DNA from: Pseudophaeobacter arcticus DSM 23566
GTDB lineage: Bacteria > Pseudomonadota > Alphaproteobacteria > Rhodobacterales > Rhodobacteraceae
Length of the DNA: 64,000 bases
Direction: 5' to 3'
NCBI RefSeq assembly: GCF_000473205.1
Contig: NZ_AXBF01000006.1
Location: forward strand, 62,001-126,000
Both the position numbers and the translations under genes were made by a program. The notes below the pieces were generated by a model, which saw nothing but the letters and a program-made list of their open reading frames with translations, ran no database searches and had not been told where the DNA came from. How positions within the stretch are numbered: the stretch's first letter is position 1; every line of letters starts with the position of its first letter. Shown here in pieces: positions 1 through 64,000 of this stretch.

Positions 1-1
1 T

Positions 2-1060
2 TTTCCCCATGATTTGCACAGGGCAATGGCCGATGGCGGCTGGCTTGGCATCGCCATGCCTGAAGCGGTCGGCGGCGCCGGCCTGGGGATCACTGAAGCG
101 ACGATCATGATGCAGGCGATTGCTGAGTCAGGGGCTGGCGCGAGCGGGGCCTCGGCCATCCACATGAACATTTTCGGGCTCAACCCGGTGGTGAAGTTCG
201 GGACCGATGAACAGCGCGCGCGCATGCTGAGCCCCCTGATCGCAGGTGATGAAAAGGCTTGTTTCGGCGTCACCGAACCGACGACGGGGCTGGATACCAC
301 AAAGCTGAAGACCATGGCGGTGCGACAGGGAGACAGGTATGTCGTGCATGGTCAGAAGGTCTGGATTTCGACCGCGCAGGTTGCCCACAAGATGCTGCTT
401 CTGGCCAGAACAACGCGGCTTGAGGATGTGACTAACCCGACCGAAGGGCTGAGCCTGTTCTATACCGATCTCAACCGTAATTTCGTTGATGTGCGAGAGA
501 TCGAAAAGATGGGGCGCAAGGCTGTCGATTCGAACGAGGTCTTCATCGACGGGTTGCCGATACCTGCCGAAGACCTGATCGGAGAAGAGGGCAAAGGGTT
601 TCGGCAAATTCTGCATGGGCTGAATCCAGAACGCATCCTTGTGGCGGGCGAATGCATCGGCATCGCACGCAACGCTCTGACCCGCGCGGCGCAATATGCC
701 AATGAACGAGTGGTTTTCGACCGGCCCATCGGTCAGAATCAGGGCGTTCAGCATCCGCTCGCTCAGGCTTGGGCGCGGGTGGAATCGGCCAATCTCATGG
801 TGATGCACGCCGCCGCCCTTTACGATTCGGGGGAGCCCTGCGGCATCGAGGCGAACGCAGCCAAGCTATTGGCCGCCGACGCCGCGGTTGAGGCGACCGA
901 GGCCGCACAGATCACCTTTGGCGGATTCGGTTACGCAAAGGAATATCACGTGGAGCGTCTGGTCAGAGAAGCGCTCTTGTTCCGCATTGTACCTGTGACG
1001 CCGCAGATGTTGTTATCATTCATTGCTGAAAAAGCGCTAGGACTTCCAAAGTCTTACTGA
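2..1060 (+). CDS. Acyl-CoA dehydrogenase, 5' end outside window
   Basis: Flavoprotein expected to desaturate an acyl-CoA at alpha,beta and pass electrons to ETF. The frame is already open at the first base, so the start lies upstream; 352 residues are visible. The flavin/substrate loop TEPTTGLDTTKLKT is near visible residue 90, and the helical C-terminal domain ends in GLPKSY. The usual C-terminal GT(N/S)EI glutamate is missing; RIVPVTPQMLLSF stands there instead. The proteins at 41110 and 50000 share this feature, so they form a subclass with another base or another substrate. The gene stops 48 bases before the operator at 1109 and therefore belongs to a unit entering from upstream. Confidence 0.88.
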   Translation, partial: FPHDLHRAMADGGWLGIAMPEAVGGAGLGITEATIMMQAIAESGAGASGASAIHMNIFGLNPVVKFGTDEQRARMLSPLIAGDEKACFGVTEPTTGLDTTKLKTMAVRQGDRYVVHGQKVWISTAQVAHKMLLLARTTRLEDVTNPTEGLSLFYTDLNRNFVDVREIEKMGRKAVDSNEVFIDGLPIPAEDLIGEEGKGFRQILHGLNPERILVAGECIGIARNALTRAAQYANERVVFDRPIGQNQGVQHPLAQAWARVESANLMVMHAAALYDSGEPCGIEANAAKLLAADAAVEATEAAQITFGGFGYAKEYHVERLVREALLFRIVPVTPQMLLSFIAEKALGLPKSY

Positions 1061-1097
1061 CCGCGAGACACGGATTGGGATAGCGCGTATTCCCTAC

Positions 1098-1126
1098 TTG
1101 ATTATTTTTCTAACGTCCGTTAGATT
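1098..1126 (+). promoter_or_regulatory. Promoter with TetR-type operator (site A)
   Basis: The palindrome TCTAACGTCCGTTAGA lies at 1109-1124, with 7-base arms and a 2-base centre. It sits inside a promoter-like pair, TTGATT (1098-1103) and TAGATT (1121-1126), separated by 17 bases. Bound protein would cover the spacer and the -10. The predicted transcript starts about 35 bases before the SDR gene at 1169 and would run through etfA. This copy differs from the other perfect sites by having CG/CG instead of CA/TG next to the centre. Confidence 0.75.
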
Positions 1127-1168
1127 ATCAGACAAAGCCCCGCAATAGGGGAAAAGGGAGGAGGCGTC

Positions 1169-2023
1169 ATGAGTGAGACGCAGTTCGGGTCTTCGCGAGA
1201 AGACCTGTCAAAACGCACAACCGTTTACGCACATGATTTGTTCGCGGGCAAAACCGTCGTTGTAACCGGCGCAGGCGGAGGTTTGGGGCTGGCGATTGCG
1301 GCTCTGTTCGCCAGGCTGGGCGCCAATCTGGCGATCAATGGACGCAACGAGGAAAAGCTGGCCTCGGCCAAAGAGTACCTCGAGAGTTTTGGGGGCAGAG
1401 TTTTCGCCGTGCCCATGACCATCCGTGACCCTGAACAGGTCGAGGATTTTGTCGCTAAGACGAATCAGGAATTCGGCTCCATAGACGTTCTGGTGAACAA
1501 TGCGGGGGGGCAGTTTCCACAGGCTGCGCTGGATTTTTCCCCGAAAGGCTGGACCGCCGTCATTGACACCAACCTCAACGGAACCTGGTGGATGATGCAA
1601 TCCACGACGCGCCACTGGGTTGAGAACAAGCAACCGGGTTCCATCGTAAATATCGTGGCGGATATCTGGCGCGGGATGCCTGGCATCGCTCATACCTGTG
1701 CAGCTCGGGCGGGGGTGATTTACCTGTCCAAATCGGTGGCGGTGGAGTGGGCGCCGCATGATATCCGCGTGAACTGCGTGGCGCCGGGTTGCTGCGAAAG
1801 CAACGGTTTCGGGAACTACCCTCCAGAGGGTGCCGCAACTTTCCAGGATTCCAATCCGATGCGGCACGCCGGGGACGAATGGGATGTCGCTGAAGGTGTT
1901 GTCTATATGGCGGCCAACTCAGGAAAGTTTGTTACCGGTGAAGTTCTGAACATCGACGGTGGGCAGCAATTGTGGGGGGACCCATGGCCAACGGGTCGAC
2001 CGGACCATTTCCTGATTTCCTGA
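1169..2023 (+). CDS. SDR-family enoyl-CoA reductase-like protein
   Basis: Short-chain dehydrogenase/reductase of 284 residues. The NAD(P) loop VVTGAGGGLGLA is near residue 31 and NNAGG near residue 109. The usual catalytic YxxxK is not present: the region reads HTCAARAGVIYLSK, and the C-terminal part has NIDGGQQLW. This pattern resembles peroxisomal trans-2-enoyl-CoA reductase and 2,4-dienoyl-CoA reductase SDRs rather than alcohol dehydrogenases, so an enoyl- or dienoyl-CoA is the likely substrate (family inference). The start follows a strong GGGAGGAGG site. First gene of the operon controlled by site A; its stop overlaps a possible ATG of the next gene (TGATG at 2021-2025). Confidence 0.8.
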   Translation: MSETQFGSSREDLSKRTTVYAHDLFAGKTVVVTGAGGGLGLAIAALFARLGANLAINGRNEEKLASAKEYLESFGGRVFAVPMTIRDPEQVEDFVAKTNQEFGSIDVLVNNAGGQFPQAALDFSPKGWTAVIDTNLNGTWWMMQSTTRHWVENKQPGSIVNIVADIWRGMPGIAHTCAARAGVIYLSKSVAVEWAPHDIRVNCVAPGCCESNGFGNYPPEGAATFQDSNPMRHAGDEWDVAEGVVYMAANSGKFVTGEVLNIDGGQQLWGDPWPTGRPDHFLIS

Positions 2024-2061
2024 TGAAAGCCATGAACCTTAATGGGGACAATAAGATCCAG

Positions 2062-2868
2062 ATGACAACGAAGAATAAAATAGCAGTTGGTACCGATGGC
2101 GGGGCGCTTCTGGAGTGCAACGGGGTCGAACGACGGTTTGGCGGCATCGTTGCTGTCACCGGAGTTGATCTCGTCATTCGGCAAGGTGAAATCTTTGGGC
2201 TTGTCGGACCGAATGGTAGCGGCAAGACAACGCTAACGAACGCAATTACCGGGTTTTATCCGCCAAACGTAGGCACTGTCCGGCTGGCGGGAAAAGACAT
2301 CACGGGCACAGCGCCTCATAAGGTTGCCAAGCTCGGGGTTGCGCGGACGTTCCAGAATCTTGCCCTTTTCAACGGGATGAGCGTTCTGGACAACATCCTG
2401 CTCGGGCGGCACATCCACATGAAACCGGGCGTCTTACGCACGGCGCTTTATTGGTGGGCGGCGCGGCATGAAGAGATCGAGAACCGTAAGATCGTCGAGG
2501 AGGTGATCGAGTTTCTACAGCTTGAAAGCATCCGACATGAGTTGGTCGATGGTCTTCCGATCGGGCTGAAAAAACGGGTCGAACTTGCGCGGGCATTGGT
2601 GGCCGAGCCGCAAATGTTGATACTCGATGAGCCGATGGCAGGCATGAATCAGGAAGAGAAGGGGTATATGTCCCGCTTCATTCTGGATGCCCGTGCCGAA
2701 CGCGGCGTCAGCGTTCTGCTGATCGAGCATCATATGGATGTCATCACCGGCATCTGTGATCGGATGCTGGCGCTTAATTATGGCGAAATGATCGCCAGCG
2801 GCATCCCGAAGGACGTTGTAAAAGACCCGCGGGTCATCGAGGCATATATCGGAGGGTCGCATGACTGA
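2062..2868 (+). CDS. HAAT-type ABC importer ATPase (LivG-like), importer 1
   Basis: Cytoplasmic ATPase of a branched-chain-amino-acid-type importer, 268 residues from the chosen start. Walker A is GPNGSGKTTL, the signature is the unusual IGLKKRVELARAL (no LSGGQ, as is common in this branch), and Walker B is MLILDEPMAGM. The second ATPase is encoded at 6751, the permeases at 4781 and 5672. The start is uncertain: ATG at 2023 overlaps the SDR stop, ATG 2032 is also possible, and 2062 was chosen for similarity of N-terminal length to relatives. An acyl-CoA synthetase follows with an 8-base overlap, linking uptake to activation. Confidence 0.85.
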   Translation: MTTKNKIAVGTDGGALLECNGVERRFGGIVAVTGVDLVIRQGEIFGLVGPNGSGKTTLTNAITGFYPPNVGTVRLAGKDITGTAPHKVAKLGVARTFQNLALFNGMSVLDNILLGRHIHMKPGVLRTALYWWAARHEEIENRKIVEEVIEFLQLESIRHELVDGLPIGLKKRVELARALVAEPQMLILDEPMAGMNQEEKGYMSRFILDARAERGVSVLLIEHHMDVITGICDRMLALNYGEMIASGIPKDVVKDPRVIEAYIGGSHD

Positions 2869-4780
2869 TTTGACGCAAAAACAGTCTTCGGGCGGCGATA
2901 CGATTGGTGCACTGCTGGCGCAAAACGCGTCGCGCCACGGAAAGGATATCGCGCTTCGCGAAAAGGAACGCGGGATCTGGAAAGAAACCACTTGGGCGGA
3001 ATACGCCGAAGAGGTGCTTGCCTGCGCGGCCGGACTTGAAAAAATCGGCGTAAAGCCGGGCAAGGCAGTACTTATTCTGGGCGATAACCGTGCACGGTTG
3101 TACGGCGGCATGCTGGCTGTTTCGTTGCTGGGCGCCTATGCAATGCCTGCCTATCCGGGCGCGACAATCGAAGAACTTCGGCACTTTCTTGGCGAAGTCG
3201 AAATCGTCGCGGCCATCGCCGAAGATCAGGAGCAGGTAGACAAGATCCTGGAACTGAAGGACGCGGGCGCCGAGGGTATCGACCACATCATTTATGATGA
3301 AGCGCGAGGCCTCGGATTCTATGAGGTTGAAGGGCTGATGTCCTGGGATCACCTGATCGAAGTCGGTCAGCACGATCTTAATGAAACCCCGGGCTTGCGC
3401 GAAGATCTCTTTGGTCGGGCAAAGCCCGGCGATCCGGCCATTTTCATGCATTCGTCAGGGACCACGGGAAAACCGAAAGGTATCGTTCTGAGTCAAAAGA
3501 ACGTTCTTGCTGCGGCCAGGAACGGGCATGCAGCGGGTGCATTCGACGACAATGAGGAAATCCTCGCCTATCTGCCGATGGCCTGGGTGGGCGACTTCGC
3601 CATTACCGTCGCGGCGGCGCTGCTCTGCCGGTTCACCGTGAACGTGCCTGAACGTCAGGAAACCGTCGTTCGCGACATGCGCGAAATCGCTCCGACATTC
3701 TATCTGGCGGCGCCGAGAAGCTGGGACCAGATGCTGACGACGATCCAAGTGGGTATCGAGAACTCGACCCCGGTCAAAAAATGGCTGTACCATTTCTTCA
3801 TGGACCGGGCGATTGCCGCCGAGACACGCAAGCTGAATGGCATTAGCGGCGGTGCACTAGAGCCTTTGGGCCGACTTTTGGGCGAGGCGATCGTTTTTGG
3901 TCCGATCAAGGACCAGTTCGGGATGAGTCGTCTGAAGAACGCGTTCACTGGCGGCGAAGCAATCGGCGAAGACACGTTTGTTTTCTACCGAGCCCTGGGA
4001 ATCAAATTGCGCCAACTCTACGGCCAGACCGAAAATAGCGCGATCAATGCGATTCAGTCTCCGGGCGAGGTGCGCCTCCATACCGTTGGCAAACCCGCGC
4101 CTGGCGTCGAGGTGAAAATTGCCGAAGACGGAGAGATCCTGGTGCGTTCGGACAGCGTGTTTGAGGGGTACTTCAACAAACCCGAAGCGACCGCCGAAGC
4201 GCTTGAGGACGGGTGGCTGCATACCGGCGATGCCGGTTATCTGGAGAATGACGGACACCTGGTTGTTCTGGGCCGTGTCTCCGAGGTCATGCATACAGCC
4301 GGAGGCGAGCGTTATGTGCCAAACTACATTGAGAACCGGTTGAAGTTCAGCCCCTATATCAAGGATGCGGCTGTTATCGGTGCCGGCCTGGATGAATTGA
4401 CCGCCATGGTCTGCGTGGATTTCGAGGCAGTGGGACACTGGGCCGAAGTGAACGGCGTGCCTTATGTGTCCTATTCCGATTTGTCGCAACGTGACGAGGT
4501 CGCGGCGCTGCTGCACGGGGCATTCGAACGGGTAAATAAGGCCGTCACAGAGCCGTTGCGCCTGCAACGCTTTGTCAGCCTGCCGAAGGAATTCGACCCG
4601 GACGATGGTGAGATCACGCGGACCCGAAAACTGCGACGCAAGGTTGTACAGGAACGCTATGCCGACGTGATCGCGGCGCTCTACGACGGTTCAAAAGATG
4701 TCCACGTAAGCGCGCAGGTGACTTACGAGACAGGGGAAATAGGGAAGGTCGAAAGAAGCCTTCCCATCAGGGAGGTATAA
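2861..4780 (+). CDS. AMP-forming acyl-CoA synthetase, long-chain type
   Basis: Adenylates a carboxylic acid with ATP and transfers it to CoA; cytoplasmic. 639 residues. The P-loop motif is SSGTTGKPKG (near residue 197), the ATP/substrate motif is RQLYGQTENS, the hinge region is YLENDGHLVVLGR, and the C-terminal lysine region is ITRTRKLRRK. Size and motifs fit the FAA1-like long-chain group. It lies between the importer ATPase and permease genes, with GGAGG before the start and its stop directly touching the next ATG. The same arrangement recurs with the paralogue at 37267, which suggests that the imported acid is trapped as a CoA ester (inference). Confidence 0.9.
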   Translation: MTDLTQKQSSGGDTIGALLAQNASRHGKDIALREKERGIWKETTWAEYAEEVLACAAGLEKIGVKPGKAVLILGDNRARLYGGMLAVSLLGAYAMPAYPGATIEELRHFLGEVEIVAAIAEDQEQVDKILELKDAGAEGIDHIIYDEARGLGFYEVEGLMSWDHLIEVGQHDLNETPGLREDLFGRAKPGDPAIFMHSSGTTGKPKGIVLSQKNVLAAARNGHAAGAFDDNEEILAYLPMAWVGDFAITVAAALLCRFTVNVPERQETVVRDMREIAPTFYLAAPRSWDQMLTTIQVGIENSTPVKKWLYHFFMDRAIAAETRKLNGISGGALEPLGRLLGEAIVFGPIKDQFGMSRLKNAFTGGEAIGEDTFVFYRALGIKLRQLYGQTENSAINAIQSPGEVRLHTVGKPAPGVEVKIAEDGEILVRSDSVFEGYFNKPEATAEALEDGWLHTGDAGYLENDGHLVVLGRVSEVMHTAGGERYVPNYIENRLKFSPYIKDAAVIGAGLDELTAMVCVDFEAVGHWAEVNGVPYVSYSDLSQRDEVAALLHGAFERVNKAVTEPLRLQRFVSLPKEFDPDDGEITRTRKLRRKVVQERYADVIAALYDGSKDVHVSAQVTYETGEIGKVERSLPIREV

Positions 4781-5668
4781 ATGGATTGGGTCTTTCTATC
4801 TGAACTTGCGATCAATGGAGCCTTGACGGGTCTCTTGTATTCGCTCTTCGCTATCGGCCTCGTGCTGATCTACAAAGCGTCCTCGGTGCCCAATCTGTCG
4901 CAGGGTGGGCTGACAATGGTCGGGGCCTATGTGGTTCTTGCCCTTTCACATGACGCGGGTCTGCCGCTGTGGCTGGCCATTCCGCTTGCTGCGGTGATCA
5001 TGTTCGGCCTGGGATTTGGCATTGAGCGTGTTGCCCTGCGCCGTCTCGCGGGCCGTCCGGTCGTCATGATCCTGATGCTGACACTTGGCCTGGACATCTT
5101 CCTGCGGGGGACAACACTTGCAATCTGGGGTGGGACATCCCGTTCGGTTGATTTGGGGGTCAGCTATGAACCGCTGTTCCTGGGCGACATCTTCGTCAGC
5201 CGCATCCATCTTGTCGGTGCCGGTGTTGCGCTCGCACTCTTTGTCGCCTTCATGCTGTTCTTCCGAACCCGGACCGGGATCAAGTTGCGGGCGATCGCGG
5301 ATGATTACATGGCTTCGTGGTCGGTCGGCATTTCGGTTGAGCGCGGCGTAGGGTTGTCCTGGGCACTGGCATCAGTTGTTGCCGTCGCCGCAGGCGTCAT
5401 CTGGGGCGAGATTCAGGGTGTCGATCAGGCGCTGTCGCTGTTGCTTCTGAAGGGTCTGACGGTGGCCGTTCTTGGTGGACTCGACAGTATCCTCGGCGCA
5501 GTGATCGCGGGCATCATTCTGGGCGTCGTCGAAAACGTTGGTGCCGATCTTCTGGATCCGCTTGTCGGAGGCGGAAGCCGCGAGCTTATCGTCGCCGCCG
5601 TGCTCATTCTTACGGTCATGATCCGTCCGCACGGGCTGTTCGGCCGTCACGACATCGAAAGGGTCTAA
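4781..5668 (+). CDS. ABC importer permease LivH-like, importer 1
   Basis: Inner-membrane permease of 295 residues, mostly hydrophobic, with about eight predicted membrane segments. The N-terminus (NGALTGLLYSLFAIGLVLIY) and the glycine-rich segment near the end (GGLDSILGAVIAG) are typical of LivH. The start codon directly follows the stop of the synthetase gene, with GGGAGG upstream. It pairs with the LivM-type permease at 5672. The ligand cannot be predicted from the permease; the neighbouring synthetase points to a carboxylic acid rather than an amino acid. Confidence 0.9.
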   Translation: MDWVFLSELAINGALTGLLYSLFAIGLVLIYKASSVPNLSQGGLTMVGAYVVLALSHDAGLPLWLAIPLAAVIMFGLGFGIERVALRRLAGRPVVMILMLTLGLDIFLRGTTLAIWGGTSRSVDLGVSYEPLFLGDIFVSRIHLVGAGVALALFVAFMLFFRTRTGIKLRAIADDYMASWSVGISVERGVGLSWALASVVAVAAGVIWGEIQGVDQALSLLLLKGLTVAVLGGLDSILGAVIAGIILGVVENVGADLLDPLVGGGSRELIVAAVLILTVMIRPHGLFGRHDIERV

Positions 5669-5671
5669 GGG

Positions 5672-6745
5672 ATGTTTTATAGACTTTCCGGCGTCCATCA
5701 CGCCAACTATGTATCCGATAGTCGTATCTTCAAGGTACCTGCTGACCGGAACCTGGCTGTATTCATCTTCCTGATTGGACTTGCCGCGCCATTCATCATA
5801 CCGTCGCTCTACCTGAACAGTTACATGCTTCCGTGGCTGATCTGGACGGCCGCCGCCCTTGGACTTAACCTGGTGACAGGTTGGGCTGGCCAACTTCACT
5901 TGGGCTATGCTGCGGTCATGGCCGTCGGGGCGTATTCGGCGATCCACGCGGCGCGTTTCGGCGTGCCATGGGAATTCGCCCTGATCATTGGCGGGTTGAC
6001 GTCATCTGTGATCGGCAGCCTGTTCGCCTTTGCCGCATTGCGGGTCAAGGGTCTCTATCTCGCACTCACGACTCTTGCGATGCAATTCGTGATGGACTGG
6101 GTTCTGACCCACTCGCCGGCGATTTCAGGGGGCTCGCACGCATCGCTCCAGTCACCAACTTTGGCGTTTCTTGGGCAGGATATTACCTCTGATACCGGTT
6201 TTTACTATGTCGCCTTCGGATGGTGTGTGTTGGTGACGATCTTCATGCTGAATCTCAAACGCACTGGGCTTGGTCGTGCCCTGGTCGCGGTACGCGAAAA
6301 AGACTTTGCTGCCGCGATCCTGGGTGTGAACAGTTTCTATTACAAGATCCTAGCCTTCGCGACTTCGTCTTTCATCGCGGGCGTCAGTGGTGCTTTGCTT
6401 GTCGCCACCTTCTTCTTTCTTGCCGCGCCGGAGCAGTTTTCGGTCACCGTATCTATCCAGGTTCTTGCGATGGTGATCGTTGGCGGCCTCGGCAGCGTAA
6501 TCGGATCCTATTTCGGTGTTGCTCTGATCCTTCTTGTCCCCGGTTTGGTGAACGGTCTCGTCGTCACGGTGAGCGAGGGGCTTGGTATGCAGATCAATGT
6601 TGAAACGCTCGCTCACATCCCGAATGCGGTCTATGGCGCACTGATCGTCATTATCCTTCTGATCGAACCGCTCGGTTTGGGAAAACTCTACGGCAACATC
6701 AGAGACTATCTGATGGTCTGGCCCTTCGATCAGTTCAAGAAATAA
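5672..6745 (+). CDS. ABC importer permease LivM-like, importer 1
   Basis: Second inner-membrane permease, 357 residues. It carries the LivM hallmarks NLVTGWAGQLHLGYAA near residue 65, RVKGLYLALTTLA near residue 123 and GGLGSVIGSYFG in the C-terminal third. It has a longer N-terminal extension (about 35 residues before the first membrane segment) than amino-acid LivM. Three bases separate it from the LivH-like gene, so the two are co-translated. Forms the heterodimeric channel with the product of 4781. Confidence 0.9.
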   Translation: MFYRLSGVHHANYVSDSRIFKVPADRNLAVFIFLIGLAAPFIIPSLYLNSYMLPWLIWTAAALGLNLVTGWAGQLHLGYAAVMAVGAYSAIHAARFGVPWEFALIIGGLTSSVIGSLFAFAALRVKGLYLALTTLAMQFVMDWVLTHSPAISGGSHASLQSPTLAFLGQDITSDTGFYYVAFGWCVLVTIFMLNLKRTGLGRALVAVREKDFAAAILGVNSFYYKILAFATSSFIAGVSGALLVATFFFLAAPEQFSVTVSIQVLAMVIVGGLGSVIGSYFGVALILLVPGLVNGLVVTVSEGLGMQINVETLAHIPNAVYGALIVIILLIEPLGLGKLYGNIRDYLMVWPFDQFKK

Positions 6746-6750
6746 GGGAA

Positions 6751-7569
6751 ATGCCGATGCAAGAAAAAGTTGAAGCCGAGCACATTCTGTCCATGAACAG
6801 TGTCGAGGTGCTGTACGACAATGTAATGCTGGCGATCAAAGGTGTTTCGGTCAAGGTGCCAAAAGGCGAGATGATCGCGCTCTTGGGCTCGAACGGCGCG
6901 GGCAAAAGCACCACGTTGAAAGCGATCAGCGGTCTTCTGAAGGCAGAGCGCGGACGCATCAGCCGAGGTGAAATAACCTTCCAGGGAACAGAAATAACCG
7001 AAGTGCTCGCGCAAAACCGCGTCGGGATGGGTATCTGTCACGTCATCGAAGGGCGGCGGGTCTTTGAACACCTGACCCCCGACGAGAACCTGACCGCTGC
7101 TGCGCCGCGCGGAATGTCCCGATCGGCGCTGAATGCGGAAAAAGAAAAGATTTACGACTATTTCCCACGACTTGCCGAACGCCGCAATTCGCAAGCAGGC
7201 TATTTGTCTGGTGGCGAGCAACAGATGCTGGCCATCGGCAGGGCGCTGGTGACGCAGCCGAAACTGTTGATGCTCGACGAACCAAGTCTCGGCCTTGCCC
7301 CGTTCCTGGTCGAGGAAATCTTCGGCATCCTGCAAAAGATCAATCAGGAGGAGGGCGTATCCGTCCTGCTGGTGGAGCAGAACGCGCTGGCCGCTCTGGA
7401 GATTGTTTCGCAAGGGTATCTGATTGAGAACGGCCGCGTTGTCATGCACGGCACGGCCGAGGCGCTCAAATCCAACTCCGACATTCAGGAATTTTATCTG
7501 GGCGGCGGAGAAGAAACCGATTTTCACAACGTCAAGCACTACAGCCGACGCAAACGTTGGTTGAGTTGA
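6751..7569 (+). CDS. ABC importer ATPase LivF-like, importer 1
   Basis: Second cytoplasmic ATPase of importer 1, 272 residues. Walker A GSNGAGKSTT, signature LSGGEQQML, Walker B LLMLDEPSLGL and the switch-histidine region replaced by LLVEQNA as in LivF. The C-terminus has a basic tail, KHYSRRKRWLS, that recurs almost unchanged in the LivF of importer 2 (33184), so the two importers share a subfamily. ATG 6751 follows AAGGGAA closely; ATG 6757 is an alternative. Confidence 0.9.
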   Translation: MPMQEKVEAEHILSMNSVEVLYDNVMLAIKGVSVKVPKGEMIALLGSNGAGKSTTLKAISGLLKAERGRISRGEITFQGTEITEVLAQNRVGMGICHVIEGRRVFEHLTPDENLTAAAPRGMSRSALNAEKEKIYDYFPRLAERRNSQAGYLSGGEQQMLAIGRALVTQPKLLMLDEPSLGLAPFLVEEIFGILQKINQEEGVSVLLVEQNALAALEIVSQGYLIENGRVVMHGTAEALKSNSDIQEFYLGGGEETDFHNVKHYSRRKRWLS

Positions 7570-7602
7570 GGTACTAATCAGAAGTTGTTCAGGGAGGAAC
7601 AA

Positions 7603-8841
7603 ATGAAGAAATTTACCAAAGCGTTGGCTGTACTATCCATGTTCGGAGGAGCAGTGTTCAGCACCCAGGCGCTGGCCGAGCCATTCAAGATCGGCATCTG
7701 CTACGACCTCAGCAAAGCCTATACCTTTGCCACGCCGCAGGTTTCGCAGGCCGCGATGGACCTTGCCAAGCTCATCAACATGAAGGGCGGCATCGGTGGC
7801 GAACCGGTCGAAGTCATCGTGCGTGACCACGGGAACGAACCGCAGCGCGGAATCGAGTGCTACTCGAAACTCAGCCGCGAGGGCGTCTTTGTTTTCGATA
7901 CCCTGTCCACTCCGGTGTCTCTGGCTATCCTGCCGCGGGCCATGGAAGACGGGCGTATCCTGATGCAGTCTCTTGTCGGGCGCGGCGATGCCGTTGATGG
8001 CACCGTCTTCGATTGGGTCTATCCGATCGGGCCGACCTATTGGGGACAGGCCGCCAACGATGTCGCCTACATCAAGCAATTGCATGACGGCGATCTGTCA
8101 GATGTGAAGGTCGGGTTTGTTTACTTCGATTATCCCTTCGGGCAGGAGCCGATCGAGATCCTGGAAACCCTGTCCGAGAAAGAGGGTTTCGAGCTTGAAC
8201 TGTACCCCGTGCCACTGCCTGGCAGCGACCAGGCCGGCGTGTGGTCGAAGGTGCGCCGCGACAAGCCCGATCATGTGATCGTCTGGATGCTGGGCGGTGC
8301 CCATGTGGTTGCCTCGAAAGAGATGAAGCGCAATCGCATTCCGATGGACAAATACATCTCGGTCAACTGGCTGAACGAAGTCGATATCGCCAACATCGGT
8401 AAAGAGGCCGCCAAAGGTATCAAGCGCGGGACCAATGTCGTGGGCGGTCAGGATATTGCCCTGTATCAGGAAATCATGGCCGAGCTTTATGACAAGGGCG
8501 AGGGATCCGGCCCGATCGAGAAGACGCAGGACGTTTTCTACAACACCGGGCTGGCCATGTATTCGATCATGTTCGAAGCCGCGCGCAAGGCGGCGGAAGC
8601 CGAGGGGCTGCCGATCACTCCGACATCCTACAAGGCCGGACTGGAGTCGCTTGAGGGCTATGACGCGAACGGGCTGATGGCCCCCGTTACGGTGACGGCC
8701 GAAGATCATGGCGGCGGGGGCAAGACCCGTATCGAAATGTGGGACGGAGAGACTTGGGTGCCGCAAACCGACTGGATCTCTGCGTACACGGACGTTGTGT
8801 GGGGTGTGGTTAAAGAGAGTTCCGCGAAATACGAGCAGTGA
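7603..8841 (+). CDS. ABC importer periplasmic solute-binding protein, copy 1
   Basis: Periplasmic binding protein of the type I (Peripla_BP_6) fold, 412 residues, exported by a Sec signal peptide (MKKFTKALAVLSMFG..., cleavage likely after TQALA near residue 25). ATG 7603 follows GGGAGGAACAA. The mature protein begins EPFKIGICYDLSKAYTF. It is followed 97 bases later by a clearly related copy (8939); both share KEGFELELYPVPLPGSDQAG and many other blocks. The two may deliver different ligands to one permease. A loose GGGGCGG/CCGCCCC inverted repeat lies in the gap (8873-8911). Confidence 0.92.
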   Translation: MKKFTKALAVLSMFGGAVFSTQALAEPFKIGICYDLSKAYTFATPQVSQAAMDLAKLINMKGGIGGEPVEVIVRDHGNEPQRGIECYSKLSREGVFVFDTLSTPVSLAILPRAMEDGRILMQSLVGRGDAVDGTVFDWVYPIGPTYWGQAANDVAYIKQLHDGDLSDVKVGFVYFDYPFGQEPIEILETLSEKEGFELELYPVPLPGSDQAGVWSKVRRDKPDHVIVWMLGGAHVVASKEMKRNRIPMDKYISVNWLNEVDIANIGKEAAKGIKRGTNVVGGQDIALYQEIMAELYDKGEGSGPIEKTQDVFYNTGLAMYSIMFEAARKAAEAEGLPITPTSYKAGLESLEGYDANGLMAPVTVTAEDHGGGGKTRIEMWDGETWVPQTDWISAYTDVVWGVVKESSAKYEQ

Positions 8842-8938
8842 AAGACTGGTAGCAGGAAGGGCGACGCTACGCGGGGCGGCAGCGGCGTTTACAAAGCGGT
8901 ATCACCGCCCCAAACCAAACCAACGGGAGAGAGAAAAC

Positions 8939-10189
8939 ATGAAAGTCAAACAGCACATTAAGGCAGTGGTACTTGCTACTGCGCTGGCAGCAAGCGCGAC
9001 TGTTGCCTCAGCGCAGGACAAGGAGCCGATCCGCTTCGGACTCTGCTTCGACCTCAGTAAATCCTACACGTTCATTTCGCCGCAGGTGGCCCAGGCCGCG
9101 CAGGACCTGGCGATGTACACCAACGAAAATGGCGGTATCGAAGGGCATCCGGTTGAAGTCATCATTCGCGATCACGGCAACGAACCGCAGCGCGGTGTGG
9201 AATGCTACGAGCAGCTCAAGCGCGAAGGCGTTTTCCTTTTCAATTTTCTGTCCACGCCGGTCACGAACGCGGTTCTGCCGCGTGCGATGAAGGACGGCAA
9301 CGTGTTGATGCAGTCCTTTGTTGGCCGCGGTGACGCGGTGGACGGCGAAGTGTTCGAATGGGTTTTCCCGGTCGGTCCGACGTACTGGCAGCAGGCGGCA
9401 AATGACGTTGCCTTCATCAAGGGTCAGATGGGCGGTGACTTGAGCAAGGCGAAGATCGGGTTCATCTATCTGGATTATCCCTTTGGCCAGGAACCGATCG
9501 AGATCCTGAAAACGCTTTCCGAAAAGGAAGGGTTCGAACTGGAGCTGTATCCCGTGCCGCTTCCCGGGTCGGATCAGGCCGGCGCATGGAGCAAAATCCG
9601 CCGCGACAAGCCTGACTACGTGATCAGCTGGCTGCTGGCGGGCGGGCATGTGGTCGCCTCGAAGGAAATGCGCCGCAACCGTTTCCCGATCGACCGCTAT
9701 CTGTCGGTGAACTGGCTGAACGAAGTTGATATCGCCAATATTGGCGCACAAGAGGCGAAAGGCATCCTGCGCGGGACCAACGTGGCCGGTGGCCAGGAAG
9801 TTCCGATCGTCAAGACGATGCTGGACACCTACTATGCCAATGGCAAGGGCAGCGGTCCCGAGAGCCTGGTGCGCGACGTGTACTACAACACGGGCATGGC
9901 GATCTACTCGGCCGGTTTCGAAGCCGCGCGGATCGCAATTACTGAAAACGGTTGGCCGATCACACCGGAAAGCATGAAGAATGCCTATGAATCGATCGAG
10001 GACTTCGATGGAAACGGCATCATGGCCCCGGTTACAGTGACCGACAAAGACCACGGTGGTGGCGGCAAGACTCGGGTCGAACAGTGGAATGGCGAAACCT
10101 GGGTTCCGCTGACCGACTGGAGCGCCGACTATCTCGACGTTGTTTGGGATGTCATCAAGCACAGCTCCGCGACGTTCACCGTCGAATAA
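8939..10189 (+). CDS. ABC importer periplasmic solute-binding protein, copy 2
   Basis: Paralogue of the protein at 7603, 416 residues, with signal peptide MKVKQHIKAVVLATALAAS and likely cleavage after ASAQ or AS-AQ near residue 24. The start was placed at ATG 8939 after GGGAGAGAGAAAAC, because the long open frame upstream lacks a signal sequence. Shared blocks with copy 1 run along the whole length (for example VNWLNEVDIANIG and DHGGGGKTR). Differences concentrate in short segments, as expected after a tandem duplication with divergence of ligand choice (inference). A strong hairpin follows the stop. Confidence 0.92.
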   Translation: MKVKQHIKAVVLATALAASATVASAQDKEPIRFGLCFDLSKSYTFISPQVAQAAQDLAMYTNENGGIEGHPVEVIIRDHGNEPQRGVECYEQLKREGVFLFNFLSTPVTNAVLPRAMKDGNVLMQSFVGRGDAVDGEVFEWVFPVGPTYWQQAANDVAFIKGQMGGDLSKAKIGFIYLDYPFGQEPIEILKTLSEKEGFELELYPVPLPGSDQAGAWSKIRRDKPDYVISWLLAGGHVVASKEMRRNRFPIDRYLSVNWLNEVDIANIGAQEAKGILRGTNVAGGQEVPIVKTMLDTYYANGKGSGPESLVRDVYYNTGMAIYSAGFEAARIAITENGWPITPESMKNAYESIEDFDGNGIMAPVTVTDKDHGGGGKTRVEQWNGETWVPLTDWSADYLDVVWDVIKHSSATFTVE

Positions 10190-10194
10190 GACAG

Positions 10195-10228
10195 AGCTTC
10201 CCCGCGGCAGACATGTCGCGGGGAAGCT
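10195..10228 (+). other. Intra-operon hairpin after solute-binding protein gene
   Basis: Perfect 12-bp stem AGCTTCCCCGCG / CGCGGGGAAGCT with a 10-base loop, starting 6 bases after the stop of the binding-protein gene. Only three T follow, so it is more likely a 3'-stability element or weak attenuator than a full terminator. It would let binding proteins be made in excess over the downstream crotonases and ETF. Confidence 0.6.
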
Positions 10229-10268
10229 TTCCGCAGTTAGATTGTCCCGAGAAAGCGAAGCAGGTATC

Positions 10269-11045
10269 ATGAGCCCCATTGACGTGAAGATCGAAGACGG
10301 AATTGCGACCGTCTGTATCAACCGGCCCGAACGTAAAAACGCGCTTTCCGTGGCGGCGACGAACGGGCTGACCGATGCTTGGGAAAAGATCGAGGCGGAT
10401 GACAGCGTTCGTGTGGCCATTCTGACTTCTGCCGATTGCGGCGTTTTCAGCGCCGGACTGGATCTGAAGGAAGCCACACAAATCGCACGCGACGAGGGTG
10501 TCGATATTCTGACCAAGATGCGCGACCCGTTTCACGAGACCATGCGCGCCTGCAAGAAACCGATCATCGCGGCGATGACAGGGTCGCTGATGGCGGGCGG
10601 CATGATGCTGACCTTGAATTGCGATCTGCGGGTCGGTCTCAAGGGGACCAAGGTCGGTATCACCGAAGTAAAGATCGGTCGTGGATCGCCTTGGGCATCG
10701 CCAGCATTGTCCATGCTGCCGCAGCCCATCCTTATGGAAATAGTTCTGACCGGCGACTTGATGCCGATCGAGCGCCTGCACGAATACGGGTTCACCAACT
10801 ATATCGAAGACACTCCCGATGCTGTCCGCGCACGGGCCTTCGACCTTGCCAAACGCATTGCCAGCGCGGCCCCGCTGTCGGTTGTTGCCGCGAAAGGCAG
10901 TGTTCGCGCAACCATGGATCTGGGCTGTGCCGGTGGCCTGAAAGAGGGCAAGCGCCTGCACGAGGTGGTTTACGCCAGCAACGACGCGATTGAAGGCCCA
11001 AAGGCCTTTGCTGAAAAGCGAGCACCCGTCTGGACCGGGACCTGA
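10269..11045 (+). CDS. Crotonase-fold enoyl-CoA hydratase/isomerase
   Basis: 258 residues, crotonase superfamily. The oxyanion-hole segments are VFSAGLDLKEA (near residue 60) and SLMAGGMMLTLNCDL (near residue 107). The region holding the catalytic glutamates in classical hydratases reads ITEVKIGRGSPWASPAL, so one of the two acids appears replaced; isomerase or another crotonase reaction is possible. The ATG at 10269 is the first start after the hairpin that keeps a normal N-terminus (MSPIDVKIEDGIATV). Twelve bases separate it from the next crotonase. Confidence 0.85.
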   Translation: MSPIDVKIEDGIATVCINRPERKNALSVAATNGLTDAWEKIEADDSVRVAILTSADCGVFSAGLDLKEATQIARDEGVDILTKMRDPFHETMRACKKPIIAAMTGSLMAGGMMLTLNCDLRVGLKGTKVGITEVKIGRGSPWASPALSMLPQPILMEIVLTGDLMPIERLHEYGFTNYIEDTPDAVRARAFDLAKRIASAAPLSVVAAKGSVRATMDLGCAGGLKEGKRLHEVVYASNDAIEGPKAFAEKRAPVWTGT

Positions 11046-11056
11046 TGGAGACTTGA

Positions 11057-11839
11057 ATGACTGAGCTTATTCGCCTGGACAGGGATGGCCCTGTCGGAAT
11101 CCTGCGGTTTCTTCAGCCGACAAAACGCAACCCTTACAGCATCGGGTTCGTCGAAGAACTGGTGGCGCTTCTGCGCGAAGCCGAACGGGACGCTACGATC
11201 CGTGTCGTTGTCATGACCGGCGGCGATCATTTCAGCAGCGGCGGCGATCTCGTTGGATTTCAGGCTGAAATCGCGAAAGGCGCAAGGGCGACATCGGAAA
11301 TGGTCGACCGGGTTCACGATGGCGGACGCGCGGCCTATCTGTTTCGCAAGCCTCTGATTTCTGCTGTATGCGGAGTAGCATTTGGTGCCGGCCTCAGCCT
11401 GGCCCTGTCGGCGGATATCGTCGTAGCGGCCGAAGATGCCCGGCTGTGCGAGGTTTTTGCCCGCATCGGCGGCTGTCCCGACACCGGCTCGAGCTGGCTG
11501 CTTCAGCAACGTGCCGGCGCGGGCGTGGCGCGGATGCTTGTTCTCACAGGTCGTGAAATAGACGGGCGCACCGCCAAGGAACTGCGCGTCGTGGAAGAAT
11601 GCGTACCCGCCGACCAGGTCGAGCAACGCGCTCTGGAAATTGCCCGCGAGATCGCACCACACCCGATGTTCGGTGTCCAGACAACCAAGCGCGTGATGCG
11701 CGCCACGGCGGAGTGCAGCTATCTGGAGGCTCTGGACATCGAACGCGATTCCCAAAGCGTTCTGCTGTGCGCGCATGATTTTCCAGAGGCCATGAAAGCG
11801 TTCTCAGAGAAAAGAAACCCCGAATTCAATGACCGATAG
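11057..11839 (+). CDS. Crotonase-fold enoyl-CoA hydratase/isomerase
   Basis: 260 residues, second crotonase of the pair and only distantly similar to its neighbour. Oxyanion-hole segments are HFSSGGDLVGF near residue 60 and GVAFGAGLSLALSADIVVA near residue 107. The acid-bearing loop reads EVFARIGGCPDTGSSWLL, with an aspartate in place of the second glutamate, as in many isomerase-type members. The C-terminal RNPEFNDR is typical of the family. Same transcript as the importer and ETF genes. Confidence 0.87.
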   Translation: MTELIRLDRDGPVGILRFLQPTKRNPYSIGFVEELVALLREAERDATIRVVVMTGGDHFSSGGDLVGFQAEIAKGARATSEMVDRVHDGGRAAYLFRKPLISAVCGVAFGAGLSLALSADIVVAAEDARLCEVFARIGGCPDTGSSWLLQQRAGAGVARMLVLTGREIDGRTAKELRVVEECVPADQVEQRALEIAREIAPHPMFGVQTTKRVMRATAECSYLEALDIERDSQSVLLCAHDFPEAMKAFSEKRNPEFNDR

Positions 11840-11879
11840 GTCGGTGGAAACCATATCGAAGAACCAAAGGAGAACGTAG

Positions 11880-12638
11880 ATGAAGGTGCTTGTGCCTGTC
11901 AAACGCGTGATCGACTACAACGTGAAGGTCCGCGTCAAGGCGGACGGAAGCGGTGTCGATCTCGCCAATGTCAAAATGTCGATGAACCCGTTCGACGAAA
12001 TCGCGGTCGAAGAGGCGATCCGCCTGAAAGAGGCCGGCAAGGCCGAAGAAATCGTCGTGGTTTCCATTGGCGTCAAACAGGCGCAGGAAACCCTGCGCAC
12101 TGCGCTGGCCATGGGTGCGGATCGTGCCATTCTGGTGGTTGCCGCCGATGATGTGCACACCGACATCGAGCCGCTGGCCGTCGCGAAAATCCTGGCCAAG
12201 GTGGTCGAGGAAGAGCAGCCCGGTCTGGTTCTGGCGGGCAAACAGGCCATTGACAACGACATGAACGCCACCGGCCAGATGCTGTCGGCGATCCTCGGTT
12301 GGAGCCAGGCGACCTTTGCCTCGGAAATGGGCATCGATGGCGACAGTGCCGTCGTGACCCGCGAAGTTGACGGCGGCCTGCAGACCATCAAGGTCAAGAT
12401 GCCCGCGATCGTCACTGTGGACCTGCGCCTGAACGAGCCGCGCTATGCGTCGCTGCCCAACATCATGAAGGCCAAGAAAAAGCCGCTGGATGAGAAAACC
12501 GCCGATGATTACGGCGTTGATGTCACGCCGCGTCTGGAAATCGTCAAAACCTCCGAGCCCGCGGCACGCGCGGCCGGTATCATGGTCGGCTCGGTGGACG
12601 AGCTGGTCGCAAAACTCAAAGAAGCGGGGGCTGTGTAA
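11880..12638 (+). CDS. etfB: Electron transfer flavoprotein beta subunit
   Basis: Small ETF subunit, 252 residues, binding AMP and forming a heterodimer with EtfA; takes electrons from acyl-CoA dehydrogenases. Recognised by [20 protein letters not shown] at the start, the signature [16 protein letters not shown] near residue 33 and the AMP site [13 protein letters not shown] near residue 120. The start follows AAAGGAG. It overlaps etfA by one base (TAATG). Lying at the end of the operon controlled by site A, it may be the electron acceptor of the many dehydrogenases here, or the cell's general ETF. Confidence 0.97.
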
Positions 12639-13564
12639 TGGCTGTTCTTCTTCTCGCAGAAGTCACCAATGGTGAACTGGCAATCGACGCAACCGCCAAG
12701 GCCGTGACCGCGGCCAAGGCCCTGGGCGATGTGACCGTTCTGTGCGCGGGCGCCTCTGCTGCTGCCGCAGGCGACGCCGCCGCCATGATCGACGGTGTGG
12801 CTAAGGTTCTGGTCGCCGAAGACGCATCGCTGGGTCACCGCCTGGCCGAACCGACCGCCGCGCTGATCGCATCGCTGGCCGGTGACTATGAACATATCGT
12901 CGCCCCGGCCACCACGGACGCCAAGAACGTCATGCCGCGCGTTGCCGCGCTGCTGGACGTGATGGTCCTGTCGGACGTGTCCGGCGTTGTCGATGGCAAC
13001 ACGTTCGAGCGCCCGATCTATGCCGGGAACGCGATTCAGACCGTCAAATCGTCGGATGTGAAAAAGGTCATCACCTTCCGCACCTCGACCTTTGATGCCG
13101 CTGGCGAAGGCGGCTCGGCCGCAGTCGAAACCATCGGTGCTGCCGACAACCCCGGCCTGTCCGAATGGGTCGAAGACAAGGTTGCCGCATCGGACCGCCC
13201 CGAGCTGACCTCGGCCGGCGTGGTCGTGTCCGGTGGCCGTGGCGTCGGATCTGAAGAGGATTTTGCCCTGATCGAGAAGCTGGCTGACAAGCTGGGCGCC
13301 GCCGTTGGGGCTTCGCGCGCTGCTGTCGACTCGGGCTACGCCCCGAACGACTGGCAGGTGGGTCAAACCGGCAAGGTTGTTGCCCCCGAACTGTATGTCG
13401 CCGTTGGCATCTCGGGCGCCATCCAACACCTGGCTGGCATGAAGGACTCGAAGATCATCGTCGCGATCAACAAGGACGAAGAAGCACCGATTTTCCAGGT
13501 TGCTGACTTCGGCCTGGTCGCCGACCTGTTCGAGGCCGTCCCGGCCCTGACTGACGCACTGTAA
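12638..13564 (+). CDS. etfA: Electron transfer flavoprotein alpha subunit
   Basis: Large ETF subunit, 308 residues, carrying the FAD that passes electrons to ETF:ubiquinone oxidoreductase. The C-terminal FAD-binding half shows [44 protein letters not shown] and [13 protein letters not shown] in the normal order. Length is normal. Last gene of the operon; a textbook intrinsic terminator follows 22 bases after the stop. Confidence 0.97.
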
Positions 13565-13586
13565 ATTGCGTCACATCAAATGCGAG

Positions 13587-13613
13587 AAGGCCCGCCATCC
13601 GGCGGGCCTTTTT
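13587..13613 (+). terminator. Intrinsic terminator after etfA
   Basis: Perfect 10-bp GC-rich stem AAGGCCCGCC / GGCGGGCCTT with loop ATCC, followed by TTT, making a run of five T. It closes the rightward operon that begins at 1169. The opposite strand has an A-run on the other flank, so it may also slow transcription from the thiolase gene. Confidence 0.9.
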
Positions 13614-13676
13614 GTATGCTCATCTTGTTACTAATTGAAAGGGAACCGCTTTTTTGAGGTGCCCATAGACTCTAAT

Positions 13677-14852
13677 TCATATGGCTTCTATGGCTAGGGC
13701 AATCCCCTGCCCACCACCGATACACATGGTAATCAGCGCGCGTTTTGCGCCGGTACGCTCCAGCTCGTAGAGCGCTTTGACAAAGATTATGGCCCCCGAC
13801 GCCCCGATAGGATGTCCGAGAGCAATTGCGCCGCCGTTGGGGTTCACCTTGTTGCCATCCAGACCAAGAGTTTTACTCACGGCCAAAGCCTGAGCCGCGA
13901 AGGCTTCGTTTGACTCGATGACGTCGAAATCAGAAATTGTCAGGCCTGTACGTTTCAAAAGTCCTTCGACAGCCGGAATTGGCCCGATTCCCATGATGTC
14001 CGGGCGTACTCCTGCAACATGATATCCAAGCAGGCGTGCGCGCGGTTTCAACCCTGCATCTGATGCAGCATCTGCCGTGGCCAGCACAACTGCGGCGGCC
14101 CCATCATTGAGACCCGAAGCATTCCCCGCCGTCACGGTGCCATCCTTCTGGAAGGCCGGACGCAGTTTGCCGAGCATTTCAACTGTGCTCGCCTTGGGGT
14201 GTTCATCGGTGTCAAAAGAAGCAGTGTTGCGTTTGACCTTGACCTCGACGGGAACGATCTGGGATTTGAAATACCCCTCTTTGAGCGCGTTCAGAGCGCG
14301 CTCCTGGCTTTGAAGGGCAAACGCATCCTGAGCTTCGCGCGTGATGTCGTATTCGGCGGCGACGTTTTCCGCTGTTACGCCCATATGCCCGGTGCCAAAC
14401 GGACAGTTCAACGCGCCGAGCATCATGTCAGTTGCACCCGTGTCACCCATTTTCTGCCCCCAGCGAATGGCTGGCACGATATAGGGCGAGCGGCTCATGC
14501 TTTCGCTGCCACCGGCAAGAGCCATTGTTGCATCACCCAGCATCAGCGACTGCGCCGCTGACACAATAGCCTGTAGCCCAGAACCGCAGAGCCGATTGAC
14601 GTTCATTGCGGGCGCCTTTTCTGGCACGCCAGCGGCAATAGACGCCGCGCGGCTAAGATACATGTCGCGCGGCTCTGTGTTAATAACATGGCCAAAAACA
14701 ACGTTTCCAACCTGCTTGCCTTCGACACCTGAACGCGCAAGCGCCTCTTTCGCCACTATGCTACCCAGTTCGATCGGAGACGTGCCCGAAAGAGAGCCGC
14801 CAAAGGTTCCGATGGCTGTTCGCACACCATCCAATACTACGATATCTTTCAT
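13677..14852 (-). CDS. Thiolase (acetyl-CoA C-acyltransferase)
   Basis: 391 residues. Degradative-type thiolase that cleaves 3-oxoacyl-CoA with CoA. The nucleophile is in [10 protein letters not shown] (Cys near residue 88); the general-base and second-cysteine motifs are [25 protein letters not shown] and MCIGGGQG, all intact. ATG 14852 was chosen because GGAG lies 5 bases upstream; a GTG six bases earlier is too close to it. Transcribed leftward, converging on the etf operon. Site B at 15048 lies about 200 bases upstream and could affect it, but no good leftward promoter is seen there. Confidence 0.93.
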
Positions 14853-15037
14853 TTTCACTCCGGTTCTTCATTTTTTGCGTCACGCAGGCCGTGTACTGCC
14901 CAGTGTCAGCCCGTTACCCTGACCTGCGCGTTCGGTGCCTTGGTGGAACTTGCCTGGGAGTAGGAAGTTGATACCGCGCCAGTTCAGGAAAGCCGTCTCG
15001 AGCAAAATAACGCGGCGTTTGCCTTGAGACTGGGCCA

Positions 15038-15065
15038 TTGCCGAAAAAATAACAGATGTTAGATT
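15038..15065 (+). promoter_or_regulatory. Promoter with imperfect TetR-type operator (site B)
   Basis: AATAACAGATGTTAGA at 15048-15063 matches the shared palindrome in 14 of 16 positions; only the two outermost left bases differ. TTGCCG (15038-15043) and TAGATT (15060-15065) are 16 bases apart, and TG at 15057-15058 makes an extended -10. It lies 35 bases before the dehydrogenase start at 15100. The stretch 14853-15037 to its left holds no convincing gene. Confidence 0.65.
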
Positions 15066-15099
15066 TATGGCAATACCAACCTTAGGAATGGATTCCAAA

Positions 15100-16257
15100 A
15101 TGTCTCTGATTACGAATAGTTCGGCCTGGGCCGCAGATGAACATAAGATGTTCGCGGATAGCACACGCAAGCTTTTCGATGCCGAAATGGCTCCAAACAT
15201 CGAAAAATGGGCGGAGCAGGGCATTGTTGACCGCGACTTCTGGAAAACAGTCGGTCAACAGGGTGTCATGGGTGGCTCGATTGCCGAAGAATATGGCGGG
15301 TTCGGTGGCGGCATCGGGTTCGATGCGATTACCGTTTACGAGCAAGGGCGCACCGGTGACACGGGTTGGGGCTATGGCATCCAGTCCATCGTAATCCATT
15401 ATATCAACGCCTATGGCAGCGAAGAACAGAAGAAAAAGTGGTTGCCGAAGCTGGTCAGCGGCGACAGTGTCGCGGCGATCGCGATGACCGAGCCAGGAAC
15501 GGGCTCTGACCTCCAGAACGTCCAGACCCATGCGGAAAAGGATGGCAACCATTACAAGATCAACGGCTCGAAGATCTTCATCACCAACGGACATACAGCC
15601 GATCTGGTTGTCGTCGTGGCAAAGACCGACCGTAACGCTGGCGCCAAGGGCGTTTCGCTGATCGTTCTGGAAACCGAGGACGCCGAAGGCTTTCGTAGGG
15701 GACGGAACCTGAAGAAGTTGGGCATGAAGGGATCGGATACGGCTGAGTTGTTCTTCGAGGATGTGCGCGTGCCTACGGCGAACCTGCTTGGCCCGGAAGA
15801 AGGGCAAGGTTTCTACCAGTTGATGAAGCAGCTCCCTTGGGAACGGCTGATGATTGGCGTTACCGCGCTAGGCTTCATTGACTTTGCCATCGATGAAACT
15901 GTGAAATATGTACAGGACCGCAAGGCATTTGGTAACCGCATCATGGATTTCCAGAACACACGCTTCAAATTGGCGGAATGCAAGACCAAGGCCGAATTGC
16001 TGCGCACCTTCGTCAATGACGGGCTCGTGCGCCTCGAAAAGGGCGAACTTGATGCGGCCACGGCCTCGATGGCGAAATGGTGGGGCAGCCAGACGCAAAA
16101 CGAGGTCATGCATGAATGCCTGCAACTGCACGGCGGTTATGGTTTCATGATGGAATACCCGATCGCGCGCCTTTATGCCGACAGCCGGGTCCAGATGATC
16201 TATGGCGGCACCAACGAGATCATGAAGGAACTGATCGCACGTTCGATGGATGTTTGA
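15100..16257 (+). CDS. Acyl-CoA dehydrogenase
   Basis: 385 residues, canonical acyl-CoA dehydrogenase with all expected elements: flavin loop AIAMTEPGTGSDLQNVQT, the second signature ITNGHTADLVVVVAKT, and the C-terminal catalytic glutamate in YGGTNEIMKELIARS. Two in-frame ATGs upstream (15067, 15088) are so near the operator that 15100 (MSLITNSSAW), with AGGA upstream, is preferred. A one-gene unit under site B; it converges on the CoA transferase gene 20 bases downstream. Confidence 0.93.
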   Translation: MSLITNSSAWAADEHKMFADSTRKLFDAEMAPNIEKWAEQGIVDRDFWKTVGQQGVMGGSIAEEYGGFGGGIGFDAITVYEQGRTGDTGWGYGIQSIVIHYINAYGSEEQKKKWLPKLVSGDSVAAIAMTEPGTGSDLQNVQTHAEKDGNHYKINGSKIFITNGHTADLVVVVAKTDRNAGAKGVSLIVLETEDAEGFRRGRNLKKLGMKGSDTAELFFEDVRVPTANLLGPEEGQGFYQLMKQLPWERLMIGVTALGFIDFAIDETVKYVQDRKAFGNRIMDFQNTRFKLAECKTKAELLRTFVNDGLVRLEKGELDAATASMAKWWGSQTQNEVMHECLQLHGGYGFMMEYPIARLYADSRVQMIYGGTNEIMKELIARSMDV

Positions 16258-16277
16258 TCCGTTCGGTGCCGGGGGGG

Positions 16278-17444
16278 TTATTCTTCTCCCGGCCCGAGGA
16301 TATCTTCGCTGTGCTCCCCCAGTCGAGGGGCAGGGCGGTGATCATGCCGCGCCGGCGTTGCCGAGAATCGTATCGGCGGGCGTGTCGTCCAGATCGCACC
16401 TTCGGTTGGGTGATCAATCTGTTGAAAGAACCCGGTCGCGGCAAGATGGGGATCGTTCGGCAAATCCGACAGGTTGCGCACCGGCATGGCGGGTATGTCG
16501 GCATTCTCCATCAGGGCAAGCCAGTCATCTGTTGTCCGAGTTAGGGCAATCTGCGCCACCATATCGTATACAGCGCCGATGTTGCGGCTACGGGTGTCCA
16601 TGTCAGTGACCCAGACGTGGTCGATCATGTCATCGCGCCCGACCGCCTTGAAGAACCGCGCCCATTGTACGTTGGTGTAGGGCAGAATTGTGATATATCC
16701 ATCTGCCGTCTTAACCGGACGCCTATGCGGAACCAGCATCCGGGCATAGCCGAAATCCTGCGGGGTCTCTTCGAAGGTGGCACCATCCAGATGTTCGGCC
16801 AGCAGGAAGGCGGCCAGCGTCTCAAACATCGGCACCTCGACATGCTGGGCTTCTCCCGTACGCTCGCGGTGGAACAGGGCTCCCATCACGGCATAGGCGG
16901 CCGTCACGCCGCCAAGCTTGTCGGCTAGAATCGTAGGGGCATATGCGGGCGGCGCTTCGGGATCGCGCAATGTTGCCAGGCTAGCTAACCCGGAAACCGA
17001 CTGGACGGCATCGTCGAACGCGGGTCGGGCGGCATAGGGTCCGTCCTGCCCGAATCCAGTGGCAGATACCGTGATCAGGTTCGGATTTTCCTGGCGTAGG
17101 GTTTCGGGATCGAGAGACAATCTGGCTAGCGCCGCAGGCCGTATGCTTGAAATCATCACGTCGGCATCGATAAGCAGCTTGCGCAATCGATCCCGACCGG
17201 TCTGCGTCTTCAGATCGAGTACGACACTGCGCTTGTTACGGTTGGTACCCAGAAAAGCGGCGCCCATCTGTTTGTTGCGTGATGGCTGGACCTGGCGAAG
17301 AAGATCGCCCTCTGGGCCTTCCACCTTGATCACATCGGCCCCCAGATCGCCCAGCATTTGCGTCGCCAAAGGTCCGAAAACGACCGAAGTCAGATCCACG
17401 ATCTTCACGCCTTGAAGGATCGCGGGTTTTTTCTCAGCGGTCAT
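16278..17444 (-). CDS. Family III (CaiB/BaiF) CoA transferase
   Basis: 388 residues. Formyl-CoA-transferase-like fold that moves CoA between carboxylic acids. The N-terminal motif is KIVDLTSVVFGPLATQMLGD, the fingerprint is GADVIKVE, and the catalytic aspartate is in PTILADKLGG. It overlaps the upstream paralogue by four bases (ATGA at 17441-17444). Two unlike family III proteins side by side could form a heteromer, as in some succinyl-CoA:aromatic-acid transferases, or work on different acids; the sequence does not decide. Confidence 0.9.
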   Translation of the reverse strand: MTAEKKPAILQGVKIVDLTSVVFGPLATQMLGDLGADVIKVEGPEGDLLRQVQPSRNKQMGAAFLGTNRNKRSVVLDLKTQTGRDRLRKLLIDADVMISSIRPAALARLSLDPETLRQENPNLITVSATGFGQDGPYAARPAFDDAVQSVSGLASLATLRDPEAPPAYAPTILADKLGGVTAAYAVMGALFHRERTGEAQHVEVPMFETLAAFLLAEHLDGATFEETPQDFGYARMLVPHRRPVKTADGYITILPYTNVQWARFFKAVGRDDMIDHVWVTDMDTRSRNIGAVYDMVAQIALTRTTDDWLALMENADIPAMPVRNLSDLPNDPHLAATGFFQQIDHPTEGAIWTTRPPIRFSATPARHDHRPAPRLGEHSEDILGPGEE

Positions 17445-18607
17445 TTAGTTGCCCAACCTTTTTTTGAACGAGGGTAGAACTCGGCGCGAAGGGCTTTGCC
17501 TTCCGCATCGAAGGCCGGGCAGGGGCCCAGTGTCGTTTCGCCGACGCTGCGCCGGATCGGGGGTGTCGGGACCTTGATCTCGCCGGAGGGTGTGCCAATC
17601 ACGGACCGGTCAAGCTGAGGGTGATCGGACAGGGTCGCCACGTCGTTCACGGCCCCGGAGGCAATGCCCGCAGCGTCAAGCCGCTTCAGCATCTCGGCGC
17701 GGTCATGAGAGGAGAACACGGCCTTGATGAGCGCTTCGAGCGCGGGCTTGTTTTCAATTCGCGCCGTGTTGTCGTGAAACCGGGGGTCGGTTGCCAGAGG
17801 CGCGTCGCCCAGTATGTGTTCACAGAACCGTTGCCATTCGCCGCTGTGCTGCACGGTAATGACGACAAGCTGACCGTCCTTGCACGCATAGGCCCCGTAC
17901 GGGCAGATGACCGTGTGGTTCAGTCCGACACGGGGTGTCGGCTTGCCAAGGTAATCGTGATATAGCAGCGGAACCGACATCCAGTCGGCCATCACGTCAA
18001 ACATTGCCACCGAAACACCGCTGCCCTTGCCGGTGCGATCACGCCCGACAAGTGCTTCGCAAATTCCGGCATGGGCTGTCATACCGGTGGCAATATCGCA
18101 GACGGAAACGCCAACCCGCCCCGGTCCGTCCGCCGTGCCGGTCACCGATGCCAGACCGCTTTCGCATTGCACCAGAAGATCATAGGCCTTGGCATTGCGC
18201 ATCGGACCGTCCTCACCGTATCCGGTGATGTCGCAGGTCACGAGACGCGGGAACCTCTCTCGCAGCGTGGCGGAATCGAGCCCAAGCTTGACCAGCGCGC
18301 CCGGCAGCAGGTTTTGAATAAACACATCCGCGTTTTCCAGCATCCTGAGCAGGATTTCCCGGTCCTCGCCGGCTTTAATATCCAGGGCGACCGATTCTTT
18401 CCCTCGGTTCAGCCATGTGAAATAGGCGCTTTCACCATTGGCGGCGGTATCGTAGGCGCGGGCGAAATCGCCTGTGCCCTTGCGTTCGATCTTGATCACG
18501 CGCGCGCCGGCATCGGCCAGTCGCGAGGAGCAAAAAGGCGCGGCGACTGCCTGTTCCAGCGCAACTATGAGTTTGCCAGAAAGGGGGGCTAAATCTGAAC
18601 CTGACAT
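17441..18607 (-). CDS. Family III (CaiB/BaiF) CoA transferase
   Basis: 388 residues from ATG 18607 (MSGSDLAPLSGKLIVALEQA). N-terminal segment AVAAPFCSSRLADAGARVIK, the block KAGEDREILLRMLENADVFI, and catalytic aspartate in VSVCDIATGMTAH. The chosen start lies 37 bases from site C; longer frames would run through the operator. The leftward promoter has TTGATA/TAGATT with 17-base spacing, giving a leader of about 28 bases. Co-transcribed with 16278. Confidence 0.9.
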   Translation of the reverse strand: MSGSDLAPLSGKLIVALEQAVAAPFCSSRLADAGARVIKIERKGTGDFARAYDTAANGESAYFTWLNRGKESVALDIKAGEDREILLRMLENADVFIQNLLPGALVKLGLDSATLRERFPRLVTCDITGYGEDGPMRNAKAYDLLVQCESGLASVTGTADGPGRVGVSVCDIATGMTAHAGICEALVGRDRTGKGSGVSVAMFDVMADWMSVPLLYHDYLGKPTPRVGLNHTVICPYGAYACKDGQLVVITVQHSGEWQRFCEHILGDAPLATDPRFHDNTARIENKPALEALIKAVFSSHDRAEMLKRLDAAGIASGAVNDVATLSDHPQLDRSVIGTPSGEIKVPTPPIRRSVGETTLGPCPAFDAEGKALRAEFYPRSKKGWATK

Positions 18608-18634
18608 GAGTTTCCCGAAAATGTTCCAAAGAGG

Positions 18635-18670
18635 TTGACTAAATCTAACATTTGTTAGATTTATTATCAA
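18635..18670. promoter_or_regulatory. Bidirectional promoter with TetR-type operator (site C)
   Basis: Perfect palindrome TCTAACATTTGTTAGA at 18644-18659 between divergent genes. Leftward: TTGATA (18670-18665) and TAGATT (18647-18642), spacing 17. Rightward: TTGACT (18635-18640) and TAGATT (18656-18661), spacing only 15 but with an extended -10 (TGT before it). Because each arm of the palindrome supplies a -10, one bound repressor would block both directions. Confidence 0.8.
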
Positions 18671-18711
18671 TACGCTTAACCAGAGAATTGATTACTTGAA
18701 GGAGAACGCCG

Positions 18712-19089
18712 GTGCCGGACGCCAAAGGACCAGACCAGATTTTCCAGGGCGCACTGACAAAGGGAGAGATCCTGCTGCCAAAGTGCGAAGACTGCGAGGC
18801 CTATCATTTTTTCCCGCGCGTCCTGTGTCCCCATTGTCATGGCGCCGCGATTTCATGGAAGCAGGCCACCGGCAAGGGACGGGTCCACACCACAACCGTC
18901 GTGCGCCGAAAGCCCGAACGGGGAGGTGACTACAATGTGTGCGTTGTCGAGCTGGACGAGGGCGTTCGGATGATGAGCCGGGTCGAGGGCATTGCTCCAG
19001 GTGAGGTCGCCATCGACATGGCTGTAACCGCTTTCGTGAGCGAGGCCGAGGGCGCTCCGGCCGTGCTTTTCAAGCCATCGGAGGGATAA
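18712..19089 (+). CDS. DUF35 zinc-ribbon/OB-fold protein
   Basis: 125 residues. N-terminal rubredoxin-like zinc ribbon CEDCEAYHFFPRVLCPHCHG (two CxxC near residues 26 and 41) followed by an OB-fold region. Such proteins bind acyl-CoA and act as obligate partners of thiolase-fold enzymes; the gene directly precedes one (19093). The start is GTG 18712, eight bases after AAGGAG; no ATG fits. With the cysteine-less partner it is likely to form a retro-aldolase of the Ltp2/ChsH2 kind (inference from family knowledge). First gene rightward from site C. Confidence 0.88.
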   Translation: MPDAKGPDQIFQGALTKGEILLPKCEDCEAYHFFPRVLCPHCHGAAISWKQATGKGRVHTTTVVRRKPERGGDYNVCVVELDEGVRMMSRVEGIAPGEVAIDMAVTAFVSEAEGAPAVLFKPSEG

Positions 19090-19092
19090 GAT

Positions 19093-20244
19093 ATGACCGC
19101 TGAACTTCGGGGAAAATCCGCCATCGTGGGAACCGGTCATGCCGGTTTTGGAGAGGCACATGGTCTGACGGCATATGATGTCATGGCGCAGTCCGCACTT
19201 GCAGCGCTTGGCGATGCCGGGCTGAATCTGTCCGACGTCGATGGGCTGTTCTGCACCATGATGGAAGACAGCATGCCGGCGCTTATGGCGGCTGAGTATC
19301 TGGGCATTCAGCCGCGTTTCATTGATGGCACGATGTCGGGTGGATCATCCTTCGTGAATTATCTGACGTCAGCGACCATGGCGCTTGATGCCGGCCTGTG
19401 TGATGTCGCCCTGATTGTTTATGGCTCCAACCAGCGCACCGCGTCGGGCAGACTGGTGACCGCCTCGCGCCCGCCGGCCTATGAGGCGCCGTACAATCCG
19501 CGCTATCCGATCTCGGCATATGCGATGGCCGCGGCGCGGCACATGCATGAATACGGCACCACCCGCGAACAACTGGCCGACGTGGCCGTTGCCGCGCGGG
19601 CCTGGGCGCACCACAATCCCGAAGCGTTCGAGCGCGGCCCGCTGACCCGCGAGGACGTGTTGGGCGCGCGCATGGTGGGCGATCCGTTGACCGTGCGCGA
19701 TTGTTGTCTTGTCACCGACGGCGGCGGCGCGATCGTAATGGTCCGCGCGGACCGCGCCCGGGATTTCCCAAAGGCGCCTGTCTATGTGCTGGGCAGTGCT
19801 GCGGAAAGCTCGCACCGGCAGATTTCGCAGATGAAAGATTTCACCGTGACCGCCGCCCGCGACTCGGGCGCGCGCGCCTTTGCTGCGGCCGGAGTGACCG
19901 CTGCGGACATCCAGGCGGTCGAGCTTTATGATGCCTTCACCATCAATACCATCCTGTTTCTTGAAGATCTGGGGTTCTGCGCCAAGGGCGAGGGCGGGGC
20001 CTTCGTCGAAGGCGGGCGCATCGCGCCTGGCGGCATCTTGCCTGTTAACACGAATGGCGGGGGCCTGTCCTGCGTGCACCCCGGGATGTACGGAATCTTC
20101 ACCGTGATCGAGGCTGCGCGTCAGATCCGTGGCGACGCGCCGGGCATTCAGTTGAAGGATATCGACCTGGCGCTGGCGCATGGCAACGGCGGTGTGCTGT
20201 CCAGTCAGGTCACGGCAATACTTGGATCGCAAAACACGCTCTGA
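19093..20244 (+). CDS. Cysteine-less thiolase-fold protein, probable acyl-CoA retro-aldolase (Ltp2-like)
   Basis: 383 residues, SCP2-thiolase/lipid-transfer family. Where thiolases have the nucleophile (CxxGS) this protein reads MSGGS, with Met81 at the cysteine position, so classical thiolysis is unlikely. Other family blocks remain: ELYDAFTINT, NTNGGGLSCVHPG and ALAHGNGGVLSSQ. In the sterol-degradation enzyme Ltp2, a cysteine-less thiolase fold with a DUF35 partner cleaves a beta-hydroxyacyl-CoA by retro-aldol reaction. The three-base spacing from the DUF35 gene and the MaoC hydratase downstream support the same role. No substrate is evident. Confidence 0.8.
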   Translation: MTAELRGKSAIVGTGHAGFGEAHGLTAYDVMAQSALAALGDAGLNLSDVDGLFCTMMEDSMPALMAAEYLGIQPRFIDGTMSGGSSFVNYLTSATMALDAGLCDVALIVYGSNQRTASGRLVTASRPPAYEAPYNPRYPISAYAMAAARHMHEYGTTREQLADVAVAARAWAHHNPEAFERGPLTREDVLGARMVGDPLTVRDCCLVTDGGGAIVMVRADRARDFPKAPVYVLGSAAESSHRQISQMKDFTVTAARDSGARAFAAAGVTAADIQAVELYDAFTINTILFLEDLGFCAKGEGGAFVEGGRIAPGGILPVNTNGGGLSCVHPGMYGIFTVIEAARQIRGDAPGIQLKDIDLALAHGNGGVLSSQVTAILGSQNTL

Positions 20245-20267
20245 CGGCAATTAAGGGAGGAAAGATA

Positions 20268-21125
20268 ATGCCATTGGATTTCGAGGCACTGTCGAACTGG
20301 GACTTTGAGGAAATCGAACAGACGCTGACCGAGCGGGATACCATCCTGTATGCGCTCGGCCTAGGGTTCGGCGAGGATCCGACCGACAAAAAGGAACTGG
20401 CCTACGTCTATGAGGACGGGCTGAAGACGGTTCCATCGATGGCGGTCACTATGGGGTACCCCGGCTTCTGGCTGCGCGATCCCAAGACCGGTGTGAACTG
20501 GCAGCAAGTGTTACATGGTGAACAGTGGCTGGATATCTACAAGCCGCTGCCGACCCATGGCCGGATTGTCGGCCGCAGCAAGATCGACTTCATCTCCGAC
20601 AAGGGCGAGGGCAAGGGAGCCGTCATCTACCAAAGCCGCGATATCATCGACGCGGACAGCGGTGAAAAGCTGGCGCGCGTGGCGATGTCGGCCTTCTGTC
20701 GCGGCGATGGCGGCTTTGACGGTGAAAATAAGGCGGGCCCGGCACCGGCAGCGCTGCCTGACCGCGCGCCCGATCACGTCTGTGAAATCGAAACCCTGCC
20801 GCGCCAAGCGCTCATTTATCGCCTCAGCGGCGATTTCAATCCGCTTCACGCTGACCCGGATGTCGCCCGTTCTGTCGGGTTCGACCGCCCGATCCTGCAC
20901 GGTCTGGCGACCTATGGTCTGGCCGCCCGGGCGATCCTCAAGTCGGTGCTGGATTACGACGCCGCCCGGCTTGTCGGTCTGGATGTTCGGTTCTCGGCAC
21001 CGGTCTATCCCGGCGAAACCGTGCGGTTCGAAATTTGGGAAGAGGACGGCGAGGCCCGGTTTCGCGCGTCGGTCCCGGCACGCGACGTCGTTGTTCTGAA
21101 CAATGGCGCCGCGCGCTTCGCGTGA
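20268..21125 (+). CDS. Double hot-dog MaoC-type enoyl-CoA hydratase
   Basis: 285 residues, two hot-dog domains as in peroxisomal-type (R)-hydratase 2. The C-terminal half carries the hydratase-2 motif YRLSGDFNPLHADPDVA (near residue 184) followed by HGLATYG; the N-terminal half (AVTMGYPGFWL, VLHGEQWLDIYKPLP) is the degenerate substrate-binding domain. It would add water to an enoyl-CoA to give the beta-hydroxyacyl-CoA for the retro-aldolase at 19093. GGGAGG precedes the ATG; 23 bases from the previous gene. Confidence 0.92.
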   Translation: MPLDFEALSNWDFEEIEQTLTERDTILYALGLGFGEDPTDKKELAYVYEDGLKTVPSMAVTMGYPGFWLRDPKTGVNWQQVLHGEQWLDIYKPLPTHGRIVGRSKIDFISDKGEGKGAVIYQSRDIIDADSGEKLARVAMSAFCRGDGGFDGENKAGPAPAALPDRAPDHVCEIETLPRQALIYRLSGDFNPLHADPDVARSVGFDRPILHGLATYGLAARAILKSVLDYDAARLVGLDVRFSAPVYPGETVRFEIWEEDGEARFRASVPARDVVVLNNGAARFA

Positions 21126-21135
21126 GGAGCAGAAG

Positions 21136-22272
21136 ATGACTCAACCGCTCAAGGATATTCTGGTGTTGGATTTCAGCACCCTTCTTCCCGGTCCGATGGC
21201 GACGCTCATGCTTGCCGAGGCCGGGGCAGAGGTTATCAAGTTCGAACGGCCCGGGGTCGGTGAGGACGCACGCCACACGGAACCCATGATCGACGGGGAG
21301 AGCATCGGCTTTGCTGTGTTGAACCAAGGCAAGCGGTCGGTGGCCATCGACCTCAAGTCAAAGGGCGCGGTAGATGCTCTGCGGCCTTTACTTGAAAAGG
21401 CCGATGTTCTGGTAGAGCAGTTCCGTCCCGGCGTGATGGACCGGCTCGGGCTGGGATATGAGGCTGTGCGCGAGATCAATCCCGGTCTGATCTATTGTTC
21501 GATCACCGGCTATGGCCAGACCGGACCAAAGGCCAGCGCCGCTGGCCACGACCTTAACTACATCGGCGATGCGGGTATCCTGTCGCTGAGTCGCGGACCC
21601 GATGACCAACCGACAATGCCGTTCGGGCTGGTCGCCGATATCGGAGGCGGAACCTATCCGGCGGTGATGAATATCCTGCTGGCCCTGATCGCGCGGCAGG
21701 CAAGCGGGCAGGGGACGCATCTGGATATCGCCATGTCCGAGGGGGCGTTCGCCTTTGCCTATTGGGCCCATGCCGAAGGTGTGATCGCCGGGCAAAACAT
21801 CGAAAGCGGCGGCAGCCGCCTGACGGGCGGCCTGGCCCGGTATCGGCTTTATACGGCTGCGGACGGGCGTCAGATCGCCGTTGGCGCGTTGGAAGAAAAG
21901 TTCTGGCAGTCGTTCTGCGATGTCATCGGTTTGCCGTCGGCGCTTCGCGATGACTGGTCCGAGCCTGATTCCTGTGCTGCGGAAGTTGCGCGTCGTCTGG
22001 GGAAACAGCCCTCGACCCATTGGGAGCCTTTGCTGGCGGCGGCAGATTGTTGCTGTTCGGTCGTAAAAACGCACGCCGAGGCGTCGCGTGACCCGCATTT
22101 CAAAGCGCGTGACGTTTTTGGGCGAACCCTGAGCATATCCGGCCAGAATGCGCCCGCATTGCCGCTACCAATTGCGCCGGAGTTCCGGTCTCCGGCCAAC
22201 TCGGTCGGAGTTGCGGCCGCCTTGGGAGAAGACAATGCGCGTTACGGGCTGGACGCGCCGGACACAGATTAA
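21136..22272 (+). CDS. Alpha-methylacyl-CoA racemase-like family III protein
   Basis: 378 residues, family III CoA transferase fold. The pattern fits alpha-methylacyl-CoA racemase better than a transferase: GHDLNYIGDAGILS (His-Asp), GLVADIGGG (Asp) and MSEGAFAF (Glu) stand where AMACR has its catalytic His126, Asp156 and Glu region. It would interconvert the (R) and (S) 2-methylacyl-CoA epimers so that stereospecific dehydrogenases can act. ATG 21136 follows GAGGAGCAGAAG. Its place after MaoC and retro-aldolase genes supports a methyl-branched side chain as substrate. A plain CoA transferase cannot be excluded. Confidence 0.78.
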   Translation: MTQPLKDILVLDFSTLLPGPMATLMLAEAGAEVIKFERPGVGEDARHTEPMIDGESIGFAVLNQGKRSVAIDLKSKGAVDALRPLLEKADVLVEQFRPGVMDRLGLGYEAVREINPGLIYCSITGYGQTGPKASAAGHDLNYIGDAGILSLSRGPDDQPTMPFGLVADIGGGTYPAVMNILLALIARQASGQGTHLDIAMSEGAFAFAYWAHAEGVIAGQNIESGGSRLTGGLARYRLYTAADGRQIAVGALEEKFWQSFCDVIGLPSALRDDWSEPDSCAAEVARRLGKQPSTHWEPLLAAADCCCSVVKTHAEASRDPHFKARDVFGRTLSISGQNAPALPLPIAPEFRSPANSVGVAAALGEDNARYGLDAPDTD

Positions 22273-22278
22273 ATCCCG

Positions 22279-22320
22279 TTGACGTGCTGGTGGTGAATCA
22301 CTATTCTAACAATTGTTAGA
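22279..22320 (+). promoter_or_regulatory. Promoter with TetR-type operator (site D)
   Basis: Perfect palindrome TCTAACAATTGTTAGA at 22305-22320. TTGACG (22279-22284) and TATTCT (22302-22307) are exactly 17 bases apart; the -10 overlaps the left arm and the start of transcription falls in the palindrome. GGAGAG and the ATG at 22337 follow. It separates the rightward unit begun at site C from the one that runs to 27834. Confidence 0.8.
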
Positions 22321-22336
22321 AAAATGGAGAGATCCA

Positions 22337-23056
22337 ATGGCCGAGTCCGATGACCACCTGCCTGCAGAAGCCGAGCGCTTTGTCATGCCGTCGCACTATG
22401 TCGAAAGCGACAGCCTCGAAGTGCAGGGGTTTGCGACAGCGGCTTTGCGCGATCTTTCGCTGGATGCAACCAAGCGGGACAAGGCGATCCGTCTGTTTGA
22501 AGCGGTTCGCGACGACATTCGTTACGACCCATATTGTTTTGCGCTGGATGAAGATTCTTACCGTGCCAGCCGGATCGCAGGGGCAGAAGCGGCATTTTGC
22601 GTTCCCAAGGCGATCCTGCTTGCGGCCTGTTTGCGTGCTGTGGGTATCCCCGCCGCACTTGGGTTTGCCGATGTGCGCAACCACCTGAACACCCCTAAGC
22701 TGCAGGAGTTGATGGGGACTGACCTATTCATCTATCACGGCTACGTTCAACTGTGGCTGGATGGTGAGCCCTACAAGGTAACACCTGCATTCAACATGGA
22801 GCTGTGTGAAAGATTCGGGGTCAAGCCTCTGGTCTTCGACGGGTATCACGATGCGCTGTTCCACGAGTTCGATGAACAGGACCACCGGCACATGGAATAT
22901 GTGAACGATCGAGGGCTCTATTTCGACGCGCCCATGGACGAATTCCTGGTGGCGTTCAAGGAAACCTATCCGAAGCTGGAAGAATTCAACCGCGTACGGA
23001 TTTCCAGGGATGCAAGCGGATACGATTCCGGTTTCGCAAAGGAGGATGCTTCTTGA
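22337..23056 (+). CDS. Transglutaminase-like domain protein
   Basis: 239 residues, cytoplasmic (no signal peptide). The transglutaminase core appears as EAAFCVPKAILLAACLRAVG (Cys near residue 91), a histidine in YHGYVQLWLDGEPYKV and TPAFN where many relatives have a catalytic Asp-Pro. The chemistry is unknown; relatives are seen beside acyl-CoA catabolism genes and could act as amidase or thioester hydrolase (speculative). First gene behind site D; its TGA overlaps the TTG start of the next gene. Confidence 0.75.
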   Translation: MAESDDHLPAEAERFVMPSHYVESDSLEVQGFATAALRDLSLDATKRDKAIRLFEAVRDDIRYDPYCFALDEDSYRASRIAGAEAAFCVPKAILLAACLRAVGIPAALGFADVRNHLNTPKLQELMGTDLFIYHGYVQLWLDGEPYKVTPAFNMELCERFGVKPLVFDGYHDALFHEFDEQDHRHMEYVNDRGLYFDAPMDEFLVAFKETYPKLEEFNRVRISRDASGYDSGFAKEDAS

Positions 23057-23502
23057 GGTATTTGGAGGATTTCGCGCCGGGCCAAGTCTATCACTTTCGC
23101 AGCGCCCCGATGAGCGCAGCCTCAATAAAGGCATTTGCCAAGGAATGGGATCCGCAGCGGCTGCACACCGACGAAGACTATGCGGCCACCATACATGGCA
23201 GCCTGATCGCCTCGGGCTTTCAGACGATGCTGGAGGTGTTCAAGCCTGTCATGACCGAGATGATGGTCGATGTTGCCAATATCGGTGGCATGGGCTTTGA
23301 CAATTTGCGCTGGCTGCGGCCAGTGCGCCCGAACGAACCCCTTGATGTTGATATGACGGTCAATTCGGTCACGCCGTCCAAAAGCAAGCCCGACAGAGGT
23401 ATTTTGCACTATACGCTCAGCGCCAAAAACCCCAAAGGCGAGATCGTTTTTTCGACCGACACCCCTGTGATGATTCAGCGAAAACAAAATGACACAGACT
23501 GA
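23053..23502 (+). CDS. Single-domain MaoC-like dehydratase
   Basis: 149 residues, one hot-dog domain. The active-site region reads DPQRLHTDEDYA, followed by HGSLIASGFQTM, the (R)-hydratase pattern with Asp and His kept. The start is TTG at 23053 after an excellent AAAGGAGG (23038); the start overlaps the preceding stop as TTGA, which indicates translational coupling. Likely hydrates the product of the paired dehydrogenases that follow. Overlaps the next gene by 14 bases. Confidence 0.85.
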   Translation: MRYLEDFAPGQVYHFRSAPMSAASIKAFAKEWDPQRLHTDEDYAATIHGSLIASGFQTMLEVFKPVMTEMMVDVANIGGMGFDNLRWLRPVRPNEPLDVDMTVNSVTPSKSKPDRGILHYTLSAKNPKGEIVFSTDTPVMIQRKQNDTD

Positions 23503-24613
23503 TACAGTTTCCAGCGAACAAGAAGACCTTCGCCTGTTGCGAGAGAGCGCGCGCACCCTGTTCGAGCGCGCGGGCGGAAGTGGAAGAGCCAGAAAACTAC
23601 GTGATGCCGACGGCGGTTTCGACCCGAAAATGGTCCGGGAATTGGCCGAGGCCGGCGTATTCGGCGTGGCGGTGCCCGAAGATCAGGGGGGTCTTGGCAT
23701 GGGCTTGGCCGCCGGGGGCGTCATCGCAGAAGAGGCCGGTCGCGTGATTGCACCGGAACCGGTCGTGCTGACGATCGGTCTGAGCCTCGGCCTTCTGCGC
23801 CGCCTTTGCCCGGAACATCCGAAGATGGCGCAGCTCATCGGCGGCGAAATTTCACTGGCGGTTGCCTGGCAGGAACGTGGCCCGGGCGGAGCGCCCGCCA
23901 ATGCGACCTGCCGATACGCAGACGGACGGCTGACCGGCAGCAAGGCTTGGGTGGTCGGCGCGACCGGATCGCACGGCTTCCTTGTTGTGGCCAAAGGAGA
24001 TGATGGTCCGGTTCTGGTTCTGGCCGAGGCAGACGCGGACGGGCTTGTTACGACCAGGCGGGCGCAGGCCGACGGCAGTTCCCTGGGCGAGCTTTCGTTT
24101 TCAGGAATACCGGCCGCGGAACTGGCCAGCGGCGACGCGGTTCAGGCTGCGCTTGCCGAGGCTGTCGCCGATGCAACGGCGCTAGCCGCGGCAGAGCTTG
24201 TCGGCCTGAGCGAGTGCGCCTTCGAGATTACGCTCGACTACATCAAGACGCGCGAGCAGTTCGACAAGCCGATCGGGTCATTCCAGGTCATCCAGCATCG
24301 AGCCGTCGACCTTAACGTGATGTGCGAGGTTGCACAGGCGGGCGTCCGCGAAGTTCTGGCGCTGATGGACCGTGAAACCGATCAGAAGGTTCGGGCACAG
24401 CTTGCCAGCCGTGCCAAGGCGCGTGCGGTTACGACCGCCAAAAGGATTACCCGCGACGCGGTCCAGTTGCACGGGGCGGTCGGTTACACCGATGAGTTCG
24501 ATATCGGGCTCTACCTGAACCGGGCGCTGGTGCTGTCGGCCTGGTTGGGCGACGACGCCTATCACAGACGGATTTGGTTCGATGCACGCGAAGCAGAGGG
24601 GGCAGCACAATGA
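23489..24613 (+). CDS. Acyl-CoA dehydrogenase-like subunit without C-terminal glutamate
   Basis: 374 residues. Acyl-CoA dehydrogenase fold: N-terminal VPEDQGGLGMGLAAGGVIAE, C-terminal helices LDYIKTREQFDKPIGSFQVI and DAVQLHGAVGYTDEFDIGLY. The C-terminus (RALVLSAWLGDDAYHRRIWF) lacks GT(N/S)EI and its catalytic glutamate, and the central flavin loop is degenerate. The next gene overlaps by four bases and encodes a complete dehydrogenase. The pair resembles the alpha2beta2 enzymes of sterol catabolism (FadE28/FadE29 type), in which only one subunit carries the catalytic base. Confidence 0.85.
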   Translation: MTQTDTVSSEQEDLRLLRESARTLFERAGGSGRARKLRDADGGFDPKMVRELAEAGVFGVAVPEDQGGLGMGLAAGGVIAEEAGRVIAPEPVVLTIGLSLGLLRRLCPEHPKMAQLIGGEISLAVAWQERGPGGAPANATCRYADGRLTGSKAWVVGATGSHGFLVVAKGDDGPVLVLAEADADGLVTTRRAQADGSSLGELSFSGIPAAELASGDAVQAALAEAVADATALAAAELVGLSECAFEITLDYIKTREQFDKPIGSFQVIQHRAVDLNVMCEVAQAGVREVLALMDRETDQKVRAQLASRAKARAVTTAKRITRDAVQLHGAVGYTDEFDIGLYLNRALVLSAWLGDDAYHRRIWFDAREAEGAAQ

Positions 24614-25761
24614 CCGACTGGAACGCAACGAGCGATGCGGACTTCCGCAAAGAAGTGCGCCAGTTCTTCGAGGCGGAATATCCCGAGGAACTGCGCCACC
24701 TGCCGCATCGTCCCAAGTTCGCCGAGATCGAACATTGGCACCGCAAGCTGCACGCCAAGGGCTGGGTCGCGCCGGCCTGGCCTGCGGAATACGGCGGCAT
24801 GGGGCTGAACGCCGCCAAGCTTCTGATTTTCTACGAGGAGCAGCAACGCTGGGGCGTCAATCGTGGCCGCGACATGGGCGTGCAGATGGTCGGCCCACTG
24901 ATTATCAAGTTTGGCACCCAGGAACAGAAAGACTATTGGCTGCCGCGTATCCTGAGTTGTGAAGACATCTGGTGTCAGGGCTATTCGGAACCCGGCGCCG
25001 GATCCGATCTGGCCAACCTGCGCACACGCGCAGAGATTGATGGCGGCGAATTTGTCATCAACGGACAGAAGATCTGGACCACGATGGCGCATGATGCCAC
25101 GCACATCTTCATGCTGGTGCGCACTGATCCGGATGCGCCCAAGAAACAACAGGGCATCAGTTTCCTGCTCGCTCCGATGGATCAACCCGGAGTCGAGGTG
25201 CGCACGATCACTACCCTGTCGGGCGAGACCGAGTTTTGCGAGGTCTTCTTCGACAATGCCCGTACGCCCAGTGAAAACCTCGTGGGCGAGTTGAACAAGG
25301 GCTGGACGATGGCCAAGGCGCTTCTGAGTTTCGAGCGCATCTTCATCGGCTCACCAAGCCTGGCCCAGAACGCACTGGGGCAACTGGAAAGCTTTGCCCG
25401 GGGCCGTGGCGCTTTCGATGATCCGGTGTTCCGCGACCGCTTTGCCCAAGCCGCACTCGATGTTGAAGATCACGCCGCGCTATACGCCCGTTTTGCCGAT
25501 CAGCTCAAGCGAGGTGAAACGCTCGGCGCGGATGTCTCGATTCTCAAAATCTGGGTGACTGAGTGCTTTCAGCGCATTACCGAGCTTATGATCGAAGCTG
25601 CCGGCCCCGACGGCGGTACCATCGGGCCACTTCAGGTCGGCAACGTAAGTGTCGATGTCCTTGCGAGCTTTTATAAGGCCAGGCCGACCACGATCTACGG
25701 TGGGTCGAACGAAATCCAACGAAACATTCTGTCCAAGGCCGTCCTCGGACTGCCTGGCTGA
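24610..25761 (+). CDS. Acyl-CoA dehydrogenase, catalytic partner
   Basis: 383 residues. Complete motifs: QGYSEPGAGSDLANLRTRAE near residue 126, INGQKIWTTMAHDATHIFML and catalytic glutamate in YGGSNEIQRNILSKAV at the C-terminus. ATG 24610 overlaps the previous stop (ATGA). Predicted to form a heterotetramer with the 23489 product and to oxidise a bulky or branched acyl-CoA. A dozen dehydrogenases of this kind are known to accept steroid side chains, but other alpha-branched acids are equally possible from sequence alone. Confidence 0.9.
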   Translation: MTDWNATSDADFRKEVRQFFEAEYPEELRHLPHRPKFAEIEHWHRKLHAKGWVAPAWPAEYGGMGLNAAKLLIFYEEQQRWGVNRGRDMGVQMVGPLIIKFGTQEQKDYWLPRILSCEDIWCQGYSEPGAGSDLANLRTRAEIDGGEFVINGQKIWTTMAHDATHIFMLVRTDPDAPKKQQGISFLLAPMDQPGVEVRTITTLSGETEFCEVFFDNARTPSENLVGELNKGWTMAKALLSFERIFIGSPSLAQNALGQLESFARGRGAFDDPVFRDRFAQAALDVEDHAALYARFADQLKRGETLGADVSILKIWVTECFQRITELMIEAAGPDGGTIGPLQVGNVSVDVLASFYKARPTTIYGGSNEIQRNILSKAVLGLPG

Positions 25762-25800
25762 ACCCATACTCATACCCACACCCTACGGAGGAAAAGAACT

Positions 25801-26610
25801 ATGTCGGAGCGCTATGCAAAGTACGACAAACTGAAATTTGACTACCCGGCGGATCGCGTCCTGCGCATCACTTTTGACCGCCCTGAGTCCTTTAATTCCG
25901 TGGACGCGGAAACCCATACCCAGATGACGGACATGTGGATCGATATCGACCGTGATCCCGACATCAACGCGGTCATTGTAACCGGCGCGGGAAAGGCGTT
26001 TTCCGCCGGCGGTGATTTTAGCTTGATTGAAAAAATGATCGGCGACTCGCACGAGATCATGAAGACTTGGAAAGAGGCCAAGGACCTTGTCTACAACATC
26101 ATCAACTGCAACAAACCCATCATTTCCGCGATCAACGGACCTGCGGCCGGTGCCGGTCTTGTGGTTGCCATCCTCGCCGACATCTCGATTGCCGGGAAGA
26201 AGGCCAAGATTGTCGATGGTCACCCGCGCCTGGGTGTTGCCGCTGGCGATGTCGCGGCGATCATCTGGCCGCTGCTGACTTCGATGGCCAAGGCGAAATA
26301 CTATCTGATGACTTGTAAGCCGGTTTCGGGCGAAGAGGCCGAGCGCATCGGCCTTGTCTCAATGTGCGTCGAAGATGACGAGTTGCAACAAATCGCTTTG
26401 GACACGGCCGTCGAGCTGGCCAACGGCTCGCAAAGCGCAATCCGCTGGACCAAGTATTCGCTGAACAACTGGCTGCGCCAGGCTGGCCCGATCTTCGATG
26501 CGTCGACCGCGCTGGAGATGCTCGGTTTCATGGGTGAAGACGTCAGGGAAGGCGTTCTGTCACATCGGGAGAAGCGCGCGCCGAACTTCCGCAAGGACTG
26601 CCCGCTTTAA
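25801..26610 (+). CDS. Crotonase-fold enoyl-CoA hydratase/isomerase
   Basis: 269 residues. Oxyanion-hole motifs AFSAGGDFSLIEKM (near residue 65) and NGPAAGAGLVVAILADISIA (near residue 117). The acid loop reads DGHPRLGVAAGDVAAIIWPL: an Asp instead of the second Glu, as in dienoyl-CoA isomerases or other variants. Strong GGAGG before ATG. Follows the paired dehydrogenases in the site D unit. Confidence 0.88.
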   Translation: MSERYAKYDKLKFDYPADRVLRITFDRPESFNSVDAETHTQMTDMWIDIDRDPDINAVIVTGAGKAFSAGGDFSLIEKMIGDSHEIMKTWKEAKDLVYNIINCNKPIISAINGPAAGAGLVVAILADISIAGKKAKIVDGHPRLGVAAGDVAAIIWPLLTSMAKAKYYLMTCKPVSGEEAERIGLVSMCVEDDELQQIALDTAVELANGSQSAIRWTKYSLNNWLRQAGPIFDASTALEMLGFMGEDVREGVLSHREKRAPNFRKDCPL

Positions 26611-26637
26611 CGCCTGATTGGACGAGGAGGCATGGAA

Positions 26638-27834
26638 ATGTCTGAAGATATCTACCAAGATATAGCGCAAGCCTATGCCGCTGCGGCCGAAAAGGCTCCT
26701 GGCCTGAAATCGCGATTTACGGCTGCCGGATTTGATCCGGCAGCCGTCACATCGGTGGCGGACCTCTCGCGTCTTCCAGTGATGAAGAAGGAGGAGCTTC
26801 TGAAGATCCAGCGTGACAATCCACCCTTCGGCGGGTTCCTCGCATCGGATCTCAAGGATATCGGGCGGATCTACGTATCCCCCGGCCCGATTTTCGAACC
26901 GGCCCTATCGGGCGGTGGCGGCCACGGTCTGGACCTGCTGTTCAAGGCGGCCGGCGTGGGGCCCGGGGTTATCATCCTGAACACCTGGATGTACCACCTC
27001 GTGCCGGCAGGCTTGCTGTTCGACGAAGCGGCACAGTCCGCCGGCGCCACGGTTATCCCCGGAGGCGTTGGCAATACCGAGCTTCAGGCACAGATCATCG
27101 TCGAAACCGGCGTGACCTCGATCTGCGCCTCGACCGCGTTTTTCCTGACGCTGGCGGACAAAGTGATCGAAACCTATGGCCGCGACGCATGGAAGGTAAA
27201 GACGGCCTTCCTCGGCGGAGAGATGGGCGATTGGATGGCCAAGCGCCGCCGGATTGAGGCCGACTATGGCGTCTCCACCTGGGCTGCCTATGCCACTGCG
27301 GATCTGGGCCTTGTCGCCTATGAGGATGGCGGCGAAGGCTATGGAGTTCATCCCGACCGCGTGGTGCAAATCTGCGATCCGGACAGTGGAGAACAGGTCG
27401 CTCACGGGGAACCGGGCGAGGTTGTTGTGACCGCGCGCGATGCAACTTGGCCGATGATCCGGTTCGGTACCGGCGACAGCGCCTTTGCGCTGGAAAGCAA
27501 CGCGGATGGCACCGTCAGCCGGATTTCCGCACTGCAGGGCCGGGTCGGCGCAGCGGTCAAAGTGCGCGAGATATTCGTTTATCCACGCGTGATCGAAGAA
27601 GTTGTCATCGGTACGCCCGGCGCAACGGCCGCGCAGGCCGTGGTAACGCGCGAGAACGATCGCGACATGATCCGCCTCTCGCTTGTGCTGGAAGACGGTG
27701 CCGACGCTTCTGCTGCGGAAACAGCCGCCATCGAAACCTTCAAACTGCATGCACGAATTCGCGCCGACGAGGTGAGCATTGTTGCGGAACTACCCGAGAA
27801 TGCAGAACTGATCGTCAACCAAAAAGACGGCTGA
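26638..27834 (+). CDS. PaaK-like adenylate-forming protein lacking the P-loop motif
   Basis: 398 residues, similar in layout to phenylacetate-CoA ligase: VADLSRLPVMKKEELL near the N-terminus, AAYATADLGLVAYE as the acceptor motif, IRFGTGDSAF and the C-terminal VREIFVYPRVIEEV. The SSGTTG P-loop expected near residue 80 is absent; the segment reads IYVSPGPIFEPALSGGG. ATP binding may therefore differ or be lost. ATG 26638 is 7 bases after GAGGAGG; ATG 26632 is too close. Last gene of the site D unit, before a long bidirectional hairpin. Confidence 0.7.
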   Translation: MSEDIYQDIAQAYAAAAEKAPGLKSRFTAAGFDPAAVTSVADLSRLPVMKKEELLKIQRDNPPFGGFLASDLKDIGRIYVSPGPIFEPALSGGGGHGLDLLFKAAGVGPGVIILNTWMYHLVPAGLLFDEAAQSAGATVIPGGVGNTELQAQIIVETGVTSICASTAFFLTLADKVIETYGRDAWKVKTAFLGGEMGDWMAKRRRIEADYGVSTWAAYATADLGLVAYEDGGEGYGVHPDRVVQICDPDSGEQVAHGEPGEVVVTARDATWPMIRFGTGDSAFALESNADGTVSRISALQGRVGAAVKVREIFVYPRVIEEVVIGTPGATAAQAVVTRENDRDMIRLSLVLEDGADASAAETAAIETFKLHARIRADEVSIVAELPENAELIVNQKDG

Positions 27835-27864
27835 GATCGGCTGAAACCGGAAAGCGTTCCAACA

Positions 27865-27904
27865 GACTTGGGAGCGGCCAGGACATCCTGGCCGCTCCCA
27901 AGTC
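27865..27904. terminator. Bidirectional terminator hairpin between convergent operons
   Basis: A perfect 18-bp stem, GACTTGGGAGCGGCCAGG pairing with CCTGGCCGCTCCCAAGTC, around loop ACAT. It lies 31 bases after the rightward stop (27834) and 11 bases after the leftward stop (27915). No long T-run on either side, but stem length and position suit termination or transcript protection on both strands. Confidence 0.75.
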
Positions 27905-27914
27905 AGTTCAAGAG

Positions 27915-29081
27915 TCAGAACGCGTTCAACCCGGTCAGGTTCCGGCCGATGACCAGCTTCTGAATCTCGGTGGTCCCGTCCGGGATCGGCATGACCTTGG
28001 CATTGCGAAAGTGCCGTTCGACTGGAAACTCTTTGGTGATGCCGTTGCCGCCGTGGATTTGCACCGCTTTTCCGGCGATCTCTACCGCCATCTCTGTCGC
28101 ATACCATTTCGCCATCGAGGTCTGGGTGTCGCAGCGCACGCCCAGGTCCAAAAGTTGCAGCCCGCGCTGACACAACAGGCGCGCTGCATCCAGGTGCGTG
28201 GCCATGTCGGCCAGGTAGCCCTGGATCAACTGGTGCCCGCCGATCGGCTTGCCATGCTGTTCGCGATCCTGCGCATATTTGACGGCACATTCCAACGCTG
28301 CCTGGGCAATGCCAATGCTCGTCAGGCCGACAAACACGCGAGCGCTTTCAAACAGCTTCAAAGTCTGGAACAGGCCTCCGCCCGCATTACCCAGAACATG
28401 CTCGGCGGTGGTTTCCGCCCGGTCGAAAAACAATTCGCAGGTCGAAGCACCGACAAGCCCCATCTTGCGCAATTCGCGGCTTTCGTATCCGCCGGTGTCA
28501 CGGTCGACGATGACCATGGAAATACCGTCGTCCAGATTGCAGACAACGATGGCGAAATCCGACTGGGCCCCATTGGAAATCCAGAGCTTCTGGCCGGTGA
28601 CGAAAATCTTGTCGCCCTCGCGGTCTGCACGGGTCTTGACCTCGCGCACGTTCGAGCCGACCTCTGGTTCGGAAATACACGTGGCACAGATCCGTTCACT
28701 GCGCAGGAGCGGCTTCAGATAGGCCTCTTTCTGCGCCGCATTTCCCAAAAGGTTGACGGCGAACACGGCATGACCCTGGATCAGGACCGCAATTGCCAGA
28801 TCGGCCCATATCCGGGCCAGTTCCTCGTAAAGGATGCCATAGGTCATGCGGTCGATTCCGGCACCGCCGTCTTTCTCGGGTATCAGGCCGCTGATCAGCC
28901 CGAATTCCTCGACCTTGGCGAACAGGGACTTCAGCGTTTTCGCATCGGGCGGGTGTCCGAGGTCTTCGTATTTCTCGGCCAGCGGAGCGAACTCTGCCTC
29001 GGCCATCTTGCGGAAGTGCTCCAGCAACATGCGTTGCTCGTCTGTATAGATTGCCTGAGCGGCGGCGATCACGTTTTCCAT
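27915..29081 (-). CDS. Acyl-CoA dehydrogenase
   Basis: 388 residues. Canonical enzyme: CISEPEVGSNVREVKTRAD near residue 138 (EVGSN instead of PGAGS), WISNGAQSDFAIVV, and catalytic glutamate in DGTTEIQKLVIGRNLTG at the C-terminus. QIHGGNGITKEFPVERHFR precedes it. It shares its unit with a thiolase and a crotonase upstream, so the three could complete one turn of beta-oxidation with an SDR supplied elsewhere. AAGGAAAAA precedes the start. Confidence 0.93.
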   Translation of the reverse strand: MENVIAAAQAIYTDEQRMLLEHFRKMAEAEFAPLAEKYEDLGHPPDAKTLKSLFAKVEEFGLISGLIPEKDGGAGIDRMTYGILYEELARIWADLAIAVLIQGHAVFAVNLLGNAAQKEAYLKPLLRSERICATCISEPEVGSNVREVKTRADREGDKIFVTGQKLWISNGAQSDFAIVVCNLDDGISMVIVDRDTGGYESRELRKMGLVGASTCELFFDRAETTAEHVLGNAGGGLFQTLKLFESARVFVGLTSIGIAQAALECAVKYAQDREQHGKPIGGHQLIQGYLADMATHLDAARLLCQRGLQLLDLGVRCDTQTSMAKWYATEMAVEIAGKAVQIHGGNGITKEFPVERHFRNAKVMPIPDGTTEIQKLVIGRNLTGLNAF

Positions 29082-29096
29082 AGTTTTTTCCTTGTT

Positions 29097-30335
29097 TCAG
29101 CGGCCGAGAATGGTGACGCAGGCGGCAGCTTCTTCTACCCCGTGCAAGCCCCCACCGTTTTCGGCAATGGCGTTCTGTGCCCCTTCGACCTGACGCGCGC
29201 CGGCTTCGCCGCGCAGCTGCGTGACCAGTTCAAAGACCTGCCCGATACCGGTGGCCCCGACCGGGTGGCCCTTGGATTCCAATCCGCCCGAAGGGTTCAC
29301 CGGAATGCGTCCGCCGATCTTTGTGTCGCCGCGCAGGCTGGCCGGGCCGCCCTCACCGAATTCGACAAACCCGAGGTTCTCGATCTGGATCACTTCACCG
29401 ACGGCCGTGGCGTCATGCACTTCGGCAACTGACATATCCTCGGGGCCGAGCCCGGCCTGTTCATAGGCCTGAAGCGCGGCCAGCCGGGTCAGGTGGTTCT
29501 TGTAATCTTCCGGCGGACGGTCGGTGCCCGAGCGCAGGATCGCGGCCTTGACCTTGATCGCGCGGGCGGGATCGAGCCCCAGCCGCTTGAGCCCTTCGCC
29601 CGTGCACAGCACGGCCGCCGCGGCACCGTCCGAGATCGGGGCGCACATCGGCAGGGTCAGCGGATAGGTGATGGGCGGCGCGGCCAGAACCTGATCGACA
29701 CTCATGGCATCGCGATACTGCGCCAGCGGATTATGCGCGGAATGTGCATGGTTCTTGGCGGCGACGGCGGCGAACTGTTCCTGCGTGGTGCCAAAGGTCT
29801 TCATGTGCAACCGCGCGAAGCCTGCGTAGACATCCATGAACACGCTGTAGGGCTTGGGCGATTTCGATCCTTCGGGTTCCTCGACTCCGGTACCCAGATC
29901 GGCCAGCCGTTGCGCGACCTCGTCGCCGTTGCTGACGTCCCAGCCGCTGTCGAAGGCCGAAAACATCAACGCGCGGTCGTCGGAATACATCTTTTCGGCG
30001 CCTATGGCGAGGCAGCAATCGCCATTGCCCGCCTTGAGAAAATCCACCGCCAGTTTGAACCCGGTCGAGGCGCTGGCACAGGCGTTTTCGACATTCACCA
30101 CCGGAATGCCCTGAATGCCCATCTCGCGTAGCGCGATCTCGCCCCGTATCATGTGCTGGCCTTCCATGTGGCCCTGCACCGCGTTCGAGAAGAACGCGCC
30201 GTCGATGCGATCAGCCGTCACTCCGGCGTCTGAAAGGGCGGCGGCGACGGCCTCGCCGGTCATGGCCTTGATGGTTTTGTCCCGGAATTTTCCGAACGGC
30301 GTCATCCCGACGCCAACGACGTAAATGTCCTGCAT
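29097..30335 (-). CDS. SCP2-type thiolase with intact nucleophile
   Basis: 412 residues, SCP-x/acetyl-CoA acetyltransferase-like family. The nucleophile is present in VENACASASTG (Cys near residue 90), and SGGLESKGHPVGATGIGQ carries the C-terminal histidine. This contrasts with the cysteine-less relative at 19093, so thiolytic activity is expected here. ATG 30335 follows AGGAGGACAAACG; an upstream in-frame extension has no ribosome site. 15 bases from the dehydrogenase gene. Confidence 0.9.
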   Translation of the reverse strand: MQDIYVVGVGMTPFGKFRDKTIKAMTGEAVAAALSDAGVTADRIDGAFFSNAVQGHMEGQHMIRGEIALREMGIQGIPVVNVENACASASTGFKLAVDFLKAGNGDCCLAIGAEKMYSDDRALMFSAFDSGWDVSNGDEVAQRLADLGTGVEEPEGSKSPKPYSVFMDVYAGFARLHMKTFGTTQEQFAAVAAKNHAHSAHNPLAQYRDAMSVDQVLAAPPITYPLTLPMCAPISDGAAAAVLCTGEGLKRLGLDPARAIKVKAAILRSGTDRPPEDYKNHLTRLAALQAYEQAGLGPEDMSVAEVHDATAVGEVIQIENLGFVEFGEGGPASLRGDTKIGGRIPVNPSGGLESKGHPVGATGIGQVFELVTQLRGEAGARQVEGAQNAIAENGGGLHGVEEAAACVTILGR

Positions 30336-30351
30336 CGTTTGTCCTCCTGAT

Positions 30352-31140
30352 CTAGTATCCGCGAAACTGCGGTTTTCGCTTTTCATTGAACGCCGACAGG
30401 CCCTCGTGCATGTCCCAGGACCGCATGTGCGCGCGCAGGTTCAGCATCTCTTCGGACAGGGCGGCGGTTTCGTCCACATCCAGCGACCGGTTAGCAACCG
30501 CCTTCATACGGCGCAAGACCGCCGGGCTTTTGTCTGCCAGCCTGTCGGTAAAGGTCTGCACCGCGTTGCGCAGGTTTTCGTCCGTGACGACCTTGTTGAC
30601 CAGCCCCCAGTCCATCATGTCCCGCGCCGAAACGTTCTCGCCCGAGAACAGCAGGTATTTCGCGCGGTTCAGTCCAATCCTGCGCGGCAGGATCGCCGCA
30701 CCGCCTGCTCCAGGAAAGACCCCGAAATTGGAATGTGCGTCGCCCAGTTGCGCGCTTTCGGCGGCAAAGACCAGGTCGCAGGCCATCACCATTTCCAGAC
30801 CGCCCGCCATGGCCAGCCCGTTCACGGCGGCGATCACGGGTTTGGGCCCATGTCGCATCAGTCCAAACGTGTGATCGACAAGATCAATCAGATCCGGCTC
30901 GCCCGGTGCATGTTTGGTGCCAGCAACTTCTTTCAGATCGGCACCGGCGCAGAATGCCCGGCCAGAACCGGTCAGGACAATTGTGCGAACCGCATCGTCG
31001 GCCAGCGCCGATTCCAGCGCGGCCGCGATCTCTCGCAACATCTGCGTTGACATCGCGTTGAGCTGTTCGGTGCGCTGGAAGGTAATCCATTCAGTTTTTG
31101 CCACCCGCTCAACAAATAGCGTCTGCTTTGCTTCATTCAT
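30352..31140 (-). CDS. Crotonase-fold enoyl-CoA hydratase
   Basis: 262 residues. Motifs AFCAGADLKEVAG (near residue 64), NGLAMAGGLEMVMACDLVFA (near residue 106) and the acid loop SNFGVFPGAGGAAILPRRIG, with one Glu replaced by Phe/Asn-type residues as in several CoA isomerases. Starts at ATG 31140; ribosome site weak. Head of the leftward three-gene unit. The 112-base divergent gap to 31253 lacks the TCTAAC palindrome, so control of this unit is different or indirect. Confidence 0.88.
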   Translation of the reverse strand: MNEAKQTLFVERVAKTEWITFQRTEQLNAMSTQMLREIAAALESALADDAVRTIVLTGSGRAFCAGADLKEVAGTKHAPGEPDLIDLVDHTFGLMRHGPKPVIAAVNGLAMAGGLEMVMACDLVFAAESAQLGDAHSNFGVFPGAGGAAILPRRIGLNRAKYLLFSGENVSARDMMDWGLVNKVVTDENLRNAVQTFTDRLADKSPAVLRRMKAVANRSLDVDETAALSEEMLNLRAHMRSWDMHEGLSAFNEKRKPQFRGY

Positions 31141-31252
31141 GCTAAGATCCTGAAAAATAATGGAAGTTTGGTTTTTTGTCTTGTCTTTCCCGGCGATCTG
31201 CGCTGCACTGGGTCGGACCCGCACGCGGACAAAACAAGAGCTGGAGACTGAT

Positions 31253-32356
31253 ATGAGTAATGCACCCCTGGCCGGCCTGAGGATTCTCAGCCTTGCTGAA
31301 CAATTTCCCGGCCCCTACGCGACAATGCTGTTGTCCGACATGGGGGCCGAGGTGATCATGATCGAACGTCCGGGCATCGGTGATCCGGCCCGGCAGTTTC
31401 CGCCGTTGTTCCGGGCTCTGAACCGGGGCAAGCGCAGCGTCGCGTTGGATCTGAAATCGGTCGACGGGTTGGCACGGTTTCGCGAACTGGCCAAGGTTTC
31501 GGATGTTATCGTCGAAGGGTTCCGCCCTGGAAAGCTCGCGGCCTTGGGCGCCGGGTTCGAGGACATGCGTGGCGTCAACCCGCGGCTGGTCTACGTGTCG
31601 ATTTCGGGCTACGGGCAGGACGGCCCCTATCGTGACCGTGCCGGCCACGACCTGAGCTACGAAGGCGTTGGCGGCCTGCTGGCCGATCAGGCCGATGCAG
31701 GGCAACCGGGCCCTGTTCCGGCGATCCCCCTCGCGGATGTGGGCGCGGCGTTGTTCGCGGCGATCGCAATCCTGTCGGCGGTCGTATCGTGCCAGCGGAC
31801 GGGACAGGGGCGTTTCGTGGACGTGTCCATGTCGGACGCTGTGGTTTCGATGTTGACGGCATTCCTTGTTCCGGCGGCCAACGGCACACCGCTGGGCGAG
31901 TTCATCGCCGAGCCGGGCTACGGCGTGTTCACCTGCAAGGACGGCAAGCTCATGACCTTGTCCATCGCGCATGAGGACTGGTTCTGGCAACCGTTCTGCG
32001 ATGTGATCGACAGAGCGGATCTTGCGCCGTTGACAGGCCGCGACCGTGTCGCCCGCAAGGACGCGCTCCGCGAAGAGATCGCGGCGGTTCTGGTCGGCAA
32101 GACGCGCGCCGAATGGGGCGATCTTCTGGACAAGGCGGGCGTGCCTTGGGGTCCGGTCAATTCCTTGGTCGAAACGCTGGACGACCCCCATGTGCGTGCG
32201 CGACAGTTGCTGCGCACGATCGCGCATGACAGCGGCAGGACCGAGACGTTCCTTGTCCAGCCTCTGAAGTTCGATGGTTTCGAGACCGCAGCCCCTGACC
32301 TGCCACCAGAGCTTGGCGCAGACAATGACAGCGTTCTTTCGGACAGCGCCAGCTAG
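31253..32356 (+). CDS. Family III CoA transferase/racemase-like protein
   Basis: 367 residues. N-terminal EQFPGPYATMLLSDMGAEVI, AGHDLSYEGVGGLL and PLADVGAALFAA with the conserved aspartate. The GHD(L)xY motif resembles alpha-methylacyl-CoA racemase as in the 21136 protein, but MSDAVVSM replaces the racemase-like MSEG. Function is either CoA transfer or epimerisation. ATG 31253 follows CTGGAG; the frame opens earlier at 31160 without a ribosome site. A one-gene unit converging on an SDR gene 25 bases away. Confidence 0.87.
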   Translation: MSNAPLAGLRILSLAEQFPGPYATMLLSDMGAEVIMIERPGIGDPARQFPPLFRALNRGKRSVALDLKSVDGLARFRELAKVSDVIVEGFRPGKLAALGAGFEDMRGVNPRLVYVSISGYGQDGPYRDRAGHDLSYEGVGGLLADQADAGQPGPVPAIPLADVGAALFAAIAILSAVVSCQRTGQGRFVDVSMSDAVVSMLTAFLVPAANGTPLGEFIAEPGYGVFTCKDGKLMTLSIAHEDWFWQPFCDVIDRADLAPLTGRDRVARKDALREEIAAVLVGKTRAEWGDLLDKAGVPWGPVNSLVETLDDPHVRARQLLRTIAHDSGRTETFLVQPLKFDGFETAAPDLPPELGADNDSVLSDSAS

Positions 32357-32381
32357 AGGCGGCTTCCGTCCGCTTTCGGCT

Positions 32382-33170
32382 CTAGCAGGCAAAAGAATAC
32401 CCGCCATTCACCGGATAGGTCTGTCCGGTGATCCAGCTGGCGGCATCCGAGCAGAGAAACAGGATCATTCCGGCGGGATCTTCCGGCTCGCCCAGACGGC
32501 GGATCACATATTGCGACAATGCCCGCTTCTCGGTCTCTGCATCCGGGATCAGGTCGGCAACAGCCGGCGTTCTCGTTCCCCCCAGGGCGACGCAATTCGC
32601 GGTGATCCCGAACCGGCCACCCGCCTTGGCGATGGCCCGCATGAAGCCTGCCGCACCGGCCTTGGCACCGGAATAAACCGCCAGATGCGGCTCGCCGACG
32701 CGACCGGCGTCGGAAATGACGGTCACGATGCGCCCATAGTCACCTTTGACCATCAAGGGCATGGCGTGACGGGTGCAGTTCAGAACCCCATCGAAATTGG
32801 TCGCCATCCAGCGGCGCCATTCGGTGGGATCCGACTCCCAAAACGGGACAAGATCGTCAAGACGCGATGTCGGCCCGGCGTTGCCTGCATTGTTGACCAG
32901 AATATCCACGCCGCCGAAGGCGTTCTGAGCCTCGGCAAACGCCGCGCCGACCGCGTCGAAATCCGACACATCGAACGCGAGCGGCATCGCCTTTGCACCG
33001 GCTGCCTCCACTTCCGCGGCAACGCTTTCGGCCCGTTCGGCGTGAAAATCGTTGACGATGACGGCACCGGCCCCGTGTTCAGCCAGATAAAGCGCGACTT
33101 GTCGGCCCACGCCCTGACCCGCTCCGGTTACTACTGCGGTACGACCCTTGATGGATAGCAGTTCACTCAT
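32382..33170 (-). CDS. SDR-family 3-hydroxyacyl-CoA dehydrogenase-like protein
   Basis: 262 residues. Cofactor loop VVTGAGQGVGRQVA, the aspartate after beta-2 (VNDFHAE), NNAGNAG, the catalytic serine in VISDAGRVG and YSGAKAG carrying Tyr and Lys. Closely resembles the SDR at 60647, which shares SDAGRVG. Likely oxidises a 3-hydroxyacyl-CoA with NAD. ATG 33170 follows AAAGGAACGAAG. Last gene of the importer 2 operon, 13 bases after its LivF gene. Confidence 0.88.
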   Translation of the reverse strand: MSELLSIKGRTAVVTGAGQGVGRQVALYLAEHGAGAVIVNDFHAERAESVAAEVEAAGAKAMPLAFDVSDFDAVGAAFAEAQNAFGGVDILVNNAGNAGPTSRLDDLVPFWESDPTEWRRWMATNFDGVLNCTRHAMPLMVKGDYGRIVTVISDAGRVGEPHLAVYSGAKAGAAGFMRAIAKAGGRFGITANCVALGGTRTPAVADLIPDAETEKRALSQYVIRRLGEPEDPAGMILFLCSDAASWITGQTYPVNGGYSFAC

Positions 33171-33183
33171 CTTCGTTCCTTTC

Positions 33184-33975
33184 CTATCCCAGCCACCTCT
33201 TGCGGCGGCGATAATGTTTGATTGCACGATAACTTTTGCGTTCGCCGGACGCGGTGACACCAAGATAAAACTCCTTGATGTCCTCGTTGTCAGCGAGCTT
33301 GTCTGCCGGGCCATCCATCACGATACGGCCATTTTCCATCACATAGGCGTAGTCGGCGATCGACAGTGCAGCAGCGCTGTTCTGTTCGACCAGGAAAAAG
33401 GTAGTGCCTTCTGATTTGAGTTGCTTGAGCACTTCATAAACATCCCGGATCATCATCGGGGCCAGACCCAGGGACGGCTCGTCAATCGCGATGATCTTGG
33501 GCTTGGCCATCATGGCCCGACCAATCAGCAGCAGTTGCTGTTCGCCACCAGACATGAAGCCAGAGGTTCGATTTCGGAGGTCGGCAAGCCGAGGCATCAA
33601 GGTGTAAACATGGTCCAGGCGGTTTTTAAGCTCGGCGGAATTGGGCACCATGTGTCCGCCGACGATCAGGTTCTGCTCTGACGTCAGATGGCGCAACACG
33701 CGCCGGCCTTCCATCACGTGGATCAGGCCATTCTTCACGACTTCCGAGGCTTCCATGTTCTGAACGGGGGTTCCGTCCAGAACGATGGACCCTGCCGAAA
33801 CGGTTCCATCCTCGGATTTGAGCGTTCCCGAGATGGCCTTGAGCGTCGTGCTTTTGCCCGCGCCATTGCCACCGAGCAGAGCAATACATTGACCTTCACT
33901 GACTGTCATGGACACGCCTTTGAGCGCCAGGATGACGTCGGAATAGGTCACTTCTACATTATTGAGTTCCAGCAT
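33184..33975 (-). CDS. ABC importer ATPase LivF-like, importer 2
   Basis: 263 residues from ATG 33975 (MLELNNVEVTYSD); ATG 33981 is the alternative. Walker A GGNGAGKSTT, signature MSGGEQQLL, Walker B IIAIDEPSLGL. It ends in KHYRRRKRWLG, the same basic tail as LivF of importer 1. It lies after the binding-protein gene rather than before it, unlike in importer 1; a hairpin separates the two genes. Confidence 0.9.
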   Translation of the reverse strand: MLELNNVEVTYSDVILALKGVSMTVSEGQCIALLGGNGAGKSTTLKAISGTLKSEDGTVSAGSIVLDGTPVQNMEASEVVKNGLIHVMEGRRVLRHLTSEQNLIVGGHMVPNSAELKNRLDHVYTLMPRLADLRNRTSGFMSGGEQQLLLIGRAMMAKPKIIAIDEPSLGLAPMMIRDVYEVLKQLKSEGTTFFLVEQNSAAALSIADYAYVMENGRIVMDGPADKLADNEDIKEFYLGVTASGERKSYRAIKHYRRRKRWLG

Positions 33976-34005
33976 GGTCATATTGCCCGGGGCCAAGGAT
34001 CAGGA

Positions 34006-34029
34006 CGGGCGCCGCGACTGCGGCGCCCG
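34006..34029 (-). other. Intra-operon hairpin after solute-binding protein gene
   Basis: Perfect 10-bp stem CGGGCGCCGC / GCGGCGCCCG with loop of four bases, 7 bases downstream of the binding-protein stop. No T-run follows on the minus strand. Its place matches that of the hairpin at 10195 in importer 1, so it probably protects the binding-protein mRNA or reduces read-through to LivF and SDR. Confidence 0.6.
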
Positions 34030-34036
34030 GATTAAT

Positions 34037-35275
34037 TCACCACTTCTGAACGTCAGGAACGTCGACGCCGATCGCTTCGATGGTGATCTTGCCATCTTTG
34101 ACAGTGCCCACATTCACCTTGAGACCTTCCAAAGGGAAAGGCGCTTCGGGAGTGAACGTGAGGGATGGAAGAAAGCCGTGGGTTTCTTCGGTCGTGATCG
34201 GCCCGGCAAAGAGCGCCTCGCGTACCATCTCTCCGGTCAGGCCCTCGGCACCGTTCGCCGCAATCGCGTGATCGATCACGGTCGCGACAAAGAGGCCCTG
34301 AGACACGCCCATTGCGGTCACGACGTTCCAGGGCGCCTTGAGCCCATAATCGGCAACCAGTGTTTCATAGAATTGCCGCGCGGGAGTGTCCTCATCGGCC
34401 GCGATCGCCATGCCGTAGGCTTCAAAATCGCCCTCCAGTTGATCAAGCCCGCCAAGCGCGCCGCCCGAGGCCGGAAGCCCGTTATGCGAACTCATCATGA
34501 TCGGGATGTTCGAACCGTTGGCCTGCAGTCCACGTTTCGCCGCAACTACGATAGAAGTGTTCGTCTGGATGATCAGCGCCTCGGCCCCGGCCCGCACGAC
34601 GCGGCGCATTTGCCCCGTCAGATCGGTCGGTTGCACTTCGGTATAGATGACCTCGACGAGGTCAATCTCCTCGGGGTGCTCTTCGGCATAGAGTTCGAGG
34701 CCCTTTGCCATATCGACATAGGCAGGCGAGGCCTCGGAAGCCAGGATCGCAACCTTAAGCGGACCGTCTCCACCTCGCTGTTCACGCATCCAGTTCAGAA
34801 AGCCGGCGCTTTCGTGCGAATAGGTCGGACGCGGGTTGAAAATCCAAGAATTCGGTTTCCAGGCAAAACCGTAGCTGGCCGTGGCCATGAACATCGGAAT
34901 CTTGTCTTCCGGCAGGCGTTCGGAAAGGGCGGCAACGTCAGGCCCGCCAAGGCCGACGACCGCAATCGGATCCAGTTCCGATTTGATCCCGGGCCAGAGG
35001 CTCGCCACCTGTGCCGCGTCATAGCGGGTTTCGTAGTTCTTATAGTTCAGCGTAACGCCAAGTTCCTTGCCCCGGGTTTCATTCCACCAGGTGAACACAG
35101 CCTCGCGTCCGCCCGCCAGAATGGGCATGATGTCAGCATAGGGGCCGGAAAAGTCCGACAGCAGGGCGAGATTATAGGTTGTCTCCGCCTGCGCTTTCAA
35201 AGGCATAGTTGCCGCAACAGCTATGGCACACGCTGCCAGCAGGCCGCGGAGGCCTTGTTTCGTTTGGTAAGTCAT
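34037..35275 (-). CDS. ABC importer periplasmic solute-binding protein, importer 2
   Basis: 412 residues, type I periplasmic binding fold, with signal peptide (MTYQTKQGLRGLLAACAIAV..., cleavage likely after LKAQA near residue 30). Mature start ETTYNLALLSDFSGPYADI is the classic LivJ-like ligand loop; it differs from the CYDLSKAYTF loop of the two importer 1 proteins, so the ligand probably differs. GGGAGGAAAAAT precedes the ATG. Followed by a hairpin and LivF. Confidence 0.92.
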   Translation of the reverse strand: MTYQTKQGLRGLLAACAIAVAATMPLKAQAETTYNLALLSDFSGPYADIMPILAGGREAVFTWWNETRGKELGVTLNYKNYETRYDAAQVASLWPGIKSELDPIAVVGLGGPDVAALSERLPEDKIPMFMATASYGFAWKPNSWIFNPRPTYSHESAGFLNWMREQRGGDGPLKVAILASEASPAYVDMAKGLELYAEEHPEEIDLVEVIYTEVQPTDLTGQMRRVVRAGAEALIIQTNTSIVVAAKRGLQANGSNIPIMMSSHNGLPASGGALGGLDQLEGDFEAYGMAIAADEDTPARQFYETLVADYGLKAPWNVVTAMGVSQGLFVATVIDHAIAANGAEGLTGEMVREALFAGPITTEETHGFLPSLTFTPEAPFPLEGLKVNVGTVKDGKITIEAIGVDVPDVQKW

Positions 35276-35310
35276 ATTTTTCCTCCCAGGTTAAGAGCCG
35301 CTCTATTTTT

Positions 35311-36363
35311 TCAGTAGGGAAACGGCCAGATACGATAAGATGATTTCATTATGTTCCAGCGGTGCATCAGCCCCTTGGGTTCGAGGATCATGAACAATGC
35401 GATCACGCCGCCAAGAACGACATTCATGCCGGCGAACACGATGTCTCCGCCAAGGAATGATACCGAGTCGGCAATATTGGGGCCGACCGTCGCGATGATT
35501 TCCTGGATGATGCGGATAATGAAGACACCGACCAGGGCTCCCACGATTGATCCCATCCCGCCGACGATGATCATCGCGACAAAGAAGATCGAGTGAAACA
35601 GGGTGAACTGGTCCACCCCCACGAAGCGGATCAGATAGGCCCACAGCGCCCCGCCGACACCCGCATAGAAAGCGCCGATCAGGAAGGCATTCGCCTTGGT
35701 GGCCGCGACATTGATCCCCATGATACCTGCGGCCACGTCATCATCCCTGACCGCCACGAAGGCACGGCCAAAGCGTGACCGGACGATCCCGAATGCGCCC
35801 GCGACCATGATCGCGGTGACCGCAAAATTCATGTAGAACTGCGCAGTTTCGCCAACGAAGCGCAGCCCAAAAAGTTCTGCGGGCGGCACGGTGATACCGT
35901 TTGATCCACCCATCCAGGTTGACGGCAGGTTTAATACGGCAAAGTGGAACAGGAACTGTGCCGCAATCGTGGTCAGAGCCAGATAAAACCCCTTGATCCG
36001 CGCCGCGGTCAAACCAAAGAGAAAGCCGAATAGCGCAGCCGAGAGGCCGGCCAGAGGAATCGTCAATAAGAATGTAAGGCCGGTCTTCGAGGCAAGTATC
36101 GAGGCCGTATAGGCCCCGACCCCCATGAAAGCCGCCTGACCCAGGTTAATCTGGCCCGCATAGCCGGTGCAGATCTGAAGCCCTACGGCAATGACGGCGC
36201 TGATCATCATCATGTTCAGGATAGCGATGATACGCCCGCTTACCAGATAAGGCGCTAACAACAGCAGAGCCATGAACAAGACGAGGGCAAGCACCTGCCA
36301 GCGCGTTCGGATAATACGTCTGTCACTGCGATAGCTTGTCGGGAAAATACCGGAGGGATCCAT
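35311..36363 (-). CDS. ABC importer permease LivM-like, importer 2
   Basis: 350 residues. LivM features: QICTGYAGQINLGQAAFMGV near residue 67, RIKGFYLALTTIAAQF near residue 125 and GGMGSIVGALVG in the C-terminal third. The C-terminal RIWPFPY echoes YLMVWPFDQFKK of the importer 1 permease, a shared subfamily trait. Three bases separate it from the LivH gene. Confidence 0.9.
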   Translation of the reverse strand: MDPSGIFPTSYRSDRRIIRTRWQVLALVLFMALLLLAPYLVSGRIIAILNMMMISAVIAVGLQICTGYAGQINLGQAAFMGVGAYTASILASKTGLTFLLTIPLAGLSAALFGFLFGLTAARIKGFYLALTTIAAQFLFHFAVLNLPSTWMGGSNGITVPPAELFGLRFVGETAQFYMNFAVTAIMVAGAFGIVRSRFGRAFVAVRDDDVAAGIMGINVAATKANAFLIGAFYAGVGGALWAYLIRFVGVDQFTLFHSIFFVAMIIVGGMGSIVGALVGVFIIRIIQEIIATVGPNIADSVSFLGGDIVFAGMNVVLGGVIALFMILEPKGLMHRWNIMKSSYRIWPFPY

Positions 36364-36366
36364 GGA

Positions 36367-37251
36367 TTACACCCGCTCGATTGTGCGCCAGCCGAACAGG
36401 CCGGTCGGCCGGATCAGCAGAATGGCAAGCATGATGATGTATGGCACGACACTGCCAAGTGAGCCGCCAATCAGCGGGTCAAGATAGTTGGTGGTCAGGC
36501 TCTGGGCGATTCCGATGATTATTCCTGCCAGAATAAGCCCGCCGATGGATTCCAACCCGGCAAACAGCGCCACCGGCAGGGCCGCGAACCCGATATCCGA
36601 GGCCAGGAAGGTCAGCGATTTGCCGCTGAGAAAGATCATTGCACCGATCGTGGACAGGATTGCCCCAAGCACCCAGGCAAAGGCAATCGAGCCCTTCACT
36701 GAAATCCCCATCGAAGATGCCACGACGTGATCTTCTGCCACTGCGGTCATCCGCAGACCCGACCGGGTCCGGTTGAAGAACCACGACAGCCCGACGGCGG
36801 CGACAATGGTGATGATCCCACCCATAAGGAGGTTCATCGGGATCAACATATCACCGAGGAACAACGGTTTCAGCGGGAAAATGATCGGGAAGGGCCGCAC
36901 GGCGGGACCGAACACAAGTAGCACCAGCCCGCGCAACAGGATCAGCAGGCCGACAGTGACCATGACCATCGAAAAAACCGATTCACCGATCAGCTTTGTC
37001 AGAAAAATCCGTTCGATTGCGTAGCCGACCAAGCCAGCCAGAACCAGCGAAAGCGGTATCGACAACCAAAGGCTAAGCCCCGCTTGCATCGTTGTGAACC
37101 AGACGATGAACCCGCCGATGATCACAAGTTCGCCCTGCGCGAAGTTGAATACCTTGCTGGCGCGGTAAATCACGACAAAGCCCATGGCCACCAGCGAATA
37201 TAGTAGGCCGATCAAAGCCCCGGTTATAATGTCATTGATGAAATAAACCAT
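36367..37251 (-). CDS. ABC importer permease LivH-like, importer 2
   Basis: 294 residues, highly hydrophobic. ITGALIGLLYSLVAMGFVVI at the N-terminus, ASKVFNFAQGELVIIGGF, and GGLILAGIIIGIAQS near the end, all typical of LivH. Preceded by GGGAGG. Forms the membrane heterodimer with the LivM-like protein. Placed directly after the acyl-CoA synthetase gene, as in importer 1. Confidence 0.9.
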   Translation of the reverse strand: MVYFINDIITGALIGLLYSLVAMGFVVIYRASKVFNFAQGELVIIGGFIVWFTTMQAGLSLWLSIPLSLVLAGLVGYAIERIFLTKLIGESVFSMVMVTVGLLILLRGLVLLVFGPAVRPFPIIFPLKPLFLGDMLIPMNLLMGGIITIVAAVGLSWFFNRTRSGLRMTAVAEDHVVASSMGISVKGSIAFAWVLGAILSTIGAMIFLSGKSLTFLASDIGFAALPVALFAGLESIGGLILAGIIIGIAQSLTTNYLDPLIGGSLGSVVPYIIMLAILLIRPTGLFGWRTIERV

Positions 37252-37266
37252 CTTCGCCGACCTCCC

Positions 37267-39264
37267 TTAGGTTTTGGACTGCCGCTTGGCAGCCTTCGAT
37301 GCGTTTTCGACATCTGATACGCGAACCGTGGCCTTGAGAACGCCTTGACGGCCATTCTGATAGGTCACGGCGATTTCAAGATCGGTCTTGTCACCGCCGC
37401 CATAGATCGCTTCGACAAGGTTTGCATATCGTTCCTCCAAAAAGGCCCGCCGGAGTTTCCGGCTGCGGGTCAACTCGCCTTCATCCGGGTCGAGCTCTTT
37501 AGGGAAATTCGCAAACCGCGCGATGCGCGAGCCTTCGGGTAGAAGGCCATTGATGCGCGCCACTTCGCCTTTGATAAGCTCCAGAATTTCGGGTTTTTGC
37601 GACAGATCGGTGTATGTCGAGAAGCTGATCTTGTTCTCTTCCGCCCAACGACCCAGAACTTCCATATCGATATTGATAAGCGCGCTGACGAAGTCACGGC
37701 TTTCGTCGCCCAGGGTCATGAGATCCTTGATGAAGGGGCTGTAGCGCAACCGCGTTTCGATGAACTGCGGCGGATAGCTGTGCCCGTTTGCCAGGCGGCG
37801 CATGTCCTTGACACGATCAAAGAACAAAAGCTCGCCGTCGTCGGTCATGGACACCGCGTCACCGGTCTTGTACCAACCGTCTTCGGTCAGCTCCTCTGCG
37901 GTCTTTTCGGGCTTGCCGTGATAGCCGCCGAAGCCCGATCCGCCCCGCACCTGAAGCTCGCTTTCGTCCGAGACTCTGTAGTCCAGCGGTTCGCCGTAGT
38001 TCGTGTTGCTTTGCATCCAGCTGCCGCTGGTTTCCAGCTGATAGCTTTCGCCGACATGCGCAGTCAGAAGGCCGATTTCGGTCGCGCCATAGACGTTGCG
38101 CAGTTTGACGCCCATTGCGTGGAACATGCGAAAGACGTCAGGTGCCATCAGGGCGCCGCCGCTCATTGCGTTTTTGGCCTTACCAAGGCCAAGATTGTCG
38201 CGCAGGTGATGCAGCACCAGCGCCTCGGCAAAGGGAAGCTGCAGGCGTGCGGCAAGGCTGGGGCTGCGCCCTTCCAGCCGCTCGACATAAACGTTGCGGC
38301 CGACTTTCATACCCCAATTGTACATCGCATTGCGGAACTTGCCCGCACCCAACATCCGGGCCTGGACGATAGAGGCGAGGTTCTCCCACTGGCGCGGGCT
38401 GAACACCAGCGCGTCAACCGCCAGTTCGCGAATGTTGGTCAGCACGTCTTCGGGGCCTTCGGGGAAATTGACGACCATGGGCGCGATCAAACCGATCGAC
38501 AGGCCGAAAATCTGTTCCGTGACCCAGGCGGGGGAAATGTAGGTCAGGTATTCCGTGCCTGGCGCGATTTCGATTGCCCCCATCACCCGCGAGCAGTTGT
38601 CGAACAGGTAACGATGGCTGATGACAACGCCCTTGGGTTTTCCCGTGGTCCCGGAGGTATAGGACAGCAAGGCGGTATCGTCCGCCCGCCCGCGTTTGAC
38701 GTGTTCTTCAAATCTGGCAGGCTCTTTGGCGTGGATCTGACGTCCAGCCGCGCTCACACTTTCAAAGGAATGCAACAGGGGATGATCATAGCCCCAGAGG
38801 CCGGAATCATCCCAGTAAACGATCGCCAGGGCACCCGGGTATTTGCCCGCGATCTCGATGCATTTATCGACTTGCTCCTGATCCTGCGCCAGAAAAATCC
38901 GCGTTTGCGAGTCTTCGGCCAGATACAGAATCTCTTCGGCGTTCTGATCCGGATAGACGGACAGGACTTTGCCGCCCAATGACTGGACGGCGTATTCAGC
39001 CCAGAAATGTTCGGGTTCGTTTTCGCCGATCATCATGACGGAATCGCCCGCCGACAGGCCCAGGTTCTCCAGCCCGAGAGCCAGGGCACGAACCCTGTCA
39101 AGCACATCGGCCCAGGTGAATTCACGCCAGATACCAAGGCGCTTGTGGCGTTCGGCGAGGTCGTTCGGCGAGGAGATTGCACGCGCGAGCAACACCTGTG
39201 GCAGGGTTTCGCTATGTGTCACTGCCGGGTCTGAATAGACCATTGCTGTTCTTTGTTTGACCAT
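37267..39264 (-). CDS. AMP-forming acyl-CoA synthetase, long-chain type
   Basis: 665 residues. Activates a carboxylic acid to its CoA ester. P-loop SYTSGTTGKPKG near residue 207, RNVYGATEIG as the second motif, YKTGDAVSMTDDGELLFFDR as the hinge, and ELTRSRKLRRAFLEERYANL at the C-terminus. Same architecture as the synthetase at 2861, but divergent enough to suggest a different substrate. ATG 39264 lies four bases after the LivG stop; ATG 39243 is possible. Confidence 0.9.
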   Translation of the reverse strand: MVKQRTAMVYSDPAVTHSETLPQVLLARAISSPNDLAERHKRLGIWREFTWADVLDRVRALALGLENLGLSAGDSVMMIGENEPEHFWAEYAVQSLGGKVLSVYPDQNAEEILYLAEDSQTRIFLAQDQEQVDKCIEIAGKYPGALAIVYWDDSGLWGYDHPLLHSFESVSAAGRQIHAKEPARFEEHVKRGRADDTALLSYTSGTTGKPKGVVISHRYLFDNCSRVMGAIEIAPGTEYLTYISPAWVTEQIFGLSIGLIAPMVVNFPEGPEDVLTNIRELAVDALVFSPRQWENLASIVQARMLGAGKFRNAMYNWGMKVGRNVYVERLEGRSPSLAARLQLPFAEALVLHHLRDNLGLGKAKNAMSGGALMAPDVFRMFHAMGVKLRNVYGATEIGLLTAHVGESYQLETSGSWMQSNTNYGEPLDYRVSDESELQVRGGSGFGGYHGKPEKTAEELTEDGWYKTGDAVSMTDDGELLFFDRVKDMRRLANGHSYPPQFIETRLRYSPFIKDLMTLGDESRDFVSALINIDMEVLGRWAEENKISFSTYTDLSQKPEILELIKGEVARINGLLPEGSRIARFANFPKELDPDEGELTRSRKLRRAFLEERYANLVEAIYGGGDKTDLEIAVTYQNGRQGVLKATVRVSDVENASKAAKRQSKT

Positions 39265-39268
39265 CCCG

Positions 39269-40048
39269 CTACCCCAGATATGCCTTGATCACAGCCGGGT
39301 CCTTCTGGATTTCTTCCGGGGTGCCTTCGGCGATCACCCGCCCGAAATCCAACACCACAATCCGGTCGGCAAGGTCCATAACCACGCCCATGTCGTGCTC
39401 GACCAGAACCACCGGAATCTTGCGCGCTTCCCGCACATCGAGAATGAAGCGCGCGAGGTCTTCTTTCTCTTCCGAGTTCATACCGGCCATCGGTTCATCC
39501 ATCAGCAGGATCGACGGTTCCTGCGCCAATGCACGGCCCAGATCGACACGTTTGCGCAGCCCGTACCCCAACGTGCCCACGGGCCGGTTGCGGATTGCCT
39601 CGATCTCCAGAAAGTCGATGATCTCTTCAGCGGCTTCGCGATGTTCCGATTCCTCGCGCATCACGGGACCGAATTGGAAAAAGGCCTGGATCACATTCGA
39701 TTTCATCAGCATGTGACGGCCGATCATGATGTTTTCCACCACGGTCTGCCCGGCAAAAAGATGGGTGCCCTGAAACGTCCGCGCCAAACCGCGCCGGGCG
39801 ATCTGGTCAACACGCAGGCCGGTCACGTCCTGACCAGACAATTCGACACGGCCTTTCTGCGGACGGTAGAAGCCCGCAGTAACGTTCAGAAGTGATGTTT
39901 TTCCGGCACCGTTCGGGCCGATGATCGCAAGCAATTCATCGTCGTTTACAGAGATGCTCACATCGTCGAGCGCCGTCACACCGCCAAATTTCAAAGTTGC
40001 ACCACGCACCGCAAGCGGCGCTGAGACGATCCCGCCATTCGTAGTCAT
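39269..40048 (-). CDS. ABC importer ATPase LivG-like, importer 2
   Basis: 259 residues from ATG 40048. Walker A GPNGAGKTSL, degenerate signature YGLRKRVDLGRAL, Walker B ILLMDEPMAGM. The sequence AVRGATLKFGGVTALDDVS opens the domain. The start overlaps the stop of a 30-codon leader frame (ATGA at 40048-40045), so ribosomes finishing the leader can restart here. A GTG at 40075 would extend the protein by nine residues but has no ribosome site. Confidence 0.87.
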   Translation of the reverse strand: MTTNGGIVSAPLAVRGATLKFGGVTALDDVSISVNDDELLAIIGPNGAGKTSLLNVTAGFYRPQKGRVELSGQDVTGLRVDQIARRGLARTFQGTHLFAGQTVVENIMIGRHMLMKSNVIQAFFQFGPVMREESEHREAAEEIIDFLEIEAIRNRPVGTLGYGLRKRVDLGRALAQEPSILLMDEPMAGMNSEEKEDLARFILDVREARKIPVVLVEHDMGVVMDLADRIVVLDFGRVIAEGTPEEIQKDPAVIKAYLG

Positions 40049-40137
40049 GATGCAGCCCGTGTCTTTTCCCGACACGTCATGGAGTCGCGCACAGCCCTAC
40101 CGTAGGGTTGTCCGTTGAGAACGAGTTTTCCTCGCAT
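40045..40137 (-). CDS. 30-residue leader peptide upstream of LivG-like gene
   Basis: A short frame starting at ATG 40137 with an excellent Shine-Dalgarno sequence GGGAGGAG seven bases upstream, the strongest in this operon. It encodes 30 residues (beginning MRGKLVLNGQPYG, ending TRAAS) and its TGA overlaps the ATG of the LivG-like gene. It is the first frame after the promoter at site E (leader of about 57 bases). No similarity recognised. It may couple translation of livG to that of the leader; no run of regulatory codons is seen. Confidence 0.55.
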   Translation of the reverse strand: MRGKLVLNGQPYGRAVRDSMTCREKTRAAS

Positions 40138-40200
40138 CGTTTCTCCTCCCACCTCTTTGTTCAGAGGTTTGCCTGGGCTGTTTACCAAGTTTCCCCGCAC

Positions 40201-40230
40201 AATCTAACAGATGTTAGAAAATTTAGTCAA
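40201..40230 (-). promoter_or_regulatory. Promoter with TetR-type operator (site E)
   Basis: Perfect palindrome TCTAACAGATGTTAGA at 40203-40218. On the minus strand TTGACT (40230-40225) and TAGATT (40206-40201) are 18 bases apart, with an extended -10 (TGT). It would start the importer 2 operon about 57 bases before the leader frame. It lies 42 bases downstream of the stop of the preceding leftward operon, which it separates from importer 2. Confidence 0.8.
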
Positions 40231-40259
40231 CAACTGAATTCGCTACCGAAGAAAACCGA

Positions 40260-41099
40260 TCAGACAGCCGCGTACTCTGCGGAAAAGCTTCGAAGACCTT
40301 TTTGATCCTGACACCAGACTGTCCCGGAGGCACCGGTCCCTTCATTGTGCAATTGCAATTCGCAGGGCAGGGTCAGCGGTGCGAGTCCGCGGAAAGAAAA
40401 CCGGTGGGGCGACGTCTTCAACGCATTCGCCGCCAGGTTCAGAAGCAGCGTCGCCTGCAATGGGCCATGCACAACAAGCCCGGAATAGGCTTCGGCTTCG
40501 GTGGCGTAGACATGGTCATAGTGGATGCGATGGGCATTGAACGTCAGCGCCGAATAGCGAAACAGCAGCACAGGATCCGGAGTCAGGCTCGATCTGAGCG
40601 TGGCGGGGTCGCCCGCGCCGGGTGCGCTCTTCACCGGGCGGGGCGCGGTGATCTTACGAAAGACAATCGACTGCTGTTCCCGGATACAAAGCCGGTTGCC
40701 GCTAAAATACTCGTGTTCGATGGTCACAAAGACCAACGCTCCGCTGCGGCCCTGCTTGGCCGTTATATCCCCGATCGACGAGCGGCGGGTGAAGGTTTCA
40801 CCGATCGTCAGCGGCGCGATATGTGTAACATCGCCGCCGGCCCACATGCGGGCGGGCAGCGGTACCGGGGGCAGAAATCCACCCCTTGCGGCATGGCCAT
40901 CTTCTGACAGGGCGGCAGCTGGCACGGTATCAAGGGCAATACACCAATGAATTCCCAGCGGAACATCACCCGCTCCGCCCCAAAGGTGCGGGCCGAATGT
41001 GGCACGGAATTTGTCGATCAGCCCCTGCGTCAGAACATCTTCACTGGTTTCGGTGCGTCCCAGCCAGGGCGCAAGCGCGTCTAGGTCGATCTCACTCAT
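40260..41099 (-). CDS. FAS1-like/HTD2-type hydroxyacyl-CoA dehydratase
   Basis: 279 residues, double hot-dog enzyme of the type found in itaconyl-CoA or mesaconyl-C4-CoA hydratases and HTD2. The N-terminal part holds MWAGGDVTHIAPLTIGETFT; the C-terminal active-site motif is FRYSALTFNAHRIHYDHVYA, followed by GLVVHGPLQATLL. It would hydrate an unsaturated (di)acyl-CoA. ATG 41099 follows a weak site. Final gene of the 11-gene leftward operon, placed after a dehydrogenase and a citryl-CoA-lyase homologue. Confidence 0.88.
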   Translation of the reverse strand: MSEIDLDALAPWLGRTETSEDVLTQGLIDKFRATFGPHLWGGAGDVPLGIHWCIALDTVPAAALSEDGHAARGGFLPPVPLPARMWAGGDVTHIAPLTIGETFTRRSSIGDITAKQGRSGALVFVTIEHEYFSGNRLCIREQQSIVFRKITAPRPVKSAPGAGDPATLRSSLTPDPVLLFRYSALTFNAHRIHYDHVYATEAEAYSGLVVHGPLQATLLLNLAANALKTSPHRFSFRGLAPLTLPCELQLHNEGTGASGTVWCQDQKGLRSFSAEYAAV

Positions 41100-41109
41100 G
41101 GTCGCGAAC

Positions 41110-42273
41110 TCAGAAGGATCGCGGCATGCCGAGGATATGCTCGCCGACATAGGACAGGATCAGGTTGGTCGAGATCGGGGCCACCTGATACAGTCGGGCC
41201 TCGCGGAACTTGCGCTCGACATCGTATTCCCGCGCGAAACCGAAGCCGCCATGGGTCTGGATGCAGGCATTGGCCGCTTCCCAGCTGGCTTCCGAAGCCA
41301 GCAGCTTGGCCATATTCGCCTGCGCCCCACAATCCAGCCCGGCATCGAAACGTCTGCAGGCCTCAAAGCGCATCAGATTGGCGGCCTCGATGTTCACATA
41401 GGACCTGGCGATGGGGAATTGCACGCCCTGGTTCTGGCCTATAGGACGGTCAAAGACCACGCGGTCGCCGGCATAGGCGCGGGCCTTGTCAACGAACCAG
41501 TATCCATCACCGATACATTCCGCTGCAATCAGGGTCCGTTCGGCGTTCAGCCCGTCAAGAATATGGTAAAACCCGCGCCCTTCGGTCCCGATCAGGTTTT
41601 CAGCGGGGATTTCCAGGTTGTCGAAAAACACTTCATTGGTTTCGTGGCCGGGCATATTGGCGATGGGGCGGACCTCCATGCCGTTGCCGATTGCCTCTTT
41701 CAGATCGACCATAAAGATCGACAGGCCCTGCGACTTTTTCTTGACCTCGTTCAGAGGCGTGGTGCGTGCCAGAAGGATCATCAGGTCAGAATGCTGGATG
41801 CGGCTGATCCAGACCTTCTGGCCATTGATCTCATACCGGTCACCCTTCTTGACCGCGGTGGTCTTCAGTTTGGTGGTGTCAGTTCCGGTTGTCGGTTCGG
41901 TCACGGCCATGGATTGTAGGCGCAACTCGCCGCTGGCAATACTGGGCAGGTATTTCTGCTTTTGCGCGTCCGACCCGTGCCGCAGCAGCGTGCCCATATT
42001 ATACATCTGCCCGTGGCAATGACCCGCGTTGCCACCGCAGCGGTTCACCTCTTCCATGATGATCGAGGCTTCCGTCAAGCCCAGTCCCGAGCCACCGTAT
42101 TCCTCGGGGATCATCGCCGCGAGCCAGCCCTCGCGGGTCAGCGCATCGACGAATTCCTCGGGGTAGGTTTCGTTTTCGCCGAACTTGCGATGATATTCTG
42201 GCGGAAACTGCGCGCAAAGTGCGCGCAAGGCGTCGCGCAGATCGGTGTGAGTGTCTGGGGCTGACGTCTGCAT
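41110..42273 (-). CDS. Acyl-CoA dehydrogenase, GT(N/S)EI-less subclass
   Basis: 387 residues. Flavin loop AVTEPTTGTDTTKLKTTAVK near residue 116, close to that of the protein at 2, NGQKVWISRIQHSDLMILLA after it, and THGGFGFAREYDVERKFREA in the last domain. The C-terminus reads APISTNLILSYVGEHILGMP without the usual GT(N/S)EI glutamate. Three bases separate it from the citryl-CoA-lyase-like gene. Confidence 0.9.
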   Translation of the reverse strand: MQTSAPDTHTDLRDALRALCAQFPPEYHRKFGENETYPEEFVDALTREGWLAAMIPEEYGGSGLGLTEASIIMEEVNRCGGNAGHCHGQMYNMGTLLRHGSDAQKQKYLPSIASGELRLQSMAVTEPTTGTDTTKLKTTAVKKGDRYEINGQKVWISRIQHSDLMILLARTTPLNEVKKKSQGLSIFMVDLKEAIGNGMEVRPIANMPGHETNEVFFDNLEIPAENLIGTEGRGFYHILDGLNAERTLIAAECIGDGYWFVDKARAYAGDRVVFDRPIGQNQGVQFPIARSYVNIEAANLMRFEACRRFDAGLDCGAQANMAKLLASEASWEAANACIQTHGGFGFAREYDVERKFREARLYQVAPISTNLILSYVGEHILGMPRSF

Positions 42274-42276
42274 TGG

Positions 42277-43071
42277 TTACTTCGCTCCCGGTCCCGACGT
42301 TTCAAGAATTTCCTGTTCGGCGCGCTGCCACAGCTCATAGGAAATCGGGTTTTCGCTCTCTTCGAGGATATGACCGACCAGACCGATGGCACGCGCCATG
42401 ACGCCAAAGCCGCGCACGATCTTCCAGGGGAAGCCGAATTCACAGCAGATTGCACCGATCGCACCAGTGGCGTTGATCGGCAGCATCTTGCCCGATTTTT
42501 CTTCGGCGACGGCCTGAATTTTCTGGATCAACGCGATGTATTCACCGGATTTTCCGTTTTCGGCGGCGATCTGGAACAGGCGCGGCGTGCGCGGATCGAC
42601 GGGCTTGTGCACCGGATGGCCAAGCCCCGGCACGATGGCCTTGCGGGCGCGGAATTTTTCAACTGTTTCGACGGCAAGCGCATCCAGATCGACACCGGTG
42701 CCCAACTTGTCCTGCGGCAGCGCCTCGTAAAGCATTTTCGAGGAACCCTCCATCGAACCGACAAAGACGGTGCCAAGCCCACACAGCCCGGCCGCAACGG
42801 CCGCCTGAAGCGATTCCGGCGCACCCATGTAAGTCATCCGCGCCGCCAGAGCCGAAGGCGTGATGCCATGTTCGACAAGGGTAATGACGACGGCGTTGAA
42901 CACCCGGCTTTCCTCGGGCGTGGCTTTCCGTCCCGTCAACTGCAGGAACGCCAGATCGCCGAGGTTCATGTGCCCGAGGATCTCGTTCGGCAGGTCGAGG
43001 CCACGCACGCTGATCTTGTCAGAGGTGCTCCAGGCAATATCGGAGCTGATTTTTTCTTTGCGTTTTTTCAT
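42277..43071 (-). CDS. Citryl-CoA lyase-like protein (citrate synthase family)
   Basis: 264 residues, a short single-domain member of the citrate synthase superfamily. Typical blocks are ISSDIAWSTSDKISVRGLDL at the start, AALCGLGTVFVG-like helices, and the active-site histidine in VPGLGHPVHKPVDPRTPRL near residue 157. Such proteins cleave citryl-CoA or similar 3-hydroxy-3-carboxyacyl-CoA into acetyl-CoA and an oxo acid, or act as accessory lyases. The ATG shares its A with the stop of the SDR gene (TAATG). Next to an HMG-CoA-lyase homologue, it gives the operon a second C-C lyase. Confidence 0.85.
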   Translation of the reverse strand: MKKRKEKISSDIAWSTSDKISVRGLDLPNEILGHMNLGDLAFLQLTGRKATPEESRVFNAVVITLVEHGITPSALAARMTYMGAPESLQAAVAAGLCGLGTVFVGSMEGSSKMLYEALPQDKLGTGVDLDALAVETVEKFRARKAIVPGLGHPVHKPVDPRTPRLFQIAAENGKSGEYIALIQKIQAVAEEKSGKMLPINATGAIGAICCEFGFPWKIVRGFGVMARAIGLVGHILEESENPISYELWQRAEQEILETSGPGAK

Positions 43072-43985
43072 TAGACCGGATCCCATGAAAAGACATCCGC
43101 CGAAACTTCGAGCGGCGTGAACTGTGATTTGAGCGCGGGAATGGCGCGCTCGGCGATTTCATCGGCGGTCCAGCCATCACCGGAATGGACCGACCGCACG
43201 GGGCGGGGCTGATTGAAAAGGAAGATCTCGTTTTTGCGAACCGCAAAGATTTGACCGGAAACGTCAGACGCGCGGTCGCTCATCAGAAAACAGGCCATTG
43301 GCGCGACCTTGGCCGGTGTCATTTCCTTGATCTTCTCGACACGCGCCACCTGTTCCGGGGTGTCTGTCTTGATAGACGAGATCATCCGGCTCCAGGCGAA
43401 GGGCGCGATGCAGTTCGAACGCACGTTCCAACGTTTCAGGTCGAGCGCGACCGATTTCGAGAAGGCCGCGATGCCCAGCTTTGCGGCCGAATAGTTCGCC
43501 TGCGCCAGATTGCCGATCAGCCCCGAGGTCGAGGTCATGTGCACCAAAGCACCGCCCTCCTGTTCGCGGAAATAATCGGCCGCCGCGCGGCTGGTATTGA
43601 AGGCGCCGTACAGGTGGACCTTCACCACCGCGTCGAAATCCTCGTATGTCATCTTGTGGAAGAACCCGTCACGCAGGATGCCGGCGTTGTTCACCACCGC
43701 GTCGATGCGGCCGAATTCCTTGACACCGGCCTCGATCATCGCGCGGGCGGCGTCGGGGTCGGTGACGTTGCCGCCATCGGCAATGGCGTCGCCCCCGGCG
43801 GCCTTGATTTCTTCAACGACTTTCTGCGCCGCAGTTTCCGTCTGTCCGGTGCCCTTCAGTGACGCGCCCAGATCATTGACCACAACGGCAGCGCCTTCGG
43901 AGGCTGCCATCAAGGCGATGTCACACCCGATCCCGCCCCCGGCCCCGGTGACCAGAACAACCTTTCCATCAAGTGCCTTTGACAT
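43071..43985 (-). CDS. SDR-family (3R)-hydroxyacyl-CoA dehydrogenase (MFE-2-like)
   Basis: 304 residues. Longer than FabG, matching the dehydrogenase part of peroxisomal multifunctional enzyme 2: VVLVTGAGGGIGCDIALMAA, VVVNDLGASLKGTG with the typical insertion, NNAGILRDGFFHKMT, STSGLIGNL and NYSAAKLGIAAFSK carrying the catalytic Tyr and Lys. A C-terminal extension continues after residue 230. It fits oxidation of the (3R)-hydroxyacyl-CoA made by MaoC-type hydratases. ATG 43985 follows GGGAGATGAGA. Confidence 0.92.
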   Translation of the reverse strand: MSKALDGKVVLVTGAGGGIGCDIALMAASEGAAVVVNDLGASLKGTGQTETAAQKVVEEIKAAGGDAIADGGNVTDPDAARAMIEAGVKEFGRIDAVVNNAGILRDGFFHKMTYEDFDAVVKVHLYGAFNTSRAAADYFREQEGGALVHMTSTSGLIGNLAQANYSAAKLGIAAFSKSVALDLKRWNVRSNCIAPFAWSRMISSIKTDTPEQVARVEKIKEMTPAKVAPMACFLMSDRASDVSGQIFAVRKNEIFLFNQPRPVRSVHSGDGWTADEIAERAIPALKSQFTPLEVSADVFSWDPV

Positions 43986-43996
43986 TCTCATCTCCC

Positions 43997-44956
43997 TCAG
44001 CTTGCCTTGCGATATTTGTCCAGGCCGCCGGTATGCATGACCCGGCCCATGAGCGGTACGCCGATGATCTCTTCCGCCTTGGCCGCCGCTGCGATCAGCT
44101 TGTCCAGATCAATGCCGGTTTCGATGCCGAGCTCGTGACACAGGAACACCGCATCCTCAGTGCAGACATTTCCTGCGGCGCGGGCGTGGCCGTGGCCCGC
44201 GAAAGGACAACCGCCAAGACCGGCGACCGAGCTTTCGAACATGTCCACACCCATCGACAGGGCGGCATGGAGATTGGCGATCCCAAGCCCCCGCGTGTCG
44301 TGGATATGCATACCGATGCGCGCCTCGGGCGCCATTTCGCGCAGGGCGTCGATCATGCGTTTGACCGCCTCGGGGTTTCCCCAGCCCATGGTGTCGGCGA
44401 TCACAAGGATTGGCACGGGGATGTCCTCTTCTTCGCAAAGCTGAAGAATGAAGCGGAAATCGTCCAGAATGCGTTCTTGCGGGATGGGGCCTTCGAGGTT
44501 GCAGCCGAAGGCGGTCATCACATAGGCCGCGTCGACCGTATATCCCTCTTCCTTGTAAAGACGAACCCAGTCGCGTTGTTTTTCCCGCATGTCTGCGGAC
44601 GAACAATTGTTGTTCGATTGGGCAAATGCCTCGGAAGGATAGAACAGCAGGCGCGGGTCGATATCGACCTCATGCGCCGTCAGGGCCTTGCGAAACCCTT
44701 TGTCGTTCAGCCACAGCGACGTGTAATTCACGCCCGGCTTGCGCTTGATACGCTGGAACAACTCCCCGGTGTCTGCCATCTGCGGCACATATTTCGGGCT
44801 GACAAAGCTACCGACCTGAATGCGCTTCAGACCGGTTTCGCTGAGCATGTCGATCAGTTCGATCCGTTCTTCGATCGGATAGATCTTTTTTTCGATCTGA
44901 AATCCCTCACGCGGGCCTTCTTCTCGAAATTCGACGAATTTGGGAAAGTCGCTCAT
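43997..44956 (-). CDS. HMG-CoA lyase-like aldolase
   Basis: 319 residues, DRE-TIM metallolyase fold. N-terminal motif EEGPREGFQIEKK has Glu where HMG-CoA lyase has its metal-binding Asp (GPRDGLQ). MHIHDTRGLG supplies the metal histidines and GGCPFAGHGHARAAGNVCTE the catalytic cysteine loop. It probably cleaves the 3-hydroxy-3-methyl-type acyl-CoA formed after carboxylation by the 44961/46978 enzyme, releasing acetyl-CoA plus an oxo acid. The substrate may not be HMG-CoA. Four bases from the carboxylase gene. Confidence 0.87.
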   Translation of the reverse strand: MSDFPKFVEFREEGPREGFQIEKKIYPIEERIELIDMLSETGLKRIQVGSFVSPKYVPQMADTGELFQRIKRKPGVNYTSLWLNDKGFRKALTAHEVDIDPRLLFYPSEAFAQSNNNCSSADMREKQRDWVRLYKEEGYTVDAAYVMTAFGCNLEGPIPQERILDDFRFILQLCEEEDIPVPILVIADTMGWGNPEAVKRMIDALREMAPEARIGMHIHDTRGLGIANLHAALSMGVDMFESSVAGLGGCPFAGHGHARAAGNVCTEDAVFLCHELGIETGIDLDKLIAAAAKAEEIIGVPLMGRVMHTGGLDKYRKAS

Positions 44957-44960
44957 GTCA

Positions 44961-46967
44961 TCACTCCTCGGACGGTAGAATCTCGGCGATGACCTGGCCG
45001 CGATCGACCATGTCCCCATTCGAGACGGAAATGTTGCTGGCGATCCCGGCTGCAGCCGCCCGGATCGAGATTTCAAGTTTCATCGATTCCATCACCGCAA
45101 CCACGTCACCCTCTGCGACAGCCTGGCCTTCGGCGACCTTGATTTCGACAATCATCCCTGTCAGCGGAGAGGTCACGGCGCGATCTGCCACCGCATCACC
45201 GCCAGCAAAGGCGAGGGGCGCGGCCGGACGGAAGACCAGGCGGCCTTCGGGCGTGTCCAGTTCGATCACGCCGGCGCTCAGACGTGCTTCGATCAGGTGG
45301 ACGGTGTCGCCTTCACTCAGGCGCCAGCGGCCCGGCGTGATTTCACGGGCGGACAGTGTCAGCGCTTCGCCGTTTTCCGAATGGACGGTGTATTTGGCAC
45401 CCGGTTTGACAGGTCCGATGCGCAATTCCTCGGATTCATCGTCTGAATCGGTGAGCGTCACACTCGGCCCCGCTTCGATCGCATCACCGCCCAGGCCAAG
45501 CCGCCAGCCGGTAAAGGAGTCACGGTTGGTCCAGGGATTGGCATCAGTACCGCCACGCGACTTGGCCACGAAGAGAATGGCGGCTGCCGCCTTCCACAGA
45601 TCGGGACGGACAAGGGGGGCTGCCTGTGTCAGTTCGTCCAGCCTGCCGTCGATCCAGCGCGTGTGAACCTGCATCCGTTCGAATTCCGGGTTCCGCACCA
45701 ACGCCGTCAGGAAGGCGCGATTGGTTTGCACACCCTCAACCGCGACGTGGTCCAAGGCTGTCGCCAGCCGCGCCAAGGCGGTTTCCCGGTCGGGTGCATG
45801 CACAATCAGTTTGGCGATCATCGGATCATAGAAGGGCGTCACTGCGTCGCCTTCTTCGACACCGCTGTCGATGCGCAAACCTTCCGGCAGGCTGAGCGTG
45901 GTCAAGGTGCCGGTTGAGGGGGCGAACTGCATCGCCGGATCTTCGGCGTAAAGCCGCGCCTCGACCGCGTGGCCATTGATCGCCAGATCATCCTGCACCA
46001 GACCAAGGCCTGCGCCTTCGGCAATGCGCAGGTGCAGAGCAACCAGATCCAGGCCGGTGATCGCCTCGGTGACGGGGTGTTCCACCTGGATGCGGGGGTT
46101 CACCTCAAGAAAGAAGTAATCCTCGCCCGCGACCAGAAACTCCACCGTGCCGAGGCCGCGATAGTCAAGCGTTTCACCCAGGCGCACCGCGTCATGCGCG
46201 ATCTCGTCCAGCAGCGCACGGGGCAAGCCCCAAGCCGGAGCCTCTTCGATAACCTTCTGGTGACGGCGCTGAAGCGTGCAGTCACGTTCGAACAGGTGCA
46301 CCACGTGCCCCTTGCCATCACCCGCGATCTGCACTTCGACATGGCGCGCTTCTGGCAGGAAACGTTCCAGCAACAGCCCTTCGGAGCCAAAGGTGGATTT
46401 CGCCTCGCGAAGGGCGCCTTCGATGTCTTCCACAAGGGTGGCCTCATCGGTGACAAGCCGCTGGCCGCGCCCGCCACCGCCGCCGACGGCCTTGAGCAGA
46501 ACGGGCAGGCCCATTGCGCGGACTTCATCGGCAATCTCTTGCGGATCGGACCACGCGCCTTCGGCACCCGAAATAACCGGGACGCCGGCGGCCACGGCAG
46601 CCTCTTTGGCGCTGGCCTTGTCGCCGAAACGGTCAAGCGTGTCCGGGGTCGGCCCCATGAAGACCATGCTGGCGGCCTCGACCGCACGGGCAAAATCAGA
46701 GTTCTCGGCCAGAAAGCCATAACCGGGATGGATCGCATCCGCGCCGACCGATTTCGCGGCGGCAATCACCGCGTCGATCTTCAGATAGCTCTCGGACGCC
46801 GGTCCGGCACCGATGCAGACTGATTGCCCGATCTCGCGGACATGTAGGGCATTGGCGTCGGCTTCGGAATGCACGCCAACAGGGGTGATACCGCTGGCCC
46901 GCGCGGTGCGCGCGATCCGGCAGGCAATTTCGCCGCGATTGGCGATTAGAAGCGTTTTGATTTTCAT
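44961..46967 (-). CDS. Biotin-dependent acyl-CoA carboxylase, biotin carboxylase/BCCP subunit
   Basis: 668 residues. ATP-grasp biotin carboxylase domain (LLIANRGEIACRIARTARAS at the N-terminus; glycine loop AVGGGGGRGQRLV near residue 160; FLEVNPRIQVEHPVTE near residue 285) then a linker and a C-terminal biotin carrier domain with biotinyl lysine in AVMESMKLEIS near residue 630. Architecture equals the alpha subunit of methylcrotonyl-, geranyl- or propionyl-CoA carboxylase. Paired with the carboxyltransferase at 46978, ten bases upstream. Confidence 0.95.
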   Translation of the reverse strand: MKIKTLLIANRGEIACRIARTARASGITPVGVHSEADANALHVREIGQSVCIGAGPASESYLKIDAVIAAAKSVGADAIHPGYGFLAENSDFARAVEAASMVFMGPTPDTLDRFGDKASAKEAAVAAGVPVISGAEGAWSDPQEIADEVRAMGLPVLLKAVGGGGGRGQRLVTDEATLVEDIEGALREAKSTFGSEGLLLERFLPEARHVEVQIAGDGKGHVVHLFERDCTLQRRHQKVIEEAPAWGLPRALLDEIAHDAVRLGETLDYRGLGTVEFLVAGEDYFFLEVNPRIQVEHPVTEAITGLDLVALHLRIAEGAGLGLVQDDLAINGHAVEARLYAEDPAMQFAPSTGTLTTLSLPEGLRIDSGVEEGDAVTPFYDPMIAKLIVHAPDRETALARLATALDHVAVEGVQTNRAFLTALVRNPEFERMQVHTRWIDGRLDELTQAAPLVRPDLWKAAAAILFVAKSRGGTDANPWTNRDSFTGWRLGLGGDAIEAGPSVTLTDSDDESEELRIGPVKPGAKYTVHSENGEALTLSAREITPGRWRLSEGDTVHLIEARLSAGVIELDTPEGRLVFRPAAPLAFAGGDAVADRAVTSPLTGMIVEIKVAEGQAVAEGDVVAVMESMKLEISIRAAAAGIASNISVSNGDMVDRGQVIAEILPSEE

Positions 46968-46977
46968 GATTCGCTCC

Positions 46978-48585
46978 TCACATCCTGAACACGCCGAAAT
47001 TGGTTTCGGCCTTGGGTCTGCGCGAGGTCACATCCAGCATGAGCGCCATGACATCGCGGGTTTCACAAGGCTCGATCACGCTGTCGATCCAGAGGTTAGA
47101 GGCAAAATTGTAAGCACCTTGAAAATCCTCGTATTCCTTGCGGATGGGCGCCTTGAAGGCTTCCTCCTCTTCGGGGGTCCAGCTTTTGCCTTCGCGTTCG
47201 TTGATCTGTGCGCGGACCTGCGCCAGCACGCTGGCGGCCTGTTCCGGCCCCATGATCGCGGACCGTCCTGTTGGCCAGGCGAACATTGCGTCCGGCTGGA
47301 ACGGGCGGCCCAGCATTGCCAGGTATCCCGCCCCGTAAGAGCCGCCGGTGATGATGGTAAACTTTGGCACCCGGGCCGAAGACATGGCCGTGATCATCTT
47401 GGCACCCGCCTTGGCGATGCCCATCTGTTCGACCTCGCGGCCAACCATGAAGCCGTTCACATCCGCCAGAAACAGCAGTGGAATGTCGCGCTGTACGCAG
47501 AGGTTGATGAAATGCGTCGCCTTCAACGCGGCCTCGACGAACAGCACGCCGGTATTGGCGAGAATGCCCACTTCGTGGCCGTGGATCCGGCCCCAGCCGG
47601 TCATGATCGTGTCACCATAAAGCGGCTTGAACTCGTGGAAATCGCTGTCATCCACCAGCCGTGCGACAATCTCGCGGTTGTCGGTTGGCACCTTGGGGTC
47701 GCGGCTGACGATGCCGTAGATTTCCTCGACCGGATAGGCGGGCGCGCGCGGCGTCTTGGGCGTCTTGCGGGGCAGGGGTTTTTCGCCCAGATGGCTGACG
47801 ATCTCGCGGGTGATGGCCAGCGCGTGGGCGTCATCCTCGGCAAGATGGTCGGTCACACCCGACACGGACGAGTGCATCTTGCCGCCGCCAAGTTCTTCGG
47901 CATCCACCTTTTCGCCGGTGGCAGCAAAGGTCAGTTCCGGTCCGCCCAGATACATAAAGCCCTGACCGCGCACGATCACCACCTCGTCGCAGAGCGCCGG
48001 GATATAGGCACCACCCGCAGTGCAGGGGCCCATGACCACCGCGATCTGCGGCACACCGTCACCGGACATGCCGATCTGCTGGTGAAAGATCGATCCGAAC
48101 TGCCCCTCATCGGGGAAAATGTTCTCCTGATCCGGCAGAAACGCGCCGCCGGAATCGACCAGCGTGATCACCGGAAGGCGGTTCTTCCACGCGATCTTCT
48201 GGGCGCGCACGTGCTTGCGGCAGGTCATGCCGAAATAGGTGCCGCCCTTCACGGTGGCATCATTGGCGATGATCATGCACTGGCGGCCCTCGATCACGCC
48301 GATGCCAGTGATGATGCCCGCCCCCGGCGGTACACCATCATATTTGTTCAGCCCGGCAAGCTCCCCGACTTCCAGAAAGGGGGTGCCCGGATCGATCAGC
48401 CGTTCGACGCGTTCGCGCGGCAGGATCTTGCCTTTCGACACGTGCCGTTCGCGGGCCTTTTCAGGGCCACCGACACGTTGTTGCAAGCGAAGGGCATGCA
48501 GCTCGCCGACTTTGTCGCGATACTGTGTATCGTTTTGCCGGAAGTCATCTGACCCGGTATCGAGCAGGGATATCATTTTTGTCAT
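46978..48585 (-). CDS. Acyl-CoA carboxylase carboxyltransferase subunit (MCC/GCC-like)
   Basis: 535 residues, crotonase-derived carboxyltransferase. NDATVKGGTYFGMTCRKHVR, DSGGAFLPDQENIFPDEGQF, MGPCTAGGAYIPALCDE and GGSYGAGYLAMLGRPFQPD place it near methylcrotonyl- and geranyl-CoA carboxylases rather than acetyl- or propionyl-CoA carboxylases. The segment usually NITGFMVGxxYE reads ADVNGFMVGREVEQMGIA, so the acyl pocket probably differs. ATG 48585 overlaps the ligase stop (ATGA). Carboxylation at the gamma carbon would let a beta-methyl branch be removed. Confidence 0.93.
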   Translation of the reverse strand: MTKMISLLDTGSDDFRQNDTQYRDKVGELHALRLQQRVGGPEKARERHVSKGKILPRERVERLIDPGTPFLEVGELAGLNKYDGVPPGAGIITGIGVIEGRQCMIIANDATVKGGTYFGMTCRKHVRAQKIAWKNRLPVITLVDSGGAFLPDQENIFPDEGQFGSIFHQQIGMSGDGVPQIAVVMGPCTAGGAYIPALCDEVVIVRGQGFMYLGGPELTFAATGEKVDAEELGGGKMHSSVSGVTDHLAEDDAHALAITREIVSHLGEKPLPRKTPKTPRAPAYPVEEIYGIVSRDPKVPTDNREIVARLVDDSDFHEFKPLYGDTIMTGWGRIHGHEVGILANTGVLFVEAALKATHFINLCVQRDIPLLFLADVNGFMVGREVEQMGIAKAGAKMITAMSSARVPKFTIITGGSYGAGYLAMLGRPFQPDAMFAWPTGRSAIMGPEQAASVLAQVRAQINEREGKSWTPEEEEAFKAPIRKEYEDFQGAYNFASNLWIDSVIEPCETRDVMALMLDVTSRRPKAETNFGVFRM

Positions 48586-49973
48586 GGCAGGTCGGGATAT
48601 TCTCTCAGAACAAAGGCAACCTTGGCGGCGCCGGGTTTTTCAAAAGTGTCGGGCGCGACCAGGTGAACGTCGGCCTTGAAGACCAGGGCATCGCGCAGGC
48701 GCTGTTCGATTTTCTTCTTGAGGGCAGCATCGTCCGCGGTATCGCGGTCGGGTCCGCGTTCGACGATCACTTTCAGCGCGCCCTGCGTGGTATGACCTTC
48801 GAAATCGGCCACGATGCGCATGACGCCGTTAGTGTCCGGCACCATCTCGGTGATCACGCTGTTGATGGCCGACGGGAACACATTGGCCCCGCGCACGATC
48901 AGCATGTCGTCGGTCCGGCCGGTGCAGCGGATCTTGGGTCCGGTACGCCCGCAGGAACATTCGGTGTCGATCACCTCGATATAGTCGCCGGACCGGAAAC
49001 GCACCACCGGGCTCGCCTGACGGCCAATCGCGGTATAGATCATCTCGCCCTCGGCGCCTTTTTTCCAAGGGATGATGTCGCCGCTCTCGGGGTCGAGCAA
49101 TTCAGTGATGATATAGTCCATGTTGACCATGTGCATCCCCGACTGGGCGTCGCATTCGGCCCAGTAGGTCACACCCAGATCGGTGCCACCCAGCATTTCG
49201 GTGCATTTCGCACCCCAGGCCGCTTCGATCTTGGCGCGAATTGCCGGGATGCCACCACCGGGCTCTCCTCCGACGATCACCTGTTCCACTCCCAGCTCAC
49301 TGGCCTTGCATCCCAGCACCTCTGGCGCGTTTTCCGCCAGGTGCAGCACGAAGTTCGGCGCGCCGACGATGCAGCGCGGACGCGTGTCGGCGCAAGCGCG
49401 CAGCAGCCGCTCCGCACCGCCATCCGCCCCCACCGGCACATCGATTGTGCCCATGTACTGCAATCCCTGCATCACGGGGATGCCGCCGACAAAGCCCTTG
49501 GCCAGCGAAAACGCGTGCAACACCATGTCGCCGGGGCGCACGCCATTGGCAAAGAAGCAGCGCGCTGTCATCTCGTGCCACATTTCGGCGTCGGATTCGG
49601 TAAGGGCAACATATGAGGGGCTGCCGGTGGTGCCCGACGAGGCCTGCATCTGAATGATGTCGGCCATCGGCGCGGCGCGGTGTTTGCCAAACGGCGGCTC
49701 GGCGGCCAGGCTTTCGCGGATCTCGGTCTTGTAAGTATAGGGCAGCTTTTGCAGGTCTTCGATGGTGCGAATATCGTCGAACTCCACGCCCGCTTCGGCT
49801 AACTTTTCCTGATAGAAGGTCGAGTTCGTCTTGAGATAGGCCATCTGCGCACGCAGTCGCTCTTCCTGAATGCGGCGCACTTCGTCAAGCGGCGTGCCCT
49901 CGATTTCGTGCCAGAAACGATCGTTTACCTTATCGGCGGCATCCTCCCGCCGGAAGCGCATTCCAAATTGCAT
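48582..49973 (-). CDS. PaaK-type aryl/acyl-CoA ligase
   Basis: 463 residues, phenylacetate-CoA ligase family, with an intact P-loop QASSGTTGSPSYVAL (near residue 112), unlike the paralogue at 26638. EMLGGTDLGVTYWAECDA is the second motif, VVRFRSGDYIEVIDTECSCG carries a cysteine-rich turn, and GRTDDMLIVRGANVFPSAI opens the C-terminal lid. ATG 49973 follows GGAGGACAAT. Within a carboxylase/dehydrogenase operon, it would supply the starting or an intermediate CoA ester. Confidence 0.92.
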   Translation of the reverse strand: MQFGMRFRREDAADKVNDRFWHEIEGTPLDEVRRIQEERLRAQMAYLKTNSTFYQEKLAEAGVEFDDIRTIEDLQKLPYTYKTEIRESLAAEPPFGKHRAAPMADIIQMQASSGTTGSPSYVALTESDAEMWHEMTARCFFANGVRPGDMVLHAFSLAKGFVGGIPVMQGLQYMGTIDVPVGADGGAERLLRACADTRPRCIVGAPNFVLHLAENAPEVLGCKASELGVEQVIVGGEPGGGIPAIRAKIEAAWGAKCTEMLGGTDLGVTYWAECDAQSGMHMVNMDYIITELLDPESGDIIPWKKGAEGEMIYTAIGRQASPVVRFRSGDYIEVIDTECSCGRTGPKIRCTGRTDDMLIVRGANVFPSAINSVITEMVPDTNGVMRIVADFEGHTTQGALKVIVERGPDRDTADDAALKKKIEQRLRDALVFKADVHLVAPDTFEKPGAAKVAFVLREYPDLP

Positions 49974-49999
49974 ATTGTCCTCCGTTCCGGACCGGGCGA

Positions 50000-51160
50000 T
50001 CAATAGGACCGCGGCAGACCCATGACCTTTTCGCCGATGAAGCTGAGGCACAGCTCGCGGTTCACGGGTGCCGTACGCAACAGGCGCACCAGCGGATACA
50101 TCTCGTAAAGTCCCGTATCCTCGGTGAAACCCGATCCGCCATGCGCCTGCAGCGCGGCGTCCACCGCTTCGATCCCAGCTTCGGCGGCGGCATACTTGGC
50201 CATATTCGACGAGGCCCCCGCGGGCAGCTTGTTGTCGAATTCCCAGGCCGCGCGACGGGTCATCAGGCTGGCCATCTCGACCGCTGTGTGCGCCTTGGCC
50301 ATCGGGTGCTGCACGCCCTGGTGTGCACCGATGGGTTGGCCGAAAACATTGCGCTCGGAGGCATAGGCCACGCCCTTGTTCAGCGCGAAGCGGCCGATGC
50401 CGCAGCACAAAGCGGCCAGGATGATGCGTTCGGGGTTGAGACTGTCGAACAGGATCGAGAACCCTTCGTCCACCTCGCCGACCACATCCTCGGGGCCCAG
50501 ATCCACCTCGTCGAAAAACAAGGTCCACTGTTCTTCGGGCAGGGGGATCGAGATCTTCACCCGCTGCTTGTCGACGCCTTTTTTCTTCAGATCTACGGCG
50601 AACAGGGTAAAGCCGTCGGTCTTGCGGCTGACTTCTGTGTGCGGCTTGGTGCGCGCCACCACCAGACAATAGTCCGACACCTCGGCGCCGGTGATAAAGG
50701 TCTTTTCGCCCGACAGGCTGAACCGGTTGCCCCGACGCTTAGCCAGCGTGGTGGCCTTCATCGTGTTCGACCCGGCACCCGGTTCGGTGATCGCGAAACA
50801 GAACTGGATATCACCGCGGCAGGCAGCCGGCAGCAGCTCCTTCTTGTGGAATTCGCTCCCGTGGCTGGCGATATGGGCCAGCGACATGGTCGGCCCGACC
50901 ACCATCATCAGAAGCGGTATGCCGTGATTGGCGGTGCCCTCCATGAACAACGCCATTTCGGTCATGCCAAGGCCGGCGCCGCCGTATTCCTCGGGCACCA
51001 TGATGCCCAGAAAACCATCGTCAGCAATCTGTTTGAACATCTCGTGCGGGAACTCATGCCTGCGGGCGTGGTCGAGCCAATACGCATTGTCGTATTTCTG
51101 CGCCAACTGACCGCCGTATTCGTAAATCTGGCGCTGTTCGTCGTTCAAAGTGAATTCCAT
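50000..51160 (-). CDS. Acyl-CoA dehydrogenase, GT(N/S)EI-less subclass
   Basis: 386 residues. FAITEPGAGSNTMKATTLAK near residue 126, SLSGEKTFITGAEVSDYCLV after it, and LQAHGGSGFTEDTGLYEMYP in the last domain. The C-terminus runs APVNRELCLSFIGEKVMGLP, the third example here (with 2 and 41110) of an end without the catalytic glutamate of GT(N/S)EI. The base may come from another position, as in isovaleryl-CoA dehydrogenase-like enzymes. Nine bases from the crotonase gene. Confidence 0.92.
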   Translation of the reverse strand: MEFTLNDEQRQIYEYGGQLAQKYDNAYWLDHARRHEFPHEMFKQIADDGFLGIMVPEEYGGAGLGMTEMALFMEGTANHGIPLLMMVVGPTMSLAHIASHGSEFHKKELLPAACRGDIQFCFAITEPGAGSNTMKATTLAKRRGNRFSLSGEKTFITGAEVSDYCLVVARTKPHTEVSRKTDGFTLFAVDLKKKGVDKQRVKISIPLPEEQWTLFFDEVDLGPEDVVGEVDEGFSILFDSLNPERIILAALCCGIGRFALNKGVAYASERNVFGQPIGAHQGVQHPMAKAHTAVEMASLMTRRAAWEFDNKLPAGASSNMAKYAAAEAGIEAVDAALQAHGGSGFTEDTGLYEMYPLVRLLRTAPVNRELCLSFIGEKVMGLPRSY

Positions 51161-51169
51161 GTTTCGTCC

Positions 51170-51949
51170 TCAGGCCTTGAATTCAGGGGTGCGCCGGTTC
51201 TCGAACGCGTCGAGCCCTTCGGCGACGTCATCACTGGGCAGCGCGCGCACGGCGGCGTCACGTTCCAGCCGCATTTGCTGGTCGATGCCCAGGTCCGTGC
51301 CTTCCCGCGCCAGCCGCTTCATCTCGGCGATACCGGGACGCGAGCGGGTGGTGATTTTCTGACAGTATTCCAACGCGGCCTGATGCAGATCCGCATCCGG
51401 CACGATATAGTTGACCAGACCGGCCTCTTTGGCCGCGCCCGCCGCAAGCCAGCGGGCTGAGAACATCAGGTCGAGCGCCCGGCGCTGCCCCATCAACCGC
51501 GTTAGCCGCTGCGAGCCGCCCCAACCGGGAATCAGTCCGAATTGTGCATGCTGATCGCCAAACTGAGCGGTTTCGGCGGCGAAACACACATCGCAAGCCA
51601 ACATCAGTTCGATCCCGCCGGCCAGACACAACCCCTGCACTGCCACCACGACAGGGAGGGAGGAGGTTTCGAGCGCACGCAGGTTTTCCATGCCAAAGGC
51701 GATGAAGTGATCCAGCGCGGCGGGATCGTTCAATTTACCTTTCACTTCCACCAGATCGGCACCGGTGCAAAAGTTCTTGCCCTGTGCCCGGATGAGGATC
51801 GCCCGGATATCCGGGTTCGCCTCGAATTCCGAACGCGCGGCAGATATGCGCTCATGCACGTCAAGTGACAGGCAATTGAATTTCTCGGGGCGGGCCAGCT
51901 CGATGATGCCGGTGTTGCCCTCGGTCGTGACGATAATGGGATTGCTCAT
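51170..51949 (-). CDS. Enoyl-CoA hydratase
   Basis: 259 residues, classical crotonase. Motifs NFCTGADLVEVKG (near residue 58), VQGLCLAGGIELMLACDVCF (near residue 103) and acid loop QHAQFGLIPGWGGSQRLTRL, which matches the active hydratases better than any other crotonase in the window, though the first Glu appears as Gln/Ala. Stop and start overlap the previous gene by four bases (51946-51949). Second gene of the operon behind site F. Confidence 0.9.
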   Translation of the reverse strand: MSNPIIVTTEGNTGIIELARPEKFNCLSLDVHERISAARSEFEANPDIRAILIRAQGKNFCTGADLVEVKGKLNDPAALDHFIAFGMENLRALETSSLPVVVAVQGLCLAGGIELMLACDVCFAAETAQFGDQHAQFGLIPGWGGSQRLTRLMGQRRALDLMFSARWLAAGAAKEAGLVNYIVPDADLHQAALEYCQKITTRSRPGIAEMKRLAREGTDLGIDQQMRLERDAAVRALPSDDVAEGLDAFENRRTPEFKA

Positions 51950-53127
51950 TTCTGAGCTCCCGTCGCCTTCTTGTCATATTGCAGCGCCATCCGTCCGACC
52001 TTCTCGCGGGCAATCACCAGCTTCTGGATCTGCGCGGTGCCGTCACCGATCTGCAGACCAAGCACATCGTTATAGCGCTGGTGGTGAGGCAGGTCGGTGG
52101 TATAGCCGTAATGTCCGTGCAGGATCAGGCACTGGTGCAGGATCTCGCAGGCGGTTTTGGGCAGGTACCATTTGCACATGGCCGCCTCGGACGTATGCGG
52201 CAGACCACGGTCGCGCAGGTCCAGCGTGTAATAGCAAAGCTGGCGCATCATGGTCAGTTGAGTTTCGGCTTCGGCCAGCGGGAAACTGACGCCCTGATAC
52301 TGCACAATCGGCGCACCAAAGGCTTCGCGTTCCTGGACATAGGCCCAGGTTTCATCCACCGACGCTTGCGCGGCACCCAGGCACTCCAGCCCGATCAGTG
52401 CGCGCGAATAATCAAACCCGGCCATGATCGTTCCGAAGGCGCGATCCTGTTCGGCCATCATGTTTTCGGCCGGCACGAAGACGTCGTCAAAGAACACCGA
52501 CCCACGCCCGACGGGCTTGGTGCCGATGTCGTCAAAATGCGTGCGCTTGATGCCGTCCTGGTTCAGATCGACAAAAAAGGCGCTGACCCCGCGTGAGCCA
52601 CCGTTAGGATCGCCGGTGCGGGCAAAGACGACCGCCGCATCGGCCTGACTGGCAAAACTCATGGATGTCTTTTCACCGTTCAGCCGCCAACCGTTTCCGG
52701 ATTTCTCGGCCTTCAGAATCAGGTTCGCCGCGTCCGATCCGCCGCGCGGCTCTGTCAGACCCAGACCAATGACGGCATCACCCGAAACAACCTTGGGCAC
52801 CCATTTCGCCGCGATGTCGCGGGAGGCATGCTTGGCAACCATTCCGCCCATGAGAGAGCCGAGAAGCTGCACGTAACTTGCGTTGAAATCAGCATAGGCG
52901 ATCTCTTCGACGATCAGCCCTGACGCGACAGAGCTTTCACCCAGTCCGCCGAATTCTTCCGGCAGATCGGCCCCGATCAGACCGAGTGCGCCCATCTCCT
53001 TGATCAGCGCACGATCAAAGGTATGGCCGCTTGCGCGCTCCTGATATGTGGGCGCAAGCTTTTCAGTTGCGAAGCGCTTCGCGGTTTCGCGAAAAGCCTT
53101 CTGATCGTCTGTTGGCTGGAAATGCAT
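51946..53127 (-). CDS. Acyl-CoA dehydrogenase with Glu-to-Gln change in catalytic motif
   Basis: 393 residues. Normal LGLTEPRGGSDAANLILKAE near residue 133 and CLILHGHYGYTTDLPHHQRY in the last domain, but the C-terminal motif reads DGTAQIQKLVIAREKV, with Gln where GTTEIQ or GTNEIM has the catalytic Glu. It may use another base or have a different reaction, for example on an already activated substrate. ATG 53127 follows GGGAGGAGCACCG. First gene of the leftward operon from site F (predicted leader of about 32 bases). Confidence 0.9.
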   Translation of the reverse strand: MHFQPTDDQKAFRETAKRFATEKLAPTYQERASGHTFDRALIKEMGALGLIGADLPEEFGGLGESSVASGLIVEEIAYADFNASYVQLLGSLMGGMVAKHASRDIAAKWVPKVVSGDAVIGLGLTEPRGGSDAANLILKAEKSGNGWRLNGEKTSMSFASQADAAVVFARTGDPNGGSRGVSAFFVDLNQDGIKRTHFDDIGTKPVGRGSVFFDDVFVPAENMMAEQDRAFGTIMAGFDYSRALIGLECLGAAQASVDETWAYVQEREAFGAPIVQYQGVSFPLAEAETQLTMMRQLCYYTLDLRDRGLPHTSEAAMCKWYLPKTACEILHQCLILHGHYGYTTDLPHHQRYNDVLGLQIGDGTAQIQKLVIAREKVGRMALQYDKKATGAQK

Positions 53128-53157
53128 CGGTGCTCCTCCCAATGACCGAAATTTATC

Positions 53158-53194
53158 TTTCCAAAAATCTAACATTTGTTAGAATACAGATCAA
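53158..53194. promoter_or_regulatory. Bidirectional promoter with TetR-type operator (site F)
   Basis: Perfect palindrome TCTAACATTTGTTAGA at 53168-53183 between divergent operons. Leftward: TTGATC (53194-53189) and TAGATT (53171-53166), 17 bases apart. Rightward: TTTCCA (53158-53163) and TAGAAT (53180-53185), 16 bases apart, with extended -10 TGT. One site would control both the 11-gene operon and the oxidoreductase/ligase pair. Confidence 0.82.
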
Positions 53195-53220
53195 GCATAG
53201 TTTTGAGGAGGATGCCCACA

Positions 53221-55254
53221 ATGGAAAATAAGCCAACGGAGAGCTTCGGGACCATGCTCTCGCCGATCCGCGCAGGCCAGCATACATTGCGAAACCGTGT
53301 CATCATGGGGTCGATGCACACGCGGTTGGAAACCGAGCCTGACGGCATAGCCAAACAGATCGCCTTTTATTCTGAGCGGGCGCGGGGGGAGGCGGCGATT
53401 CTGGTCACCGGCGGGTTTTCCCCCAATGCCGAGGGCATATTCGATCCCGAAGGTCCGCGAATCGACGACCCGGAAGAGGCGCGCAGCCTGCGCCCGATCT
53501 GCGAGGCGGTGCAGGCCGAAGGCAGCCTGATCTGCGCGCAACTCCTCCACGCCGGGCGCTATGCAAAAATCGAAGGTTGTGTGGCCCCGTCGCCGATCCG
53601 TGCACCGATCAACCGTTTCGTCCCGCGTGAAATGTCCGATGCTGACATCCGCCGCACCATCGAGGATTTCGCCGCGGCAGCCGCCAACGCGCAGGCGGCC
53701 GGGTTCGATGGCGTCGAAATCATGGGGTCCGAGGGATACCTGATTAACGAATTCACCGTTACCCACACCAACAAGCGCGAAGACGACTGGGGCGGAAGCG
53801 CCGAGAAGCGCCATCGATTCCCGGTCGAGATCGTGCGCACGGTGCGTGAACGCTGCGGGCCCGACTTTCTGGTCATCTACCGGATTTCCGCCGCCGATCT
53901 GGTCGAGGGCGGCGCGCCCGCCGATGAAATCGCCGCACTGGCGCGCAAGATCGAGGCGGCAGGCGCGGATATTCTGAACACCGGCATCGGCTGGCACGAG
54001 GCGCGCGTGCCGACCATCGCCTATCCGGTGCCGCGCGGCGCCTGGCGCAAGGCAGCGGCCAACGTGAAAGCGGCGGTATCGATTCCGGTGGTCGCCTCGA
54101 ACCGAATCAATACGCCCGAGCTTGCCGAAGACATCCTTGCCTCTGGCGATGCAGACATGATCTCGATGGCGCGCCCGTTTCTGGCCGACCCGCATTTCGT
54201 GAAAAAGGCGCGCGACGGCCGCGCGGACGAAATCAACACCTGCATCGCCTGCAACCAGGCCTGTCTGGATTTCATCTTTTCGGACCGGCCTGTCGGGTGT
54301 CTGGTCAACCCACGCGCCGGGCGTGAAACCGAATTTCGGGACACGCCAACTGACGCGCCGCAGAAAGTGGCTGTGGTTGGCGGCGGCGCGGCGGGCCTGG
54401 CCACGGCGGCCGAGGCGGCGCGGCTGGGCCACGATGTCACGCTGTTCGAAGCGCAGAACAAACTGGGCGGCCAGCTGAATCTGGCCCGCGCGGCGCCGGG
54501 CAAGGACGAATTCGACGAAACCCTGCGGTATTATGCCGGTCAGCTGAGAAAGCACGGGGCCAAACAGCGGCTGGGGCAGCGGGCCGACGTGAACGATCTT
54601 GACGGTTTCGACCATGTGGTTATCGCCACAGGGGTCACGCCGCGTATTCCCGACCTGCCGGGTATCGACCATCCCAGCGTCGCGACTTATGCGGAAATCC
54701 TGTCCGGCGACCGCGAGGCGGGCGACCGTGTCGTGGTGATGGGGGCCGGTGGCATTGGCCATGATGTGGCCGAATTCCTGGTGACCGAACCCGCCGAGGC
54801 CGCCAACACAGACGCCTTTTGCGAAACATGGGGCGTGGACCCCGAGTTTGCCACCCCGGGCGCCCTGGCTGGCGATCCATTGGCACCGAAACCGTCGCGA
54901 CGCAAAGTCGTTATGCTTCAGCGCAAGACAGCAAAACCGGGCGCGGGGCTTGGAGTTTCAACAGGGTGGATTCTGCGCAACGCGCTGCGCAAACACGGGG
55001 TCGAGGCGATGGGCGGGGTGACCTATGACCGCATCGACGACGCGGGGCTGCATATCCTCACGGACGAAAGCCCAATGATCATCTCGGCCGATACGATTGT
55101 GCTATGCACCGGCCAGGAGCCGGAACGCGCCCTGGCAGAGGAGCTTGCCGCCCGCGGTGTCACGGTTACGATGATCGGCGGGGCAAAGGAGGCCGCCGAA
55201 CTTGATGCTCTGCGCGCCATTGATGAAGGGGTGCGTCTGGCGCAAAGTCTCTGA
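53221..55254 (+). CDS. 2,4-dienoyl-CoA reductase-type FMN/Fe-S/FAD oxidoreductase (old yellow enzyme family)
   Basis: 677 residues. N-terminal FMN-binding TIM barrel (LSPIRAGQHTLRNRVIMGSM at the start, YLINEFTVTHTNKREDDWGG near residue 175), then a 4Fe-4S cluster motif C341xxCxxxC with a fourth Cys at 360, then an FAD/NAD(P) domain beginning VAVVGGGAAGLATAAEAARL near residue 380. This is the layout of bacterial 2,4-dienoyl-CoA reductase and trimethylamine dehydrogenase. Reduction of an unsaturated acyl-CoA or enone is likely. ATG 53221 lies 9 bases after GAGGAGG; ATG 53212 is too close. Confidence 0.93.
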   Translation: MENKPTESFGTMLSPIRAGQHTLRNRVIMGSMHTRLETEPDGIAKQIAFYSERARGEAAILVTGGFSPNAEGIFDPEGPRIDDPEEARSLRPICEAVQAEGSLICAQLLHAGRYAKIEGCVAPSPIRAPINRFVPREMSDADIRRTIEDFAAAAANAQAAGFDGVEIMGSEGYLINEFTVTHTNKREDDWGGSAEKRHRFPVEIVRTVRERCGPDFLVIYRISAADLVEGGAPADEIAALARKIEAAGADILNTGIGWHEARVPTIAYPVPRGAWRKAAANVKAAVSIPVVASNRINTPELAEDILASGDADMISMARPFLADPHFVKKARDGRADEINTCIACNQACLDFIFSDRPVGCLVNPRAGRETEFRDTPTDAPQKVAVVGGGAAGLATAAEAARLGHDVTLFEAQNKLGGQLNLARAAPGKDEFDETLRYYAGQLRKHGAKQRLGQRADVNDLDGFDHVVIATGVTPRIPDLPGIDHPSVATYAEILSGDREAGDRVVVMGAGGIGHDVAEFLVTEPAEAANTDAFCETWGVDPEFATPGALAGDPLAPKPSRRKVVMLQRKTAKPGAGLGVSTGWILRNALRKHGVEAMGGVTYDRIDDAGLHILTDESPMIISADTIVLCTGQEPERALAEELAARGVTVTMIGGAKEAAELDALRAIDEGVRLAQSL

Positions 55255-55281
55255 ACCGAAGCCCTGGCAAGGGAGGAAACC

Positions 55282-56820
55282 ATGCTGACCGACGTCATCC
55301 GTGCAGGGCGCGCTGATCTGTATTCGATCTTTCGAACCCGCGCACAGGACTGCGCCGGGGCTTTGGCCATTGAGGACGGCAGCAAGAAACTGACCTACGG
55401 CGAATTGCTGGGGCGCGTCGATCGTCTGGCTGCCGTCTTTCTGGCAAGAGGCGTGGCACCCGGCGACAGGATCGCGATCCTGTCGCACAACCGGTCTGAA
55501 TACCTGGAGGTCGAACTGGCTGCGGCGGGAATCGGCGCGATCGTCGCTTGCCTGAACTGGCGGCTTGCTCCCGATGAACTGCGGCATTGCATCGATCTGG
55601 TCGCGCCGGTTCTCGCCGTCGCCGAACCGGATCTTTCAGAAGCCTATCGGGCCGTCGCGGCGACACCCTGTCTGACCGTCGGGCCAGACCTGGACACGGC
55701 CATTGCCGGGGTCGAACCGGACCCGCGCACCGGAACCATGGTAGACGATCCAGAGGCCGGTCTGACGATCCTTTACACCTCGGGGACCACGGGCCTGCCC
55801 AAGGGGGCGCTCATCAGCCACCGCGCGCATATCGCCCGATCCATGGCTTTTGCGGCACAACTGGCGCTGGATCCCAGCGACGGGTTCATCGCCTGGGCAC
55901 CGATGTTCCACATGGCGTCCACCGATCATGCGCTGGCGACAATCCTGCGGGGCGGGACCGTGGTGATGGTGGATGGTTTGCAGCCTGCGGTCATCAACGA
56001 GGCGCTGTCGCGCCACAGGATCGGCTGGTTCGTGATGATGCCGGGTGCGCTGGACGCCTTTATCGCAGACCGGCGCGCCAACCCTCTGCCGGTGAAGGGC
56101 ATCAAGGTTTGCGGCGCAATGGCCGATCTGGTGCCGCCGCATCAAATCGCGGAACTGACGGGCCTTCTGGACACGCCCTATCTGAATTCCTTCGGGGCAA
56201 CCGAAACCGGCCTGCCGCCGGGGACCGCCGATCTGATTGCGCCGGGTGTTACCCCGCACCGGCTTTCCAAGCGCATCAGCGCATTTTGCGAGGTTCGGCT
56301 GGTCGATCCTGACGACCGCGAAGTCCCCGATGGAACGCCGGGCGAAATGGCAGTGCGGGGCCCAACGTTGTTTTCAGGGTACTGGAACGCCGACGACACC
56401 AACGCCCGCGACTTTCGCAACGGCTTCTTCCACATGGGTGACCTTTTCCGGCGCAATGTGGACGGCACGGTCGACTTTGTGGACCGGGCCAAATACTTGA
56501 TAAAGACCGGCGGCGAGAATGTCTATCCTGCGGAAATCGAGCGTGTGCTTCTATCCCACCCCGGTGTAGTCGATGCTGCGGTGGTGCGGGCATTTGACAC
56601 GAAATGGGGGGAAAGCCCGGTGGCCTTTGTCGCCTGCGGCAATGACGGGCCGGATGCCGAGGCGCTGATGAATTTGTGCCGCGAAAGCCTCGCAGGCTAC
56701 AAACGGCCGCGCGAGTTTCGCTTTATCGCGTTCGAGGACTTTCCCAGATCGACCAGCGGCAAGGTTCAGCGGCATGTGCTCGAAACATGGATCGGGGACG
56801 AGAAAGCCGAAACCAGTTGA
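55282..56820 (+). CDS. AMP-forming acyl-CoA ligase
   Basis: 512 residues. LTILYTSGTTGLPKGALISH near residue 162, NSFGATETGLPPGT as the second motif, KYLIKTGGENVYPAEIERVL as the lid entry, and catalytic lysine in FPRSTSGKVQRHVLET. The length suits medium-chain or aromatic acyl-CoA ligases. GGGAGGAAACC precedes the ATG; 27 bases from the oxidoreductase gene, so both are transcribed from site F. Confidence 0.93.
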   Translation: MLTDVIRAGRADLYSIFRTRAQDCAGALAIEDGSKKLTYGELLGRVDRLAAVFLARGVAPGDRIAILSHNRSEYLEVELAAAGIGAIVACLNWRLAPDELRHCIDLVAPVLAVAEPDLSEAYRAVAATPCLTVGPDLDTAIAGVEPDPRTGTMVDDPEAGLTILYTSGTTGLPKGALISHRAHIARSMAFAAQLALDPSDGFIAWAPMFHMASTDHALATILRGGTVVMVDGLQPAVINEALSRHRIGWFVMMPGALDAFIADRRANPLPVKGIKVCGAMADLVPPHQIAELTGLLDTPYLNSFGATETGLPPGTADLIAPGVTPHRLSKRISAFCEVRLVDPDDREVPDGTPGEMAVRGPTLFSGYWNADDTNARDFRNGFFHMGDLFRRNVDGTVDFVDRAKYLIKTGGENVYPAEIERVLLSHPGVVDAAVVRAFDTKWGESPVAFVACGNDGPDAEALMNLCRESLAGYKRPREFRFIAFEDFPRSTSGKVQRHVLETWIGDEKAETS

Positions 56821-57049
56821 TACACCGGCGCACAATGGATGTGAGGTCATGAACATAACATCCCGTGAGCCCGTCCGGTGCTGATATAATATTAATGTAT
56901 TCCGGTGACTTACACCGAAGATGGGAATTCCCCTGCCGATGATTGTCCGGATCATCGCGTTGGTGTAAAATAATTATCCGCTTTCTTTTTGTAACCGTCA
57001 ATCCCAAGCCGTCAGCATTGCGTTTCAAACCGAGAAGGAGACCGAAAAC
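56821..57049 (+). promoter_or_regulatory. Intergenic region with two palindromes before the flavodoxin pseudogene
   Basis: AT-richer than its surroundings. CGGTG-ACTTA-CACCG lies at 56903-56917 and a 21-base palindrome CGATGAT-TGTCCGG-ATCATCG at 56937-56957; GGTGTAA at 56962-56968 also mirrors TTACACC at 56910-56916. None resembles the TCTAAC operator, so a different regulator may act here. GAGAAGGAG, a good ribosome site, stands before ATG 57050. Confidence 0.4.
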
Positions 57050-57625
57050 ATGACGAGTGTCGCAATTGTCTATTTCAGCGGGTATGGGCACACGGAGGTT
57101 CAAGCGAACGCCGTGGCCGAAGGGGTCAGAAGTGTTGAAGGCACCGAAGCCAAGATTCTGAAACTGCCCGAAAATGGGTAACTTGACGAAGCCGGCTGGG
57201 CGGCGCTGGATGCTGCCGACGCCATCGTCTATGGCAGTCCGACCTACATGGGCGGCCCCGCGTGGCAGTTCAAGAAGTTCGCCGATGCCAGCTCGAAGCC
57301 CTGGTTCACGCAGAACTGGAAGGACAAGATCGCCGGTGGGTTCACCACCTCGGCTACAGTCAACGGTGACAAATTCTCGACCATCCAGTATTTCATCACG
57401 CTGTCGCAACAGCATGGCCAGATCTGGTGCGGCGTCGGGCTGATGGCGCCGAATACCAAGGCCGACGGCCCGGAAAAGATGAACTGGACAGGTGGTTATT
57501 CCGGCCTTCTGGCAATCGCGCCCTCCGACAGCGCGCCCGAAGAGTTCCCGGCCGGTGGCGATCTGGACACCGCGCGCGCCTATGGCAAGCGGTTGGCCGA
57601 AGTCACACTGCGCTGGCAGGGCTGA
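57050..57625 (+). pseudogene. Flavodoxin/NAD(P)H:quinone oxidoreductase-like gene interrupted by a stop codon
   Basis: The frame reads MTSVAIVYFSGYGHT..., then stops at codon 44 (TAA 57179-57181) and continues in the same frame without any shift to a normal C-terminus, RLAEVTLRWQG. If read through it encodes 191 residues with the WrbA-like features YFSGYGHT (FMN phosphate loop) and VYGSPTYMGGPAWQFKKFAD. One base change (for example CAA to TAA) explains it. TAA is not known to be recoded in bacteria. A sequencing error or a very recent loss are both possible, because the rest of the frame is undamaged. The NmrA-type gene nearby is a common partner. Confidence 0.8.
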
Positions 57626-57662
57626 ACCAGGGCCACGGACCGGTGACCGGCCCCTGCGGCTT

Positions 57663-57704
57663 GGGGCGGTCGAGGCGGGAACGCAGAGTCCCGCCCGGCC
57701 GCCC
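57663..57704. terminator. Hairpin region between convergent genes
   Basis: A nested inverted repeat: GGGCGG then GGCGGGA, loop ACGCAGAG, TCCCGCC, CGG, CCGCCC. It sits 38 bases after the flavodoxin pseudogene stop and 42 bases from the NmrA-type stop on the other strand. GC-rich and stable but without a T-run, so function as terminator for either strand is only probable. Confidence 0.45.
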
Positions 57705-57745
57705 GTTATCCGGCCACGCCTGTCAGCCCGACAATCGCCGTCAGG

Positions 57746-58600
57746 TCACTGGACGAAAGCATCCCGGTTCTGGGCAACGAAATCAGCAAATCGGCGGGCA
57801 GGGCGCCCCAGCACGTCGCTGACCGTGGTCTCGATACCGGCAAGGTAGCCCTTGGGCGCGATGGACGCCAGTTCGACCATGGCCCCGGCGACCTCGTCCT
57901 GCATTCCGCCGGCGATCATGGACGCCTTGGTATCCTCGGCCGACAGGGGCGCGCAGGTGACATTTCGCCCTGTCACCTCGGACAGAAGGGCCGCGATATC
58001 ATCTCCGGTCAGCGCTTCGGGCCCGGTCAGACCAAGACCCTTGCCTGCGTAACCCGGAGCGGTCAGCGCCTCGGCGGCGACATCCGCGATGTCGCGGGCG
58101 TCGATCCAGGCAACGGGGCCGCCCAGATCATCGTAGTACACCGCATTCTTCGCAATGCTGCCGGCCTGCCAGAGCAGGTTCTGCATGAAATAGGTCGGCT
58201 GAACGAAGGTCCAGTCAAGGCCGCTTTGCTTCAAGAGTTCCTGGGTGTCGGAATGCCATTTGCCAAAGGTCAGCCCCGCCTTGGGTGACGCACCCAGCCC
58301 GGTGGCCACAACGACATGGCGCACCCCCGCGACCTTGGCCGCCTCGATCACGTTCGCCTTCCATTGGCGCATGTCCAGATGGGCAGGCGTGACCAGGTAT
58401 ATCTTTTCTGCCCTGTCACAGGCCCGCGCCAGCGCGGCGGGATCGGTGAAATCCGCGGCGACCGCCTCGCATCCCTTGGCCTTGAGCGTGCCAACCTTTG
58501 CCGGGTCACTGGTGACAGCGCGCACGGTAGCGCCCTTTGCCAGAAGCGTGTCGACAAGAGGCGCGCCGGTGGTGCCCGTGGCTCCGAATACAGTGATCAT
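57746..58600 (-). CDS. NmrA-family NAD(P)H-dependent oxidoreductase
   Basis: 284 residues, atypical SDR of the NmrA/QorB type. N-terminal ITVFGATGTTGAPLVDTLLA (GxxGxxG), then KAKGCEAVAADFTDPAAL; no YxxxK, which is normal for the group. Such proteins reduce quinones or act as redox sensors. Its start overlaps the stop of the acyl-CoA synthetase gene by four bases, so it is the last gene of that leftward unit; it converges on the flavodoxin pseudogene. Confidence 0.85.
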   Translation of the reverse strand: MITVFGATGTTGAPLVDTLLAKGATVRAVTSDPAKVGTLKAKGCEAVAADFTDPAALARACDRAEKIYLVTPAHLDMRQWKANVIEAAKVAGVRHVVVATGLGASPKAGLTFGKWHSDTQELLKQSGLDWTFVQPTYFMQNLLWQAGSIAKNAVYYDDLGGPVAWIDARDIADVAAEALTAPGYAGKGLGLTGPEALTGDDIAALLSEVTGRNVTCAPLSAEDTKASMIAGGMQDEVAGAMVELASIAPKGYLAGIETTVSDVLGRPARRFADFVAQNRDAFVQ

Positions 58601-60534
58601 GGCTTTTCCTTTTGCAGGTCTGCGATGGGTTGAATGGTTTCAGGGTTGCTGATCGACGACAGATCGCCTGGATCTTCGCCGAGGAAGGCGGCGCGCACGA
58701 CCCGGCGCATGGTTTTCATACTACGCGTCTTTGGCAGCGCCTCGACAAAGTGGATCTCGCGCGGGCGGAAGGGTTTCGAGACGATCTCTCCGACCCGATC
58801 CTTGAGCCGGTCCACGAGGTCCGCGTCCAGCGACACATCCGGTGCCGCCACGCAGACGCAGACGACGGCCACACCCTTGATGTCGTCAGGTGCCGCGATG
58901 GCGGCGGCATCCACCACCTCTCCGCTCTCGGTCAGGGCCGCCTCGATCTCGGGCGGGCCGATCCGTTTACCGGCGATGTTCAGCGTGTCGTCAGACCGGC
59001 CCAGGATAAACCATGTCCCGTCCGGATCGTAGCGCACCCAGTCGCCGTGCCGCCAGAGGCCGGGGAAGGTGGACCAGTAGGTTTCAAGGTAGCGATCGCG
59101 GTCGCCCCAAATGGCCGGGGTCAGCCCCAGAGGCGGCTGGGTAACGACCAGTTCGCCCACCTCGCCCGGCGCGGCTTCGCTGCCGTCCTCGCGCAGCACT
59201 TTCGCGCCGACCCCCAGGGCCTGGGCGGAAAATCCGCCGGGCTTGATTTCGTGCAGCACGGTCGATGTCAGAATAGCACCGAACAACTCGGTCCCGCCCG
59301 AGATGTTCAGCGGCACCGCGCGGCGGCGGCAGATATGATCCAGTTGCCAGCGCCAGGCGTCCTCGGTCCAGGGTTCCCCGGTCGAGGCGACAATGCGCAG
59401 GGGCGACAGGTCGTAGTCTGTCAGCGGCTCGAGCTCCTGCGTCATGAACTGCCGTACCAGGGTTGGCGCCACGCCGAGATGCGTGACCTTCATCTCGGAC
59501 GCAAGGCGCAAAAGTCTGAACGAATCGCCGGGCATCGATGGTGCGCCTTCAGCAAGCACCAGCGTTGAACCCGACAGCAGCACCGACAAAAGGGTGAGCG
59601 GTCCCATGACCCATCCCATGTCGGTCATCCACAGGTGCCGGTCATCCTGTTTCATGTCGAGACAAAGCAGGAAATCAGCCGTGGCCTTGGCCTGCACCCC
59701 CAAATGGGTATGCACGACGCCTTTGGGCCGCCCGGTGGTGCCCGATGTATAGGCGATAAGGAAGGGATCTTCGGCCTTGACGGGAACAGCGGCGAAATCC
59801 GGACTGGCGGGGCCCACGGTTTCGGTCCAGTCGAGATCGCGGGTCGGATCGGCCACCGCGCCGCCGAACCGTCGCAGGCTGACCACGGTGTGCACCGAAG
59901 GCACCTCGGTCAGGGCTTCGGCAAGCGCCGCCTCCATCCAGACCGGCTTGCCTCGCCGGGGTGTGGCATCCGCTGTCAGCACCGCTACGGCACCGGCATC
60001 GTTCAGGCGCGATACGATGGCATGGGGCGCAAAGCCGGAAAACAGCGGCACCGCGACCGCGCCCAGTCGGGCAATACCCAGCAGCGCGGCCTCGATTTCG
60101 GGGATCATCGGCATATAAATGCCCACCGCCTGACCGGGCTTTACGCCGCGCGCGTCAAGGGCCGAGGCGGCGCGGGCGGCTTCGGCGGCAAGTTGGGAAT
60201 AGGTCCAGCGGCGGCGGCTTCCGTCTTCGCCGATCCAGTCGATCGCGACTTTTTCGCCCAGGCCATCGGCAATTCGGGCGTCAAGACAGGTTTCCGTCAG
60301 ATTCAAAGTGCCTCCGACGGCCCATCTGACCGATTCTGAACCTTCGGAGATGTCCCGCAATCGTGTGTAGGGTCGCGCGATCCGAATGCCGACGTGGTCG
60401 ATGATCCGGCCCCAGAACCAGTCCGGGTCCTCATTGGTGCGGCGGGCGAGATCTTCGTAACTGTCAATGCCCCAGTCCTTCAGAAAAGCGGTCAGCGTGC
60501 TTGAACGCTGAATGTCAGAGTCTGGCTGAAACAT
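58597..60534 (-). CDS. Acetyl/acyl-CoA synthetase-like AMP-forming ligase
   Basis: 645 residues, acetyl-CoA synthetase-type N-terminal extension of about 100 residues (DPDWFWGRIIDHVGI) before the adenylation domain. FLIAYTSGTTGRPKGVVHTH near residue 265, MTDMGWVMGPLT, SGGTELFGAILTS, LWRHGDWVRYDPDGTWFILG and the terminal LPKTRSMKTMRRVVRAAFLG with the catalytic lysine (Met replaces the usual Gly before it). Likely substrate is a short or medium acid. 112 bases separate it from the SDR gene upstream, with a hairpin in between. Confidence 0.92.
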   Translation of the reverse strand: MFQPDSDIQRSSTLTAFLKDWGIDSYEDLARRTNEDPDWFWGRIIDHVGIRIARPYTRLRDISEGSESVRWAVGGTLNLTETCLDARIADGLGEKVAIDWIGEDGSRRRWTYSQLAAEAARAASALDARGVKPGQAVGIYMPMIPEIEAALLGIARLGAVAVPLFSGFAPHAIVSRLNDAGAVAVLTADATPRRGKPVWMEAALAEALTEVPSVHTVVSLRRFGGAVADPTRDLDWTETVGPASPDFAAVPVKAEDPFLIAYTSGTTGRPKGVVHTHLGVQAKATADFLLCLDMKQDDRHLWMTDMGWVMGPLTLLSVLLSGSTLVLAEGAPSMPGDSFRLLRLASEMKVTHLGVAPTLVRQFMTQELEPLTDYDLSPLRIVASTGEPWTEDAWRWQLDHICRRRAVPLNISGGTELFGAILTSTVLHEIKPGGFSAQALGVGAKVLREDGSEAAPGEVGELVVTQPPLGLTPAIWGDRDRYLETYWSTFPGLWRHGDWVRYDPDGTWFILGRSDDTLNIAGKRIGPPEIEAALTESGEVVDAAAIAAPDDIKGVAVVCVCVAAPDVSLDADLVDRLKDRVGEIVSKPFRPREIHFVEALPKTRSMKTMRRVVRAAFLGEDPGDLSSISNPETIQPIADLQKEKP

Positions 60535-60608
60535 TCATCACCTTTCTTCAAAAAAAGACCGCACAGTGAGCGCGGCCAGTCGGGGAGGTAAAATATCTTG
60601 TCACGGCT

Positions 60609-60642
60609 TGGTCGCAGCGCCATGTAACAGGCGCTGCGACCA
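60609..60642 (-). terminator. Hairpin after SDR gene
   Basis: Perfect 13-bp stem TGGTCGCAGCGCC / GGCGCTGCGACCA with an 8-base loop, 4 bases downstream of the leftward SDR stop. No T-run follows. It may end most transcription from site G and leave the synthetase gene at 60534 on its own promoter or on read-through. Confidence 0.6.
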
Positions 60643-60646
60643 GCGG

Positions 60647-61408
60647 TTAACCGTGCATGGACAAGCCGCCCGAAACCGATATCACCTGGCCGGTGATGAA
60701 TCCGGCGTCATCCGACGACAGGAAGCAGATGATGCCAGGGTAATCTGTCGGCTGCGCCAGGCGCTTCATCGGAATTGCCCGCTTGAGACCTTCGGCAATT
60801 TTTTCACCAGCTTCGCCCTGGGCAACCTGTGCGAACAGCGGCGTATCGGTCGGACCGGGGGCGACGGCGTTCAATTGAATACCTTTGCGTGCAAGTTCGC
60901 GCGCTACAGTCTTGGTGAACGATATGATGCCGCCCTTGCAGGCCGAATAGACAGCCTCGCCCGATGACCCGACGCGACCAGCGTCGGACGCGATATTGAC
61001 AACGCGGCCACCACCGTTCTTCACCATGCCCGGAAGCACCGCGTGGTGCATGTTCAGCGGACCGTATAGATTGATGTCGATGACCTTTTTCCAGAGATCG
61101 ACATCTGTATCGAGGAACGGTTTAATCACGTCCCAGCCGGCGTTGTTCACCAGCGCATCGATCGGGCCTCCGGCCTCGAATTCGGCCACCGCCTTGTCGA
61201 CCTGGGCGTGGTCGGTGATATCTACCTTGAAGGCCTGCGCCTTTCCGCCAGCCTCGGTGATCAGTCGGACAGTTTCTTCCGCCCCATCCTTGTTCAGATC
61301 GAAAACGGCGACTTCGGCACCTTCTTCGCCGAACCGTCCGCAAACCGCGCGACCAATGCCGCTGCCGCCGCCGGTCACGATGACCCGTTTCCCACTCAAC
61401 CCTCGCAT
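60647..61408 (-). CDS. SDR-family 3-hydroxyacyl-CoA dehydrogenase (BadH-like)
   Basis: 253 residues. VIVTGGGSGIGRAVCGRFGE, aspartate in VFDLNKDG (NAD preference), NNAGWDVIKPFLDTD, IASDAGRVGSSGEAVYSACK with catalytic Ser, Tyr and Lys, and GQVISVSGGLSMHG at the end. It resembles 2-hydroxycyclohexanecarboxyl-CoA dehydrogenase BadH. ATG 61408 follows GGAGGACCTCCTT; the frame extends further upstream to the operator, but without a ribosome site. Divergent from the regulator gene and controlled by the same operator (site G). Confidence 0.92.
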   Translation of the reverse strand: MRGLSGKRVIVTGGGSGIGRAVCGRFGEEGAEVAVFDLNKDGAEETVRLITEAGGKAQAFKVDITDHAQVDKAVAEFEAGGPIDALVNNAGWDVIKPFLDTDVDLWKKVIDINLYGPLNMHHAVLPGMVKNGGGRVVNIASDAGRVGSSGEAVYSACKGGIISFTKTVARELARKGIQLNAVAPGPTDTPLFAQVAQGEAGEKIAEGLKRAIPMKRLAQPTDYPGIICFLSSDDAGFITGQVISVSGGLSMHG

Positions 61409-61471
61409 AAGGAGGTCCTCCTTCTCCAATAGACCTTCGTAGAGAACTTGATTCGGTACGTTCTCCTTCAT

Positions 61472-61499
61472 ATTCTAACATTTGTTAGAATTATTGCAA
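61472..61499. promoter_or_regulatory. Bidirectional promoter with TetR-type operator (site G)
   Basis: Perfect palindrome TCTAACATTTGTTAGA at 61474-61489, identical to sites C and F. Leftward: TTGCAA (61499-61494) and TAGAAT (61477-61472), 16 bases apart. Rightward: extended -10 TGTTAGAAT at 61483-61491 with no clear -35. It lies between the SDR gene and the tandem TetR gene, as expected for an autoregulated repressor. Confidence 0.82.
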
Positions 61500-61543
61500 T
61501 GGACAGCCTCACCACCGGCAAGTATCGACATGGAATGGTACAG

Positions 61544-62866
61544 ATGACAGACGCAGCCAAGAGAGCAGACGATGATCTGAGCAAGTCGGAGAGAACCCGC
61601 GAAGCGATCCTTTCGGCGGCCGCTCGACTTTTTCGGTATGAAGGTTATCACGCGACGACGATGCGCGATATCGCGCAGGAAGCGGGCGTTGAGGCCGGCA
61701 GCATATACTACCATTTTCAATCCAAGGATCAGATTCTCACCGAGGTTCTGGAACTTGGTGTGCGTCAGCTCTACGAAACGGTCAGTCAAATCGTTCGGGT
61801 TGCAAAGAAGAATCCGGAGGATTTCCGCAGGACTTTCGCATTGCTGATCGAAACCCACCTGACCTACCTGTTGACTGAGAGCGATTTCACCTCGGCCAAT
61901 ATCCGGAACTATCCGATGTTGTCGGATGAAACACGCGCTCCCCACCGTGATCTGCGTGCCTCTTATGCAGCAGCCTGGGGCAATTTCCTGAAAGAAGCAA
62001 AACGTAACGGTCACCTTCGACGAGACATATCCATTACTGTGATCCGCCAGTTCATCCTGAGTGCCATGAACTGGACCGTGGAATGGTACGATGTCGAAAA
62101 GTATCCGGTGCACATCCTCGCTGAACGTATGAGCAAGCTGATACTTGACGGTATGTGTTTGGATCGCAGAGCTGAAACAGAAGGTCTGAAGCTGACCCCC
62201 GCCGCTCCCGTCAATATCCCTGATACCAACGGCAAGGCCGCGAAGACCCGCGCAGAGATCCTGCGAGTGGCGGCGCGCGTTCTGAGGGACAATGGCTACA
62301 AGGCGACAACGCTGCGGAAGATCGCTGACGAATCGGACATGAAGGCGGGTAGCGTCTACTACCATTTCAAATCCAAGGAAGCGATCGTGGACGAGGTACT
62401 CAACGAAGGGTTAAGCGATCTGCTATCCGGTGTCAGTGCAGCCGTTCAGAAGTTCGATTCCCCATGCGATCATCACACCAGAATAGCAACCGCAATCTGG
62501 ACGCATCTCGATTTTCTCTTTAAGGCAAGCGAGTTCACCTCAGCGAACATCAGAAGTTATGGGATGCTGCCCAACCACTTTCGGGAAAGGCACCGAGGCA
62601 TTCGCCACGACTACGGACGACTTTGGGACATGATCCTTCGCGAAGCGCAGCAAGACGGTGCCATAAGGTCGGATATCAAGATCGTTCCTTTGCGCCAGGT
62701 GATGTTGGGTGCCTTGAACTGGACGGTAGAGTGGTTCGACCCGAACAAGGCAGGAGTGGAAGGGTATCTCTCACTGCCTGAGTTCTCCGGTATGCTCATC
62801 AAGCTTCTGCTGGAAGGAATTTGCAACCGGGAAACCGCCCCGTCCACAGGACAAGGCACGACCTGA
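61544..62866 (+). CDS. Tandem (duplicated) TetR-family regulator
   Basis: 440 residues from ATG 61544 (GGAATGG upstream; ATG 61499 or 61535 also possible). Two complete TetR units in one chain. Helix-turn-helix 1 is TTMRDIAQEAGVEAGSIYYH (residues 38-57), helix-turn-helix 2 is TTLRKIADESDMKAGSVYYH (residues 255-274). The ligand domains also repeat: FTSANIRNYPML / FTSANIRSYGML and AMNWTVEWYD / ALNWTVEWFD, so the entire gene was duplicated. The linker around residues 210-233 is short. The C-terminal pattern resembles KstR2/FadR-like acyl-CoA sensors. It probably represses all seven TCTAAC sites, including its own, as a single-chain pseudodimer (inference). Confidence 0.9.
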   Translation: MTDAAKRADDDLSKSERTREAILSAAARLFRYEGYHATTMRDIAQEAGVEAGSIYYHFQSKDQILTEVLELGVRQLYETVSQIVRVAKKNPEDFRRTFALLIETHLTYLLTESDFTSANIRNYPMLSDETRAPHRDLRASYAAAWGNFLKEAKRNGHLRRDISITVIRQFILSAMNWTVEWYDVEKYPVHILAERMSKLILDGMCLDRRAETEGLKLTPAAPVNIPDTNGKAAKTRAEILRVAARVLRDNGYKATTLRKIADESDMKAGSVYYHFKSKEAIVDEVLNEGLSDLLSGVSAAVQKFDSPCDHHTRIATAIWTHLDFLFKASEFTSANIRSYGMLPNHFRERHRGIRHDYGRLWDMILREAQQDGAIRSDIKIVPLRQVMLGALNWTVEWFDPNKAGVEGYLSLPEFSGMLIKLLLEGICNRETAPSTGQGTT

Positions 62867-62881
62867 AAGCAGTCGCAGTGG

Positions 62882-63283
62882 TCAGACCAGAAGGAAGTGA
62901 TACAGCCCTTCCGCAACCGCCTTTTCCCGGTCCGTCTGCCAGGTGATCACGCTGACGCTCGCCATCCGCTTGCCCTTGCGCGTCACGTTGGCGCGGGCAA
63001 AAAGCGGGCCCTTCACGCCAGGTCGGAGGTAATCGACGGTCAGGTTAATCGGCTTGGCCGGGACATCCGCGAAGTCGGGCTGTACCGCGATCGCGGCCGT
63101 GGCTTCCATGAAACTCGCGATGATTCCGCCATGGTAGTACTCCATGACAGGGTTACCGATATGGCGGTCATCAAAGGTCATTTCAGCCTCGGCATGAAGG
63201 TTGTCCAAGCTTCGGATCTCAAAATTGAGAAATCGGAAGAACGGCACCCTGGATACATTGGCATTGGCAGTTTGCACATCCAT
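62882..63283 (-). CDS. PaaI-family hot-dog thioesterase
   Basis: 133 residues. Motif EYYHGGIIASFMEATAAIAV near residue 50 supplies the HGG and acidic residue of the family; INLTVDYLRPGVKGPLFARA follows. It hydrolyses acyl-CoA, possibly to release dead-end intermediates and free CoA. Start ATG 63283 overlaps the upstream stop as TGATG; a GTG at 63286 is possible. Convergent with the regulator gene, 15 bases away. Confidence 0.88.
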   Translation of the reverse strand: MDVQTANANVSRVPFFRFLNFEIRSLDNLHAEAEMTFDDRHIGNPVMEYYHGGIIASFMEATAAIAVQPDFADVPAKPINLTVDYLRPGVKGPLFARANVTRKGKRMASVSVITWQTDREKAVAEGLYHFLLV

Positions 63284-63765
63284 CACGAGGTTTTTCCTTT
63301 AGTCATCGCATCAAACAGGTCAGTGCCGCCGCGCGTCAAAGCAAACGAGGCGGTTCCACGGGCTATTTCAGCATTCTCATGGCCCTCGAACCAGACGCTG
63401 CCGGAATTGAAGGCAATATGGCGGGTCTTCCGAAAACAATGCGCGCGAACGATGACATCCGCGCGCGAATAGGCGGGGCGCAGGTAATCAACTCTGAGGT
63501 CGAGAGTGGCCATGGTGCTGACGCCCTCGATTGCCACAAAGTTTGCCAGTCCGAAGACACTGTCCAGGAGAGCCGTCAGGATACCACCATGAAGCAGGGT
63601 CTGGTCCGCATCGACGCAAAAATCCGGATTAAACGGCATCCGAACCCGAACACCTTCGCTCGAAACCTCTTCGATCTCAAGCGCCATATGCGTAATCAGG
63701 CCCTTGCCGCGCGCATTCCACATTTGCGCGATTTGCTCCATCTTCTTCTTGGTGATGTCAGACAT
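63283..63765 (-). CDS. PaaI-family hot-dog thioesterase
   Basis: 160 residues. LLHGGILTALLDSVFGLANF near residue 58 carries HGG and the catalytic Asp; LDLRVDYLRPAYSRADVIVR follows. Related to its neighbour, and the pair may form a heteromer. AAAGGAAAGATCGC precedes the ATG; 12 bases downstream of the crotonase gene. Same leftward unit. Confidence 0.88.
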   Translation of the reverse strand: MSDITKKKMEQIAQMWNARGKGLITHMALEIEEVSSEGVRVRMPFNPDFCVDADQTLLHGGILTALLDSVFGLANFVAIEGVSTMATLDLRVDYLRPAYSRADVIVRAHCFRKTRHIAFNSGSVWFEGHENAEIARGTASFALTRGGTDLFDAMTKGKTS

Positions 63766-63777
63766 GCGATCTTTCCT

Positions 63778-64000
63778 TTAACGCCCAGTGAAGTTGGGTT
63801 TTCGTTTCTCGATGAAAGCAGCAACCGCCTCGTGGTGGTCTTCGGTCTGATGCATGAGTGCCTGATAGGCCGCCGCGGAATTCAGGAAATCCGGTAGGTC
63901 CATCCGTTCGGCATTGCGCATCAGACGTTTGGCGACCCGCACCGCGCGCGGTGGTTTCGCTGCGATGACGGCGGCCCGCTCGCGGGCCCGTTCCATCAAT
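63778..64000 (-). CDS. Enoyl-CoA hydratase, C-terminal fragment (5' end outside window)
   Basis: The last 73 residues of a crotonase, entering from the right edge. The visible part holds RAVRVAKRLMRNAERMDLPD, the C-terminal helices, and the ending AVAAFIEKRKPNFTGR, typical of enoyl-CoA hydratases. The active-site half is not in the window. Upstream gene of the two thioesterases. Confidence 0.85.
   Translation of the reverse strand, partial: LMERARERAAVIAAKPPRAVRVAKRLMRNAERMDLPDFLNSAAAYQALMHQTEDHHEAVAAFIEKRKPNFTGR

Follow-up and report, generated by a model that had tools for sequence, protein, structure and literature searches.

What reads a palindrome that recurs ahead of one transcription unit after another in a catabolic gene cluster, and how would its reader engage two identical half-sites? 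The window, by which we mean the whole 64-kb stretch analyzed here (positions 62001-126000 of contig C3, in an assembly of 5.05 Mb), had been described in its initial annotation as carrying seven copies of the palindrome TCTAACANNTGTTAGA. A pattern search recovered all seven at the same coordinates, and they are the sole matches in the window with up to three mismatches, against 0.67 expected (100 shuffles gave at most three and never seven). Five copies are exact (18644, 22305, 40203, 53168 and 61474), and the two that had been singled out as divergent, the CG variant TCTAACGTCCGTTAGA at 1109 and the 14-of-16 match AATAACAGATGTTAGA at 15048, each differ from TCTAACANNTGTTAGA at two positions. 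The sites had also been called intergenic without exception, and the gene coordinates of CP104101.1, a plasmid of Phaeobacter sp. G2, agree for 7/7. We applied the CP104101.1 annotation to the window because the two are nearly identical (99.6% over window 40001-63800) and collinear (within 3 bases at eight sampled points). Five further sites with up to three mismatches in the rest of CP104101.1 80000-199094 are intergenic as well (12/12 in total), and the coding share of CP104101.1 85020-178453 is 94.9%. On C3 itself, a sixth exact site lies 1.35 kb before the window, and weaker sites follow past its end, at window positions 67.9, 75.0, 75.1 and 77.4 kb.

The genes behind these putative operators are largely those of acyl-CoA metabolism and transport. 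A copy with the sequence TCTAACATTTGTTAGA (61474-61489), probably autoregulatory, lies between the gene for a tandem (double) TetR-family regulator of 455 aa (61499-62866, plus strand; start codon as in CP104101.1) and a divergent SDR oxidoreductase gene (60647-61408, minus strand; identified by annotation and by Pfam from a longer start), which heads a run of SDR, acyl-CoA synthetase and NmrA-like genes. The same sequence at 53168-53183 separates the acyl-CoA dehydrogenase of a carboxylase operon (40260-53127, minus strand; annotation and NCBIfam) from a gene for a FadH/old-yellow-enzyme-type oxidoreductase (53221-55254, plus strand; NCBIfam and annotation). The carboxylase operon encodes acyl-CoA dehydrogenases, a hydratase, a CoA ligase, a two-subunit biotin carboxylase, and HMG-CoA-lyase-like, SDR, citryl-CoA-lyase-like and MaoC proteins. 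TCTAACAGATGTTAGA (40203-40218) stands 155 bp before livG, the first gene of the importer A run (32382-40048, minus strand), annotated as LivG, CoA ligase, LivH, LivM, LivK, LivF and SDR. At 18644-18659, TCTAACATTTGTTAGA recurs between two family III CoA transferase genes (16278-18607, minus strand; annotation, the first also by Pfam) and the retro-aldolase run (18712-22272, plus strand), which encodes a ChsH2-like OB-fold protein, an Ltp2-like thiolase-fold protein, a MaoC hydratase and a CoA transferase (PF01796, PF12172, PF22691, PF01575 and PF02515). An internal putative promoter with TCTAACAATTGTTAGA (22305-22320) precedes a transglutaminase-like gene, recognized by Pfam, and the annotated MaoC, two acyl-CoA dehydrogenase, hydratase and phenylacetate-CoA-ligase-like genes that complete its run (22337-27834, plus strand). 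The putative operator AATAACAGATGTTAGA (15048-15063) lies between a thiolase gene (minus strand) and an acyl-CoA dehydrogenase gene (plus strand), and TCTAACGTCCGTTAGA (1109-1124) lies ahead of a run annotated as SDR, importer B (LivGHMFK with a second LivK), CoA ligase, two hydratases, and ETF beta and alpha (1169-13564, plus strand).

The palindrome is not scattered at random through the genome. The search of the 5.05 Mb found only 10 exact copies, all in the clusters on C2 (four) and C3 (six), two contigs that together make up 8.6% of the genome; no exact copy lies on the remaining four. The parallel cluster on C2 has a tandem TetR of 77% identity, and its operators stand at the same genes. 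All four one-mismatch sites are on C2 or C3, and three of the nine two-mismatch sites are on other contigs. Specificity is lost at three mismatches (69 matches genome-wide versus 189 for a reversed control), and the three-mismatch matches that fall inside genes, in thl_138897 (C2, G189), livK_A (Nitratireductor) and the tandem gene of G044, look like chance. An apparent intragenic site in acd_116105 (G246c 11933) was rejected, as the site precedes the start codon.

If the palindrome is an operator, it should also be found at the same genes in relatives. We assembled 89 stretches (L065-L129, the two host contigs, seven family genomes, and the plasmids Roseibium Sym1, Nitratireductor thuwali, Sulfitobacter BSw21498 and Polaromonas JS666), with the relatives annotated by tblastn using C3 proteins. 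A site with up to two mismatches is present in 206 of 227 upstream regions from 11 target gene classes, the host's own C2 and C3 copies included, versus 30/976 regions of other genes; 40 permuted motifs reached at most 1/227. Most of the 30 off-target regions look like further real sites, since 18 belong to the single-domain regulator loci L118-L124, six are atuA promoters and three are a Sneathiella hydratase promoter. These counts of promoters and loci are not independent, because the plasmids are related, some genomes are represented twice, and the loci share descent and partly coincide with the seven family genomes. By class, sites with up to two mismatches occur at 35/35 promoters orthologous to that at 53168, 19/19 for 22305, 13/13 for 18644 and 7/8 for 40203. 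The site at 1109 is of a weaker class (8/15 with up to two mismatches, 9/15 with up to three), and that at 15048 is degenerate (0/9, 4/9 and 8/9 with up to one, two and three mismatches).

The spacing from the motif to orthologous starts tends to be preserved even where the surrounding sequence drifts. In 42 promoters the motif stands 10 bp before the tandem gene; the distance is 38 bp to the old-yellow-enzyme gene in 20/35 and 53 bp to the ChsH2-like gene in 9/13. Pairwise agreement within a class is 84-100% at motif positions, 35-78% at the two central positions and 37-67% in the flanks. These figures cover the 9/11 classes with at least five distinct rows, and they favor the motif in that the best match was taken and rows with more than three mismatches were left out. 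Together, the intergenic sites of the window and their orthologous counterparts support the regulon proposed in the initial annotation, in which both importers, the carboxylase and retro-aldolase operons, ETF and the regulator itself each lie behind a putative operator.

The distribution of the palindrome across the family ties it to the tandem regulator. An exact site occurs in 13 of 295 family genomes, eight of which have at least four copies and five a single one. The tandem TetR is encoded in 8/8 genomes with two or more exact copies and is absent from the five single-copy genomes. At an E value of 1e-60 it was found in 9/295 genomes, the ninth (G061) having no exact site and a 54% homologue that is interrupted by one TGA close to the end of a contig. 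The five single-copy genomes each have one TCTAACATATGTTAGA, and a single copy proves nothing, because five genomes likewise contain the reversed control pattern once each. In 4/5 of these single-copy genomes, the palindrome is flanked on one side by a stretch resembling an RND permease (25-28%, tblastn) and on the other by what appears by eye to be a TetR-type frame; the fifth, G077, has a different setting. Thus, the palindrome is not exclusive to the tandem gene, but multiple copies track it. An exact search for TCTAACGTTAGTTAGA across the 295 genomes gave no match.

Around the tandem genes the association is close. A genome scan, from which the best 80 stretches were kept, covers at least 76 loci, and the 987 kb that surround 52 tandem genes contain 35 exact copies of the palindrome, against 0/209 permuted palindromes (all 209 permuted half-sites were used here, and 40 of them in the upstream count). 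Unrelated GC-rich palindromes also recur in these loci, the half-site TGCGCGA 22 times. In 49/52 tandem loci from those 80 stretches, a site with up to two mismatches lies near the regulator start; L115 and L116 have three-mismatch sites and L101 has no operator. The regulator-start count left out L117, L130 and L133-L140; L131-L140 form the 'other TetR' group of the permuted-palindrome count, and L117 and L130 entered neither count. These computations establish the specificity of the operator, its position, its conservation and its tie to the regulator.

A single chain of the regulator comprises two full TetR units. PF00440 and PF17932 each match twice, PF00440 with 125.3 bits in two stretches against a gathering threshold of 24, which places the protein in the TetR/AcrR family as a double TFR. 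Repeat 1 spans residues 26-225 and repeat 2 residues 242-445, approximately. NF041196 (ScbR family autoregulator-binding factors) matches with 156.9 bits against a cut-off of 150, a score summed over the two repeats, and the NCBIfam cut-offs for FadR, PsrA and KstR (200, 300 and 280) are missed with 117.8, 80.4 and 46.1 bits. In an AlphaFold monomer model (pLDDT 84.1, pTM 0.83), both units are predicted to fold intramolecularly as one TFR; the model matches the double TFR Mce3R over 364 residues, and its second repeat has fold matches to AibR and FadR. The halves show 43.7% identity to one another, and 46-53% to the single-domain proteins of L118-L123. Their DNA-binding parts agree at 26/49 positions, and the recognition-helix core AGS[IV]YYHF is common to both with few exceptions.

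Single-domain relatives, the Bradyrhizobium-type TetR proteins at L118-L124, whose contigs range from 6 kb to 1.3 Mb, have 48-53% identity and the same exact operator at related genes. They are 185-197 aa long in 6/7 loci (the L124 frame ran to 278), and from this single-domain length a homodimer is expected. In a tree of 54 rows, the N and C repeats are split from the single-domain proteins with 99/97, and both repeats group with the same single-domain relatives, that is, those with the same operator. Three outgroup TetRs (branches 8-10) were removed from this tree, as were further long or redundant rows, and Mce3R was not included; a protein alignment took in 44 sequences, from 120 of 270 among the matches listed. 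The tree, being unrooted, is compatible with an internal duplication as much as with the joining of two close paralogues. As the single-domain relatives have the same operator, it appears that a TetR homodimer was fused into one chain and its symmetric operator kept.

Taken together, co-occurrence, the site at its own start and the recurrence of this operator next to single-domain relatives make the tandem protein the likely reader. We propose with good confidence that the tandem TetR encoded at 61499-62866 has TCTAACANNTGTTAGA as its operator and would act as a single-chain pseudo-dimer repressing the regulon and its own gene. Within one chain, the two repeats are predicted to fold back on each other as in a TetR homodimer, so that two recognition helices, one helical turn apart, would read the two identical half-sites. 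The bound protein is predicted to cover the -35 and -10 elements of most of these promoters, and would shut off the importer, CoA-activation, beta-oxidation, carboxylation and retro-aldol operons along with its own gene. Six of the seven window operators overlap a sigma-70-like promoter match (21 such matches in the window), versus 15% of intergenic 16-mers, an overlap that is partly built in because TTAGA with a following AT is itself similar to a -10 box. The sites overlap predicted promoters and stand 10-55 bp upstream of most start codons, which makes repression by occlusion the most probable mode of action. An acyl-CoA intermediate of the pathway probably releases the repressor, a guess prompted by the structures of AibR and FadR, the fold matches of repeat 2, which carry acyl-CoA ligands according to their titles.

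Might two tandem chains instead pair N-with-N and C-with-C, giving two symmetric heads that each bind one palindrome? This arrangement is one of two models considered for Mce3R in PMC11667970, where Mce3R chains form a C2 homodimer with one duplex per protomer, and at the ltp promoter two operators do lie 81-83 bp apart in 3/4 plasmids examined. However, most promoters have a single operator, the N and C DNA-binding parts differ in nearly half of their positions and yet there is one operator class, and the predicted monomer alone is already Mce3R-like over nearly its full length. We therefore regard pairing between chains as unlikely.

A somewhat less probable reader is TetR2, the single-domain paralogue encoded at CP104101.1 91205-91834 and in a C2 copy, alone or together with the tandem protein. 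TetR2 has a palindrome much like the motif at its own start (CCTAACAGGCGTTAGT on C3, GCTAACAGGTGTTAGT on C2), which makes cross-reading likely. TetR2-class sites nevertheless depart from the motif, mostly at the outer base pair (0/16 with up to one mismatch, 11/16 with up to two), the TetR2-type loci L125 and L127-L129 have no exact sites, and exact sites track the tandem gene. Given these departing sites, we set TetR2 aside as the sole reader.

The tandem protein could also activate these promoters. Some TetR proteins are activators, and a sub-cutoff NCBIfam match, FasR, is named as one, but operators that lie so close to most starts and overlap predicted -10 boxes argue against this mode and make it improbable. 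We infer both the binding of the tandem protein and its action as a repressor rather than an activator. A reading of the palindrome as some generic element near promoters, or as a site for an unrelated regulator, is scarcely credible: four of the five single-copy genomes do have it next to an RND gene and a further probable TetR, but every multi-copy genome has the tandem gene and permuted palindromes are absent or nearly so.

AibR, FadR and KstR2 are acyl-CoA-related TetR regulators with single-domain chains, whereas the window regulator is a fused double chain. Double TFRs as such are already known: 204 are predicted in actinomycetes, as cited in PMC11667970, and some of these may also have a symmetric operator. 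The closest characterized case is Mce3R of Mycobacterium tuberculosis (PDB 9b7y), with which the window regulator shares its architecture and its predicted fold. The Mce3R operator is non-palindromic and the Mce3R halves come from distinct TFR subgroups, according to that paper, whereas the inferred operator of the window regulator is a palindrome and its halves group with the same single-domain relatives. By analogy, the window regulator would work like the engineered single-chain Tet transregulators, in which, as described in PMC1797012, two TetR units are joined head to tail by a linker, fold intramolecularly and bind tetO, and which were made to prevent heterodimers. Those chains are man-made, whereas the window regulator is natural and its halves have diverged. 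Among the matches listed from the open-licence literature, Mce3R and the engineered Tet chains were the only double or fused TetR proteins, and the LiuQ motif was not found in the available part of PMC5343134.

What the regulon does is suggested by its gene content. Beyond the window, an AtuA gene (PF07287, 477.7 bits) lies behind the operator at window position 67911, and the wider cluster includes three biotin-dependent carboxylase sets, BioY, an HMG-CoA-lyase-like gene and the ChsH2/Ltp2-like genes; of these, BioY and one of the carboxylase sets are preceded by TetR2 with a site of its own. From these genes, the regulon probably degrades an isoprenoid-like or branched acid. We recognized no description of this catabolic cluster among the open-licence matches listed, judging by their titles and the opening lines of their abstracts.

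A broader scenario, possible though on balance doubtful, is that the protein represents a natural single-chain TetR that arose when a homodimeric repressor was fused once and kept its symmetric operator. Fusion might have been selected against heterodimers with paralogues on co-resident plasmids (two contigs of the host genome are of this kind, and it has a pair of tandem regulators and a pair of single-domain cousins), the two ligand pockets might diverge to sense two intermediates, and pairs of chains may bridge paired operators. The sole solved double TFR sits on an asymmetric operator and leaves the single-chain question open. Here, a marine catabolic plasmid offers a clean candidate regulon with a readable operator, from which the inducer and substrate can be sought, and a natural series, with a single-domain repressor and a fused repressor at the same operator, in which to ask why a homodimeric factor becomes a single chain.

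Two candidate operators, spaced 81-83 bp apart, lie at the ltp promoter in three of the four plasmids examined: at 137030 and 137112 on contig C3 (75030 and 75112 in window coordinates, outside the window), at 36428/36509 on plasmid L038 and at 38450/38533 on plasmid L039. The exception is C2, the second contig of the same genome, which has a single candidate operator at this promoter. Such a pair would suit two tandem-TetR chains that bridge the sites. The acd/ech candidate operator, TCTAACAT[AG]TGTTTGA (C3 129911, or 67911 in window coordinates, again outside the window, and orthologues), has a one-base asymmetry in all 39 orthologous promoters counted, which may mean that the tandem TetR, with its two dissimilar HTHs, binds there in a fixed orientation.

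Related sequences accompany other TetR-type genes. TetR2-type single-domain genes have a variant candidate operator, TCTAACGTTAGTTAGA, 4-16 bp upstream of the extrapolated start (L125 3714, L127 9949, L128 5380 and L129 9928). Polaromonas JS666 plasmid 2 (L041), which encodes a single-domain homologue, carries CCTAACTAGTGTTAGG upstream of its livG at 6780. The same palindrome, as TCTAACATATGTTAGA, also occurs in four genomes without a tandem gene (L141 4085, L142 3781, L143 3988 and L144 3834), flanked on one side by an RND-permease-like stretch and on the other by a frame that was read by eye as TetR-type.

At four loci with 53-55% tandem genes (L102, L104, L106 and L107), the genome-scan match extends to about 2 kb, downstream of the tandem gene, perhaps reflecting a second TetR gene there, the arrangement annotated on plasmid L040.

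Compared with the window, C2 1-80000 (L016-L019) holds a parallel cluster, which encodes a tandem TetR of its own (77% identical) and shares the candidate operators; the C2 and C3 regulators should cross-regulate.
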